A program made the position numbers and the translations under genes. A stretch of 64,000 nucleotides of DNA from Liolophura sinensis (taxonomy: Eukaryota > Mollusca > Polyplacophora > Chitonida > Chitonidae): contig NW_027018124.1 of assembly GCF_032854445.1 (NCBI RefSeq), forward strand, positions 1 through 64,000, in the 5' to 3' direction. Positions 1 through 64,000 of the stretch are shown piece after piece. Each line of letters opens with the position of its first letter. Positions within the stretch are counted from its first letter, which is position 1. The notes beneath the pieces are model-generated. The model saw only the letters and a program-made list of their open reading frames with translations. It had not been told where the DNA came from and did not search any database.

Positions 1-92
1 GGTGTTAGTAATTGTTTAGGGTACATTGGGGGGGGTGGGATGTTGCTACTGCGAGGCAGAAAATCATAGATACCTTCCTGCTACAAGGCAAC

Positions 93-844
93 TGTTACGA
101 CCCAAACTATCTGTATTATGAAGAGATGGCTTGTTCGAAATACACGACAGTTTAGCTGCACAAAAATGTAACCAAAAGCAGCAGATTTTATTTTACAACA
201 ATTTATTGTGTGTTAACAAGAACAGATAACAGGACTTATACAAATACATAAGTACTTAAGTTTAACAAGAAAGGATAGCAGTATCTGTAGAAACACTAAA
301 GTACTTATATGTACAACGGTGCATATACTCCAAAATGCTTAAAAATGCACAAAAATGCACAGAGGCAATATTCACAAGAGGGAAAATCCACAGTATAACT
401 GAGTGTATGACGAAATATACACAAAATTCCACAGACAGGGTCCGTGTACTAATTAATAAACACTGCGTACACAAGAGCACAAATTAAACATACAAGTTCA
501 GACTGAACAAGTGCTCGGCGGAGATAGGATATAACAAAGCCAGAGGCTATAAAGACACCAAAATTTCAGCACAAAAGGCCTACTAAAGTAGTACACAGCG
601 AAAGCATCCAACACTCTCAATAATTCTCCGTTCTCCCTTGACTTGCTTTCATAGGTCTTATATAAACTGGCTGAGTTTTCTAGCATAAGAAAATTCTTGA
701 ACACTTGTTGTAAACAAAAAGGCCCCGAACTGAGCGTATTCTGGATCATTCTAAGGTAGAGGCAAGACAGCAGGCCCTGAACTCAGCATATGTAAACAGA
801 TGGCAAGCTAAACTTAGAAGCTGACGGCAGTTTTGCTCATAACA
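93..844 (-). mobile_element. Solo LTR of the Gypsy element family
   Basis: The segment begins TGTTACGA and ends CATAACA, so it has TG...CA ends with a short inverted repeat. It is flanked by a 4-bp direct repeat CAAC at 89-92 and 845-848. It matches, over its length, the LTR at 37067-37889 that lies next to the Gypsy pol remnant, so the strand given is that of the coding element. The minus strand carries a TATATAAG TATA-like box near 654-663 and AATAAA-type signals near its 3' end. It is shorter than the other LTR because that copy has an internal tandem repeat near 37200-37330 with fewer copies here. No internal region adjoins it, so it is a solo LTR. It sits upstream of the last exon of gene A, presumably in an intron. 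Confidence 0.85.
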
Positions 845-1779
845 CAACCCGAGCCTGAAATAACACAAACAGAGCTGATTGTAAGGTTTAAAACTGTGGT
901 TGAGCTCACAGAAATAAGGTTAATAGCCAGGAATAAAACTGTAGATAAACAGACCGCAGATAAGAGAACAATATTATTGATGAGGCTCCCAAGAACCATG
1001 GACATATGTTTTCAATCCAGGACGCACCTCTGCGCATTTAAATTGACACCATAACAACTTACACGGATTTTATTGAATTCGCTCAAAAGTGTGTGAGGAG
1101 TACAGATTCTAGCTTCAAAACTCGAAAAATGGGGAAAATTGCAAAGACTGCATATGCAAAAAACAAACACGCACATCGACATACTATTTTCAGTACATCT
1201 CTAAGGTATGAGGAGTGCATACTATCTTATAAGTCTAAAATACAAACTGAAATTGCCCTAGATTTATTTTATTTCTCAATAGTCCTAGACCAGTGACCAG
1301 TATTAGTCCTGCTTAAGCCATGGGTGCTATGGGCGTGTAATTTGCTTCTGTTTAAGCAGATTTAAAACTTTAAATTAGAACAGTTTAAATAACTGGGGTA
1401 AATTGAAAAGAGGTTATACTTTACCTGTCACATGTTGTTGCCACTGTTCTCGATTTTTCTATATGCCGTTCGTCTTTAATGTATTAGTTCCATGTTCAAG
1501 CAATAGCTACTTGAAAGTTGAGTCAACGGGTGCATTCCAAAAGCGCATGCACTTTTTAACATTACTCCCATAACACCTGAACTAAAATCTATGGGAGAGT
1601 TTTCCTGACGAAAAACACCATACCTTCTTATACGTAGGGGAAGTGCATAAAAAGAAATCAGTTAAATGTGGCGGGAATATGAGAAAAAAAACTTCAACTA
1701 CTAAATAGCTATGCAACCCTAAGTAAAAAACAGAATTAAATGAATGTTTTTCTTTTTTTTTCTTCTTTTTTTTCCTCAG
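845..1779. other. Presumed intron of gene A, no exon seen
   Basis: This stretch lies between the solo LTR and the splice acceptor of the gene A last exon. It ends in a long polypyrimidine tract (about 1747-1776) followed by CAG, a good acceptor. I looked for a membrane-segment exon like those of genes B and D and did not find a convincing one. The upstream exons of gene A are probably outside the window. Confidence 0.4.
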
Positions 1780-2032
1780 GAAACATTGCCGCTTAAAGGA
1801 AGAGAAAAGAGGTGGATCTCAGAGCGCTGTTCTACAAGATACCAATTCCACTGACATCGCATCAACTGTTGAATTAGGTCATTCTTACGAGAATGTAGTG
1901 AGTTCATCGTTACCTGGAGAGAGCGGACTGAGTAACGCTGCTGGTCCCAGACTTGACTTGTCTAGCGTTGTCCCCGCATATAATAGTCCACAACACATAC
2001 GAAAACATCAATGCGCCTTCACAGTTACCTAA
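1780..2032 (+). CDS. Gene A: last exon, cytoplasmic tail, frameshifted
   Basis: This is the terminal exon of a family member whose other exons lie upstream. The acceptor is a pyrimidine tract plus CAG, and the first base completes a split codon (phase 2), exactly as in the last exons of genes B (12914) and D (28056). The reading begins K-H-C-R-L-K, a basic stop-transfer start matching K-H-W-G-L-K in B. It contains GHSYENV, also present in B, where pY-x-N resembles a Grb2-type SH2 site. The frame ends at a TAA at 2030-2032. However, homology to B resumes from about 1998 in another frame, which stays open to 2130-2132 and carries TYENIN, LYQSV and RLYTTL. A single-base deletion (or two-base insertion) near 1980-1997 therefore separates the ancestral tail end. 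Sequencing error cannot be excluded. Confidence 0.6.
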
Positions 2033-2340
2033 TGGCAATGACAATAGCAGACTGTACCAGTCTGTTAATACAGCGGACACGTCCGAGACCAGACTGTACA
2101 CAACTCTGAGGCCAAACTTAAGGTGGCATTAAAAATAGCTACTCTATAATATAATCGCTCGTGAATATCAATCTTCAGAGATTGTAGCATTTATGATACT
2201 GAGAAATGAAGATATACGAACACAATGGTTTTGTTATCTGTTGAATTCACTATTACATATTGCAGTATCCATTAGCAAAAAAAAAAAAATACTTCTTTTA
2301 GATATTCACCTGTACAAGTGAATGACGCCTACTTGTAAAT

Positions 2341-2520
2341 GACTCACCTTGTAGCATTAGGTAGATCCTGTGTGCTGTGTGACGATTCCAACCAGCGTCA
2401 GAAGCTTTTAATACAGAAACTAGTATATCAAGGATATACCATCAAATAACTTGTTCTTAAATCTGACAATAAGTACAAATATGGACTCTGGCGCACCTCT
2501 TTATAACTGCATATCATTCC
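2341..2520 (+). repeat. Dispersed repeat R, copy 1 (diverged)
   Basis: The segment starting CTTGTAGCATTAGGTAGATCCTG resembles the starts of segments at 31254 and 32272 that read CCTTGTAGCATTTGTTAGATCC, and later shares a TAAGTACAAATATGGAC-like stretch. It lies just after the gene A tail. Function unknown; most likely an old transposon fragment. Confidence 0.4.
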
Positions 2521-2557
2521 GACCAGCCTTAGGTTAGAACTGTACATATATATCATA

Positions 2558-2810
2558 TTTATTTATCTGATTAGTCTTTTACGCCGTACTCAACATTGCT
2601 GCACATACGACAGCGGCAAGGATAATGGGGGGGGGGGGGGGGACCGGGCAGAGCCCCGGGGGAAACATACGACCATACGCAGGATGCAGGAAAATCTTGC
2701 CACGTACGTCCATAGAGGAAGCCAGCGTGAGTTGGACTTGAACTCACATTGATAGGAGGCGCCTGGGTCAACTGCGTCCTGCTTGCATACTAACCCCCTT
2801 GACCACGGTG
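2558..2810 (-). mobile_element. tRNA-related SINE (mollusc type), family 1
   Basis: On the + strand it runs from the TTTATTTATCTGATTAGT tail through the GCCGTACTC box and the GGGCAGAGCCCCGGGGGAAA core to the tRNA-like head, which here includes GGACTTGAACTC, a reversed B-box-like site. A run of 16 G lies inside it at about 2627-2642. It resembles, from memory, the molluscan RUDI V-SINE; the name would need a database comparison. Confidence 0.75.
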
Positions 2811-5334
2811 TGTATTGAGTCATTTCTTTTTTTGTGGTGTGGGTGTTGTCTTTAAGCTCTCTGGGACCCAGCGGTGGGATAAATTTGGATTGATTCCTGA
2901 GTAGGTGTTTGTTGATGGTTATGGTTTTATTGCTCAGGAGAGTTGCGCACCGCATGATATTTGACAGTCTGTCAGACTATGTCCCTATGTTTGATGTGTT
3001 AAAATGAATCATTTTCAATGGGACCAACGCTGAATTATGACACATGATGATCTTTAACACTTCGAACTTTGTGGCACCATTTGCTCAAGTCCAACACAAT
3101 CAGCAAACAGGATCAGGCGGAGTTGTGCCAATGTGGTCGGAATTCGTGACGTGTGCAATACACGGAGATAAAGAAACTATTGTTCACAACCTGCACCTCG
3201 GACTAACGGTAACGCGGAAGTCACCCTGATTGACCCAGTAATGTCACCTATATACAGTTAACGGCATGAGCTAACACCACACTAAAACACACTGAACAGT
3301 TCCCACGCTGGCATATACTGGTGTGTACATGTAAACTGGATATAGATCTACAGACCTACGTGTGTGTAGAGCGTTGCTTCCTCGGCTTTACTTCCTATTG
3401 ACCTACGCTTGAGTTTCTAAAGCTCGATTCCAGCACAATTATTGTCGGTGCACAAAACAAAACTGAGTTGACTAGACGAAATCCAGGCTGAAAAAATTGT
3501 GATCAAACAGGAAAAACTGGAAACAAAAATTGATTTTACATGTTTATTAATGTGATTGAGTTTTAATGCTGGACTGAAGAATGGTTTACCTGAAAACGAG
3601 ATTTGGCTGGATTTTTTTTGGATGCAGAAGAGTTGATATATCAGCATAGAAATCACAGCCTTTCGTCCTGCTACCGACACTCATTCTCATGTAATCATGT
3701 TTTCTTCATGTCCTGTTGCCCTGATGTGCTAGAAAATGTAACGCCTATGATAGACACAACAAAAGCCTTTTATATAAAGCCTTCACGAAACATGTTCTCC
3801 TACCCGAGCAGTGACTTGGATATACCCGAATAGATTTGCAGTGTCATTTAAACAGGTTATGCAGTTAAGGCCTGCATTATTTAGGCCATATGAGTGTAAC
3901 ATATAAAGAAATGTCGCAATTCAAAACCATGCTATCACCCACTTGTGTAAACAGACTAGTACTTTAACGTAGTGTCATGTTCTCAGTACATCAATAAAGC
4001 CTGTATACGTGTGTATTTTTGCCACAGTCCTGTGTACCATTCGTACAGGGTAATTCCTGAGAGTACATTTTACACTACCTGTAAACAGATTCAAATGTTG
4101 TTTATTTCTTTCAGACAGCACCTCTTTTCAGCTGCCTGTAAAATCAATCATACTCGCTACCAAAATCTATCCAGCGACACGTAACAACATTAGCTCTGTG
4201 TATTGATATGTGAAACGTCCACATCATTGCCAGGAAAAAGAAGTTACAGCACGTTTTCTGATTCATAATATTAAACCCATACACCCCGTTGTGAAGGCAA
4301 GAACCCATTGTCTCGAGTGACGTCATAATTACTAATATGCTGGATATTGGGTGGAGTTCAACATGTTTTGAGGGAGGGTGACGTCAGTTTCCTAAACTGC
4401 CATGGATCTTACTTTAAACCCTGTTTCCGTCTCTGCTATGTTTGCAATTGTTTACATGTTTTAGAATGATATCACTTTACTAAATGAATATAATTTTATT
4501 TTATGTCGTATTTTATCTCTCGGCAATATGGCTTTACAGCTGGATGTTAGCTGTTATAAAAAACAACGTTGTCTATTTCCTGATAGTGTAGTGTAGGAGG
4601 TGTTACTGTGTGATGTTTGTTTTTACCTCATGTTGGTGCACCTATGGTAGAACAATTTATTTTCCACGCCCATTCCCCAGCATGCCACTGGTTTGTCAAT
4701 ATTTGTGACTTTACCTCAGGCAATGAGCTCTTAGTGTCGAAATTAAGCTTATGGAGTTTAACATTATGAATTCAAAAACTGTTCTAATTTAATTTGTTTG
4801 CAAGAATATGAACTTTCAACATATCCATGTGTAGAGCTTCAGTTGTTACGAGTAACTGACTAAGGCCAATTTTGGTAGCGAGTGTGACTGATTCTACAGA
4901 CAGCCGGATATAGGCGACTCTCTAAAAGAAAAAGACTATAGTACAACACATATACAATGTAGATCACCACTCGCCATTGCTATACACACGGCTACATCAT
5001 TAATATACTCAGTGGATGCAGGGCTGAATACAATAAATAGCGTTGTGCTGCTTTTGAGGTTATTCACGCTAAAAAAAAAAAAATGGACACCATGTCATCC
5101 ACTCTTTGCCATGTTTTCCATCATCTGGATATTACTGTCGGTTTTCCGGTAATTCAGTATCGAGTGTTATACATGAATTAGAATGTACTCAAAGCTGTAG
5201 ACTATTACTTACATGTCCACGTTATCACAACCATTACCCAAAAGTTTACTGCTACAAAAAAAACAAGCCCTGTCAGTAAAAAGTCCTTCGCATTACTGAT
5301 CATAAGAGAACGAGAGATATAACACATCGTGGAT
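2811..5334. other. Intergenic spacer, no gene seen
   Basis: I see no exon of the receptor family, no RNA gene and no recognisable transposon. Open frames here are short and unsupported. The only motifs noted are two perfect TGACGTCA palindromes at 4318-4325 and 4379-4386. Confidence 0.5.
4318..4386. promoter_or_regulatory. Two CRE-like TGACGTCA sites
   Basis: Perfect 8-bp palindromes TGACGTCA occur at 4318-4325 and 4379-4386, 61 bp apart and about 1.5 kb before the gene B start codon. CREB/ATF proteins bind this motif in animals. Whether the sites act here is unknown; a third copy is at 24993-25000 in intron 1 of gene D. Confidence 0.25.
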
Positions 5335-5344
5335 GAGTGTGAAT

Positions 5345-5765
5345 CGTGTTGTACAGTACGTCTAATTCCAATAAGGACGTAAAATAAATACAAACGCGAA
5401 CTACTCTCGTGAAATCCTTTTTGAGTGAGAAGGAGAAACAGAGGGGATCTAGCATTCAGTGTCGTGTCTTACACGGGTATCAGAATGTATTTGAAGCTGA
5501 CACCTACAGCATACATATCCACATAATAACAGCTGTTTTCTAATCCAGCACAGGTCTGAAATAAAAGCAGTCATGCCATTAACCATTCCTTGACCATATT
5601 GATCATCAAAATAATAAACTATAAATGATGTAAATAGATCACAAAAAAGTATGAATACTCTGGGGTAGAACGTTTTATCCCGATAAGGAAGTAAAATATA
5701 TACACACACAAACCAGTCTCGTGGTATACAATATAACCTTATAGAGTGACAAGGAGAAAAGCTAG
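5345..5765 (+). repeat. Duplicated 5' flank of gene B
   Basis: Two segments, about 5370-5445 and 5680-5765, align with each other: both have an AATAAGGACGTAAAATA / GATAAGGAAGTAAAATA stretch, then TCTCGTG, then GAGTGAnAAGGAGAAA. A related AGGAGAAAAAGAGG string lies before gene D near 22360. This may be a duplicated core-promoter or 5' UTR region. An AAATATATAC TATA-like string lies near 5694 in the second copy. Confidence 0.4.
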
Positions 5766-5835
5766 ATTGTTGTAAACATTGTAGCTCGTGCATGTTGAAT
5801 TTACGCACACGGTGTACACAGCTAACGTGTTGACG

Positions 5836-5923
5836 ATGACAGTCCCTACCCTCCCAAGACGCTGGGGTGAGATTCTGGCTTTAGCGGGTTTAACATGTGG
5901 TCTAACAGCAACATTTGTCACAG
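5836..5923 (+). CDS. Gene B exon 1: signal peptide
   Basis: The reading M-T-V-P-T-L-P-R-R-W-G-E then a hydrophobic run L-A-L-A-G-L ends in T-G, a typical small-residue cleavage region. The donor is ACAG/GTGAGT in phase 1. Matching exons occur at 14571 (copy C) and 22473 (gene D), sharing P-T-L-x-R/H-R-W. Confidence 0.75.
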
Positions 5924-8900
5924 GTGAGTCCGGATATTTGATGTGGCCCCTAATGGCTGTCCTAATTCTTGATCTAAATCAGTGCTTCAACAGTCTACAC
6001 TTGGTGTTTGTCAGGCCAATGCCGTCTGTTCCGCCATCTCTTACACCCTACACCTGTTTAAATCATCCAACGTATGTAGTTCGACACATACAAAGTTATG
6101 TAGTGAGATATTCTTGCAGGCAAATGTAAACAATGAGGCTTAACTTACAACGTGACCAGACACATCAATGAGACATAATCTTATAAAAGCCCTCGACGTG
6201 ATCCCTAAGGTAGGGTTTTGTTATAAGGTGCCTTAGTCAATACATACACCAGTATTGTCAGTAATTGTAGTGGGCAGATTGAAAGGAAAACTACGACCAT
6301 CCGCAGACTGCTGTCAGGCCTTTCCACACACAGCCGGAGAGGAAACCAGCATGAGCTGGACTTGACCTCACTGCGATCACATTGGTGAGAGGATTCTTGG
6401 TCATTGCGCCGGGCTGGATGCTAACTCCCTCGGCCACAGTGGCCCTCTCTCATCTTGGTTAAAGCAGTAACATTTATTGCTTCCTCGGCAAGTGTCATAG
6501 CCAGCAAAAACTTTTTTCTTGTATGAGCGTTAACACCAAGATTTAATGAAAGCCTATGTTGTTTCAAATATGTTAGCCTCAAAACATGCACATATCACCT
6601 AACCTTATAACAGGATGTAATGTAAACCACTCAGGCATCCCTGTGTTATTATACAAGTACATTGAGATAAATTAAACTTATAAATGTAAATACAAGATAT
6701 ACATATAACTAGAAGGAGTGGTGTCATGCAGACTAATCTGCCCATCATGTTGTTCTAACCACAGTGGATCAGGTCCCGAACATTGAGGTCCCAAGATCGA
6801 ATAGCTCCCGCTGTTAAACATGAGTTTATTTATATATTCGATTGCTGCTTAGCAACAAGCAACATGCAGTTATACCCAGGGGCTCAGTTTTTATGGGTGG
6901 GGGAATGATAGCGTCAGGTGTTTTACGTCTCTCGGACTTTGAAAGTGTTAAACCCTGCGACATGACACTGCTGGGAATTTGGGTGAGTGAATAGCACCAA
7001 CGGGGTCAAACGCGCTTATATGAGGTTTCTTACCACCAGTCGAAGCTTTCTTACACAAACCAACAGCCAAGGATAAGTCCTAATATAAACACGTACATAA
7101 ACAAATAGCCCAAATACCAAGTCCCGTAAAAATTGTTATTCAAAACGATTGCCAGATTACGGGAGGTTTGCAATTCCTATGAGTCAGTTATGGATGAGAG
7201 ATTTCTGCTAATAAAACACTAAATGCAGCACGCCATACGTAACGAGAATTGTTAGGTATGTTTCCTTAAGTCAGATAGTTAAACAAAAATACATGATGAA
7301 GTGAACAGTCTGTATTCCGTCTATTTATGTTTACGTCCCCCTGAAAACGAACGACACGCACATATTGTTTTAAAATGTGCGAAATCTCTGTCCTACACGG
7401 AAGTTTATAAAAACATGTGACTCAAATCAGTGTTAAGTAAAGTTTGTCCAGTCACAAACCGCCACTTTAAGCCCTATACACATAATTTCTGATGACTAAT
7501 TAGACGGACCAGTTTTTTGTGAAATAATTTTTTGGGGAGCAATCGAAAATGTGTTGTCTCCACCATTTTGACGAAGTGTCACATGACTGAAAATTGAATG
7601 ATGTTGTCTCTCCAAGACTGCTTCGGTGGCTTAATGGTTTGAGTGTCCGCACGGAAAACCGGAAAGAAAAGTCGTACCAAAGACTTTAAAAATGGTATTT
7701 GTTTCTGCCTCGCTTAGTGCTCCCCACCGAGAGGTTAGAACAAGGAAACGGGACTGGTGGGTCAGGGGTCGGTATAATGTGATTCACAATCACTCTACAA
7801 TTCGTTTGTACAAGCGGCAAAATTTATTTTTATAGTTTATTATAAATGTAGTTGTGGAGCGAACAATCGACTGTAGCTAGGATCTCTTGTGCTGTGCGAT
7901 CCCTGGATATTTATTTCCACTTTTTGTCCTCCCTCATGTATAACAATTCTTGGCTGAATCGCCCTTATCTTTTCATGTTATAGAGACAGAACTGCATCTT
8001 TTTAAACTGAGATTTGACAGATTTATGTTATTAGGTGCTGGACCTGAACAATGTGGAACAAACTCACTGTGTGGCTATGGAGCTAAATGTGACACCAACA
8101 CGACTCAGTGTGCATGCTTGTTTGACGACGGCGACCTGATGAAGAGGGAGGGTAAACCTTTCTCTCTGTATTACTGTTTGGGTAAGTTGAACATGTACAG
8201 TAGCAGTGAAATACAGCACTCGTCTTAATCATCAGATTGTGTAACAGTCTAAACATAGTGAAAATACGCGGTGGAGGCTAAGGTTTATGCCGATAATATA
8301 AAGAAACAACAGCCCGGTTATTGTCCACGGATGAATTACACAAAAGTTATCCACACTGTAGTCATTTTACATGACTAGCAAAGCCAGAGAAAGAGACATT
8401 TCGTCCTTTGTCTAAAACCATAAGGCAAATTGGTGTAGTATGAAGATTTCATAATAACGAATGTTTACGTTATAGATATTGAAATACCTTCTTTTCTATG
8501 TTAGAATAAAATGATGGTTTTTTACCGACACTCGTGTAAACAAAGGAACACTTATACCTTTGTTTTATCAGATGACAGAAGTAAGGTCAAAAACAGATTT
8601 GGCTACATTAAAGCGTTTTCCCAAGGAGGCTCCCTTTATAATAAAAATATGATTACGTGAACCGAGATCATTTGACATAGATATGTTAGGGGGTGATAGG
8701 GGAACAATTTCCCCTCTAGTTACAAGGAGGCCTTCAATGAAAATGCTTCAAAGAAACGCTTTTACATCGAAATGAAGAGATTGGTTATAAAATGCGCGAA
8801 AGCTGTACTAAATCGGGTTATGTATATATCTCACATCATCAACTGAGAGAAAATTCGTCCAAATTACAGGCTTACGTTATAGAACATCATAGTTTAACAT

Positions 8901-11900
8901 TAAAAGAAATTGCACAACCGATACACTCAGTCTCACCGCCTCTATCCATAGGTTCGGGAGTTACACAGTGCGGAGATGAGCTTTGTGATGTTAGAAGAAA
9001 ATATGATAAAATATTTCTTGGAAAAGTCTGTGAATGGAAGGTGAGTGTGATTCAGGAAGACTATGTACAGTTGATAGCAAGCTTTATTTGTCTGTGTCCT
9101 AAGGTGAGGGAGTTACAAAATGTGGAGATAAGCTGTGTGGTTACAAAGCAGAATGTAACACTGACAGGAGTGGGTGTAGATGCTCATTCAACAATGCTGA
9201 ATCAAGAGAACTGAAGGGCACATCTCCATCCCTGTGGTACTGTGTGGGTAAGTTAAGGTAGGCCTACCATGAGAGATGTAAAATTGCCGCTGTAATTCCG
9301 AATTGGTAATCAAATGTATATCCACAACTGAACATTGCTATTGTCAGCCGAAATCACAGACTTCGGTAATACAAGGCTACATTTGGCCGTAGTGCTGCAG
9401 ATTTAAACAGCTATGCATGTATGGATAGAAGGAATTGGCATATTTTTATATAGTTGTGATAGTAACCATAGCAACCCGGTGTTTGCTTGATATCACGCTG
9501 AAATACCGTTCGATGAGCATTTAAAAATGGTAAGTTGTTCAGGTGTTTCCATACGTCTCCACGGATTCCCTGGCAGAGAAACAATCCGCATTTCTTAATT
9601 TCGAGGCGTAACGTGGTTTTTATGGTGCTTTTGTGAGAAGACGTTTGTACCAAACGTGATAAAACTGGAGGATGCTTGCCTTATGACGCCATCATTTGAT
9701 TTCACAGTTAATCGTAGGTAAAAAAGTGGTGTACAAGTTCGTTACAGAATAGCAACACGAGATTTTTTATGTATGTAGCAGAACGTCATAGTGTCTTTCT
9801 GACCAAACCAGAGTTCCGAGAAATTAAAATACTGGGCCACAAAAGTACTTTGAGAGCTCATTTACGAAAGGAAGATGAGTCAATTAGTTGATTATTGCTA
9901 TAATTTCTCTCAGTTTGCAAGAGCAGTTTAACGGCACTCGCTTAGATTAATTCTCATACTCGAATCACATCGTCATGTTCTCCAACTTCACGTACTGAGG
10001 AAGTCAGAATGAATAATCACTGGAAAGCATAGCATTTGATTTTTTCAAGCAAAAATCTGACTGGAGGAAATGACAAGTCTGTCATCTCTTGTCATTTATG
10101 ATCTCAAATGTGGCCTTTTCCAAAAAAGTAAAATATTTTTTATTCAAGTCTTAACATGTAATTCAGCAGACGGCACCAGACAATAGTCTTATTAGCTCAT
10201 CAGCCTTTCGACATGAACGTACACTATAGTCCTAGTTCGCAGAACTGCTTTAACATAACTGTAGTCTACTTTAATACCTAAAATAGTGAGCCGAATTTAG
10301 CATGGTTTTCAGATAGCTACACTGTTTATTCCAGTGCTATAGTATACAAGTTACTAACCATAAAATATACCGCTAGACATGTGTTCTCATTACCCTGTAT
10401 ATTGCAGAAACTTGTAGCCTTGTGGGCATGAGCTGTCCTGACAACACCACGTGTACGGACCCTTCAGGGGGTAGCAAAAGCCTGTGTCAGTGTTCAGAAG
10501 AAGCCACACAATCATCTACAGGACAATGTCTGGGTGAGTACATGGACAATGCACCAGACATCTTGTCATACCATTTGTTGATGCATTAACAACAGTATAT
10601 TGGCGTAGGGGCATATGTCATTTCCGCACCGACAATCACTAATCTTGCTGCATGTGTTAACTATGTTTTGGCGGAAATCTGCTCTAGTCGGCTAACTTTC
10701 CCAACTTCGAACGTGTAGAAGAATTGGTCAGGCGACACACCGCATGCGTAGAAACAAAGGGTAAAGGATTCTGAAAAGTCAGTGTACAAACAGATATGGA
10801 TAAGACTCATTCACTTGAAGCGCAAGTATTGTGTTTTAGTGTAGATGTCTTTCGTGTATTTTTCATCTTCACACTCGCTTCTTTCCTTCTACGCATGTTT
10901 TATAGTAAAATGTGTTTGTAGCCCTAGGTAAAATTTACACCAATATTGAACATACAGCCAGATTTCAAAACCTGGTGTCCTTTTATAGGACTGTTTTTAA
11001 ATTTTCCATTTGGTTGCTTGTTGTCACTTTTTGGCGCTTGTTTCTAAATTTTGAAGTTATTAAAGAGCATGTAAAACGATACAGATTTAAATGTATAGTA
11101 AATCCTGAACGACATGTGAAAGAATACAAAATTTCTATGGCTAGTTGTAGTGAGATGCCCGACAATTTTAACATGTAAGATTACAAGCCAGTAAAAATCT
11201 TGGAGATATAGTCAACGCTGAGATAAAAAAAGCACTTCAATCCCGATGCACACAACCCAATATACAAGTCTACGTTGTTGGCCTGATAAATGTACACCCC
11301 AAATTGCATAACAAATCCTCAGCTCTTAAATCACACCCTTATGGTCTAAATGTTTACCTGTACTTTGGCCGGTAAAAAAAAAATCTTAAAAAGAAATGGC
11401 GAATGTAATTTATAATACAGGTCTTTTTGAGGGCACCTCCTCAATTTATTTGTTTGTTTTCTCTTTTATGAAATTAAAATATTTGAAACAGTATTCTTCG
11501 CCCATATAAGAAAAAAAATCCTAAACATAAGGCATGCAGAATGTTTACACGGATTTTTGCAAACACGGTTCACATCAGGAATAGAACAGGCTGCTGTATA
11601 GTCGGTAAATGTGTCATGTAAGAGATGATGTTTTACCACAATGATATTCACGAACTTAGTTGTGAAACACACATCATTGGCCGTTGCTAACAAGTTTTAA
11701 GATTTGTGAATTAATCCAGTCGCATCATTTGGTAAGACTGCGTCTGTAAAACACATTTTAACCCTATGTGGATCATTAAGTCTGCTTGTCGTTGCTTTAA
11801 TTCAGCTCCGTCAAGCAAATCCACCGCCACGGTTGGCCCTCCTACAACAACAACAACAGCCGCTCCAAACCAAAACAGAAATGTACAGAACGGTAACTTT

Positions 11901-13172
11901 GCCATCTAATTGACAAAAAATTATTTCTCCTAAGTATGTTCCATATTTTGTTCGAACCCGCTGTGTATAATACTCAGATATTTCATGCAGTACTGGAAAA
12001 AAAAACCCAGCACTTTTGTCACAAATAAAAAACACTTTATTGTGCTCATGCATTTTTGAATGTAAAAGTTTTGCTCGACTAAACTTGACTGTTCCATACT
12101 AGTGTAGACAACCAAAAGTATTTTGCAGAGAATTTGATTACATTATAGAAAATTGCATTATAATATCTACTCTCCTGCATGTATTTCCCTGATGGTCAAA
12201 AGTAATATCATTCAGTTGCCGTCAGTCATTCACAGAATAACAGTTTATCACACATTCATAACCAAAATATTAGCAGGTGGAATGAAGCTTGTACGTATTT
12301 TCGTGTTACTTATGTCAGACTCTAAACGTCCCATCCTATGTTATTAGCACACATTAAAAATATCCATTATTTGATTCAATTCCGTGGCTTCAGATTGTAA
12401 TGCCTTAACAGTCGGGCTCGCAGTAGGATTCGGGGAAGCTCTTTGTATCACGGTGATCGCTGCTCTTGCTGTTCTTTGTCGGTAATCAATTTACGCATTT
12501 TCTTGTGCTTTCCTGCATAATTCAGGATTCTGCTAGTTGACTAAGAATCTCCAAGTCCATTTGCAATGTTTCTATGTTATTCCTCATCAAATATGATGAC
12601 AACACAGCATATTGAGTAATTCTAGATAAGGAACGTGTATTATGAAGTTTACATGAACAGAAAAAACAGCTAGGATAAAACCCATAAAAACGATTGTATA
12701 AAATGACGAGAGGCCAACTTTTACCGGTATGTATAACTACTGGCCAATTGTAACACCATCATTGCTGCTCTGCTTTTACTCTCATGCTGATGCATGTTAC
12801 ATAAAGGTTTTAGAAAGAGCAAAACTGTATAAGAAACCTAAACTGTCCACAATCAACAAAATATGAAATTGTAGGGAAATATTCATGTTCACCTTAGCCT
12901 TTCTTTTGCACAGGAAACATTGGGGCTTGAAAGCAAGGGAAGCATGCAAGCTTCAAGGCTCTGTGTTGCAAAATATGAATTCAAATGACAACCTATCAGC
13001 TGCTGAAACCGGACATTCTTATGAGAATGTTGAGAGTTCTCCATCACTGGAAGAAAGCAGACAAAGTAGACGAACTGGCCCGAGAGTTGAAATTGAAATG
13101 GACATAAACGAGACTGATGTACAACCAGTCGGTGATTTCCCAGCATATGAAGGCGTTAATGCGCCATCATAG
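5836..13172 (+). CDS. Gene B: EGF-like type I membrane protein
   Basis: Seven exons join in frame: 5836-5923, 8035-8181, 9104-9247, 10408-10533, 11806-11892, 12394-12481, 12914-13172. All introns are GT-AG; the first five introns are phase 1 and the last is phase 2. The product is about 312 aa: signal peptide (1-29), two EGF-like modules (30-126), a third EB/EGF-like module (127-168), a Thr/Pro stalk with five Thr in a row (169-197), one membrane segment (about 200-225) and an 85-residue tail with GHSYENV. The first ATG of the exon is used; it is followed by an Arg-Arg n-region and a hydrophobic core. The exons were found by eye, so additional small exons are possible. It is a probable plasma-membrane receptor with extracellular N-terminus; ligand unknown. 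The tail ends at a TAG beyond which homology to gene A continues. Confidence 0.7.
6271..6446 (-). mobile_element. SINE family 1, head portion
   Basis: The segment has the ACGACCATCCGCAG, GGAGAGGAAACCAGCATGAG and GGTGAGAG...GGTCATTGCGCC blocks of the SINE at 25641 and ends in CTCGGCCACAGTGGCC. The tail part is missing. It lies in intron 1 of gene B. Confidence 0.7.
7619..7790 (+). mobile_element. tRNA-derived SINE, family 2
   Basis: It starts CGGTGGCTTAATGGTTTGAG, a Pol III A-box-like head, and continues to CTGCCTCGCTTAGTGCTC and GGTCGGTATAATGTGA, blocks that recur in a second molluscan SINE type as I remember it. It lies in intron 1 of gene B. The 3' limit is uncertain. Confidence 0.5.
8035..8181 (+). 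CDS. Gene B exon 2: EGF-like module 1
   Basis: The 147-bp phase 1-1 exon lies between TATTAG and GTAAGT. The six Cys follow C-x5-C-x5-C-x6-C-x-C-x(about 20)-C, close to EGF/EB modules, with the core CGTNSLCGYGAKC. Gene D exon 2 has the same length and CGTNSLCGYGTRC. The exon can be gained or lost without a frame change. Confidence 0.8.
8952..9040 (+). pseudogene. Decayed duplicate of EGF exon 2b in gene B intron
   Basis: The segment starts like the exon at 9104 (GGGAGTTACA, then TGCGGAGATGAGCT against TGTGGAGATAAGCT) after a plausible ATAG acceptor. The following Cys spacing is lost, and the next donor GTGAGT at 9041 would be phase 0, not compatible with the phase 1 exons. It probably is a relic of exon duplication and not used, though a transcript could show otherwise. 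Confidence 0.5.
9104..9247 (+). CDS. Gene B exon 3: EGF-like module 2
   Basis: The 144-bp phase 1-1 exon lies between TCCTAAG and GTAAGT. Residues include CGDKLCGYKAEC and then C-R-C and a final W-Y-C-V-G, the same six-Cys plan as exon 2. Broken copies occur in C at 19264-19315 and 19722-19800. Confidence 0.75.
10408..10533 (+). CDS. Gene B exon 4: EB/EGF-like module 3
   Basis: The 126-bp phase 1-1 exon follows ATTGCAG and ends at GTGAGT. The Cys plan is C-x6-C-x5-C-x10-C-x-C-x11-C, with CSLVGMSCPDNTTC near its start, closer to the classic EGF short loop than modules 1 and 2. No copy was found in C or D. Confidence 0.7.
11806..11892 (+). CDS. Gene B exon 5: Thr/Pro stalk
   Basis: The 87-bp phase 1-1 exon follows TTTAATTCAG and ends at ACG/GTAACT. 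It encodes P-S-S-K-S-T-A-T-V-G-P-P, five Thr, A-A-P-N-Q-N. The five Thr come from an ACA repeat, so length variation is likely. Such stretches are often O-glycosylated stalks next to a membrane segment, which is where it lies. Confidence 0.65.
12394..12481 (+). CDS. Gene B exon 6: membrane segment
   Basis: The 88-bp exon follows GGCTTCAG, enters in phase 1 and leaves in phase 2 (TGTCG/GTAATC). It encodes TVGLAVGFGEALCITVI and then A-A-L-A-V-L-C-R. One Glu lies inside the hydrophobic stretch. The split Arg codon joins to K-H-W in exon 7, giving a basic stop-transfer end. Confidence 0.75.
12741..12784 (+). repeat. Short dispersed repeat S, copy 1
   Basis: The block TGGCCAATTGTAACACCATC then ATTGCTGCTCTGCTTTTACT resembles 22169-22216 (+), 26262-26318 (-), 26620-26668 (-) and 29218-29260 (+). 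All share a GCTGCTCTG-TTTTAC type end or its complement. Confidence 0.45.
12914..13172 (+). CDS. Gene B exon 7: cytoplasmic tail
   Basis: The exon follows TTTTGCACAG, starts in phase 2 and encodes K-H-W-G-L-K, a Ser/Asn/Glu-rich stretch, GHSYENV and then PAYEGVNAPS before TAG at 13170-13172. GHSYENV is shared with gene A. pY-E-N fits a Grb2-type SH2 ligand by general knowledge of SH2 specificity. Confidence 0.75.
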
Positions 13173-13268
13173 TCACCTAATGACAATGACAATAGTGGAC
13201 TGTACGAATCTGCTAATACACGTGGCACGTCAGGGGCCAGACTTTACACAACTCTGAGGCAAACTTAG
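13173..13268 (+). pseudogene. Lost C-terminal tail of gene B beyond a TAG stop
   Basis: Directly after the TAG at 13170-13172 the same frame stays open to the next TAG at 13266-13268. It encodes L-Y-E-S-A and R-L-Y-T-T-L, matching the gene A sequence at 2033-2110. Gene A has CAG where B has TAG, so a single change truncates B by about 31 residues. Stop-codon readthrough is possible but unsupported. Confidence 0.6.
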
Positions 13269-14570
13269 CGTCTCATTAAAAGTGAGCGAGGCGTTACCCT
13301 GGTCGTCCCTGGATACATGTAGCACTGTACAGAGAATGTAGCATTCACAATACAATTGTGAACGGAAGATGTACTAACACAATAGTGTTGTTCTCTACGT
13401 AATTTATTGATACTCATCTCTGTTTGTAGTATAAGTTGCTGTCAACCTGTCAAGAGTTGACTGCAGTATTTATCTCCTTTGCCTGCGAAAGGGGCATATT
13501 AGATGATATGAACATATTGACTGATTTTAACATGTTTTACCCTTCGTAACAGTTGTCCGTCACGTTAATTTTAATAATGTCCTCTGACATTTAGAGAAGA
13601 ATTTAAGTTTACGGCTGTATCATTTTAGAATTTTAGCTTCGTCACATGATATCTTAAATTCTACATATCTAACGACTTGTAGAAAAGGCCTGTGTTTCAT
13701 TTAAACCACATCCAACGGTATATTTTAGGTGGCTGCACACGAGATTATCTTCCATTGAAAAGGATATGGCAACAATGGAACATCATTTTCTTTTAATATA
13801 TGGTTAAACGCTCTTAATATTAACTGTGAAACGTCTGTATCTTTTGAGACTGTTAGGCCCCTATGTATAAAAGGGTGTTTGAACGACACAGGTGCAGGAC
13901 AAGATCTTTTCACCGTTATATACTGAAACCACGGGTGGTACATAAAGCTTGGTAGTTATACTACGAAGACTGTACACTGCACATAGAGTATTTTTTCATA
14001 ATATCCACGACAAGCTAAATTGTTTTCCAGTTATTCTGGTGCCATTTATATGTACTACAGCATTTCAAAAGCGTACATAAACATACACTTGTCTAACATT
14101 CGTTCCTATACGTGCTTATTATGTGTAAATCTAGTACTAAATGGTTACTTTAACCATAACAGCCTTAACTGGCGTAAATATGATACCAGAGGTATTGTGT
14201 AGTACATTATATATTGGGTAATAAAATACAGACGTCGGAGGTTAGGTCAAAAAGTTTGGAAGGCGTATGATAATAGGACTGAGAACAAAATCAACATATA
14301 GATAAGCATGTCCCTACATAGGCATAAAGCCTTACTAGTTTACAACGCAAACAACAGCTCACGTCACATTTGAACGGTTCATTTGATTACGAAAGATGTA
14401 ATCTGTACACTTCAACAAGTTGTAGTCTTGTCCCCTTAATAAACCACACTGCATTTGTTAAGCAACAATGGTGAACATTCTATCGCTTTCTCAAAAAACC
14501 AAAACACTTTGAATACGGTAGGGAGACTTTACACAGGCAGGAAAAGGTGGCTAACGTAGAAAGAACGACA
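13269..14570. other. Gene B 3' flank and B-C spacer
   Basis: No further exon was seen. A canonical AATAAA is at 14220-14225, over 1 kb after the stop; nearer candidates were not obvious. Confidence 0.35.
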
Positions 14571-14652
14571 ATGCCTACCCTCCCAAGACGATGGGGCAGT
14601 GTACTGACTTTACGGGGTTTATGGTTAACCCTCACGGCTATATCCGTCAGAG
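14571..14652 (+). CDS. Copy C exon 1: signal peptide
   Basis: The reading is M-P-T-L-P-R-R-W-G-S-V-L then a hydrophobic stretch ending S-V-R-G, with a GTAAGT donor in phase 1. It aligns with gene B exon 1 without frame change. The ATG used here is two codons downstream of the position of the B start. Confidence 0.6.
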
Positions 14653-14829
14653 GTAAGTCTGCATACATACTCAGTGTTTCTTGTTTTGATTCGTGGATAA
14701 TATCGTTCCATTTATGACTGACAGTTGTGAGATAAATGACAAACTTCCAGCTGTCCTCGTCACATTAGAGGTGCCATATGATTTAACGATTTCTGCTTTT
14801 TACTACACGCTACAAAATACAGTTTTAAC

Positions 14830-15290
14830 GCAGACTGAATGCTGATGTACATTTCATAGTCATCTACATAGCACCTGTTAAATATTCGTATAGCGTCCAA
14901 TGGGTTAATGTAAAATAACACAGGGGTGGTGGGCCGTGTGACTGCGTTATGAAGTAACAGTGCTTGTCTGGATCAGTGACACACGTTAAGGATGGTATTT
15001 ATACAGTTATACTGCCAGACTATAAAATATAGGTTAGTCTACCTCTAAATAACCGATAACATAATAGCTATCTATAGACATCATGTATTTCACCATGTGA
15101 AAATTTTAAATTACACACCTGCGGTTCCATTAGGATTAATCAGCAGTAGAGATGTCAACTGACTTTAACGCAGTGATCTGTCTGTCAGGTATGTTCATGT
15201 AATCACGCTCTGTAAGGCTTGGCTTCTCAAGTGTGGTGGAATTCCTGACCATGTATATGATACTACAGTCACTGTGTTGACGACTGTTTT
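14830..15290 (+). repeat. Intronic duplication, copy 1
   Basis: This part of copy C intron 1 resembles 17090-17570: ATCTACATAGCACCTGTTAA / ATCTACATGTTTACAGCACC, AATATAGGTTAGTCTAC / AATATAGGTTACTCTAC, and TTCTCAAGTGTGGTGGAATT / CTACTTAAGTGTGATGGAATT occur in the same order. A related GTAGGGTGTGGTGGAATTC string lies at 23538 in gene D intron 1. Confidence 0.5.
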
Positions 15291-15429
15291 TTTTTTTTGT
15301 TTTTTTTTTTAACTCTCAGGCCTGTTTTACAAATCTCTCACAAGACTATACAAAGCGCCTTTAGTCTATCTAGCGCATCAGTTTTCTAGCTGTGAAAAGA
15401 AAAATTTACAAATTAAATGCGTTAGAGGC

Positions 15430-15580
15430 AACCACAAGTATCGGCAGGTTGCTGACAGACCATCCAACGTACGACCGGAGAGGGAGCGAGCATAAGCTGG
15501 ACTTGAATTCACAGGAGCTACTGTGGTGAGAGGCTCCTGGGTCATTGCGCCGCGCTGGCACTCTAACCAGCTCGGCCCCT
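15430..15580 (-). mobile_element. SINE family 1, head portion
   Basis: The segment contains GGCAGGTTGCTGACAGACC, ACCGGAGAGGGAGCGAGCAT, GGTGAGAGGCTCCTGGGTCA and AACCAGCTCGGCC. The 3' tail side is absent. It lies in copy C intron 1. Confidence 0.7.
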
Positions 15581-16261
15581 ATGACAAATATAAATATATG
15601 TCTATGATATATGTTTTTATGTCTGAATAATTATATAAGTTGTGATACGGCCAAACTGTATTCGTCGTGGAAGACGAGGACAGAACAACGGTGGAACTGG
15701 GGCACCTGTGTCTTTAACATGTTCAGTTGATATTTAACGAGCACCCAGACGTTATTCCACACGAACATCTGTATCACGTGTAGTCTCTTGTGACCGGTTA
15801 TTAAACAATTTACAGAAGATTTTGTCTACACGTTGGGTCAAATTTTCAGTGACATTACCTTTACCAAGTTTTAAGAGCACCGGCATTACGTTGTAAAAGG
15901 CTCAGTAAAGTGTTGCATGAACTAAAACGTATAAAACACAGTTAGTGATTTGTTTAAATAATTTGATAAAAAAAAGGAAATGAAATAGCCTACAATTTTC
16001 CAGTACATGTACTAACATTTGTTGAAATTCCTGCATGTTATGGTAGAAAGCATGCACATGTTCTTCCTACAATCCAGTGGGGATAATTAACATTTACATA
16101 GTTGGTGCATTTCCGCGGCATGTCACATGCTGGGTTCTACTGACTTGCTTTAAATTATTTCTTTTTCAACGCTACAGCAATAACTTGGAGTACAATCGAT
16201 AAAAATATCAAAATGGCATTCTTGTTCTGAATCAGGCCCAAATTCTTCCTCTTCATCACTA

Positions 16262-16305
16262 GGTTTATTTATTTGATTGGTGTTTTACGCCGTACTTAAA
16301 AACAT
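16262..16305 (-). mobile_element. SINE family 1, tail fragment
   Basis: Only TTTATTTATTTGATTGGTG and the TTTTACGCCGTACT box are present. Confidence 0.55.
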
Positions 16306-17089
16306 ATATAGTTAACCATTTATTAAACAATCCTCCTTCTCTGATGACAAACAATCACTATGTGATCCAACATCAACAAAATCAGTTTTATTTCTTTAAA
16401 TGTTTGTGGTCGTTATGTGCTTTAAATTCCGCTTTATGCAATGTGTTTTATGCGGGCCACAAAACAACTTCCTGCAGACATTTTACAACATAATGTGTTA
16501 TATAACAAACACTGAAGTTTCCTCACGTGTCTATTATCCACTAATCGTTTTTAAAACTGTCTGGACTTTATTCTATTTTATTGCCAACCCTTAGTAAGAC
16601 ACTGATCTGCTAGTACCATTCAAAAGCCCTACCAACTCAGAAAAATTTTCCTCTTTTTCCCATTCTTTTCACATATTTTCCCCAAGATAAGGCTGAAATA
16701 TTGCCGATGTGGCGTTAAGCCATAATCAGTCATTTTTTTTCTCAAATCGGTGGGGGAGTACAGCTGGGTTAAAAATATAAGAAACACATTTGAGGGGGAC
16801 ACACATTTAGGTCACTTTCACTCATATTTTGCAACACATTTCTGCTGCGATTTTTTCCCCACATTCAAATGGTTGTTAGTTAAAACATACTACTATAACC
16901 ATGACAACAAATCACTTCACAGTATTGGACATTTCATCGAATTTCCCGTGATATATAATTCACTTTCTTAATGAAATAAGAAAAGTTTGTATTTTGAAAG
17001 CATCCCACGTTGGCCAGTGATACACGGCTTATGGGCCATAAGAAATTCCAAGAGGTTAAGCCACAGTGTTAATGCAAACTAAAAGCTAA

Positions 17090-17570
17090 TCTACACTTCA
17101 CAGCCATCTACATGTTTACAGCACCAGTTAAGTGTTCAAGTAGTCTCCATGGGCCTGATGTCGAAACAATGGCGGGAATTGTGATCGCGTTCTGAAGTAA
17201 CAGTGCTTTTCTGAACGTGTACATTTGTTAAGTGTGCTGTGTATCAACATGTCGGTAGCGGTTTATGTATACAAGCATAGGTAAATTCAGGCTGTAAAAT
17301 ATAGGTTACTCTACGCGTAAATAATACATAGCACAACTACACCAGGTATTTCGATTTTAAACATACCACCAAAACTAGCTCATCCTTCATCATTTCATAA
17401 TTAGAAAATATATACTTGCGGTTGTATTAGGGTCAGTTACCAGTAGAGTTGTTTATGTTAGACAGTGGGATGTTAGTCAGATGTATATTCATGTAATAAC
17501 ATCTTGTAAGTTTTGACTACTTAAGTGTGATGGAATTTCTGCACCATTTCCATGAGACTACAGCGTATGT
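17090..17570 (+). repeat. Intronic duplication, copy 2
   Basis: This is the partner of 14830-15290, about 2.26 kb downstream in the same intron, with clear but diverged similarity in order. Confidence 0.5.
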
Positions 17571-18751
17571 GTGGGGGCAATTAGTTTTAGAACACTATGC
17601 CAAGCGCATTTTAAGATCATGTTATATCTGCATACCATATGTTGTCATAGAAGTTACACCGGGTGTAACTGACGACTAATTCCTAAACAAGGGATACTAA
17701 TCCATTGTTCAGGTGGATAAAACAGCTGGTACTTCAGCTTTAGCAGTTCATGCTGGAAGATTTAGTAATGTCCCTTGTGAGATATGATCAATTCCGGTAT
17801 GCCACAGTGTCACTGAATATGAGTTTTACTTTGTAATGATTTTCTGTTCTTGTAAATCGTTACAAGTGAGGATTTTTTTAATCAAGTATGTTAGAAATAG
17901 GTAGATTATTCGCATGGGATAGCCAACTCTCCGACTTTGAGAAAAGTTAATACGGAAATCATACTACACTCTACACTAACGATTGTCTAAGTAACAAGAT
18001 CACTGGCAATGCAATCGCCCTGGTTTGTTGATAGGAACATGTCGGAGGTAATGTCTTTCTGTTTGGACTTGACCAGTATGAGTTAACACAGTTTAGAGTT
18101 TAACAGCCGAAATATGTCAGTATTTATCAGGCTGCTCATGTATGTTTAGAAATGTAGAATGAAGCAGCATGAAGAGACATTTCGATCTTGTCGCTTACCA
18201 TTCACAGTTAAGAGACACTATCAGCACAGTAAAAATGTAATTCAATATGTGTTTAAGTTCTTAGATGGGAGGATCGTCTATATCGTATCAACTGCCATGA
18301 AGCTTGACCAGTGGTATATCACACACAAAAAAAAAAACAGAAATGAATATAATGCACTCTACAGTGGGACAAAATTAGGCTCTTCCAATCACTGCAATGT
18401 ATGAAATGTTCTGAATTTTCAGAAAATTAAAAGTTGCGGGCGACCTTCGTGTAACATTAAACTTCGGTATGTAATGGTAAATTTCACCTCAATAAGCCTT
18501 CACCAATCAAATGACCTTACCCGTTTCCCGTAGACGCACCGCCTCTAATTTCTCCAGGAGGAGACAGTATATTGCTTTGTTTATAATGTTTGGAAGGTAA
18601 CAAAAATTCCACAACCTGTTATTGTTCGTGTTGCCTGCGTTTTTTTTTTTTCGTTTGTATATTAACTCTATGTATAGATACCAAAAGAACGTTTAGTGGA
18701 ATCTGAGGAAAACTACATCGAAATCATTCGTAACTGATTTGTGTTGGAAGG

Positions 18752-18872
18752 TATAGTCGTGTGGAACCCTCAATTGTGGGTATGGAGCTGAGTGTTTCAA
18801 AAACACGGATTGTGTGTGCTTATCTCATAATGACAACAGAATACAGCAGTCATCCAGGTTTTACTGCTTGGG
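18752..18872 (+). pseudogene. Copy C EGF-1 exon relic
   Basis: The Cys frame gives C-x4-C-x5-C-x5-C-x-C and a final F-Y-C-L-G before G/GTAAGT, aligning with exons at 8035 and 25371. The 5' part has lost frame: the acceptor GGAAG at about 18750 does not enter in the required phase, and TAG lies in frame before the first Cys. Confidence 0.55.
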
Positions 18873-19263
18873 TAAGTCAAACATCTGTAGTGCAGAGAAC
18901 TTCAAATAAAGTGACACATTTTTGACTTATTCGTAAGGCATGGGATTTTACACATTGTAGCTTTAACAAGCATGTTATTATATCATTCATGCATAAGCCT
19001 ACATGCGTTCGGCGGCACCAAACTTCCTTAGTGATAAATCATCGCACAACTGACATCGCTATTATCACTTATATAAACATTCATAATATCGTCCTCAGAC
19101 TGTCTCATGTTAAGGTAACGCCTCGACATTTTGTCCTTACGTGCACACATCAAAATGTATGGGCAGCAATTTTAAAACACTATGATACATTGTTTATGAA
19201 CAGAAATATCTATCTAACAACACGTGTCAAAACCAACACTAATAATAAAACCTCGAATTCCCA

Positions 19264-19315
19264 ATGTACTAACACAGCGGACGGACACATTTCCAGCCCT
19301 GTCGTATTGTGAGGG
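19264..19315 (+). pseudogene. Copy C EGF-2 exon, 3' fragment
   Basis: The string CCAGCCCTGTCGTATTGTGA then GGGTAAGTTA matches the end of gene B exon 3, CCATCCCTGTGGTACTGTGT then GGGTAAGTTA. Confidence 0.5.
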
Positions 19316-19420
19316 TAAGTTAAAACGCCTTCAGGATTACAGATTTAGCCGTGAATGTGTTCTCTCCAACAACAATTGATAAACTCATAGGCATAATTTC
19401 ATAAATTCGTTTGGATAAAT

Positions 19421-19653
19421 TTATTTATTTATTCCGTTGGTGTTTTACGCCATACTCAAGAATATTTCTGGTATATGACGACAGGCAGCATTATGGTGGG
19501 GGGAAACCGGGCACAGATAGGTGGAAATCCACGACAATCCGCAGGTTGCTGATAGACCTTCCCAAGTACGGCCGGAGAGGAAGCCAGCATGACCTGGAAT
19601 TGAACTCACAGTGGGTTATTGCGTTACCACAGCGCGCTAACCAGCTGAGCCGT
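19421..19653 (-). mobile_element. SINE family 1, near full length
   Basis: It runs from TTTATTTATTTATTCCGTTG through GTGTTTTACGCCATACTCAA to AACCAGCTGAGCCG, with the tRNA-like head reversed. It is inserted inside the decayed copy C. Confidence 0.8.
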
Positions 19654-19721
19654 TTGAATAAAAGTCCAACAGTACAACACATATAAACTGTACAGAACAA
19701 CAAACTCCTTATTGTCTGTGT

Positions 19722-19800
19722 CCTAAGGTAAGGGAGTTACACAATGTGGAGCTTAGCTGTGTGGTTGAGGTGCAGAATGTAACACAGACAATGACAACCA
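19722..19800 (+). pseudogene. Copy C EGF-2 exon, 5' fragment with stops
   Basis: The start TGTCTGTGTCCTAAGGTAAG then GGAGTTACACAATGTGGAGC matches the exon 3 acceptor and start in gene B. In the matching frame a TAG and a TGA occur within the first 15 codons. Confidence 0.6.
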
Positions 19801-22160
19801 ATGGAACCACAACTCCGATTCCATAATTAGTGTCGGGGAATCATCGTCTGAAAGACATTCTATACAATGTGCATACAAAATGAATATCACTTTGTAATTC
19901 ATATTAAAGAATATGTTTCTAACAAATAACATTTGCACATACATGCATATGTTTCCCACAGACACAAATACATCACTTTCTGCTCACGGCATTTCGTAGG
20001 AAAATCCCAAATAATTTAAAATATTACACCTTAAAACAAAATGGATTTTTAAAAAAAACTCACATAATTTTAGACCAATCATTTCAGGTAACGGAACTGA
20101 AAGCTTCCTTTGTGTCTTTCCTTCTTTCTCGCACCGCCCCCCCCCCTCCCCTCCATCTTATTTTTTAAAAAAGCAGGAAGAATGTGAGCGACAGCTTTAT
20201 AAAACTGCTAGTAGTAATCCTGATCATTTGAAGTGTTAGAAACAAAACCTGCTTCCGTGTGGCCAGGTTTTTTGTCACCAGATTTCGGGTTGAACTGAAA
20301 TTCGACACATAGTTATTGATCATCATGGGCGACAAAGTTTACCAACGACGTAATTTTTTTTCACCTCACCAGTAACTTTTGGCTTAAAGTAAAAGAAAAT
20401 CTTAATTTTGAAAATTTCACGAATAAAGGCGGTACTGGTTGTCATTACTACAAGTATAAACACGTTTAGGTATAACACATGAGCCGTATACTACATATAC
20501 ATGTGCACAGAACACAGAACACGAAACACCAGTGCTTATGCACTACCATGTTAAGTTTCCTCACTCGCTGGTGTCACAGGAAATTGCACTAATGTGCAAA
20601 TAAGGCCTTGACTTGGCAGAAATTTGACAAACGGTCTGTAAATATGACTTGTCTATATCTTCCATCTATTTTTCTTTAAAATCCACACTTTTGGAAAGTA
20701 TTAGCCTATATATGCCATCTTGAGCAGATTGACGGATCACTCACTGTAAAATATGGTTTAAATGGTAAAGAGATCTGTCACGACTTACTGCATGATGGTT
20801 TTACATAGTTTACCCAACCTTGGAATCAGTCAGCCTTTAAGAGTCACAAAAATGTCGGGAGATGTTAAATGAAGTAAACGTTTTGGAGATTAACAGTTCG
20901 CCGATATTGTTTATTGCGTGTGACTAGGCACAGAACTTTAAAATCATCTGAGAACGGATTAAAGAAAAACATAACTTTTTTCTTTGGTTTTCCAAAAAAG
21001 TTTTCAAAATTAGAATCTGCCTTAATGCTAGTTCTTTAAGTGTCATGCCACTTTAACTCGGAAACTTGCATGAGCCATTCTCTGAAGTCCCACCTAAACA
21101 GAGCTTACGGCAAATAATGCACATTTTAAACAGGTAAGTGATATTAAGGGAGGTAATCCAGTGCAGCCCAATAGCTACAATACGGCTGCAATAGTACCTT
21201 GTTATTTGTCTGAAACAGATCGTAGCAGAAAACGAAGTTATCAAGTCATTCAATCGACATCATGCACACATCAGTTCTACGTCATTTTGTCTGAATACTT
21301 TGTGTTATGCAACAATGAAATTAGTAAGTTATGCTGCTACTTGACGTTTCCTAACATCGTGATGTGTTAAAAATAAGTTGCACTAAACCAGAAGCTAAAA
21401 AAAAACACCTTGTGTGAAAGTGATATAATGCTTCCATTTCTAGTTTGTGTTTGAGTCACGGAAAAAATACAAAAAATACATTTTCCAAAATTATCACAGA
21501 TGTAAATGCTAATGAAATATCCCGGCTCTGGATAGAGTGTACTCCCACCGTCCCTGGGTCTAGGCTGCAGAAGCTTACCGTTTACCGTTTTCGAAATCTA
21601 ACATTCGTTATAAAAAACCATTTACCTACCATGAATATGGTGTTACCGGACACTTCAAAATCCTCCTCCCATATTATCTACAACCATCCTAGACGTGGAA
21701 AACTCTGGAGTGTGGTCTTACACAATAATCATGTAAATAAATAATCTAAGTCATATAAATAATCTAAGCCAAAATAAAGATAATTTTCCGGTAATCGCTG
21801 ACTTTCATACTGTAAATTTAAAATTTGGGGAACGACAGGCCTACGACGGCCTGCCATCCTGTCATCCGTCGATTGAGGAATTCCTCTTGACGTTGGATTC
21901 TATATTTGAGTGGACTGACTCGCTTTTAGAAGCCGGAATATTCCATCCGGATTTAGACGCTGTCATCAGTATCACATAGTATTAACCAGGATAGCCGACG
22001 GTTTTACATCGACTCTTCTTGTTGATGACGTCCTGTCAAAGCTGTACTAGCTGTTTTTACTTTCTGCATCTAATTGATACAGGTGTTTGTATTAAGGTAT
22101 GTAGGTAACGCGGTATGTTGCACTGTTTTTTTTTATTCCGTGAAAGATAAAGTATTTCAC
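19801..22160. other. Spacer between copy C and gene D, no gene seen
   Basis: I looked for membrane and tail exons of copy C and saw none. The open frames near 21161-21370 and 21445-21744 have no recognisable domain. A C-rich run lies at about 20136-20155. Confidence 0.4.
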
Positions 22161-22168
22161 AATTCACC

Positions 22169-22216
22169 TGTGACCGTTTACCAGCTATCACACTGTCGTT
22201 GCTGCTCTGGTTTTAC
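22169..22216 (+). repeat. Short dispersed repeat S, copy 2
   Basis: TGTGACCGTTTACCAGCTATC then CACTGTCGTTGCTGCTCTGG and TTTTACG is the clearest copy and matches the complement of 26262-26318. Confidence 0.5.
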
Positions 22217-22327
22217 GTCAGTCTACATCACGAGGTAGATGTCGCCTTTTCTGGCACAGAGCGTACACTTCCTTTTATTCCGGAAGTACAGTATACATGT
22301 GTATACATGCATGAAAGAGTCTCCTCC

Positions 22328-22335
22328 TATATAAT
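22328..22335 (+). promoter_or_regulatory. TATA-like box upstream of gene D
   Basis: TATATAAT lies 138 bp before the gene D ATG and just before a segment (AGGAGAAAAAGAGG) that also occurs before gene B. It is the best local core-promoter candidate, but the distance and start site are unproven. Confidence 0.3.
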
Positions 22336-22472
22336 GCACGACTTAAACTCGTAGATCGAATAGGAGAAAAAGAGGTTATCGTAAAGAAAAGATTTTATCC
22401 CTGTAAGGATTATAGAAATAGCAAGTGAATGGTAACTTTACACTGACGGCGTACGCAGCTTACATGTGAAGG

Positions 22473-22605
22473 ATGGCAGTCCCTACCCTCACACATCGCT
22501 GGGGTGTGATTCTAAGGAGGACAGCCCCTACTCTCACATCTCGATGGGATGAGATTTTGACTATAGCATGCATCTACCTTGTCCTGACTTCTACACTCGT
22601 CACAG
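22473..22605 (+). CDS. Gene D exon 1: signal peptide with internal repeat
   Basis: From the ATG the reading has two copies of a P-T-L-T-x-R-W unit (PTLTHRWGVIL and PTLTSRWDEIL) before the hydrophobic core I-A-C-I-Y-L-V-L. Genes B and C have one unit. The donor is CACAG/GTTAGT in phase 1. Confidence 0.7.
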
Positions 22606-25600
22606 GTTAGTCTGGATAATTGGCCTATGTGGACGTTGGTAATACCGAGTTAGTTCTTGATCTACATAACTGAGTTTACTATGATGTTTTTCTCACAGAT
22701 GTCGCCTTTTTCGCCTCTACCACGACCCTGAAACATTGTCAGATTCACAATGAGACATTGACGTATTTTAATATTCGTGCGGTCAAAATGAGCAATGAGG
22801 AAAGCCTACCATACACAGTATCAGCATGTCAATGTGATTAATCTTTAAAAATTCAAGCGACAAGGTTATGATCAACCTAGTATTTTCATATAGGAACCCA
22901 CGATCATCAGTAATACTTGTACAATAGTATCGGTATTTATAACACTCTGTATACTGAAGGGTAATTTATGATCTCTGTTAACGTCACAGCAAGAGAATGT
23001 TTTTTTTTAAAATTACAACTCTACTGTGACTGTTTTGAAAAACGTAAGAAAAGCGGGTAGAGGCTGTCACGCGTGAACTTCCTGAAAAACCTTTTCAGGC
23101 TGAAACATGCGCAAGGGACCCATATAAACAGCTTGCACAAGGCACCCATATGACCAGAGTGCACAAGGTACCCATGTGACTAGAGTGCACAAGGTACCCA
23201 TGTGACTAGAGTGCACAAGGGACCCACATGACCAGAGTGCACAACGGACCCATATGACCAGAGTGCAGTAAACGTAAATCACTCGCCCAGCCCGGCAAAC
23301 TTTCAAAACAACCCGGGAATGTAGGGTATAGCCGACATGCGGCCACCGCCGGCAAAGTGAGGTCACATGTTCGAATCCATCTCTGGCGGAATAGTAAGAA
23401 GAAATACCACTATGCTTTCCTCAGCAGTCAATCCTTATCATACATTTTATTGTCGCCTGGGGTGTTACGTGTAGGGTGCGACGGGTGCTAAATGTCAGTC
23501 AGGCTTTTAAAAGTGTTATAACCTTGAAAAACTGGGCAAGTAGGGTGTGGTGGAATTCTGACAGGTATGCATGATTAACTCTGCGTGGGTTGACAGGTCA
23601 GTAAGCTTATGTAAATTTTAGAAATCATCAGTCGATAAACCAGCTGTCAACCAGCAGCTTCATAATACAGACACGTTAAAAGACTAAACATCTAAATATG
23701 GGGTCCTTTGTTATTTTTGTTCCATCAGCACTTTTTTTCACTTTCGTTAGGATACGAGATATGGCTCAATTATAGATGTAAGAGACGTCTATTCATACAA
23801 CTCTAAAAGAAGCTTGCCATTCATGTTCACATTTGTTACTTGGAAATCTGCGTCTGTTGGTCTAAATGTTTAACAAACAATCATCATGAAGATAACAGCC
23901 TGTGCCTGCGCAATTCTGTATATTTTTCTCTGAAGACACATATATTCCTCTACATTGCTACAAGCTGTGACATCTAAAGGAATCATATAGATATACAAGT
24001 GCCTTAGATAAGTGCTTAAACTCTTTAACTTGTTATCTAAATTAGTCATTGTACACAATTTACAAAACAACATTTACGTGTGAGTAAGTACTAGGCTAAA
24101 ACTTTCTTAAAAGGTCGTGAACTTCTGTATGCGTGTTAGATGCAACTTGATGAACATACATTGTTACTAAGCGGCGTAACGTATTGTACGTACTTTCAGA
24201 TTCACATACGGCATAACGAAACACTGGGGATGATATTAGGTTTTGTCATACAAACATTGGCGCCACCGTTATGTTTATTTCCCAACTCCAACGAACAACA
24301 TCTATGGGAAGTTTTTTTTTCAATTGCAACTCATCGAAATAGGTTTGATGGAGTCAGTAATTGTTTTGTGTGTGTGTTATATACTCTGTGCCTATCAGTG
24401 CAAAATGTGTGACAACAGTCATTTCTGATTATTGAAATTCCTTGAATAGAAATAGTATAAAATTGCTTCTTTTGTATCTGAAACTAAAAGATGAATCCTT
24501 GATACGCATGTATAATAGCTCGTATGAGTTACAAACACACAAACACACAAACACACAAACACACACACGAACATTCATTACAACTCAGTAGCCTAATTTA
24601 TTTTAGGTTTCAACCACCAGCCACATATTACAAACCCAAAGGCTTGTATGCAGCGTATTTCAGTCTGAAGGTCATCTTGGAATAAAAAGGTTAGGTTGTG
24701 TCAACATGCAAAATTGCGTTCTGGGGCCCGTTCATCGAATCAGTCGCAAACTGCCCCTGGTACGATTTCCTTGACAACGTGTATGGAAGAGATACATCAC
24801 CGTGGTAAATGCGCTTGAAGGAACGTTGCGACTCCTTGGTAGACTGGGCTCTTGATCTGTTGTGGCCATGATGTGGAACAGCGCAAAGGCAAAAATTTTT
24901 GCGTAAAAGGACTTTTATGGCTTGTTTTCTATTGTTTACTTGTTTGTTGGTACGTTCGTCACGTCGCTCAAGTAAATGGATGAGTTAGGAAATGACGTCA
25001 CCCATCCGTCCAACCAACACTAAGAATATAAATTATGTTATCAACTCTATCTTCAGTTAATAAGGACAACTTCCAAAACTCATAGACTTTGAGGTAGTCT
25101 TTTAAATATGTGTGTTACTAATGGGCATAATATTTCCCTGCACTTTCATACAACAATGTCCCGTTAGGGAAGCTATCATTTCTACACAACCCACTCATAT
25201 TGTTGTATTGCTATTCTACCATCTTCATAATGTAAAAACGGGATTTTTTCCACTTTTCTTACGTTCCTCGATGAATGACAAATCTTAGCCTCATCGTCGA
25301 TCATGATTTCAGATTAACGAGAAAAAAGAGTATGCATTACAACTCACATTTGATTGATTTGTATTATTAGGTGTGATGACTGAACAATGTGGAACAAACT
25401 CACTTTGTGGCTATGGAACTAGATGTGAGACTAAGACGAGTCAGTGTGTATGTTTGTCTGACAACGGCAACTTGAGGGAAAGGCAGGGCAATCATCACTC
25501 TGAATTTTACTGTTTGGGTGAGTTGAACATTTACATTACCAGTAAAATGCAGCACGCTGTTTAATCATATGATAATATCAATATTATATACGTTGCACTA

Positions 25601-28386
25601 GGTAGTGTACTTTAAATATCAATGTTTAATAACATATAGATTTATTTATTTGATTTGATTGGTGTTTTACGCCGTACTCAAGAATATTTCACTTATACGA
25701 CGGCGGCCAGCATTATGGTGGGTGGAAACCGGGCAGAGCCCGGGGGAAACCCACGACCATCCGCAGGTTGCTGGAAGACCTTCCCACTTACGGCTGGAGA
25801 GGAAGCCAGCATGAGCTGGACTTGAACTCACAGCGACCGCATTGGTGAGAGGCTCCTGGGTCATTACGCTGCGCTAGCGCGCTAACCGACTGAGCCACGG
25901 AGGCCCCAATAACATATAGATGCAAATGACTTCGCATGGCTAATATACCCGGATAGCGTAGACAAACATATGTGTAGGATAAGGAAAGCAATGCAAATAT
26001 GGAAAAAAATGGCACATTGTTGCAGGCTGACGATTCTCGTAGAATTCCGTCTCCTTATGCTCATCTTACAACTGTCAAGGAAACATGCTTGTTGCGTCTA
26101 CTGAAAAAAAAACTGTGAGAAAGCTTGGAGTCCAGTGACAATTTGCGAATAACACTTCTTTATGTCACCAATATTGAAATAATTTCTTTTCTGTGTTAAA
26201 ATGAAATGGTGGTCTGAAGGAACAAAGAAATATGAAATAAAATTAAAGACATACAGCATAGAGAGTAAAAACAGAGCAGCGGCGACAGTGTGATAGCTGG
26301 CAAATGGTCACACGTAACCAGTAAAGTACAGCCTCTTGTCAACTTACCTAAGTCAGGGTTTTATTCTAACTGTTTAAGTAAAACCTTAAGTATTGCCAAA
26401 ATGTAGGCCTCCTAGCTTTAGCAGAATTATGTAAGAACATGGAGTGGCGTTAATTGCAATTTAATAGATGTAATTTGTCTAGAATTGCCCAAAATGCTGT
26501 GTTGTAATCACATTTAACACACAAAATAATAAGCCAATGCAAAGGGACCATGCCTTCCTGATGTATAGTTCACAAGCAAAAGTCAGGTTTATGCAGAAAT
26601 GCAAAATAAAGGTCTACTGAGAGTAAAACCAAAGCGTTGAAGGCTGTGTGACAGATTGCAAATGGTTAGGCTTAATCATGTTGTGTCACCCTCTGTTATG
26701 GACAGTATATAGTGGTGAAGTCTGTAGTTATACTGGAAGGCTGTCTTGAAATAGTTATGGTTATGTCTGTAGTTATACAGGAAGTGTCTGTTGAAATAGC
26801 TTTGGCTATGTCTGTAGTTATACAGGAAGTTAGCTGTGGTTATGTCTGTAGTTACACAGGAAGTGCCTGTTGAAATAGCTCTGGCTACGTCTGTAGTTAT
26901 ACAGGAAGTCCCTGTTGAAATAGATATGGTTATGTCTGTAGTTATACATGAAGTCCCTGTTGAAATAATTCTGGTTATGTCTGTAGTTTTACAGAAACGC
27001 ACTGTTGACATAGATATCGTTAAGTCTGTAGTTATACAAGAAGGGAATGTTGACATAGCTATGGTTATTTCTGTAGTTATACAGGAAGAAAATGTTGAAA
27101 TAGCTATGGTTATGTCTGTAGTTATACAGGAAAACACTGTTGAAATAACTATGGTTATTGTAGGTTTATCTAAATCTAACTGTTATATGTGCGAAGAAAT
27201 ATATATGAATCGGTGTCCATCGGCCAGGCAAGAACATTGCGACATTCGCCTGTTTCTTGTTGGACAGTCCATGTACATGTATCTTCAGGTGGATTACCCA
27301 GATGCCAACCAGCTCGGTGTAAGACGTTTGTGGTTGGGTGATTGTCAGATCCAATTTCAGTAGTGGCTATAGGACCGGAATTGGTGCAATCAACACACTC
27401 CGAAGATCTGTTTTAGACTAAGTCCATATATAAGAGAAAACATGTTTCTCCGAGTTGGACATGTAACAATGTGAGATATATGGGCCATTTCAATGATGAT
27501 ATCTCAACTGAACAAAATGGCGCATTTGTTCGAAACAAAGACAAATTGAAATTCCATCCCTTTTCGCCAGATTTAAACGCAACTTGGAATAATCATGGGG
27601 CTTTTGTAGTCAAGAATGTTTAATCATTTTTACATAATTCCATTTGCAGAAAACGATTTACAGAAATTCATCATAGTTTTGGCAACAGGAGCGGGAGGGG
27701 CGATGACTTTAGTGGTTGTTATGGTTGTTGTCCTTGTTTGGTAAGTTTGTCATCCACGATGAATGATAAGCCAAACAGGTGTATAACCCCCAAATATCAA
27801 GCGTTGCACATTACCTAAAATGTCAGCTTTAAGAAAATATAAAACGGCTCGACGAGTTACAATTAAAGTACATTGTGAGTATCATTGCCCCCCATGTCCA
27901 ACGTTTATAATAATACAACTAATCATTTAGGTATTCTCAATCATATTCAGAGCGTAATATACTTATAAGGTTTATGAGGATATAAAAAAAACGCAAAAAA
28001 AAATTTAAAGGATCAACAAGAAACGTTGAAAGACAAAAAAACCTTCTGTTCACAGGAAACATCGAAGCTTGAGGGCTGTGGTAGGACGCGCATATCAATG
28101 CGATGTTCTGGTAAACAAGCACTCCCATGACAACGCATCAGCTGTTGGATCATGTCATTCTAATAAGAATGTCGTGAATTTGTCATTACCTGGAGAGAAA
28201 ACACCCAGCAGCCGAGATGGTGCCAGAGATGATATGCCCAGTGTTGATGTCCCCGCACATGAGCATCAACACACCAACGAATGCATCAGTGTTCCTTTAC
28301 AGCCACCTCATAACAAAGGCACTAGCGCACTGTACGAATCTGCTGATACACCGGCCCCTCAGAGGTCTGAATGTACACTTCTGTGA
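22473..28386 (+). CDS. Gene D: short EGF-like type I membrane protein
   Basis: Four exons join in frame: 22473-22605, 25371-25517, 27650-27740, 28056-28386, giving about 233 aa. The order is a long signal region (1-44), one EGF-like module (45-93), one membrane segment (about 99-123) and a tail of about 110 residues. Splice phases are 1, 1 and 2, the same as in gene B, so the lack of modules 2 and 3 and of the stalk keeps the frame. Those exons were searched for in the 25517-27650 intron and not seen, though a diverged exon could be missed. The tail keeps a LSLPGE stretch and L-Y-E-S-A but has S-N-K-N-V where A and B have S-Y-E-N-V. It is a probable surface receptor; function unknown. Confidence 0.65.
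23107..23268 (+). repeat. 26-bp minisatellite, about 6 copies
   Basis: The unit GTGCACAAGGTACCCATGTG plus ACTAGA recurs at exact 26-bp steps (for example 23133, 23159, 23185, 23211, 23237). It lies in gene D intron 1. Confidence 0.85.
24529..24570 (+). repeat. ACACAAAC microsatellite
   Basis: Repeated ACACAAAC units followed by ACACACAC, in gene D intron 1. Confidence 0.85.
24723..24851. mobile_element. MITE-like element with terminal inverted repeats
   Basis: The left end GGGGCCCG...AGTCGCAA (24723-24749) pairs with the complement of the right end TTGCGACT...TGGGCTC (about 24825-24851). The matching positions include GGCCC / GAGCCC, GT, and a perfect AGTCGCAA. The element is about 129 bp, with no coding capacity and no clear target duplication. 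The GGGCCCGTT start resembles common animal MITE ends. Confidence 0.45.
25371..25517 (+). CDS. Gene D exon 2: EGF-like module
   Basis: The 147-bp phase 1-1 exon lies between TATTATTAG and GTGAGT. It has CGTNSLCGYGTRC, then C-V-C and a final F-Y-C-L-G. It is the same length as gene B exon 2 and very similar to it. Confidence 0.8.
25641..25907 (-). mobile_element. SINE family 1, full length with 13-bp target duplication
   Basis: The complete copy is flanked by perfect direct repeats AATAACATATAGA at 25628-25640 and 25908-25920. The tail TTTATTTATTTGATTTGATT is on the left and the tRNA-like head (GCGCGCTAACCGACTGAGCC in this strand) on the right. The perfect flanks show target-primed insertion and a fairly recent event. 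It lies in gene D intron 2. Confidence 0.92.
26262..26318 (-). repeat. Short dispersed repeat S, copy 3
   Basis: GAGAGTAAAAACAGAGCAGC then GGCGACAGTGTGATAGCTGG is the reverse complement of the block at 22169-22216. Confidence 0.5.
26620..26668 (-). repeat. Short dispersed repeat S, copy 4 (diverged)
   Basis: GAGAGTAAAACCAAAGCGTT then GAAGGCTGTGTGACAGATTG and CAAATGGT aligns with copy 3. Confidence 0.4.
26715..27165. repeat. 45-bp minisatellite, about 10 copies
   Basis: The landmark GTCTGTAGTTATAC recurs at 26720, 26765, 26810, 26844, 26889, 26934, 26979, 27024, 27069 and 27114. All steps are 45 bp except one of 34. After the short unit, the + strand stays open from 26836 to 27363 with a 15-residue repeat of MVMSVVIQEVPVEIA type. 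The minus strand is also open across the array, with a Ser/Thr-rich repeat. Because 45 is a multiple of three this can arise by chance. It lies in gene D intron 2. Confidence 0.9.
27650..27740 (+). CDS. Gene D exon 3: membrane segment
   Basis: The 91-bp exon follows CATTTGCAG, enters in phase 1 and leaves in phase 2 at TTTG/GTAAGT. It encodes N-D-L-Q-K then FIIVLATGAGGAMTLVVVMV and V-V-L-V-W, with no charged residue in the membrane stretch, unlike gene B. Confidence 0.75.
28056..28386 (+). CDS. Gene D exon 4: cytoplasmic tail
   Basis: The exon follows TGTTCACAG in phase 2 and reads K-H-R-S-L-R, then a His/Asn-rich stretch, N-L-S-L-P-G-E and L-Y-E-S-A-D, ending S-E-C-T-L-L before TGA. Compared with B, a one-base deletion in the last 15 codons moves the terminal Y-T-T-L motif out of frame. 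Only two Tyr remain. Confidence 0.7.
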
Positions 28387-29217
28387 GCCAAACAACGCAT
28401 CACTGTAAAGAAAACGCAGCGTATACAGCTAAGTGCAGAGCAAACCCACAATAATGTTGTTCGTCTATATAGCGAAAGGATACCTCGACTCGTAGCGTAT
28501 GGAAGATCTTAAGTCTCGATTCCGCTCAATGTCACACTTCATTACTACAGATACTAGTGCATATAGAACATTTCATTAAAAGCATGCTCTCCAAATTTCT
28601 GAAATAATATTTAAGTGCAATTTGCTTGTAGGTAAGCGTGAATTCTGGCGATCTGGCGGAGTGAACGGTAATTAAGAACATTGTATACATGATTTTGGAA
28701 TGTAAAACATTTAATAATTTGAATATAGAATCAGGAAATATAAAACAGCTTAACTTCTTCGTCATTAGGATATAAACACATTTATGTAATTGCAGAGAGC
28801 CCTAGCATTCATTTAGTTACAAATGAAATGTTGTAATACGTGTATCAAAGCCTTGGAGAAGACACATGTAGTATCTGTTGCTTACCTTCATGCCATAGAT
28901 GTAGAAGGTACGTTCATTAACCCTTTTCTCAACATTTAACGAGATCATCTACCCGTTTGCGCACATATAGGTCGTATATGTAATGTACACGATGTTTTGC
29001 AAATGCATTGATGTTGTACCTTAAATGTGAATAAAGCACAGCATTTTGTGCAAATCTAGACCAGTTACATCTAAAATGCCTTTTTTACCTTATTATGCTC
29101 AAGCTGTGGCGCCAGGAGGCGTGTGATTTGCTATTCTATTTTATAGGAACACTTAGAATTTTCCTGATCTAAACTCCAGCTAACGTAAATTCACAGAGGA
29201 CCCATTTCATCGGTTTG
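28387..29217 (+). other. Probable 3' UTR and flank of gene D
   Basis: No coding signal was seen. A canonical AATAAA is at 29030-29035, about 650 bp after the stop, and could be the polyadenylation signal. Confidence 0.35.
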
Positions 29218-29260
29218 ATGTGACCTTTTGACAACTATCACGCTGTCACTGCTGCTCCCA
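29218..29260 (+). repeat. Short dispersed repeat S, copy 5
   Basis: TGTGACCTTTTGACAACTAT then CACGCTGTCACTGCTGCTCC matches the block at 22169-22216 with a few differences. Confidence 0.45.
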
Positions 29261-29502
29261 TATTTCTATGTATGCAGTACGCCTCGGTTATATTGAGAAA
29301 GTATTGCAAATGTATTGTAAATGGTCTATCCGTAATGCATTGCACTGATGACATAAAAGAACAATGACATAAAGAAGTATGAATTAAGGAATAACTAAAC
29401 GTGAACCAAAAAACAATTGAAAATATTTCCTACCTTATGACGTAAATACTATTAAATATGTTTCCATGGAGAATTAATTGCCTTTCGTTGACTTGTCAAG
29501 AC

Positions 29503-29602
29503 TTGCACCCTAAGGATTCCTTACACCCTAAGAATTCCTTCGTCGTCATATGACTGAAAAATTGTTGAGTACGACGTTAAAACCCCAAGCACTCACTTAC
29601 TC
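29503..29602 (+). mobile_element. SINE family 3, 3' portion
   Basis: GAATTCCTTCGTCGTCATAT, then TTGTTGAGTACGACGTTAAA and CCCCAAGCACTCACTTACTC is a mollusc-type SINE tail. The reverse copy is at 30819. A GCACCCTAAGGATTCCTT-like block is repeated just before it. Confidence 0.6.
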
Positions 29603-30411
29603 TAATAATTCTAAAGTTTGTATATACATGTAGTTCAGTTACATTACAATTTTACTGCTATTTTCCTTTTCTGTACTTGACTCGCACAGAATTGTAATAA
29701 TGAATAAAAATAAGAATTGAATAATGTAAAAATTGGTATTGTTCTTTTCAATTTTTTTCACAACTCATACATGGCTTTGTATACTTATGTAAGTAACACA
29801 GAATATTGTATTTTTTCTTCTTGTTGGCAGATCTTTGCAAATATTTAAGATGATGTTGCACAGTGAATCTAAGTTGGGGAAAAATAGCATTACATTTTTA
29901 TACCAGACGAGAAATATATTAAAGATAGCTCATCGGACATTTTACGCTTTTAGGCGTTTAATTGTCACGTGAGAATAATTTGATATTAGTTTCATTTAAA
30001 GGTCATTTTGCGTTTATTATTTCATTTCTTCATTTATTGGTTGAACAAAAAGGTGTCTTAATGGTGTAAAAACCGAAGCCATACAGTGCAATATTACCAA
30101 TGAGAAAAACCTCTGACACCTCTGAGTTGTTTTAGCAACTCTGTTGTATATATTAAGAAAGTAATCCTCCACGATATGAGAGTTAGTAATTGCTGGTCAT
30201 GTGCAATGTACCCATGTAACATTTATCTTAAATTACAGAACAAATAATATCTGGCATTGTAGTAAGCGAGAATTGGGGATATCAAAGCAGAAGCAGTGTG
30301 GCTTCAAGGTTCAATATTTTAATACTCCATTGATTATCCGCTCCCATTGATCGAGAGATGGTCACATTATATTCCGCAAAACATGATGTACAGTATTGCT
30401 CGATACTCACT
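29603..30411. other. AT-rich spacer, no gene seen
   Basis: No domain, splice-compatible family exon or RNA gene was recognised. Confidence 0.4.
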
Positions 30412-30609
30412 CAATATGGTGGGAGGAAAACGGACAGGGCCCAGGGGAAACTCACGACCATCCGCGGGTTGTTGGCAGAAGTTCACATATACTACCGGAG
30501 AGAAAGACAACATTAAGCTAGACTTGAACTCATAGCGACCGCCTTGGTGAGAGACTCCTGGGTCATGGCGCCGCACTGGCGTGCTTACCCCCTCGGCCAC
30601 GTAAGCCTC
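30412..30609 (-). mobile_element. SINE family 1, tail-truncated
   Basis: It includes AATATGGTGGGAGGAAAACG, CACGACCATCCGCGGGTTGT, GGTGAGAGACTCCTGGGTCA and CCCTCGGCCACG. The poly-TTTATT tail is missing. Confidence 0.75.
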
Positions 30610-30818
30610 AATTGGTAATTATAGTGTACAGTTATAATAGAACTTATATATAGTAGGACTGTAATACTAGTACATTACTAATACACTGTTTGACGAGAAC
30701 TTATATCATCTGTTGTCCGGGAATGCGGTTACACCTGCACAATTCCACTGTATTTATAAACTTTGTCGGGAAAAACTCGGAAGCAATGCACTGTGCTAGC
30801 TCACCTTTTTACTGGCCT

Positions 30819-30970
30819 GAGTGAGTCAGTGCTTGGGGTTAAACATCGTACTTAAGTTTTCAGTCATATGATGACGAAGGAATCCTTAGAGTGCATGTGA
30901 TGTGCCTCCTTGTTGCAGGACGGATTTCCACCGCTCTTTCATCTAGTGCTGCTTCACTGAGACGCCTTAT
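30819..30970 (-). mobile_element. SINE family 3, reverse copy
   Basis: GAGTGAGTCAGTGCTTGGGG, then TTTCAGTCATATGATGACGA and AGGAATCCTTAGAGTGCATG is the complement of the element at 29503, and extends further into its body (CTCCTTGTTGCAGGACGG, GCTGCTTCACTGAGACGCC). Confidence 0.65.
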
Positions 30971-31253
30971 TCTGATTCTGATCTTTCTCATTCACCAAAT
31001 GGCATATTAATGATCTGCTCGTTTTAAACAATCCGTGTATACCAAAGGCTGTGAAAGGTATCTACCAGCTTCGGTGGATTTAAAGACTCTCTAGACGGTA
31101 CATCTTACCTGAACCTGTATTTCTACAAAGACCAAAACGGTTTCCTCTCTCGCAGATTTTATGACAAGAGGGATAATTTTGATTTTGACATTGTATATTA
31201 TTTTTACTTAGGCCGCAATATACAGAAGGGTCCTGCATGTAGCATGTATGTAT

Positions 31254-31440
31254 CTCGCCTTGTAGCATTTGTTAGATCCTGCGTGTTGTGCGAGGATTTC
31301 ATTCAACGTTATGACTGCAAAATCTAGTGTGTCAAGGTTATTCGATCAAATGCCTTCACTCCAAGTTTCTTAGGTTTCGCAATGGATATAATTTTCTTTT
31401 AAGTAAATATGGACAGAGCATGCAGAATTTCTGGCGCTGG
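31254..31440 (+). repeat. Dispersed repeat R, copy 2
   Basis: CGCCTTGTAGCATTTGTTAG...GTGTGTCAAGGTTATT...GCCTTCACTCCAAGTTTCTT aligns with 32272-32445 about 1.02 kb downstream. Part of it (CCTTCACTCCAAG onward) also occurs inside a satellite monomer at 34346. Confidence 0.6.
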
Positions 31441-32271
31441 GCTTCATGATTGCGTCTAATTCCGCTCAACCCGTGACTAGGGGCTCTACATCCATCGTGT
31501 TGAATTAAATCGCCACGTTGAATATATGAACAGTTACAATCAAATGGCAACTGAGATTCATATTTTGTGATCGACAGCTGATATTCTCGCATGGTGCACG
31601 ATTTGAACACTGATTTCATTCAGTCAACTAGAAAATACCTGCGTCTTTCCAATATAACTGAAAACCGTTGACTGCCTGTCTTGGCATGATTTCGTCCTAT
31701 TTTCGTACTTCATATACTTCCTTGGTTCTGTGATGATTTGTGTTATGCGTTGTTTTTGGGAATTGGCCTTGCAATTATTGATATGTCTAACTGGTTGAAG
31801 GCTGGTATACGAATGTGCTTCGACGCATTTATTCTAAACATTTACTGAATTGAAAAGAATCTAAAAAAAGTTTTTAATGTTTGTTTAAGATACTCTGAAT
31901 GGTTGTCTTTCAGTGGATATAAACATTAGTCTGGTGTTGTCTTTCACGTTAAGTATACTCGTGATTACAGCAGAAAATGTAAAACACACAAGGAAGAAAT
32001 ATGACGTATATTTTCCGTTTATAATACTGTTGGCACAGAATGGCCACGGCTAAAGATGAAAAAAAACAGGTGTTCCAGGGTTTAGTAGTTCGTTTGTAAG
32101 AGTAACTCATGATTCTTTCAATGTTGTTAACATATACGAAATGTCGACCAGTACTGGCAAGCGCCATGGGTGACTTTCTGTCTGTCAGTACTGAATAACG
32201 ACAGTTCCGAAATGTGCCTTCAGTGATATTCAGCAAAGGAACTGAAAAGTTTTCATATTGCGTGTACATAT

Positions 32272-32445
32272 CTCGCCTTGTAGCATTTGTTAGATCCTCC
32301 TTGTGACTATTTCAATCAACATCACAAGTCATCACTGCAAAAACTAGTGTGTCAAGTTTATTTCATCAAAGGCCTTCACTCCAAGTCTCTTAACTTTTAG
32401 AATGTATGTAATTATCTTGTAAGTAAGTATAGACAAAAGATTCAT
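32272..32445 (+). repeat. Dispersed repeat R, copy 3, at satellite edge
   Basis: It matches 31254-31440 and runs directly into the first reverse-oriented satellite monomer near 32446. Confidence 0.6.
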
Positions 32446-35400
32446 AATGACATCAGCAACAAGGTAGTGTGTACCATCGCAACTGGTCATTTCTAGATAA
32501 AAATTTGGGCTATAACCTATGTGCCGTTCGGTAGCCCAGAAGACGTCCAAACTTTGGTCCAAGCTCATTTAACTCACCCAGCAACTGTGTTACTTGTAAG
32601 TCGAGGACAAATCCAATGCCTTTATGTACATCCACTTTTCCAATTGGTGCCTGATCACTTTGATGATTGACATCAGCAACAAGGTAGTGTGTACCATCGC
32701 AACTGGTCATTTCTGTATTAAACTTTGAGCTATAACCTATGCGCCGTTCGGTAGCTCAGAGTACGTCCAATCTTTGGGCCAAGCTCATTTAACTCACCCA
32801 GCAACTGTTTTACTTCTAATTCGAAGACAACCCAATGGCTTTATGTACATAAACTACTATACCACATTTTTTTTATATAACAAATAGAAGGCAATAAACA
32901 CAGTCTGTTCTAAAATTTACAATTTAACACTAGATCTCATAATTAAGGTGCCATAAGAGGTGGAATAATGTAAGCAATGGACAAGTGGTAAAAAATTACA
33001 AATTTCTCTGGTTTCTAAGGCGTAAATTCCGTTGCTGGGCACGCAATTATGACGTCAAAAAAGCTTTAAAAATCACTAGAGCAACATGTATTGGTCGGAG
33101 AGCAATGCAGTTTGCACCATTCGATTTGTCGTGCCAAAATATTTCGGATTAGCTTCTTTGCAAGTGCATTTGAACAATTTTTCCACTTTCCAAATGACTG
33201 TTCGATCACTTTGCTGATTGACTTCGGTCACAGTGTAGTGTATACAATCGCAATTGGTCATTTCTAAATTAAAGTTTGAGCTATAACCTATGCGCTGTTC
33301 GGTAGCCCAGAATACGTCCAATCTTTGGGCCAAGCTCATTTAACTCACCCAGCAACAATGTTACTTGTAAGTCGAAGACAACCCAATGGCTTTATGTACA
33401 TAAATTACCATACCACATCATTTGTACATAACAAATGTGAGGCACTAAAAACAGTCTGTTCTAAAGTCTACAATTTACCACTAACTCTTATAATTAAGGT
33501 GCCATATTAGGTAGAATAATGTAAACAATAGACAACTGGTAAAAAATTGCATATTTCTCTGGTTTCTAAAGAGTAAAATCCGTTGCTGGGCACGCAATGA
33601 TGACGTTAATAATGATTTAAACGCTCCTACAGCGAAAGGTATTAGACAAAGAGGAATGCGATTTGCACCATCCGATTTGTCGTGCCAAAATTCGCGGACC
33701 TTCATCTTTGCAAGTGCATTTGAACAATTTTCCACTCTTCGAATTACCGCCTAATCACACAGTCTGTTCTAAAATCTACCATTTAACACTGATTCACAAA
33801 ACTGAGGTGCAATAAGATGTGGAAAAAAGTTAGCAATCGACAAGTGTTTAAAAAATTGCAAATTTCTCTGGTTTCTAATTGGTGAAATTCTTTGCTGGGC
33901 AAGGAATTATGACGTCAAAAATGATTTAAATGCCGCTACAGCAAGAAGTATTGTTCCAAGAGCAATGCAGTTTGCACCATTCCATTTGTCGTGTCAAAAT
34001 ATTTCGGATTAGTTGTTTGCAAGTGCACTTGAACAATATTTCCACTTTTCGAATGATCACTTTGCTAATTGACATCAGCCACAGTGTAATGTCTACCATC
34101 GCCTCTGGTCATTTCTATATTAAACTTTGGGCTGTAACCTATGTGCCGTTCGGTAGCCCAGAAGACGTCGAATCTTACGTAGAAGCTCATTTAACTCACC
34201 CAGCAACTGTGTTACTTGTAAGTCGAGAACGAATCCAATGCCTTTATGTACATCCACTTTTCCAATTTCTGCCTGATCCCTTTGCTGATTGGCATCAGCA
34301 ACAATGTAGCAGGTACCATTGCCAATGGTCATTTCAATATCAAACGCCTTCACTCCAAGTTTCTTAACTTTTAGAACGTATATAATTATCTTGTCAGTAA
34401 GTATAGACAGAAGATTCATGTTGACATCAGCTACAGTGTAGTGTGTACCATCGCCACGGGTCATTACTATATTAAACTTTGAGCTATAACTTATGTTCCG
34501 TTCGGTAGCCCAGAATACGTCCAATCTTTGGGCTGAGCTCATTTAGCTCACCCTGCAACTTTCTTACTTCTCAGTGGAAGACAAACCCCGTTGATTTATG
34601 TACTTAAAATACCATACCACATTATTTATATATAACAATTGTAAGGTACTAAACACAGTCTGTTCTAAAATCTACAGTTTAACACTAACTTACAAAATTG
34701 AGGTGCCATAAGATGTGGAATTATATAAGCAATCGACAATTGTTAAAATATTGCAAATTTCTCTGGTTTGTAAGGAGGGAAATTCTTTGCTTGGCACCCA
34801 ATTATGACTTCAAAATTGCTTAAACGACGCTGCAGCATAAAGCAATGGTTGGAAAGCAATGCGGATTGCACCATTCGATTTGTTGTGCCAAAATACGTCG
34901 GATTACCTTCTCTGCAAGTGCATTTGAACAATTTTCCACTTTTCGAATTTCTACCTTATCACACAGTCTGTTCTAAAATCTACAGTTTTACACTAACTCA
35001 AGAAATTAAGGTGTCATAAGATGTGGAATAATGTAAACAATCGACAAATGTTAAAAAAATTGCAAATTTCTCTGGTTTCTAATTAGTGAAATCCTTTGCT
35101 GGGCAAGGAATTATGACGTCAAAAATGATTTAAACGCCGCTACAGCAAGAAGTATTGGTCGAAGACCTATGCGGTTTGCACCACTCCATTTCTCGTGCAA
35201 AAATATGTCGGATTATTAACGTTGCATGCGCACTTGAACAATTTTTCTACTTTTAGAATTTCTGCCTGATCACTTTGCTAACTGACATCAGCCACAGTGT
35301 ATTGTGTACCATCGCCTCTGGTCATTTCTACATTAAACTTTGGGCTGTAACCTATGTCCAAGCTCATTTAACTCACCCAGCAACTGTGTTACTTGTAAGT

Positions 35401-37066
35401 CGAAGACAAATCCAATGCCTTTATGTACATCCACTTTTCCAATTGCTGCCTGATCATTTTGATGATTGACATCAGCTATAATGTAGTGTGTACAATCGCA
35501 ATTGGTCACTTCTAATTTAAAGTTTGAGCTATAACCTATGCGCCGTTCGGTAGCCCAGAGTACGTTCAATCTTTGGGCCCAGCTCATTTAGCTCACCCGG
35601 CAACTGTGTTACTTCTAATTCGAAGACAACCCAATGGCTTTATGTACATAAACTACCATACCACAATATTTGTATATAACAAATGTAAATTACTAAGCAC
35701 CGTCTGTTACAAAATCTACAATTTAACACTAACTCATAATTAAGGTGCAATAAGATGTTAAATAATGTAAGCAATGGACAAGTGTTAAAAATTACAAATT
35801 TCTCTAGTTTCTAAAGAGTAAATTCCGTTGCTGGGCCCCCCAAATATAAAGTCAAAAATGCTTTAAACGCCGCTACGGCAAAAAGTATGGGTCGGAGAGG
35901 AATGCAGTTCGCACCATTCGATTTGTCGTGCCAAAATACGTCGGTTTAGCTTCTTTGCAAGTGCATTTGAACAATTTTTCTACTTTTCGAATTTGTGCCT
36001 GATCACTGTGCTGACTGACATCAGCTACAGTGTAGTGTGCACCATCGCAACTGGTCATTTCTATATTAAACTTTCGAAAGATGCGAAATTAAGCAAGGCA
36101 TCGCCAGGTGTTGAAGTACTGCAAATTTTTCCAGTTTCCATTAAGTGAGAGCCGTTGCCAGACACCTGATTAAGACCTCAACCATGATTTAAAGTCGGTA
36201 CAGCTAAAAGTATTGGTCGGAGAGCAATGCGGTTTGCACCATTCCATTTATCGTCACAAAATACGTCGGATTAGCGTCTTTAAAAGAGCATTAAAACAAT
36301 TTTTCCACTTTTGGATTTTGTCTGGTCTCCTTGCTTCCTGAAATTAGATATACTGTAGTATGTACCATCGCGACTGGTCATTACTATATTAAGGTTTTGG
36401 CTTTCATTTATCTGCCGTTCTATAGTCCAAAAAATGTCAAATTTTTAGGCCAAGCTCATCCAACTGACCCAGCAATTGTTTTACTTCTAACTCCAAGATA
36501 AACCCAATATCTAAATCTACATGTAGAGAAACAACAGCAGTTGTTTATGGGAAACACAATGTACTTCATACAGTCTGCTCTAAAATTTACAATTCAACAC
36601 TGACCCATATCAATAAGGTGCCAACAGATGCGGAATTAGGCAAGGCACCGCCAGGTGTTGAAATATTGCAAATTTTTCTCGTTTCCAAAGAGTGAGAGCC
36701 GTTGCCAGGCACCTGATTATGACATCAGTCATGACTTAAATGTTGCTACAGCTAATAGTATTGGTCGGAGAACAATGCGGTTTGCACCATTTCATTTCTT
36801 GTCACAAAATACGTTGAATTAGCTTCTTTCCACAAGCATTGCAACAATTTTTTCACTTTTTCATTTTGCCTGGTCTCTTTGCTTATTGAAATCAGCTACA
36901 CTGTAGTATGTACCATCGCGACTGGTCATTACTATATTAAACTTTTGGCTGTAATTTATGTGCCGTTCGGTAGTCCACTAGATGTCAAATCTTTAGGCCA
37001 AGCCCATCAAACTGAAGCAGCAATTGTTTTACTTCTAACTCCACGACAAACCCAATATCTATATCT
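32446..37066 (-). repeat. Diverged satellite block, reverse orientation
   Basis: These are copies of the monomer of the right-hand array, in reverse complement. For example GTTGCTGGGCACGCAATTAT near 33030 corresponds to CACGTGCCCAGCAACGG on the right. Landmarks at about 33030, 33580, 33891, 34785, 35093, 35826, 36151 and 36700 are irregularly spaced (about 308-894 bp, with two steps near 549), so many monomers carry deletions or rearrangements. At 34346-34424 a monomer contains a piece of repeat R. The block ends at ATCT just before the Gypsy LTR. Confidence 0.85.
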
Positions 37067-37889
37067 TGTTACGATCCAAAATGCCTGTATTATAAAGAGA
37101 TGGCTTGTTCGAAATACACGACAGTTTAGCCGCACAAAAAAGTAACCAAAACCAGCAGATTTTATTTTACAACAATTTATTAGCTTAACAAGAACAGATA
37201 ATAAGACTTATACAAATACTAAAGTACTTAAGTTGAACAAGGAAGGCTAGCAGTATCTATACAAATACTAAAGTACTTGAGTTGAACATGAAAGGATAGC
37301 AGTATCTATACAAATACTAAAGTACTTACGGTGTCAAGTCCAAACGGACGCATATATTCCACAATATATGTACCACACAGGCATAAATGCTCAGAGGCAA
37401 ATTCACAAGAGGGAAAATCCACAGTATAACTGAGTGTATGACGAAATACACAAAATTCCACAGACAGGGTCCGTGTACTAATAAGCACTGTGTATACAAG
37501 AGCACAAATTAAACATACAAGTTCAGACTGAACAAGTGCTCGGTGGAGATAGGATATAACAAGGCCAGAGGCTATAAAGACACCAAAATTCAGCACAAAT
37601 GGCCTACTAAAGTAATACACAGCAAAAGTATCCAAGCTCTCAATAATTCTCCTTTCTCCGTTCTCTGTTCTCTCCTCTCTCTGTTTGACCTGCTTTCATA
37701 GGTCTTATATAGCCTGGTGGAATTGTCCAGAATAAGAAAATTCCTGAACACTTGATGTAAACAAACAGGCACTGAACTGAGCGTATTCTGGAACATTCTA
37801 AGGTAGAGGCAGACAGCACTCCCTGAACTTAGCATATGTAAACAGTGGCAAGCTAAATTTAGAAACTGACGGCAGTCGTGCACATAACA
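37067..37889 (-). repeat. 3' LTR of the Gypsy element
   Basis: It begins TGTTACGA and ends CATAACA on the + strand. The minus strand has a TATATAAG box at about 37704-37711 and AATAAA-type sites near 37160-37180. An internal repeat of about 60 bp (ACAAATACTAAAGTACTT) occurs 2-3 times at 37205-37330. A purine-rich tract on the minus strand (GAAGGGTGGGTG) directly precedes it, as expected of a polypurine tract. Confidence 0.88.
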
Positions 37890-38020
37890 CACCCACCCTT
37901 CAAGAAAAAAAATAGTTTTCCTAACTTTTTTTTACTTACAATATATGTTAAACAATATATGTTAAACAATAATATATACAACATTGTAAAACCACATGTA
38001 ATTAAACATTTATACACAAC

Positions 38021-38422
38021 TTATACACGAGACAAGCGATCTGCAATAACATTATCTTTTCCCTTTATATGTTTGATTTCAAGATTGTATTCCTGCAACA
38101 ATAAACTCCACCATAACAGTCTCTGATTCTTTCCCTTAACTTTCTGCAGAAACACAAGTGCATTGTGATCAGTATTTACAATCACAGGTTGTCTCGAAGC
38201 TGTTACATAAACTTCAAAATGTTGCAGAGCTAAAATAACAGACAAACATTCTTTTTCAACAGTTGAGTAACTTCTCTGAAACTTGTTAAGTTTACGAGAA
38301 AAGAAACAAACTGGATGATCAACACCAAGATTGTCCTCCTGAAGCAAAACTGCACCTATAGCAACATCACTTGCATCAACTGCTAACTTAAAAGTTTTCT
38401 CAAAATTAGGTGCTGACAACAC
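38021..38422 (-). pseudogene. Gypsy RNase H domain
   Basis: The 133-residue segment has the Gypsy RNase H signature: VDASD (first Asp), a STVEKECL Glu, NTDHNAL Asp and GKDNVIAD near the end. It lies next to the LTR, meaning RNase H is the last domain of pol. A TGA in frame separates it from the reverse transcriptase part near 38480. Confidence 0.85.
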
Positions 38423-38476
38423 CGGCGAACTTTTAAGTATGGCTTTTATCTCATCAAAAGCAGTCTGGCACTCGTC

Positions 38477-39230
38477 TCACCAAGTAAACTTGCTGGACTT
38501 TTTCAACAGATAAGTAAATGGCTCACTAATAGTGGAAAGATTTGGACAGAATTTCCTGTAATATCCAGCCATACCCAAAAAGCGCTTGAGCTGCCTCTTG
38601 TTACAGGGTACAGGAAGTGTAGAAATAGCACTGCCTTTTGAGTCAATAGGCTTAACTTGACCTTGGCCGACAACATGACCCAAATATGTGACAGTGGCAC
38701 AACAAAATTCACTTTTTACAAGATTGACGGTAAGTTTAGCCTGACTAAGTCTCTTAAAGAACTGGCGTATTCTGGAAATGTGCTGTTCCCAAGTGTCGGC
38801 AAAGATAATGACCTCATTCATCAGGCGTTGATACGCAGCTGGGCTATTTTTCATTCCAAATGGCATTACCTTGTACTGAAATAGTCTATTGGCCGTAGCA
38901 AACGCTGAAACTTCACGAGCCCTAGGAGTAAGAGGAACCTGCCAAAACCCTTTTAAAAGATCGAACTTTGATACATGTTTCGCCTGACCAACAGCGTCAA
39001 TGCAGTCATCAATACGAGGTATTGGATAATTGTCTGATTAGTGACAACGTTGACTTTCCTGTAATCCGTACACATTCTATATGTACCATCAGGCTTGGGT
39101 ACCAAAATACATGGTGAACTCCAGTTACTGTGACTAGGCTCGATAAAGTCATTGTCTAACAGGTACTTAATCTCATTAGAGAGGTACTTAGCCTTCACAG
39201 GGTTTAACCTGTAAGGGTGCTGTTGAAACC
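38477..39230 (-). pseudogene. Gypsy reverse transcriptase, broken
   Basis: The segment includes SSPCILVPKPDGTYRMCTDY (fingers), a frameshift near 39035, then KFDLLKGFWQVPL, VMPFGMKNSPAAYQRLM and, after a deletion, FADTWEQH and TYLGHVVG. The YxDD active-site segment that should lie between RLMNEV and IIFADTW is missing, so polymerase activity is lost. Confidence 0.8.
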
Positions 39231-39990
39231 CAATGATTGTACTGACTCTCGAACAGCAAACATAAGAAATGGAATACGTTCATCCCAGTCTTTCTCTGTA
39301 TCATAACAATAAGTCTTAATCATGTTATTTAATGTTTGGTGAAATCTTTCAATTGCACCTTGACTTTCTGGGTGGTAGGCAGACGACTTGTATTGTTTAA
39401 TGCCTAACTGGTACATAACTTGTTGAAAAATATCAGACATAAAGTTTGAACCTTGATCAGACTGTATGGATTTGGGTAAACCAAGCAGAGTAAAAAACTT
39501 TGCAAAAGCTTTGACAACAGACTTGGTATTTATATTTCTTAAAGGAACAGCTTCGGGAAATCTGGTTGCTGTACACATAATAGTTAACACATACTGATTC
39601 CCAGGCTTTGTCTTAGGTAGAGGGCCTACACAATCAATCAATATTTTGCTGAATGGCTCTTGAAAAGCTGGTACAGGCTCTAATGGTGCCTTAGGAATAG
39701 TCTGATTAGGCTTACCCACTACCTGGCATGTATGACATGATTTACAAAACTGGGTTACATCTCTCTTTAATCCTGGCCAAAAGAAGTGGTTCAGTATCCT
39801 GTAGTAGGTCTTGTTAACACCCAAGTGACCAGCTAATGGCATTTCATGTGCCATACGTAAAATTTCAGTTCCGTATGCGTTAGGTACAACAATCTGATGT
39901 TTAACAGCCCAGTCATCATCAACAGATACATCAGGTGGTCTCCATTTACGCATATGTATATCAGACTTGACATAATAACACAGGTTCAGA
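39204..39990 (-). pseudogene. Gypsy integrase, C-terminus missing
   Basis: The frame holds an HHCC zinc-binding motif (H-x6-H-x26-C-x2-C) and the catalytic triad: ILIDCVG Asp, QSDQGSNF Asp and, 35 residues on, AIERFHQ Glu. After FAVRESVQ the usual C-terminal part is absent and the sequence passes straight to the start of reverse transcriptase in another frame, so a deletion joins the two. Confidence 0.85.
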
Positions 39991-40410
39991 TGAAATAACA
40001 CAGTCATCGAGAGCTCTGTCAAACAAACCGGAAATTTCTGGGTCTTTATGCTGTTCAGTTACAAGCTGATGTTTAGAAACATGTGATATGTCACTAGGTG
40101 TACAATGGTCTGATTCATCATTATCAATGCAGAAGTCTTGAGTAAACATTTGTGTAAGAAATGTATCTTGTAAGTCCGCTACCGTGTTTTTGCCGGTATC
40201 AGAAAGTTTGTTTGACATAGACTTCGTTACAGCACAAGAGGGATACAAATCTGGAACTTCTTTCTCAACAGGATCAACAGTTTGATCATCAGTCAAAATA
40301 GTATTAACCATTACTTTGTCACCAGCAAGATCATTGCCAAGTAGTAGATGAATTCCTTTAAAAGGCAAAGTAGGCCTAATGCCGACAGTAACAGGACCCG
40401 AAATAATATC
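39961..40410 (-). pseudogene. Gypsy protease end and linker
   Basis: The minus-strand frame includes GIHLLLGNDLAGDKV, a typical end of the Gypsy protease region, then an acidic linker. A frameshift near 39970-39990 leads to the integrase frame. The protease active site lies upstream of the truncation and is missing. Confidence 0.7.
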
Positions 40411-40421
40411 AGATGATATAA

Positions 40422-41308
40422 GAAATCGAATAGTGCAAACCGCGTTGCTCTCCCACCAATACTTTGGGCTGAAGCGACATTTGAATAATCATTGATGTCA
40501 AAATCACGTGCCCAGCAACGGCTCTTACTCCATTGAAACCAAGGAAATTTGCAATTTTTCAACAGCTGGAGATGCCTGGCCCAATTGCGCATCTTTTGGC
40601 ACCTTATTGATGTGGGTCAGTGTTCAATTGTACTTTTTACAGCAGACTGTATCAAGTACCTTGTGTTTTTTATATAAAAATGGTGTGGTTTTTCTACATG
40701 TAGATAAAGACATTGAGTATGTCTTCGACTTAGAAGTAAGACAACTGCTGGGTGAGTTAAATGGGCTTGGCCCAAAGACTTGGCGTCTTCTGGCCTACCG
40801 AAGGGCACATAACTTATAGTCAAAAGTTGAATATAGTAATGACCAGTCGCGATGGTACAAAGTAAATGTAGCCGATTTCAATGAGCAAAAAGACCAGGCA
40901 AAAATCCAAAAGTGGAAAAACTGTTCCAATGCTGTTGGTAAGAGGCTAATCCGACGTATTTTTGACGAGAAATCGAATGGTGCAAACCGCGTTGCTCTCC
41001 GACCAATACTTTTGGCTGTAGCGAGATTTGAATGATCATTGGTGTCAAAATCACGTGCCCAGCAACGGCTCTTACTCCATTGAAACCAAGGAAATTTGCA
41101 ATTTTTTAACAGCTGGAGATGCCTGGCCCAATTGCGCATCTTTTGGCACCTTATTGATGTGGGTCAGTGTTCAACTGTACTTTTTACAGCAGACTGTATC
41201 AAGTGTCTTGTGTTTTCTATATACAAATGGTGTGGTTTTTCTACATGTAGATAAAGACATTGAGTTTGTCTTCGACTTAGAAGTAAGACAATTTCTGGGT
41301 GACTTAAG
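40422..41308 (+). repeat. Satellite, forward orientation, between Gypsy and LINE
   Basis: About 1.6 monomers: the landmark CAGCAACGG is at 40513 and 41060. The segment starts mid-monomer (GAAATCGAATAGTGCAAACC) and stops at GACTTAAG where the LINE begins. Confidence 0.9.
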
Positions 41309-41450
41309 ATAGATAGATAGATAGATAGAGCTTTATTTCAGACTGAATTGTCCATATAAAAAAAGATAAACTCACACACACAAAGGAAAAGAAAGAAAAA
41401 AAAAATTTAATTATATACACATAACATTGGCGACATATACCGACTTCACA

Positions 41451-44322
41451 TCAGTATAGTAAAACTGACCACCTCTCCTGAAGCCGAGATGTTATACTGG
41501 CGTCACTATTCAGGAGTTTTATTACGATGGAATTGTCAGCAAACATAAGTCTCCGTCTGAAACAATACACTGACCTGCGCAGTAATTCACCAGAGGACGG
41601 TACACCATTAATGCAGAACATAAAACTGGCACTACAATCGCGCCTGAAACACATTAACCATCTAAATGCATTATTGTAAGTGACCCGTAATGAGCTTATA
41701 ACCTTTTTCAGAAAAGTACACCAAAGCTGACAACAGTATATATTGCAACAAAAACTACGAAAAAGTTGTACTTTAACAAGCTGAGTACAAGAACTAAACT
41801 TACGTATCAACATGTTGGCTCTAATACAGAGCTTTCTTTTCTGAGACAGAATGTCCGCATCATCAGACAAATTGTCAGTAATAATGTGCCCAAGGTAAGT
41901 ATACGATTGGACATAAGATAACAATCTTTCATTAAGGTACAAAGGCGGGGGATTGAAATCTTTATACGTTTTAGGTTTGGTAACCAAACACAGTCTTACG
42001 GGTATTAAAAATTATGTCATGGGAAAGAGCATACTCTTCACATACTTTAAAGAGAGCTTGCATTGCTTTTGCAGAAGGGCAGATTATACACATATCATCG
42101 GCGTAGATAAGGTGATTGATAAATATACCTCCAACATTACATCCAACACAACTATCGGACAGAGCAACGTCCAGTTCATGGAGGTATAGGTTAAACAGAG
42201 TAGGTGATAAAATCCCCCCTTGCCTAACTCCGTTTATGATACGGAAAGGGCTCGATATGGACGATCCCCATTTAATACTGAACTCTTGGGTATTAAACCA
42301 TACTTCGAGAAACTTTATAATACATGGAGGTACATTACGATCAATCAGTTTTTGCAGTAAGCACCAGTGATTTACGCGATCGAAAGCCTTCCTGGCATCA
42401 AGGAAACAAACAAAAACAGGGCTGCCATTAGAGCAATAGTAGTTGATAGCTTCTTTTAACACAAAAATGCATTGATCGGTGGATCTATTAGCTTTAAAAC
42501 CAAACTGAAAATCTGAGGTGTCGAAGAAGTTAACACATTTTTCTAAAATAAGGCCTTCGATAAGTTTCGAGATAGTAGTAGCGACAGCAATAGGTCGATA
42601 ATTGTCGGAGGAAGTTATATTTCCAGACTTACTCTTAATTACTGGCGAAATGTAAACATCAGTAAGTTCCTTGGGGAGACAAGAATGCGCCATAAGTGCA
42701 TTAATACAGAGTGTGAGATGATGTGCAACTTCAGGACCACCATACTTTAGGTGCTCAGAGCTCAAACTGTCAGGCCCACTACATTTACCCAGTTTTAAAG
42801 TCTTAATTTTATCAGACACCTCTTCCACAGTAGTAAATCTATGGAATGGAGCATCATTACATTCAGTCAAATACTCAAGTACTTTATCCTTAGCTCTGGT
42901 ATTTCTGACTGAGTTAAGAATAGATTCATATTTATCTTTCCACAGAGATGCTATGTTGGCTTCACCATGAGTGTCATCAACACTGATAGGGAGATACATA
43001 TTCTTAGCATTGGTGTTATTCACCTCTTTCCAGAATTCCTCCGAGTTGCATTGGAAGAGAGTTTGGGCCATTTTGTCGGCTCGAATTGATGACTCATTTT
43101 TCCTACAGGCCCTAACAGCGTACTTAAATTTACGCCGAGTCATTTGCATGTAATTACAGATTTCACCACTTCGAGGGCTGCCATGCTCTTTCCAAAGAAG
43201 GAAAGCTACACGTGCATGAGCATGAAGGTCACTAACTAGATCATTCCAACCAGGAATATTGTATCGAGTAGAAGACTTATTTTTTGCAACGGTTTCATAA
43301 CCAGCTTGACGCAGAGCGGTGACAATACTGTGATAATACTGAGATAACTCTTCAGAATGTGTTTTACATTTAGGTTGCATGCAATTCAGAGCCTCAGATG
43401 GAATTGTTATAGATCTCATTTTTGAGTTTAGTCACAGAAGTATACCTAGCAATATCATTTCCATTAAGATTACTCCGATCAATGAACAGGCGAGTTGGAT
43501 TGGAGCTGGAAGTAGAGAGGCGGAGTAAATTTTGCCAAGAAATGTTAATAGACAGTGGTTTATGGTCAGAAGTAACAAAATCATACAACACATTAATATT
43601 GTTTACAGAATCACTAACATGCTGGGAACAGAGGCAGTGATCTAACCACGAGGTGGTCAGGTGGGCATCACTGACATAAGTAAACGTAGAGTGCGGGAGA
43701 AGATTTAAGTCATAATTATATAGTCCTGAGTCAGTACAGAAATCTTTCAGCTCTTTTCCAAATGAAGCATTTGGGTCTGCATTCCAGTCTCCCATGACCA
43801 CAACGTTGGGAATGTCAGATTCTTCAATAATAGACTTTATCTTAGCTAGATAATCATTAAATATGTCAATATTATCTGTACAATCCGTAGGCATGTGTAT
43901 ATTAATTATCAATAGTTTACTCGAGTCAGACTCTAAACGAAGGCCAAGCAGCCTATTGTCATGGAAGTCAACAATACTAGCCAAGCTTCCCAGCGATTTT
44001 TCCAGAGGACAGCAATACCACCAACGGGACGCCCAGGAGTTAGAAGGGTTTCGTCAATGGACGAGACACCATAGCCACAAAAGTCATTGTGTATGGCATT
44101 CAGTAAATCATGTTCCGAGTTTCTGAGCCAAGTTTCTTGAAGAACACATACATCACTAAGGTCACATAGTTGTTTAACTTCCTGTATAGAGGTCTTAAGT
44201 GACCTACAGTTGAAAGAGGTTACAGTTAATGACATGTTGAGAGTTAAATTGAGATAAGGCACAAGCAGAAATAAATAAATACCATAACTAGGACGCAAAA
44301 AAGTACATTCACTAATAGTCAT
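41451..44322 (-). pseudogene. LINE ORF2: endonuclease and reverse transcriptase, frameshifted
   Basis: The likely start is the Met at 44235, before SLTVTSFNCRSL. Endonuclease motifs are LQETWL, then VVMGDWNADP and TSDHKPL in the next frame. The reverse transcriptase (43419-41971) has SDNYRPIAV, QFGFKANRSTDQ, FLDARKAFDRVNH (motif A), NGVRQGGILSP (motif B) and LIYADDMCI (motif C). A C-terminal piece (41987-41451) includes YNNAFRWLM. Frames change near 43960, 43410 and 41985. The catalytic motifs survive, so decay is limited; some shifts could be sequencing errors. Confidence 0.85.
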
Positions 44323-45664
44323 TCTGTAACATCACATGGTCACGTGCATATCGCTGTGTAGAACCGTTGGTGTTGTAATGGTCACCTTCCCTAAATCTTC
44401 GCTTGGACCATGTTGCATCCGAGTCGCGGCGGTTATAGAATTTTCGAACCAGTACTTCATCAGGCCAAAAGCTAGAACGTAATAACATATTCGAAACTTT
44501 ACCCGTTACTCGTATCCAAAACGATGCATATGTGTCATATTTAGTATCCAGCCTCTTACATTCAACGTTAACACCTGGGTTATCCTTAACAAATTGGATT
44601 ACGTCATTAGAAGTGGTTGTTGGCTCCAATCTGGTAATAAAGATTTCCACAGGGGGATAGGTTCGCAAACCTCGCAATTCATGTTTTTTGTTTGGTCGGG
44701 GTTTGTTTCTAATCACTGTTGTGAAATCGTTTCCAGCATACTCCAGAGTTGTACGGCTAGGATGTGATCCTTCAGTTGATAGCACAGCAGCGTAAGATTT
44801 ATCCATTGATTGGTCTACACAGGAAGCCTCATTTGGAGCAGTGTTGTTAGTTATATCTGACAAAGGGACTGTTTTGCTTTTATTAGCAAACGGACTGTCA
44901 CCAACAACATTGCACTCGTTGATGCGAGTAGACTGAGATAATTCAGTATCATCCTTAGAGGAGGTGCACTCACCGACACTGGAAATAGATTTCTCTAGGA
45001 ATCGAGTTTTTCTATTTGTAGGTGGACTAGCACATTTGCTGTCCAAGCGGTCCAACTTTTTTTGAACATTGATCTGTGTTGAGTTTAGATCATCCATTTT
45101 GCTAACAATGTCATTCATCTGGAGCTTAACTCCTGCCAATTCACGTAAGAGAGAGGAAACATCAATATGATTTGTTGACACGGGAGGTAACTTGCTCAGT
45201 TGCCGAGCCACAAAGCATGGAATATCACTGGGTTCCAATTCGTGAAGCATTTTGCATATATCCTGAAAAGAGTTCACCTTTCTGTTCGGACCTGATCTCT
45301 TGCGAATTTTATTTGTCACAAGGTTTCCGCAGCACTTATACAAGATATCCTTTGCATTTTGAATTTCAGTATCACTATACACATCGTCACATAACTTCAC
45401 CAGCGTGTCAATTGGTAAGACATCCAGCTTATCCGACAAGTAGCATAGTAGCTCGTTAATTATAGGCTGGGAACGGTAATCGGCCTGAACATCCACAGAA
45501 TTGGAGTCAGTATTGGAGTCATTGTCAATTTCAGCCGAACACGTACCAGTATCAGCCATATGTAGTATATTCCGGTTAATGCAAGCTACGCGAGAAAGCC
45601 CGTAGAGAGCCTCACTGAAGATTGTATGCCATCTAAAGACTGTCACCAAGTATGGCGGCCACAA
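44312..45664 (-). CDS. LINE ORF1 protein
   Basis: An intact frame of 450 codons; Met 36 (45559), before ADTGTCSAEID, is a likely true start. A central stretch with regular Leu spacing near LLRELAGVKLQMNDIVSKMD suggests a coiled coil. A C-terminal PPVEIFITRLEP... region followed by WIRVT and SFWPDEVLVRKF resembles the RRM-like nucleic-acid-binding part of LINE ORF1 proteins. The stop overlaps the start region of ORF2. Confidence 0.7.
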   Translation of the reverse strand: MWPPYLVTVFRWHTIFSEALYGLSRVACINRNILHMADTGTCSAEIDNDSNTDSNSVDVQADYRSQPIINELLCYLSDKLDVLPIDTLVKLCDDVYSDTEIQNAKDILYKCCGNLVTNKIRKRSGPNRKVNSFQDICKMLHELEPSDIPCFVARQLSKLPPVSTNHIDVSSLLRELAGVKLQMNDIVSKMDDLNSTQINVQKKLDRLDSKCASPPTNRKTRFLEKSISSVGECTSSKDDTELSQSTRINECNVVGDSPFANKSKTVPLSDITNNTAPNEASCVDQSMDKSYAAVLSTEGSHPSRTTLEYAGNDFTTVIRNKPRPNKKHELRGLRTYPPVEIFITRLEPTTTSNDVIQFVKDNPGVNVECKRLDTKYDTYASFWIRVTGKVSNMLLRSSFWPDEVLVRKFYNRRDSDATWSKRRFREGDHYNTNGSTQRYARDHVMLQNDY

Positions 45665-45866
45665 GCTTGTCCACTGAACTGAGATTGCTCGTCAAGATCC
45701 ACAGAAATTGATCAAACTAGAGTCGTGTGATGGAATAGATGAGAGAGAGCTGATTTGCCATACCTTCATGCATGCCCACAACAAGTCTTGGCACAAAACA
45801 CACCACTGATCCACAGAAAACCTTGGAATTTGTCGCCACGAAGTGAAGGTAAAACCAAACAGCTCA

Positions 45867-48800
45867 GTTAAGTGGGCTTAGCCCAAAGATTTGACGTCTT
45901 CTGGGCTACCGAAGGGCACATAACTTATAATCAAAAGTTGAATATAGTAATGACCAGTCGCGATGGTACATAGTAAATGTAGCCGATTTCAATTAGCAAA
46001 AAGACCAGGCAAAAATCCAAAAGTGGAAAAACTGTTCCCATGCTGTTGGTAAGAGACTATTCCGACATATTTTGTGACGAGAAATCGAATGGTGCAAACT
46101 GCGTTGCTCTCCGACCAATACGTTTGGCTGTAGCCACAATTGATTCATCATTTATATCAAAATCACATGCCCAGCAACGGCTCTTACTCCATGGAAACCA
46201 AGGAAATTTGCAATTTTTCAACAACTGGAGATGCCTGGCCCAATTTCTCATCATTTGGCACCTTATTGATGTGGGTCAGTGTTCAATTGTACTTTTTACA
46301 GCAGACTGTATCAAGTGCCTTGTGTTTTTTTATATACAAATGGTGTGGTTTTTCTACATGTAGATAAAGACATTGAGTATGTCTTCGACTTAGAAGTAAG
46401 ACATTTGCTGGGTGACTTAAGTGGGCTTGGTCCAAACATTTGACGTCTTCTGGGCTACCGAAGGGAACATAACTTATAATCAAAAGTTGAATATAGTAAT
46501 AACCAGTCGCGATGGTACATAGTAAATGTAGCCGATTTCAATTAGCAAAAAGACCAGGCAATCATCCAAAAGTGGAAAAACTGTTCCAATGCTGCTGGTA
46601 AGAGGCTAATCCGACGTATTTTGTGACGAGAAATCGAATGGTGCAAACCGCGTTGCTCTCCGACCAATACTTTTGGCTGTAGCCACAATGAAATGATCAT
46701 TTATGTCAAAATCACGTGCCCAGCAACGGCCCTTACTCCATGGAAACCAAGGAAATTTCCAATTTTTCAACAGCTGGAGATGCCTGGCCCAATTCCGCAT
46801 TTTCTGGCACCTTATTAATGTGGGTCAGTGTTCAATTGTACTTTTTACAGCAGACTGTATCAAGTGCCTTGTGTTTTTTTATATACAAATGGTGTGGTTT
46901 TTCTACATGTAGATGAAGACATTGAGTTTGTCTACGACTTAGAAGTAAGACAATTTCTGGGTGAGTTAAATGGGCTTGGCCCAAAGACTTGGCGTCTTCT
47001 GGGCTACCGAAGGGCACATAACTTATAATCAAAAGTTGAATATAGTAATGACCAGTCGCGATGGTACACAGTAAATGTAGCCGATTTCAATTAGCAAAAA
47101 GACCAGGCAAAAATCCAAAAGTGGAAAAACTGTTCCAATGCTGTTGGTAAGAGGCTAATCCGACGTATATTGTGACGAGAAATCCAATGGTGCAAACCGC
47201 GTTGCTCTCCCACCAAAACTTTTGGCTGTAGCAACAATTGAATCATCATTTATATCAAAATCACATGCCCAGCAACGGCTCTTACTCCATGGAAACCAAG
47301 GAAATTTGCAATTTTTCAACAGCTGGAGATGCCTGGCCCAATTTCTCATCTTTTGGCACCTTATTGATGTGGGCCAGTGTTCAATTGTATTTTTTGCAGC
47401 AGACTGTATCAAGTACCTTGTGTTTTTTTTTATACAAATGGTGTGGGTTTTCTACACGTAGATAAAGTTATTGACGTTGTCTTCGACTTAGAAGTAAGAT
47501 ATTTCCTGAGTGAGTTAAATGGGCTTGGGCCAAAGACTTGATGTCTTCTGGGCTACCGAAGGGCACATGACTTATAATGAAAAGTTGAATATTGTAATGA
47601 CCAGTCGCGATGGTACATAGTAAATTTAACCGATTTCAATTAGCAAGAAGACAAGGCAAAAATCCAAAAGTGGAAAAACTGTTCCAAAGCTGCTGGTAAG
47701 GGGCTAATCCGACGTATTTTGTGACGAGAAATCGGATGGTGCAAACCGCCTTGCTCTCCGACCAACACTTTTGGCTGTAGCCACAATGAAATGATCATTT
47801 ATGTCAATATCACGTGCCCAGCAACGGCTCTTACTCCATGGAAACCAAGGAAATTTGCAATTTTTCAACAGCTGGAGATGCCTGGCCCAATTGCGCATCT
47901 TTTGGCACCTTATTGATGTGGGTCAGTGTTCAATTGTACTTTTTACAGCAGACTGTATCAAGTACCTTGTGTTTTTTTACATACAAATGGTGTGGGTTTT
48001 CTACATGTAGATAAAGACATTGACTTTGTCTTCGACTTAGAAGTAAGATATTTCCTGGGTGAGTTAAATGGGCTTGGTCCAAAGACTTAATGTCTTCTGG
48101 GCTACCGAAGGGCACATGACTTATAATCAAAAGTTGAATATTGTAATGACCAGTCGCGATGGTACATAGTAAATCAAGCCGATTTCAATTAGCAAAAAGA
48201 CCAGGCAATAATCCATAAGTGGAAGAACTGTTCCAGTGCTGCTGGTAAGAGGCTAATCCGACGTATTTTGTGACGAGAAATCGAATGGTGCAAACCGCCT
48301 TGCTCTGCGTCCAATACTTTTGTCTGTAGCCACAATGAAATGATCATTTATGTCAAAATCACGTGCCCAGCAACGGCTCTTACTCCATGGAAACCAAGGA
48401 AATTTGCAATTTTTCAACAGCTGGAGATGCCTGGCCCAACTGCGCATCTACTGGCACCTTATTGATGTGGGTCAGTGTTCAATTGTACTTTTTACAGCAG
48501 ACTGTATCAAGTACCTTTTTTTTATATACAGATGGTGTGGTTTTTCTTCATGTAGATAAAGACATTAACTTTGTCTTCAAGTTAGAAGTAAGACATTTGC
48601 TGGGTGAGTTAAATGGGCTTGGCTCAAAGATTTGACATCTTCCGGGCTACCGAAGGGAACATAACTTATAATCAAAAGCTGAATATAGTAATGACCAGTC
48701 TCGATGGTACATAGTAAATGTAGCCGATTTCAATTAGCAAAAAGACCAGGCAAAAATCCAAAAGTGAAAAAACTGTTCCAATGCTGCTGGTAAGAGGCTA

Positions 48801-51800
48801 ATCAGACGTATTTTGTGACGAGAAATCGAATGGTGCAAACTGCGTTGCTCACCGACCAGTACTTTTGGCTGTAGCCACAATTGAATGATCAATTATGTTA
48901 AAATCACGTGCCCAGCAACGGCTCTTACTCCATGGAAACCAAGGAAATTTGCAATTTTTCAACAGCTGGAGATGCCTGGCCCAATTGCGCATCTTTTGGC
49001 ACCTTATCTATGTGAGTCAGTGTTCAATTGTACTTTTTACAGCAGACTGTATCAAGTACCTTGTGTTTTTTATATAAAAATGGTGTGGTTTTTCTACATG
49101 TAGATAAAGACATTGAGTTTGTCTTCGACTTAGAAGTAAGACATTTGCTGGGTGAGTTAAATGGGCTTGGCCCAAAGATTTGACGTCTTCTGGGCTACCG
49201 AAGGGCACATAACTTATAATCAAAAGTTGAACATAGTAATGACCAGTCGCGATGGTACATAGTACATGCAGCCGATTTCAATTAGCAAAAAGACCAGGCA
49301 AAAATCCAAAATTGAACAAAATGTTCCAATGCTGCTGGTAAGAGGCTAATCCGACGTATTTTGTGACGAGAAAGCGAATGGTGCAAACCGCGTTGCTCTC
49401 CGACCAATACTTTTGGCTGTAGCCACAATTGAATCATTAATTATGTCAAAATCACGTGACCAGCAACGGATTTTACTCCATGGAAACCAAGGAAATTTGC
49501 AAGTTTTCAACAACTGGAGATGCCTGGCCCAATTGCGCATCTTTTAGCACCTTATTGATGTGTGTCAGTGTTCAATTGTACTTTTACAGCAGACTGTATC
49601 AAGTACCTTGTGTTTTTTATATACAAATGGTGTGGTTTTTCTACATGTAGATAAAGACATTGAGTTTGTCTTCGACTTAGAAGTAAGACATTTGCTGGGT
49701 GAGTTAAATGGGTTTGGCCGAAAGACTTGATGTCTTCTGGGCTACTGAAGGGCACATAACTTATAATCAAAAGTTGAATATAGTAATAAACAGTCGCGAT
49801 GGTACATAGTACATTTAGCCGATTTCAATTAGCAAAAGGACCAGGCAAAAATCCAAAAGTGTAAAACATGTTTCAAAGCTGCTGGTAAGAGGCTAATCCG
49901 ACCTATTTTGTGACGAGAAATCGAATGGTGCAAACTGCGTTTCTCTCCGACCAATATTTTTGGCTTTAGTGACAATTGAATCATCAATTATGTTAAAATC
50001 ACGTGCCCAGCAACGGCTCTTACTCCATTGAAACCAAGGAAATTTCCAATTTTTCAACAGCTGGAGATGCCTGGCCCAATTGCGCATCTTTTGGCACCTT
50101 ATTGATGTGTGTCAGTGTTCAATTGTACTTTTTACAGCGGACTGTATCAAGTACCTTGTGTTTTTTTATATACAAAAGGTGTGGTTTTTCTACATGTAGA
50201 TAAAGACATTGAGTTTGTCTTCGACTGAGAAGTAAGACATTTCCTGGGTGAGTTAAATGGGCTTGGTCCAAAGATTTGACGTCTTCTGGGCTACCGAAGG
50301 GCATATAACTTATAATCAAAAGTTGAATATAGTAATGACCAGTCGCGATAGTACATAGTACATGTAGCCGATTTCAATCAGCAAAAGGACCAGGCAAAAA
50401 TCCAAAAGTGGAAAAAATGTTCCAATGCTGCTGGTAAGAAGCTAATCCGACGTATTTTGTGACGAGAAATCGAATGGTGCAAATCGCCTTGCTCTCCGAC
50501 CAATACTTTTGGCTATATCGACAATTGAATCATCATTTATGTTAAAATCACGTGCCCAGCAACGGCTCTTACTCCATGGAAACCAAGGAAATTTGCAATT
50601 TTTCAACAACTGGAGATGCCTGGCCCAATTGCGCATCTTTTGGCGCCTTTTTGATGTGGCTCAGTGTTCAATTGTACTTTTTACAGCAGACTGTATCAAG
50701 TACCTTGTGTTTTTTGTATAAAAATGGTGTGGTTTTTCTACATGTAGATAAAGACATTGAGTTTGTGTTCGACTTAGAAGTAAGACATTTCCTGGGTGAT
50801 TTAAGTGGCCTTGGGTCAAAGATTTGCCGTCTTCTGGGCTACCGAAAGGCAAATAACTTATATTCAAAATATAAAAATATAGTAATAACCAGTCGCGATG
50901 GTACATAGTACATTTAGCCGATTTTAATTAGCAAAAGGACCAGGCAAAAATCCAAAAGTGGAAAAAATGTTCCAAAGCTGCTGTTAAGAGGCTAATCCGA
51001 CGTATTTTGTGACGAGAAATCGAATGGTGCAAACTGCGTTGCTCTCCGACCAACACTTTTGGCTGTAGCCACAATTGAATCATCAATTATGACAAATTCA
51101 CGTGCCCAGCAACGGCTCTTACTCCATGGAAACAAAGGAAATTTGCAATTTTTCAACAACTGGAGATGCCTGGCCCAATTGCGCATCTTTTGGCGCCTTA
51201 TTAATGTCGCTCAGTGTTCAATTGTACTTTTTACAGCAGACTGTATAAAGTACCTTGTGTTTTTTCTATACAAATGGTGTGGGTTTTCTACATGTAGATA
51301 AAGACATTGAGTTTGTCTTCGACTTAGAAGTAAGACATTTGCTGGCTGAGTTAAATGGGCTTGGCCCAAAGATTTGACGTCTCCTGGGCTACCGAAGGGC
51401 GCATAACTTATAATCAAAAGTTGAATATAGTAATGACCAGTCGCGATGGTACATAGTACATGTAGCCGATTTCAATTAGCAAAAGGACCGGGCAAAAACC
51501 CAAAAGTGGAAAAAATGTTCCAGTGCTGCTTGTAAGAGGCTAATCCGACGTATTTAGTGACGAGAAATCGAATGGTGCAAACTGCGTTGCTCTCCGACCA
51601 ATATTTTTGGCTGTAGTGACAATTGAATCATCAATTATGTTAAAATCACGTGCCCAGCAACGGCTCTTACTCCATGGAAACCAAGGAAATTTGCAATTTT
51701 TCAACAGCTGGAGATGCCTGGCCCAATTTCTCATCTTTTGGCACCTTATTGATGTGGGCCAGTGTTCAATTGTACTTTTTACAGCAGACTGTATCAAGTA

Positions 51801-54800
51801 CCTTGTGTTTTTTTATATAAAAATGGTGTGGGTTTTCTACATGTAGATAAAGACATTGACTTTGTCTTCGACTTAGAAGTAAGACATTTGCTGGGTGAGT
51901 TAAATGGGCTTGGGCCAAAGATTTGACGTCTTCTGGGCTACCGAAGGGCACATGACTTATAATCAAAAGTTGAATATTGTAATGACCAGTCGCGATGGTA
52001 CATAGTAAGTGTAGCCGATTTCAATTAGCAAAAAGACCAGGCAAAAATCCAAAAGTGGAAAAACTGTTCCAATGCTGTTGGTAAGAAACTAATCCGACTT
52101 ATTTTGTGACGAGAAATCGGATGGTGCAATCCGCGTTGCTCTCCGACCAATACTTTTGGCTGTAGATACAAAGAAATGATCATTTATGTCAAAATCACGT
52201 GCCCAGCAACGGCTCTTACTCCATGGAAACCAAGGAAATTTGCAATTTTTCAACAGCTGGAGATGCCTAGCCCAATTGCGCATCTTTTGGCACCTTATTG
52301 ATGTGGGTCAGTGTTCAATTGTACTTTTTACAGCAGACTCTATCAAGTACCTTGTGTTTTTTTTACATACAAATGGTGTGGGTTTTCTACATGTAGATAA
52401 AGACCTTGAGTTTGTCTTCGACTGAGAAGTAAGATATTTCCTGGGTGAGTTAAATGGGCTGGGTCCAAAGACTTGATGTCTTCTGGGCTACCGAAGGGCA
52501 CATGACTTATATTCAAAAGTTGAATATTGTAATGACCAGTCGCGATGGTACATAGTAAATCAAGCCGATTTCAATTCGCAAAAAGACCAGGCAATAATCC
52601 AAAAGTGAAAAAAACTGTTCCAGTGCTGCTAGTAAGAGGCTAATTCGACGTATTTTGTGACGAGAAATCGAATGGTGCAAACCGCCTTGCTCTGCGTCCA
52701 ATACTTTTGTCTGTAGCCACAGTGAAATGATCATTTATGTCAAAATCACGTGCCCAGCAACGGCTCTTACTCCATGCAAACCAAGGAAATTTGCAATTTT
52801 TCAACAGCTGGAGTTGCCTGGCCCAAATGCACATCTACTGGCACCTTATTGATGTGGGTCAGTGTTCAATTGTACTTTTTACAGCAGACTGTATCAAGTA
52901 CCTTGTGTTTGTAATATAAAAATGGTGTGGTTTTTCTACATGTATATAAAGAAATTGAGATTGTCTTCGACTTACAAGTAAGACATTTGTTGGGTGAGTT
53001 AAATGGGCTTGGCCCAAAGATTTGACGTCTTCTGGGCTACCGAAGGGCACATAACTTATAATCAAAAGTTGAATATAGTAATGACCAGTTGCGATGGTAC
53101 ATAGTACATTTAGCCGATTTCAATTAGCAAAAGGACCAGGCAAAAATCCAAAAGTGGAAAACATGTTCCAATGCTGCTGGTAAGAGGCTAATCCGACGTA
53201 TTTTGTGACGAGGAAAACGAATGGTGCAAACTGCGTTTCTCTTCGACCAATACTTTTGGCTGTAGCCACAATGAAATGATCATTTATGTCAAAATCACGT
53301 GCCCAGCAACGGCTCTTACTCCATGGAAACCAAGGAAATTTGCAATTTTTCAACAGCTGGAGATGCCTGGCCCAATTGCGCATCTACTGGCACCTTATTG
53401 ATGTATGTCAGTGTTCAATTGTACTTTTTACAGCAGACTGTATCAAGTACCTTTTTTTTATATACAAATGGTGTGGTTTTTCTCCATGTAGATAAAGACA
53501 TTAAGTTTGTCTTCAAGTTAGAAGTAAGACAATTTCTGGGTGAGTTAAATGGGCTTGGCTCAAAGATTTGACGTCTTCCGGGCTACCGAAGGGAACATAA
53601 CTTATAATCAAAAGTTGAATATAGTAATGACCAGTCGCGATGGTACATAGTACATGTAGCCGATTTTAATTAGCAAAAAGACCAGGCAAAAATCCAAAAG
53701 TGGAAAAACTGTTCCCATGCTGTTGGTATAGAGACTAATCCGACGTATATTGTGAGGAAAAATCGAATGGTGCAAACTGCGTTGCTCTCCCACCAATACT
53801 TTTGGCTGTAGCCACAATTAAGTCATAATTTATATTAAAATCACATGCCCAGCAACGGCTCTTACTCCATGGAAACCAAGGAAATTTGCAATTTTTCAAC
53901 AGCTGGAGATGCCTGGCCCAATTTCTCATCTTTTGGCACCTTATTGATGTGGGTCAGTGTTCAATTGTACTTTTTACAGCAGACTGTATCAAGTACCTTG
54001 TGTTTTTTTATATACAAATGGTGTGGGTTTTCTACACGTAGATAAAGACATTGAGTTTGTCTTCGACTTAGAAGTAAGACATTTGCTGGGTGAGTTAAAT
54101 GGGCTTGGTCCAAAGACTAGATGTCTTCTGGGCTACCGAAGGGCACATGACTTATAATCAAAAGTTGAATATTGTAATGACCAGTCGCGATGGTACATAG
54201 TAAATCAAGCCGATTTCAATTCGCAAAAAGACCAGGCAATAATCCAAAAGTGGAAAAACTGTTCCAGTGCTGCTAGTAAGAGGCTAATTCGACGTATTTT
54301 GTGACGAGAAATCGAATGGTGCAAACCGCCTTGCTCTGCGTCCAATACTTTTGTCTGTAGCCACAGTGAAATGATCATTTATGTCAAAATCACGTGCCCA
54401 GCAACGGCTCTTACTCCATGCAAACCAAGGAAATTTGCAATTTTTCAACAGCTGGAGTTGCCTGGCCCAAATGCACATCTACTGGCACCTTATTGATGTG
54501 GGTCAGTGTTCAATTGTACTTTTTACAGCAGACTGTATCAAGTACCTTGTGTTTGTAATATAAAAATGGTGTGGTTTTTCTACATGTATATAAAGAAATT
54601 GAGATTGTCTTCGACTTACAAGTAAGACATTTGTTGGGTGAGTTAAATGGGCTTGGCCCAAAGATTTGACGTCTTCTGGGCTACCGAAGGGCACATAACT
54701 TATAATCAAAAGTTGAACATAGTAATGACCAGTTGCGATGGTACATAGTACATGTAGCCGATTTTAATTAGCAAAAAGACCAGGCAAAAATCCAAAAGTG

Positions 54801-57800
54801 GAAAAACTGTTCCCATGCTGTTGGTATAGAGACTAATCCGACGTATATTGTGAGGAAAAATCGAATGGTGCAAACTGCGTTGCTCTCCCACCAATACTTT
54901 TGGCTGTAGCCACAATTAAGTCATAATTTATATTAAAATCACATGCCCAGCAACGGCTCTTACTCCATGGAAACCAAGGAAATTTGCAATTTTTCAACAG
55001 CTGGAGATGCCTGGCCCAATTTCTCATCTTTTGGCACCTTATTGATGTGGGCCAGTGTTCAATTGTACTTTTTACAGCAGACTGTATCAAGTACCTTGTG
55101 TTTTTTTATATACAAATGGTGTGGGTTTTCTACACGTAGATAAAGACATTGAGTTTGTCTTCGACTTAGAAGTAAGACATTTGCTGGGTGAGTTAAATGG
55201 GCTTGGTCCAAAGACTAGATGTCTTCTGGGCTACCGAAGGGCACATGACTTATAATCAAAAGTTGAATATTGTAATGACCAGTCGCGATGGTACATAGTA
55301 CATGTAGCCGATTTCAATTAGCAAAAAGACCAGGGTAAAATCCAAAAGTGGAAAAACTGTTCCAATGCTTCTGGTAAGAGGCTAATCCGACGTATTTTGT
55401 GACGAGAAATCGAATGGTGCAAACTGCGTTGCTCTCCGACCAATACTTTTGGCTTTAGCAACAATTGAATGATTAATTATGTTAAAATCACGTGCCCAGC
55501 AACGGCTCTTACTCCATGGAAACCAAGGAAATTTGCAATTTTTCAACAACTGGAGATGCCTGGCCCAATTGCGGATCTTTTGGCACCTTATTGATGTGTG
55601 TCAGTGTTCAATTGTACTTTTTACAGCAGACTGTATCAAGTACCTTGTGTTTTTTATAAAAAAATGGTGTGGTTTTTCTACATGTAGATAAAGACATTGA
55701 GTTTGTCTTCGACTTAGAAGTAAGACATTTGCTGGGTGAGTTAAATGGGTTTGGCCCAAAGATTTGACGTCTTCTGGGCTACTGAAGGGCACATAACTTA
55801 TAATCAAAAGTTGAATATAGTAATGACCAGTCGCGATGGTACATAGTACATGTAGCCGATTTTAATCAGCAAAAGGACCAGGCAAAAATCCAAAAGTGGA
55901 AAAAATGTTCCAATGCTGCTGGTAAGAGGCTAATCCGACGTATTTTGTGACGAGAAATCGAATGGTGCAAACCGCCTTGCTCTCCGACCAATACTTTTGG
56001 CTGTAGCGACAATTGAATCATCAATTATGTTAAAATCACGTGCCCAGCAACGGCTCTTACTCCATGGAAACCAAGGAAATTTGCAATTTTTCAACAACTG
56101 GAGATGCCTGGCCCAATTGCGCATCTTTTGGCGCCTTTTTGATGTGACTCAGTGTTCAATTGTACTTTTTACAGCAGACTGTATCAAGTACCTTCTGTTT
56201 TTTGTATAAAAATGGTGTGGTTTTTTTACATGTAGATAAAGACATTGAGTTTGTGTTCGACTTAGAAGTAAGACATTTCCTGGGTTAGTTATGTGGCCTT
56301 GGTCCAAAGATTTGACGTCTTCTGGGCTACCGAAGGGCACATAACTTATATTCAAAATACAAGAATATAGTAATGACCAGTCGCGATGCTACATAGTACA
56401 TGTAGCCGATTTCAATTAGCAAAAGGACCAGGCAAAAATCCAAAAGTGGAAAAAATGTTCAAATGCTGTTGGTAAGAGACTAATCCGACTTATTTTGTGA
56501 CGAGAAATTGGATGGTGCAAACCGCCTTGCTCTCCGACCAACACTTTTGGCTGTAGCCACAATGAAATGATCATTTATGTCAAAATCACGTGCCCAGCAA
56601 CGGCTCTTACTCCATGGAAACCAAGGAAATTTGCAATTTTTCAACAGCTGGAGATGCCTGGCCCAATTGCGCATCTTGTGGCACCTTATTGATGTGGGTC
56701 AGTGTTCAATTGTACTTTTTACTGCAGACTGTATCAAGTACCTTGTGTTTTTTTACATACAAATGGTGTGGGTTTTCTACATGTAGATAAAGACATTGAC
56801 TTTGTCTTCGACTTAGAAGTAAGATATTTCCTGGGTGAGTCAAATGGGCTTGGTCCAAAGACTTGATGTCTTCTGGGCTACCGAAGGGCACATGACTTAT
56901 AATCAAAAGTTGAATATTGTAATGACCAGTCGCAATGGTACATAGTAAATCAAGCCGATTTCAATTAGCAAAAAGACCAGGCAATAATCCAAAAGTGGAA
57001 AAACTGTTCCAGTGCTGCTGGTAAGAGGCTAATCCGACGTATTTTGTGACGAGAAATCGAATGGTGCAAACCCCCTTGATCTGCGTCCAATACTTTTGTC
57101 TGTAGCCACAATTAAATCATCATTTATGTCAAAATCACGTGCCCAGCGACGGCTCTTACTCCATGGAAACCAAGGAAATTTGCAATTTTTCAACAGCTGG
57201 AGATGCCTGGCCCAATTTCTCATCTTTTGGCACCTTATTGATGTGGGCCAGTGTTCAATTGTACTTTTTACAGCAGACTGTATCAAGTACCTCTTTTTTT
57301 ATATACAAATGGTGTGGTTTTTCTTCATGTAGATAAAGACATTGAGTTTGTCTTCAAGTTAGAAGTAAGACAATTTCTGGGTGAGTTAAATGGGCTTGGC
57401 TCAAAGATTTGACGTCTTCCGGGCTACCGAAGGGCACATAACTTATAATCAAAAGCTGAATATAGTAATGACCAGTCGCGATGGTACATAGTAAATGTAG
57501 CCGATTTCAATTAGCAAAAAGACCAGGCAAAAATCCAAAAGTGGAAAAACTGTTCCCATGCTGTTGGTATAGACACTAATCCGACGTATTTTGTGACGAA
57601 AAATCGAATGGTGCAAACTGCGTTGCTCTCCGAACAATACTTTTGGCTGTAGCCACAATTAAATCATCGTTTATATTAAAATTACACGCCCAGCAACGGC
57701 TCTTACTCCATGGAAACCAAGGAAATTTGCAATTTTTCAACAGCTGGAGATGCCTGGCCCAATTGCACATCTATATGCACCTTATTGATGTGTGTCAGTG

Positions 57801-60800
57801 TTCAATTGTACTTTTTACAGCAGACTGTATCAAGTACCTTTTTTTTTATATATACAAATGGTGTGGTTTTTCTTCATGTAGATAAAGACATTGAGTTTGT
57901 CTTCAAGTTAGAAGTAAGACAATTTCTGGGTGAGTTAAGTGGGCTTGGCTCAAAGATTTGACGTCTTCCGGGCTACCGAAGGGCACATAACTTATAATCA
58001 AAAGTTGAATATAGTAATGACCAGTTGCGATGGTACATAGTACATTTAGCCGATTTCAATTAGCAAAAGGACCAGGCAAAAATCCAAAAGTGGAAAACAT
58101 GTTCCAATGCTGCTGGTAAGAGGCTAATCCGACGTATTTTGTGACGAGAAATCGAATGGTGCAAACTGCGTTGCTCACCGACCAATATTTTTGGCTGTAG
58201 TGACAATTGAATCATCAATTATGTTAAAATCACGTGCTCATCAACGGCTCTTACTCCATGGAAACCAAGGAAATTTGCAATTTTTCAACAACTGGAGATG
58301 CCTGGCCCAATTTCTCATCTTTTGGCACCTTATTGATGTGGGCCAGTGTTCAATTGTACTTTTTACAGCAGACTGTATCAAGTACCTTGTGTTTTTTTAT
58401 ATAAAAATGGTGTGGGTTTTCTACATCTAGATAAAGACATTGACTTTGTCTTCGACTTAGAAGTAAGACATTTGCTGGGTGAGTTAAATGGGCTTTGGCC
58501 AAAGACTTGATGTCTTCTGGGCTACCGAAGGGCCCATGACTTATAATCAAATGTTGAATATTGTAATGACCAGTCGCGATGGTACATAGTACATGTAGCC
58601 GATTTCAATTAACAAAAGGACCAGGCAAAAATCCAAAAGTGGAAAAACTGTTCCAAAGCTGCTGGTAAGAGGCTAATCCGACTTATTTTGTGACGAGATA
58701 TCGAATGGTGCAAACCGCCTTGATCTGCGTCCAATACTTTTGGCTGTAGCCACAATTGAATCATCAATTATGTCAAAATCACGTACCCAGCAACGGCTCT
58801 TACTCCATGGAAACCAAGGAAATTTGCAATTTTTCAACAACTGGAGATGCCTGGCCCAATTGCACATCTACTGGCACCTTATTGATGTGGGTCAGTGTTC
58901 AATTGTACTTTTTACAGCAGACTGTTTCAAGTACCTTTTTTTTTATATACAAATGGTGTGGTTTTTCTTCATGTAGATAAAGACATTGAGTTTGTCTTCA
59001 AGTTAGAAGTAAGACAGTTGCTGGGTGAGTTAAGTGGGCTTGGCTCAAAGATTTGACGTCTTCCGGGCTACCGAAGGGCACATAACTTATAATCAAAAGC
59101 TGAATACAGTAATGACCAGTCGCGATGGTACATAGTAAATGTAGCCGATTTCAATTAGCAAAAAGACCAGGCAAAAATCCAAAAGTGGAAAAAATGTTCC
59201 CATGCTGTTGGTATAGAGACTAATCCGACGTATTTTGTGACGAGAAATCGAATGGTGCAAACTGCGTTGCTCTCCGAACAATACTTTTGGCTGTAGCCAC
59301 AATTAAATCATCATTTATGTCAAATCACGTGCCCAGCAACGGCTCTTACTCCATGGAAACCAAGGAAATTTGCAATTTTTCAACAGCTGGAGATGCCTGG
59401 CCCAATTGCGCATCTACTGGCACCTTATTGATGTATGTTCAGTGTTCAATTGTACTTTTTACAGCAGACTGTTTCAAGTACCTTTTTTTTTATATACAAA
59501 TGGTGTGGTTTTTCTTCATGTAGATAAAGACATTGAGTTTGTCCTTCAAGTTAGAAGTAAGACAGTTGCTGGGTGAGTTAAGTGGGCTTGGCTCAAAGAT
59601 TTGACGTCTTCCGGGGCTACCGAAGGGCACATAACTTATAATCAAAAGCTGAATACAGTAATGACCAGTCGCGATGGTACATAGTAAATGTAGCCGATTT
59701 CAATTAGCAAAAAGACCAGGCAAAAATCCAAAAGTGGAAAAAATGTTCCCCATGCTGTTGGTATAGAGACTAATCCGACGTATTTTGTGACGAGAAATCG
59801 AATGGTGCAAACTGCGTTGCTCTCCGAACAATACTTTTGGCTGTAGCCACAATTAAATCATCATTTATATTAAAATTACACGCCCAGCAACGGCTCTTAC
59901 TCCATGGAAACCAAGGAAATTTCCAATTTTTCAACAGCTGGAGATGCCTGGCCCAATTTCTCATCTTTTGGCACCTTATTGATGTGGGCCAGTGTTTAAT
60001 TGTACTTTTTACAGCAGACTGTATCAAGTACCGTGTGTTTTTTTATATACAAATGGTGTGGGTTTTCTACATGTAGATAAAGACATTGAGTTTGTCTTCG
60101 ACTTAGAAGTAAGACATTTCCTGGGTGAGTTAAATGGGCTTGGTCCAAAGATTTGACGTCTTCTGGGCTACCGAAGGGCACATAACTTATAATCAAAAGT
60201 TGGAATATAGTAATGACCAGTCGCGATGGTACATAGTAAATGTAGCCGATTTCAATGACCAAAAAAAACAGCAAAAATCCAAAAGTGGAAAAAACTGTTC
60301 CAATGCTGTTGGTAAGAGACTAATCCGACGTATTTTGTGACGAGAAATCGGATGGTGCAAACCGAGTTGCTCTCCGACCAATACTTTTGGCTGTAGCCAC
60401 AATGAAATAATCATTGATGTCAAAATCACGTGCCCAGCAACGGCTCTTACTCCATGGAAACCAAGGAAATTTGCAATTTTTCAACAGCTGGAGATGGGCC
60501 AATTGCGCATCTTGTGGCACCTTATTGATGTGGGTCAGTGTTCAATTGTACTTTTTACAGCAGACTGTATCATGTACCTTGTGTTTTTTTTATATACAAA
60601 TGGTGTGGGTTTTCTACATGTAGATAAAGACATTGAGTGTGTCTTCGACTTAGAAGTAAGACATTTCCTGGGTGAGTTAAATGGGCTTGGTCCAAAGACT
60701 TGATGTCTTCTGGGGCTACCGAAGGGCACATGACTTGTAATCAAAAGTTGAATATTGTAATGACCAGTCGCGATGGTACATAGTACATGTAGTCGATTTC

Positions 60801-63800
60801 AATTAGCAAAAGGACCAGGCAAATATCCAAAAGTGGAAAAAAATGTTCCAATGCTGTTGGTAAGAGGCTAATCCGACGTATTTAGTGACGAGAAATCGAA
60901 TGGTGCAAACCGCATTGCTCTCCGACCAATACTTTTGGCTGTAGCCACAATTGAATCATCAATTATGTCAAAATCACATGCACAGCAACGGCTCTTACTC
61001 CATGGAAAACCAAGGAAATTTGCAATTGTTCAACAACTGGAGATGCCTGGCCCAATTGCGCATCTTTTGGCGCCTTATTGATGTGGCTCATTGTTCAATT
61101 GTACTTTTTACAGCAGACTGTATCAAGTACCTTGTGTTTTTTGTATAAAAATGGTGTGGTTTTTCTACATGTAGATAAAGACATTGAGTTTGTCTTCGAC
61201 TTAGAAGTAAAACATTTGCTGGGTGAGTTAAGTGGGCTTGGCTCAAAGATTTGACGTCTTCTGGGCTACCGAAGGCCAAATAATTTATATTCAAAATATA
61301 AGAATATTGTAATGACCAGTCGCGATGGTACATAGTAAATCAAGCCGATTTCAATTAGCAAAAAGACCAGGCAATAATCCATAAGTGGAAGAACTGTTCC
61401 AGTGCTGCTGGTAAGAGGCTAATCCGACGTATTTTGTGACGAGAAATCGAATGGTGCAAACCGCCTTGCTCTGCGTCCAATACTTTTGTCTGTAGCCACA
61501 ATGAAATTATCATTTATGTCAAAATCACGTGCCCAGCAACGGCTCTTACTCCATGGAAACCAAGGAAATTTGCAATTTTTCAACAGCTGGAGATGCCTGA
61601 CCCAATTGCGCATCTACTGGCTCCTTGTTGATGTGGGTCAGTGTTCAATTGTACTTTTTACAGCAGACTGTATCAAATACCTTTTGTTTTTTGTATAAAA
61701 ATGGTGTGGTTTTTCTACATGTAGATAAAGACATTGAGTTTGTCTTCAAGTTAGAAGTAAGACAATTTCTGGGTGAGTTAAATGGGCTTGGCTCAAAGAT
61801 TTGACATCTTCCGGGCTACCGAAGGGCACATAACTTATAATCAAAAGTTGAATATTGTAATGACCAGTCGCGATGGTACATAGTAAATCAAGCCGATTTC
61901 AATTAGCAAAAAGACCAGGCAAAAATCCAAAAGTGGAAAAACTGTTCCAATGCTGTTGGTAAGAGACTAATCCGACTTATTTTGTGACGAGAAATCGGAT
62001 GGTGCAAACCGAGTTGCTCTCCGACCAATACTTTTGGCTGTAGCCACAATTGAATCATCAATTATGTCAAAATCAAGTACCCAGCAACGGCTCTTACTCC
62101 ATGGAAACCAAGGAAATTTGCAATTTTTCAACAGCTGGAGATGCCTGGCCCAATTCCGCATCTTTTGACACCTCATTGATGTGGGTCAGTGTTCAATTGT
62201 ACTTTTTACAGCAGACTGTATCAAGTACCTTGTGTTTTTTATATACAAATGGTGTGGTTTTTCTACATGTAGATAAAGACATTGAGTGTGTCTTCGACTT
62301 AGAAGTAAGACATTTGCAGGGTGAGTTAAATGGGCTTGGCTCAAAGATTTGACGTCTTCTGGGCTACCGATGGGCACATAACTTATATTCAAATGTTGAA
62401 TATAATAATGACCAGTCGCGATGGTACATAGTACATGTAGCCGATTTCAATTAGCAAAAGGACCAGGCAAAAATCCAAAAGTGGAAAAAATGTTCCAATG
62501 CTGCTTGTAAGAGGCTATTCCGACGTATTTTGTGACGAGAAATCAAATGGTGCAAACCGCTTTGCTCTCCGACCAATACTTTTGGCTGTAGCCACAATTG
62601 AATCATCAATTATGTTAAAATCACGTGCCCAGCAACGGCTCTTACTCCATGGAAACCAAGGAAATTTGCAATTTTTCAACAACTAGAGATGCCCGGCCCA
62701 ATTGCGCATCTTTTGGCACCTTATTGATGTGTGTCAGTGTTCAATTGTACTTTTTACAGCAGACTGTATCAAGTACCTTGTGTTTTGTATATAAAAATGG
62801 TGTGGTTTTTCTACATGTAGATAAAGACATTGAGATTGTCTTCGACTTAGAAGTAAGACATTTGCTGGGTGAGTTAAATGGGCTTGGTCCAAAGATTTGA
62901 CGTCTTCTGGGCTACCGAAGGGCGCATAACTTATAATCAAAAGTTGAATATAGTAATGACCAGTCGCGATGGTACATAGTACATGTAGCCGATTTCAATT
63001 AGCAAAAGGACCAGGCAAAAATCCGAAAGTGGAAAAAATGTTCCAATGCTGCTTGTAAGAGGCTAATCAGACGTATTTAGTGACGAGAAATCGAATGGTG
63101 CAAACCGCATTGCTCTCCGACCAATACTTTTGGCTGTAGCCACAATTGAATGATCAATTATGTCAAAATCACATGCCCAGCAACGGCTCTTACTCCATGG
63201 AAACCAAGGAAATTTCCAATTTTTCAACAACTGGAGATGCCTGGCCCAATTGCGCATCTTTTGGCGCCTTATTGATGTGGCTCATTGTTCAATTGTACTT
63301 TTTACAGCAGACTGTATCAAGTACCTTGTGTTTTTTGTATAAAAATGGTGTGATTTTTCTGCATGTAGATAAAGACATTGAGTTTGTCTTCGACTTAGAA
63401 GTAAGACATTTGCTGGGTGAGTTAAGTGGGCTTGGCCCAAAGATTTGACGTCTTCTGGGCTACCGAAGGGAAAATAACTTATATTCAAAATATAAGAATA
63501 TAGTAATGACCAGTCGCGATGGTACATAGTACATGTAGCTGATTTCAATTAGCAAAAGGACCAGGCCAAAATCCAAAAGTGGAAAAAATGTTCCAAAGCT
63601 GCTTATAAGACGCTAATCCGACGTATTTTGTGACGAGAAATCGAATGATGCAAACTGCGTTGCTTTCCGACCAATACTTTTGGCTGTAGCCACAATTGAA
63701 TCATCAATTATGTCAAAATCAAGTGCCCAGCAACGGCTCTTACTCCATGGAAACCAAGGAAATTTCCAATTTTTCAACAGCTGGAGATGCCTGGCCCAAT

Positions 63801-64000
63801 TGCGCATCTTTTGGCACCTTATCTATGTGGGTCAGTGTTCAATTGTACTTTTTACAGCAGACTGTATCAAGTACCTTGTGTTTTTTATATACAAATGGTG
63901 TGGTTTTTCTACATGTAGATAAAGACATTGAGTTTGTCTTCGACTTAGAAGTAAGACATTTGCTGGGTGAGTTAAATGGGCTTGGCTCAAAGATTTGACG
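45867..64000 (+). repeat. Tandem satellite array, about 549-bp monomer
   Basis: The landmark CAGCAACGG occurs once per monomer, from 46172 to 63728, with 33 copies at an average step of about 548.6 bp. Each monomer has GAAATCGAATGGTGCAAAC, ACTCCATGGAAACCAAGG, AACTGGAGATGCCTGGCCC, the palindrome CTACATGTAG and GGGCTACCGAAGGGCA. Monomers are highly similar. The array is cut by the window end, so its true length is unknown. Short open frames on both strands recur with the monomer and are not treated as genes. Confidence 0.95.
52540..55290 (+). repeat. Recent multi-monomer duplications in the array
   Basis: The monomer at about 52560-53095 is nearly identical to 54205-54735 (offset 1644 or about three monomers), sharing rare variants such as CATGCAAACCAAGG and TTTGTAATATAAAAATGG. 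The monomer at about 53640-54200 is nearly identical to 54740-55290 (offset 1098, two monomers), sharing TGTGAGGAAAAATCG. Such blocks point to recent unequal exchange. Confidence 0.8.

Follow-up and report, generated by a model that had tools for sequence, protein, structure and literature searches.

Engulfment receptors of the Draper/CED-1/MEGF10 type have an N-terminal EMI domain, many EGF repeats, and NPxY and YxxL motifs in their tails, and Draper-type tails signal through Src and Syk-type kinases. To our knowledge, few receptors upstream of the Syk pathway are known in invertebrates. Invertebrate Syk/ZAP-70 homologs are described as co-occurring with CARD-CC and Bcl10, for which the authors infer ancient upstream ITAM-containing receptors; the same source cites a title linking Draper to signalling and presents Shark as an ITAM kinase (PMC5978004). 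In oyster, CgIgIT2 is described as a membrane receptor with an ITAM and five Ig domains outside the cell (PMC11999971). The fester co-receptors (FcoR) of Botryllus are described as type I proteins encoded at 53 linked loci, with tails bearing an ITIM, a hemITAM or a core YxxI/L/V motif (PMC12065747).

The window analysed here is a stretch of 64,000 nucleotides from the chiton Liolophura sinensis, on an unplaced 75-kb scaffold (C185). We put the probability at roughly 0.6 that it is an outlying, partly decayed block of a chiton family of type I membrane receptors that recruit SH2 proteins through tyrosine tails. Its features, assigned to copies A to D, are as follows.

1780..2032, + strand: copy A, type II tail exon (AG acceptor at 1778-1779; SYENV codons within 1883-1897; stop at 2030-2032)
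1992..2117, + strand: copy A, remainder of the type II tail in another frame (TYENI, LYQSV, LYTTL)
5836..5923, + strand: copy B exon 1, signal peptide (PTLPRRW), ending in phase 1
8035..8181, + strand: copy B exon 2, module M1 with six cysteines, phase 1-1
8951..9041, + strand: M2-like exon remnant just upstream of M2 and outside the gene model, delimited by eye (weak match at 8951-8986)
9104..9247, + strand: copy B exon 3, module M2, phase 1-1
10408..10533, + strand: copy B exon 4, module M3, weakly EB/EGF-like, phase 1-1
11806..11892, + strand: copy B exon 5, Thr-rich stalk, phase 1-1
12394..12481, + strand: copy B exon 6, membrane segment (Kyte-Doolittle peak 2.26), ending in phase 2
12914..13172, + strand: copy B exon 7, type I tail with HSYENV and AYEGV, ending at TAG (13170-13172)
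13173..13268, + strand: remainder of the type I tail past the copy B stop (LYESA, RLYTTL)
14571..14652, + strand: copy C, signal exon (PTLPRRW)
18760..18873, + strand: copy C, M1 remnant, not in frame with the signal exon
19727..19789, + strand: copy C, M2 remnant with two stops
22473..22605, + strand: copy D exon 1, signal peptide with a doubled PTL-x-RW start (PTLTHRW and PTLTSRW)
25371..25517, + strand: copy D exon 2, module M1
27650..27740, + strand: copy D exon 3, membrane segment (peak 2.33)
28056..28386, + strand: copy D exon 4, type IV tail (SNKNV replaces SYENV; LYESA kept)

An earlier note had proposed linked copies with one shared plan. The motifs it named are real: the PTL-x-RW signal exons are found in copies B, C and D, modules of the CGTNSLCGYG type in M1 of copies B and D (with weaker ones in M2 of copy B and the M1 remnant of copy C), membrane exons in copies B and D, and tails in copies A, B and D. 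Copy B (5836-13172) is complete, but copy A is a tail only, copy C is broken and copy D has one module. Likewise, the proposed splice joins hold in copy B, with AG/GT at every join and phases 1,1,1,1,1,2, but not in copy C, where signal and module are out of frame. The tail motif SYENV is present in copies A and B but not in copy D. As a bare pattern it occurs no more often than by chance (7 matches vs 7.12 expected), so that its support comes from the aligned exons. In searches of copy B exons against the whole genome, M1 and the signal exon of copy D were matched at E 1.5e-15 and 0.117, the copy A tail at 3.9e-6 and the copy C signal exon at 9.8e-4. The phases of copy B recur in all seven exons of the paralogs L037 and L038, and in L044, of which six of seven exons were read. 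The joined translation of L039, whose signal exon lay outside the piece analysed, and those of L037 and L038, with incomplete tails, were left out.

Copy B is the sole complete seven-exon gene in the window (signal, M1, M2, M3, stalk, membrane, tail), with a predicted open frame of 312 aa. Copy D is a short form with a predicted 233-aa frame and one module; M2, M3 and stalk exons were looked for in this copy and not found. By composition, both have the make-up of type I membrane receptors, with hydropathy peaks at residues 13 and 208 (B) and 28 and 101 (D); the signal peak falls below the 1.6 threshold in L038 and L044. To judge from the gene models, a near-standard receptor could come from copy B alone among the window copies, though its tail would be shortened, and a one-module receptor could come from copy D. 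For copy A, no other exons were found within the window, and for copy C no membrane or tail exon was found 3′ of its M2 remnant.

The receptor family is far larger than the window alone shows. The genome search at E≤1 returned 28 distinct tail exons on C2 and three in the window, together with 32 signal-exon matches. The main cluster lies at C2:13.30-13.81 Mb and comprises 27 tail exons, of which two match weakly; a further family gene is found on C2 at 17.26 Mb. The 60 module-exon matches are distributed over C2:13.31-13.80 Mb (46), C2:17.27 Mb (2), C13 (9) and the window's contig (3). The C13 gene L042 has a membrane-type exon. For L041 and L042 on C13, searches for a type I, II or IV tail gave chance-level matches alone (best E 0.082), and a search for a type III tail at E≤1e-3 gave none. 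These searches and the exon models bear out the view that the window holds tandem receptor-like genes that specify a signal peptide, cysteine-rich modules, a single membrane segment and a tail with tyrosines. In sequence terms, there is a cluster of about 28 genes for candidate cell-surface receptors, of which the window contains a few worn-down members. Broken copies are frequent, among them A, C, L036 and L048.

None of the domain libraries searched has a name for M1, M2 or the tails, in agreement with the earlier note, which recognised no named family. The family is also undescribed in the titles and abstract openings of the best-matching literature (the best 10-20 of many papers in several searches). 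The six-cysteine modules M1 and M2 matched no Pfam family at E≤1 in any of 15 sequences. M3 matched Pfam EB (PF01683) at E≤1 in 8/8 sequences (best E 6.4e-5), and the window M3 scored 14.5 bits, below the 24.3-bit cut-off. The EGF-like character that the earlier note ascribed to the modules is therefore at most weakly visible, in M3. The joined B and D proteins matched no EMI, EGF, Ig or sushi family. A module profile searched against solved structures gave a single match that is not meaningful (E 0.18). The AlphaFold model of M1 reached a pLDDT of 55.9, too low for use in a fold search.

There is a somewhat less than even chance that the window block is a relic, i.e., a decaying duplicate or divergent haplotype of the C2 cluster, unplaced and yielding no functional receptor, while the C2 family itself is functional. 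Copy B stops 32 residues before the end of L025 and L026 owing to its TAG, and seven C2 type I tails (L022-L028) stay open through the counterpart of the region past this stop (13173..13268). Copy A carries a one-base shift ahead of its later tyrosines, copy C is unjoined, and copy D lacks the first tail tyrosine. The short scaffold and the distances to C2 point the same way. With a 1.8-kb copy B query (two exons plus introns), nine C2 places match over more than 1.1 kb at only 74-84%, with shorter stretches reaching 90%, and copy D and L017 agree at 93-96% within a stretch of about 1.5 kb and at 81-89% beyond it. Against decay, the frames of copies B and D are open and their splice sites good. 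The first tail tyrosine is missing from the C2 relative L054 as well as from copy D, and their tails differ by dS 0.099 and dN 0.058, which is not decay-like, although the changes are too few to decide. A relic reading of the window is compatible with the best explanation of the family.

The 74-84% matches imply that copy B is either a locus of its own or a haplotype that has diverged strongly. Genome heterozygosity is reported as 1.24%, and the top ectodomain identity of copy B among 12 genes is 0.90, so that copy B as an allele of a C2 gene is unsupported. A very divergent haplotype may still apply, most readily to copy D, given its similarity to L017.

At the family level, several exons are under constraint, with a pooled dN/dS of about 0.6. 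Estimates (bootstrap ranges in brackets) were 0.61 for M1 (20 sequences; 0.40-0.93), 0.55 for M3 (8 sequences; 0.32-0.96), 0.46 for the signal (9 sequences; 0.27-0.84) and 0.63 for the tail (14 sequences; 0.47-0.87). Values not significantly below 1 were obtained for M2 overall (0.64; 0.38-1.07), the membrane exon (0.83; 0.26-4.05), and tails within type I (0.82; 0.54-1.33) and type II (0.71; 0.48-1.15). The M2 loop gave 2.20 (1.17-4.77), as one of 23 estimates and uncorrected. Module, signal and membrane sets comprised stop-free tblastn matches at E≤1e-10 with identical duplicates dropped; the tail set comprised 14 of the 16 fetched tails, leaving out L030 (which is copy A) and L036, with the copy B stop masked. 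All these values come from non-independent paralog pairs and may be distorted by gene conversion.

The tails are rich in tyrosine motifs. In 23 C2 tails, Yxx[LIV] occurs at 80 sites vs 19.65 after shuffling and YxN at 35 vs 12.00, neither count being reached in 1000 shuffles; because shuffles ignore shared ancestry, the 80 sites are not 80 independent events. These 23 of the 28 C2 tail exons exclude L036 (frame-shifted), 13304866 and 13353334 (internal stops), and the unfetched 13443771 (E 0.010) and 13404962 (E 0.89); L048 was counted only downstream of its frame break and L033 without its first residues. Every one of the 23 has Yxx[LIV]. Four tyrosines are kept in 55/56 cells of the 14-tail alignment, the last two of copy B lying beyond its stop. 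Most intact C2 members have at least four conserved tail tyrosines in Yxx-hydrophobic and YxN contexts; the type IV tail of L054 has two tyrosines only.

The ITAM consensus is YxxL/I-x(6-12)-YxxL/I. In its strict form it is found in 1/23 C2 tails, a count reached in 193/1000 shuffles, and in 0/3 window tails, and an ITAM receptor in this sense was rejected. With V allowed at the first motif 8/23 tails match, and with V/A/P 16/23. The ITIM consensus, [S/I/V/L]xYxx[L/I/V], is found in four of the 23 tails, all of type III, vs a shuffled mean of 4.84, which likewise does not identify an ITIM receptor. The match is LEYDEI, in 4/5 type III tails.

Yxx-hydrophobic is also the clathrin-adaptor sorting consensus. 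The products could thus be non-signalling adhesion or scavenger proteins, with tyrosines serving as endocytic sorting signals and similarity reflecting recent duplication only. The tails are conserved throughout (41/111 columns at ≥90%), so that all four tyrosine columns would be conserved by chance with a probability of about 0.02, i.e., (41/111) to the fourth power. This explanation is nevertheless improbable, as the excess of YxN and the frequent YE contexts appear to fit SH2 docking better, and at least four spaced tyrosines per tail seem more than sorting needs.

A candidate partner is present, since a gene elsewhere in the genome encodes a Syk-type N-SH2 domain; the best PDB match of its first exon is SYK (6.3e-12), and 11/11 matches of the next exon are SYK or ZAP-70. 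The proposal that the receptors recruit SH2 proteins thus gains from motif enrichment, tyrosine conservation and this kinase at the family level. It is weak for the window copies, because most motifs have been lost there through the copy B stop, the copy A frame shift and the absence of SYENV in copy D.

The tails fall into types I, II, IIb, III and IV, and the ectodomains of types I-III are closely related. Copy B and the C2 gene L002 share 0.90 identity in ectodomain DNA and 0.28 in tail protein, and this mismatch suggests that ectodomains have been exchanged among tail types. Alternative tails of one gene were rejected as the cause, as the window's only type III match is the related tail exon of copy A, distant from copy B. 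Tail matches occur at one place per gene in nine sequences searched.

The exchange recalls paired recognition receptors, in which the same heads would be recombined onto tails of opposite sign (ITAM-like in types I and II, inhibitory in type III). Ectodomains are hardly closer within tail types I-III than between them (0.826 vs 0.804; 294/5000 permutations reach this difference, 8 genes), while type III tails are only 18-31% identical to types I and II; LEYDEI and the Syk-type gene would also fit. We nonetheless consider this pairing unlikely. When IIb and IV are brought in so that all types are compared, ectodomain and tail type are associated (permutation p 0.0004, 12 genes; tails in both tests assigned by position and strand), the strict ITAM is confined to one of 23 tails, ITIM is no commoner than in shuffled tails, and L048, the type III tail paired with L002 and one of five, is out of frame near its start. 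Moreover, sequence does not reveal whether a tail activates or inhibits.

Under the preferred reading, that of SH2-recruiting type I receptors, the protein would consist of signal, M1, M2, EB/EGF-like M3, Thr-rich stalk, a single membrane segment and a cytoplasmic tail. Ligand would cluster receptors at the cell surface, leading to tail phosphorylation; the phosphorylated tail would dock SH2 proteins of Syk, Grb2 or phosphatase type, and docking would set off a response in the cell, which may be a haemocyte or an epithelial cell. The products are probably SH2-recruiting surface receptors, for which a role in immunity or recognition is plausible by analogy. Several tail types with related ectodomains in types I-III would link similar binding heads to different outputs. 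A fuller picture is doubtful, namely a mollusc system like vertebrate paired receptors, in which the cluster's heads are reshuffled onto differing tails feeding a Syk pathway while the M2 loop diversifies under selection. The cluster is a concrete candidate set of upstream receptors in a mollusc with a Syk-type SH2 gene, and the head/tail question is directly testable, since the receptors differ in tail type and share ectodomains.

Compared with EB module proteins, the likeness is confined to M3, below the cut-off in the window, and does not extend to M1 or M2. Like Draper/CED-1/MEGF10, the chiton receptors combine a cysteine-rich ectodomain, which may be EGF-like in M3, with a single membrane segment and a tyrosine tail. 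Unlike them, they lack an EMI match and NPxY (0/23 C2 tails), have three short modules where the others have many EGF repeats, and are encoded in a large tandem cluster. Oyster CgIgIT2, as described, is also a molluscan membrane receptor with a tyrosine tail, and itself carries an ITAM, but its five Ig domains have no match in copies B and D. Botryllus FcoR, in the account cited, differ in having Ig and sushi ectodomains, which are likewise unmatched in copies B and D, and sit in a polymorphic allorecognition locus, whereas the chiton family is known from one assembly; the two families are alike as linked multigene type I receptors with varied tyrosine tails.

The tandem receptor family proposed in the earlier note is real, unnamed and expanded in the Liolophura sinensis genome, but the copies on which the proposal was based are a degraded outpost of this receptor-like family. 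They lie in bases 1–64000 of contig C185 (75,163 bases). Copy B (5836–13172) comprises seven exons with AG/GT borders and phases 1,1,1,1,1,2, giving a joined product of 312 aa, while in copy D (22473–28386) the signal, M1, membrane and tail exons form a continuous reading frame (233 aa). The linked copies had been described as sharing exon phases and in-frame joins; this holds for the joins of B and D, but the exons of copy C (14571–19789) fail to join, and copy A (1780–2117) is a tail exon close to the start of the contig. The exon order and phases of copy B recur in three paralogs on contig C2, namely L037 and L038 (seven exons each) and L044 (six exons joined, with the tail 3′ within the same span). 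Repeats and putative mobile elements in the window include:

23108–23267, minisatellite of 26 bp x 6.2, in an intron of copy D
25640–25905, dispersed element of SINE-like appearance (by eye), in an intron of copy D
26713–27158, minisatellite of 45 bp x 10.2, in an intron of copy D
38021–40488, minus strand, open frames resembling pieces of a Ty3-type LTR element (reverse transcriptase/RNase H, integrase; by eye)
41451–45691, minus strand, open frames resembling a non-LTR retrotransposon (endonuclease, reverse transcriptase; by eye)

Pieces similar to the 25640–25905 element were seen by eye near 6270, 15430, 19430 and 30410. A satellite-like array lies at 46000–64000; its unit measures about 549 bp (best lag 549), and repeated 20-mers in it are most often spaced 549, 548 and 1098 apart.

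The genome search covered 609,464,459 bases in 632 contigs, with counts for large families being lower bounds. The six-cysteine module M1 of copy B matched at least 60 places: 46 at C2:13.31–13.80 Mb, two at C2:17.27 Mb, nine on C13 and three on C185. A type II tail query returned at least 36 rows (E ≤ 1), which reduced to three window exons and at least 28 C2 tail exons (27 inside the cluster and one at 17.26 Mb), a count that takes in two weak matches, 13443771 and 13404962, seen as search rows alone. Signal exons gave at least 32 rows, 29 on C2 and three in the window (weakest E 0.63), and the M3 query at least 44, extending to additional places on C2, C13 and C114. More distant M3-like exons occur at C2:7.76–10.50 Mb and 13.08 Mb (E 1.8e-4 to 0.008), and their similarity suggests that a wider superfamily may exist. 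A second cluster with M1/M2/M3-type modules is found at C13:11.69–12.11 Mb and C114:84908. A membrane-type exon was found in stretch L042 of the C13 cluster, and no tail exon was found in L041 or L042.

The modules had been called EGF-like. M3 has a weak Pfam match to EB in 8/8 sequences; for M1 and M2, none of 15 sequences matched any Pfam family at E ≤ 1, and the predicted M1 structure was a poor model. That no named family is recognisable holds for the libraries searched: Pfam gave no useful match for joined B, joined D or the tails, and the prokaryote-centred NCBIfam library none for joined B or the tails.

Tail types I (copy B) and II (copy A) carry HSYENV-, TYENI/AYEDV-, LYESV/A- and LYTTL-like sites, and type IIb tails (L050–L053) resemble them. 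Across 14 aligned tails, the columns of the four tyrosines retain that residue in 55 of 56 cells, the sole exception being L031, and 41 of 111 columns reach ≥90%. Type III tails (L045–L049) were entered as 177–191 aa with 7–9 tyrosines. The SYENV motif ascribed to the tails stands for types I and II, but type IV (copy D and L054) reads SNKNV or SNENV, the first tail tyrosine being lost in both. Copy B terminates at a TAG (13170–13172) upstream of LYESA and RLYTTL. The copy A tail has one extra base ahead of the second tyrosine, and the related C2 exon L036 has one within the same few positions; since the surrounding letters differ, either one event or two could account for them. Broken copies also occur on C2 (L036, L048, 13304866 and 13353334).

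In 23 C2 tails, Yxx[LIV] occurs 80 times (19.65 when shuffled) and YxN 35 times (12.00); ITIM numbers 4 (4.84), YxxM 2 (1.16) and NPxY 0 (0.79). A strict ITAM is present in 1/23 tails (0.21 shuffled; reached by 193 of 1000 shuffles), rising to 8/23 with V allowed (0.39) and 16/23 with V/A/P allowed (0.67). The doublet Y-x-x-V/A-x10-Y-x-x-L is therefore ITAM-like, and no ITAM under the strict rule.

Pooled Nei-Gojobori dN/dS per exon class was 0.46 for signal (9 sequences), 0.55 for M3 (8), 0.61 for M1 (20) and 0.63 for tail (14), with bootstrap intervals excluding 1. Intervals include 1 for M2 (0.64; 0.38–1.07; 17 sequences), membrane (0.83; 0.26–4.05; 6 sequences) and tail types I and II taken singly. 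The M2 loop between the fifth and sixth cysteines gave 2.20 (1.17–4.77), one of 23 uncorrected estimates, and the matching M1 loop 0.77 (0.45–1.45).

Over a 1.6-kb ectodomain stretch including introns, copy B is nearest, among 12 genes, to L002 (identity 0.90), a type III gene; their tails share 0.28. L002 carries a membrane exon of its own, placed after M3 and before a type III tail that is out of frame close to its start. Across eight genes of types I–III, ectodomain identity was 0.826 within and 0.804 between tail types, a difference reached in 294 of 5000 permutations, and we infer ectodomain exchange or gene conversion among these types. Adding types IIb and IV makes the association strong (p 0.0004), because these have ectodomains of their own.

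The genome SH2 search gave at least 45 rows, 32 of which lie in stretches examined. The SH2 exon at C7:10461246 has SYK as its best solved-structure match (6.3e-12), with SYK and ZAP-70 forming the top 11 of the best 60 rows listed; the neighbouring exon matches solved structures of SYK/ZAP-70 only (11/11), and, judged by eye, later exons of this Syk-type gene may encode a second SH2 domain. On C9 there is a tandem-SH2 gene that, again by eye, resembles SHP-2. At C7:35497500–35498400 (L055), a closely spaced tandem-SH2 coding set in more than one frame resembles by eye the intron-split exons of L056, and is possibly a retrocopy. A mechanism through SH2 docking is likely (probability roughly 0.6 for the reading as a whole); paired signalling is possible but improbable. 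By analogy, an immune or recognition role would be plausible. Invertebrate Syk accompanies CARD-CC and Bcl10, and the presence of ITAM receptors upstream of it is inferred (PMC5978004).
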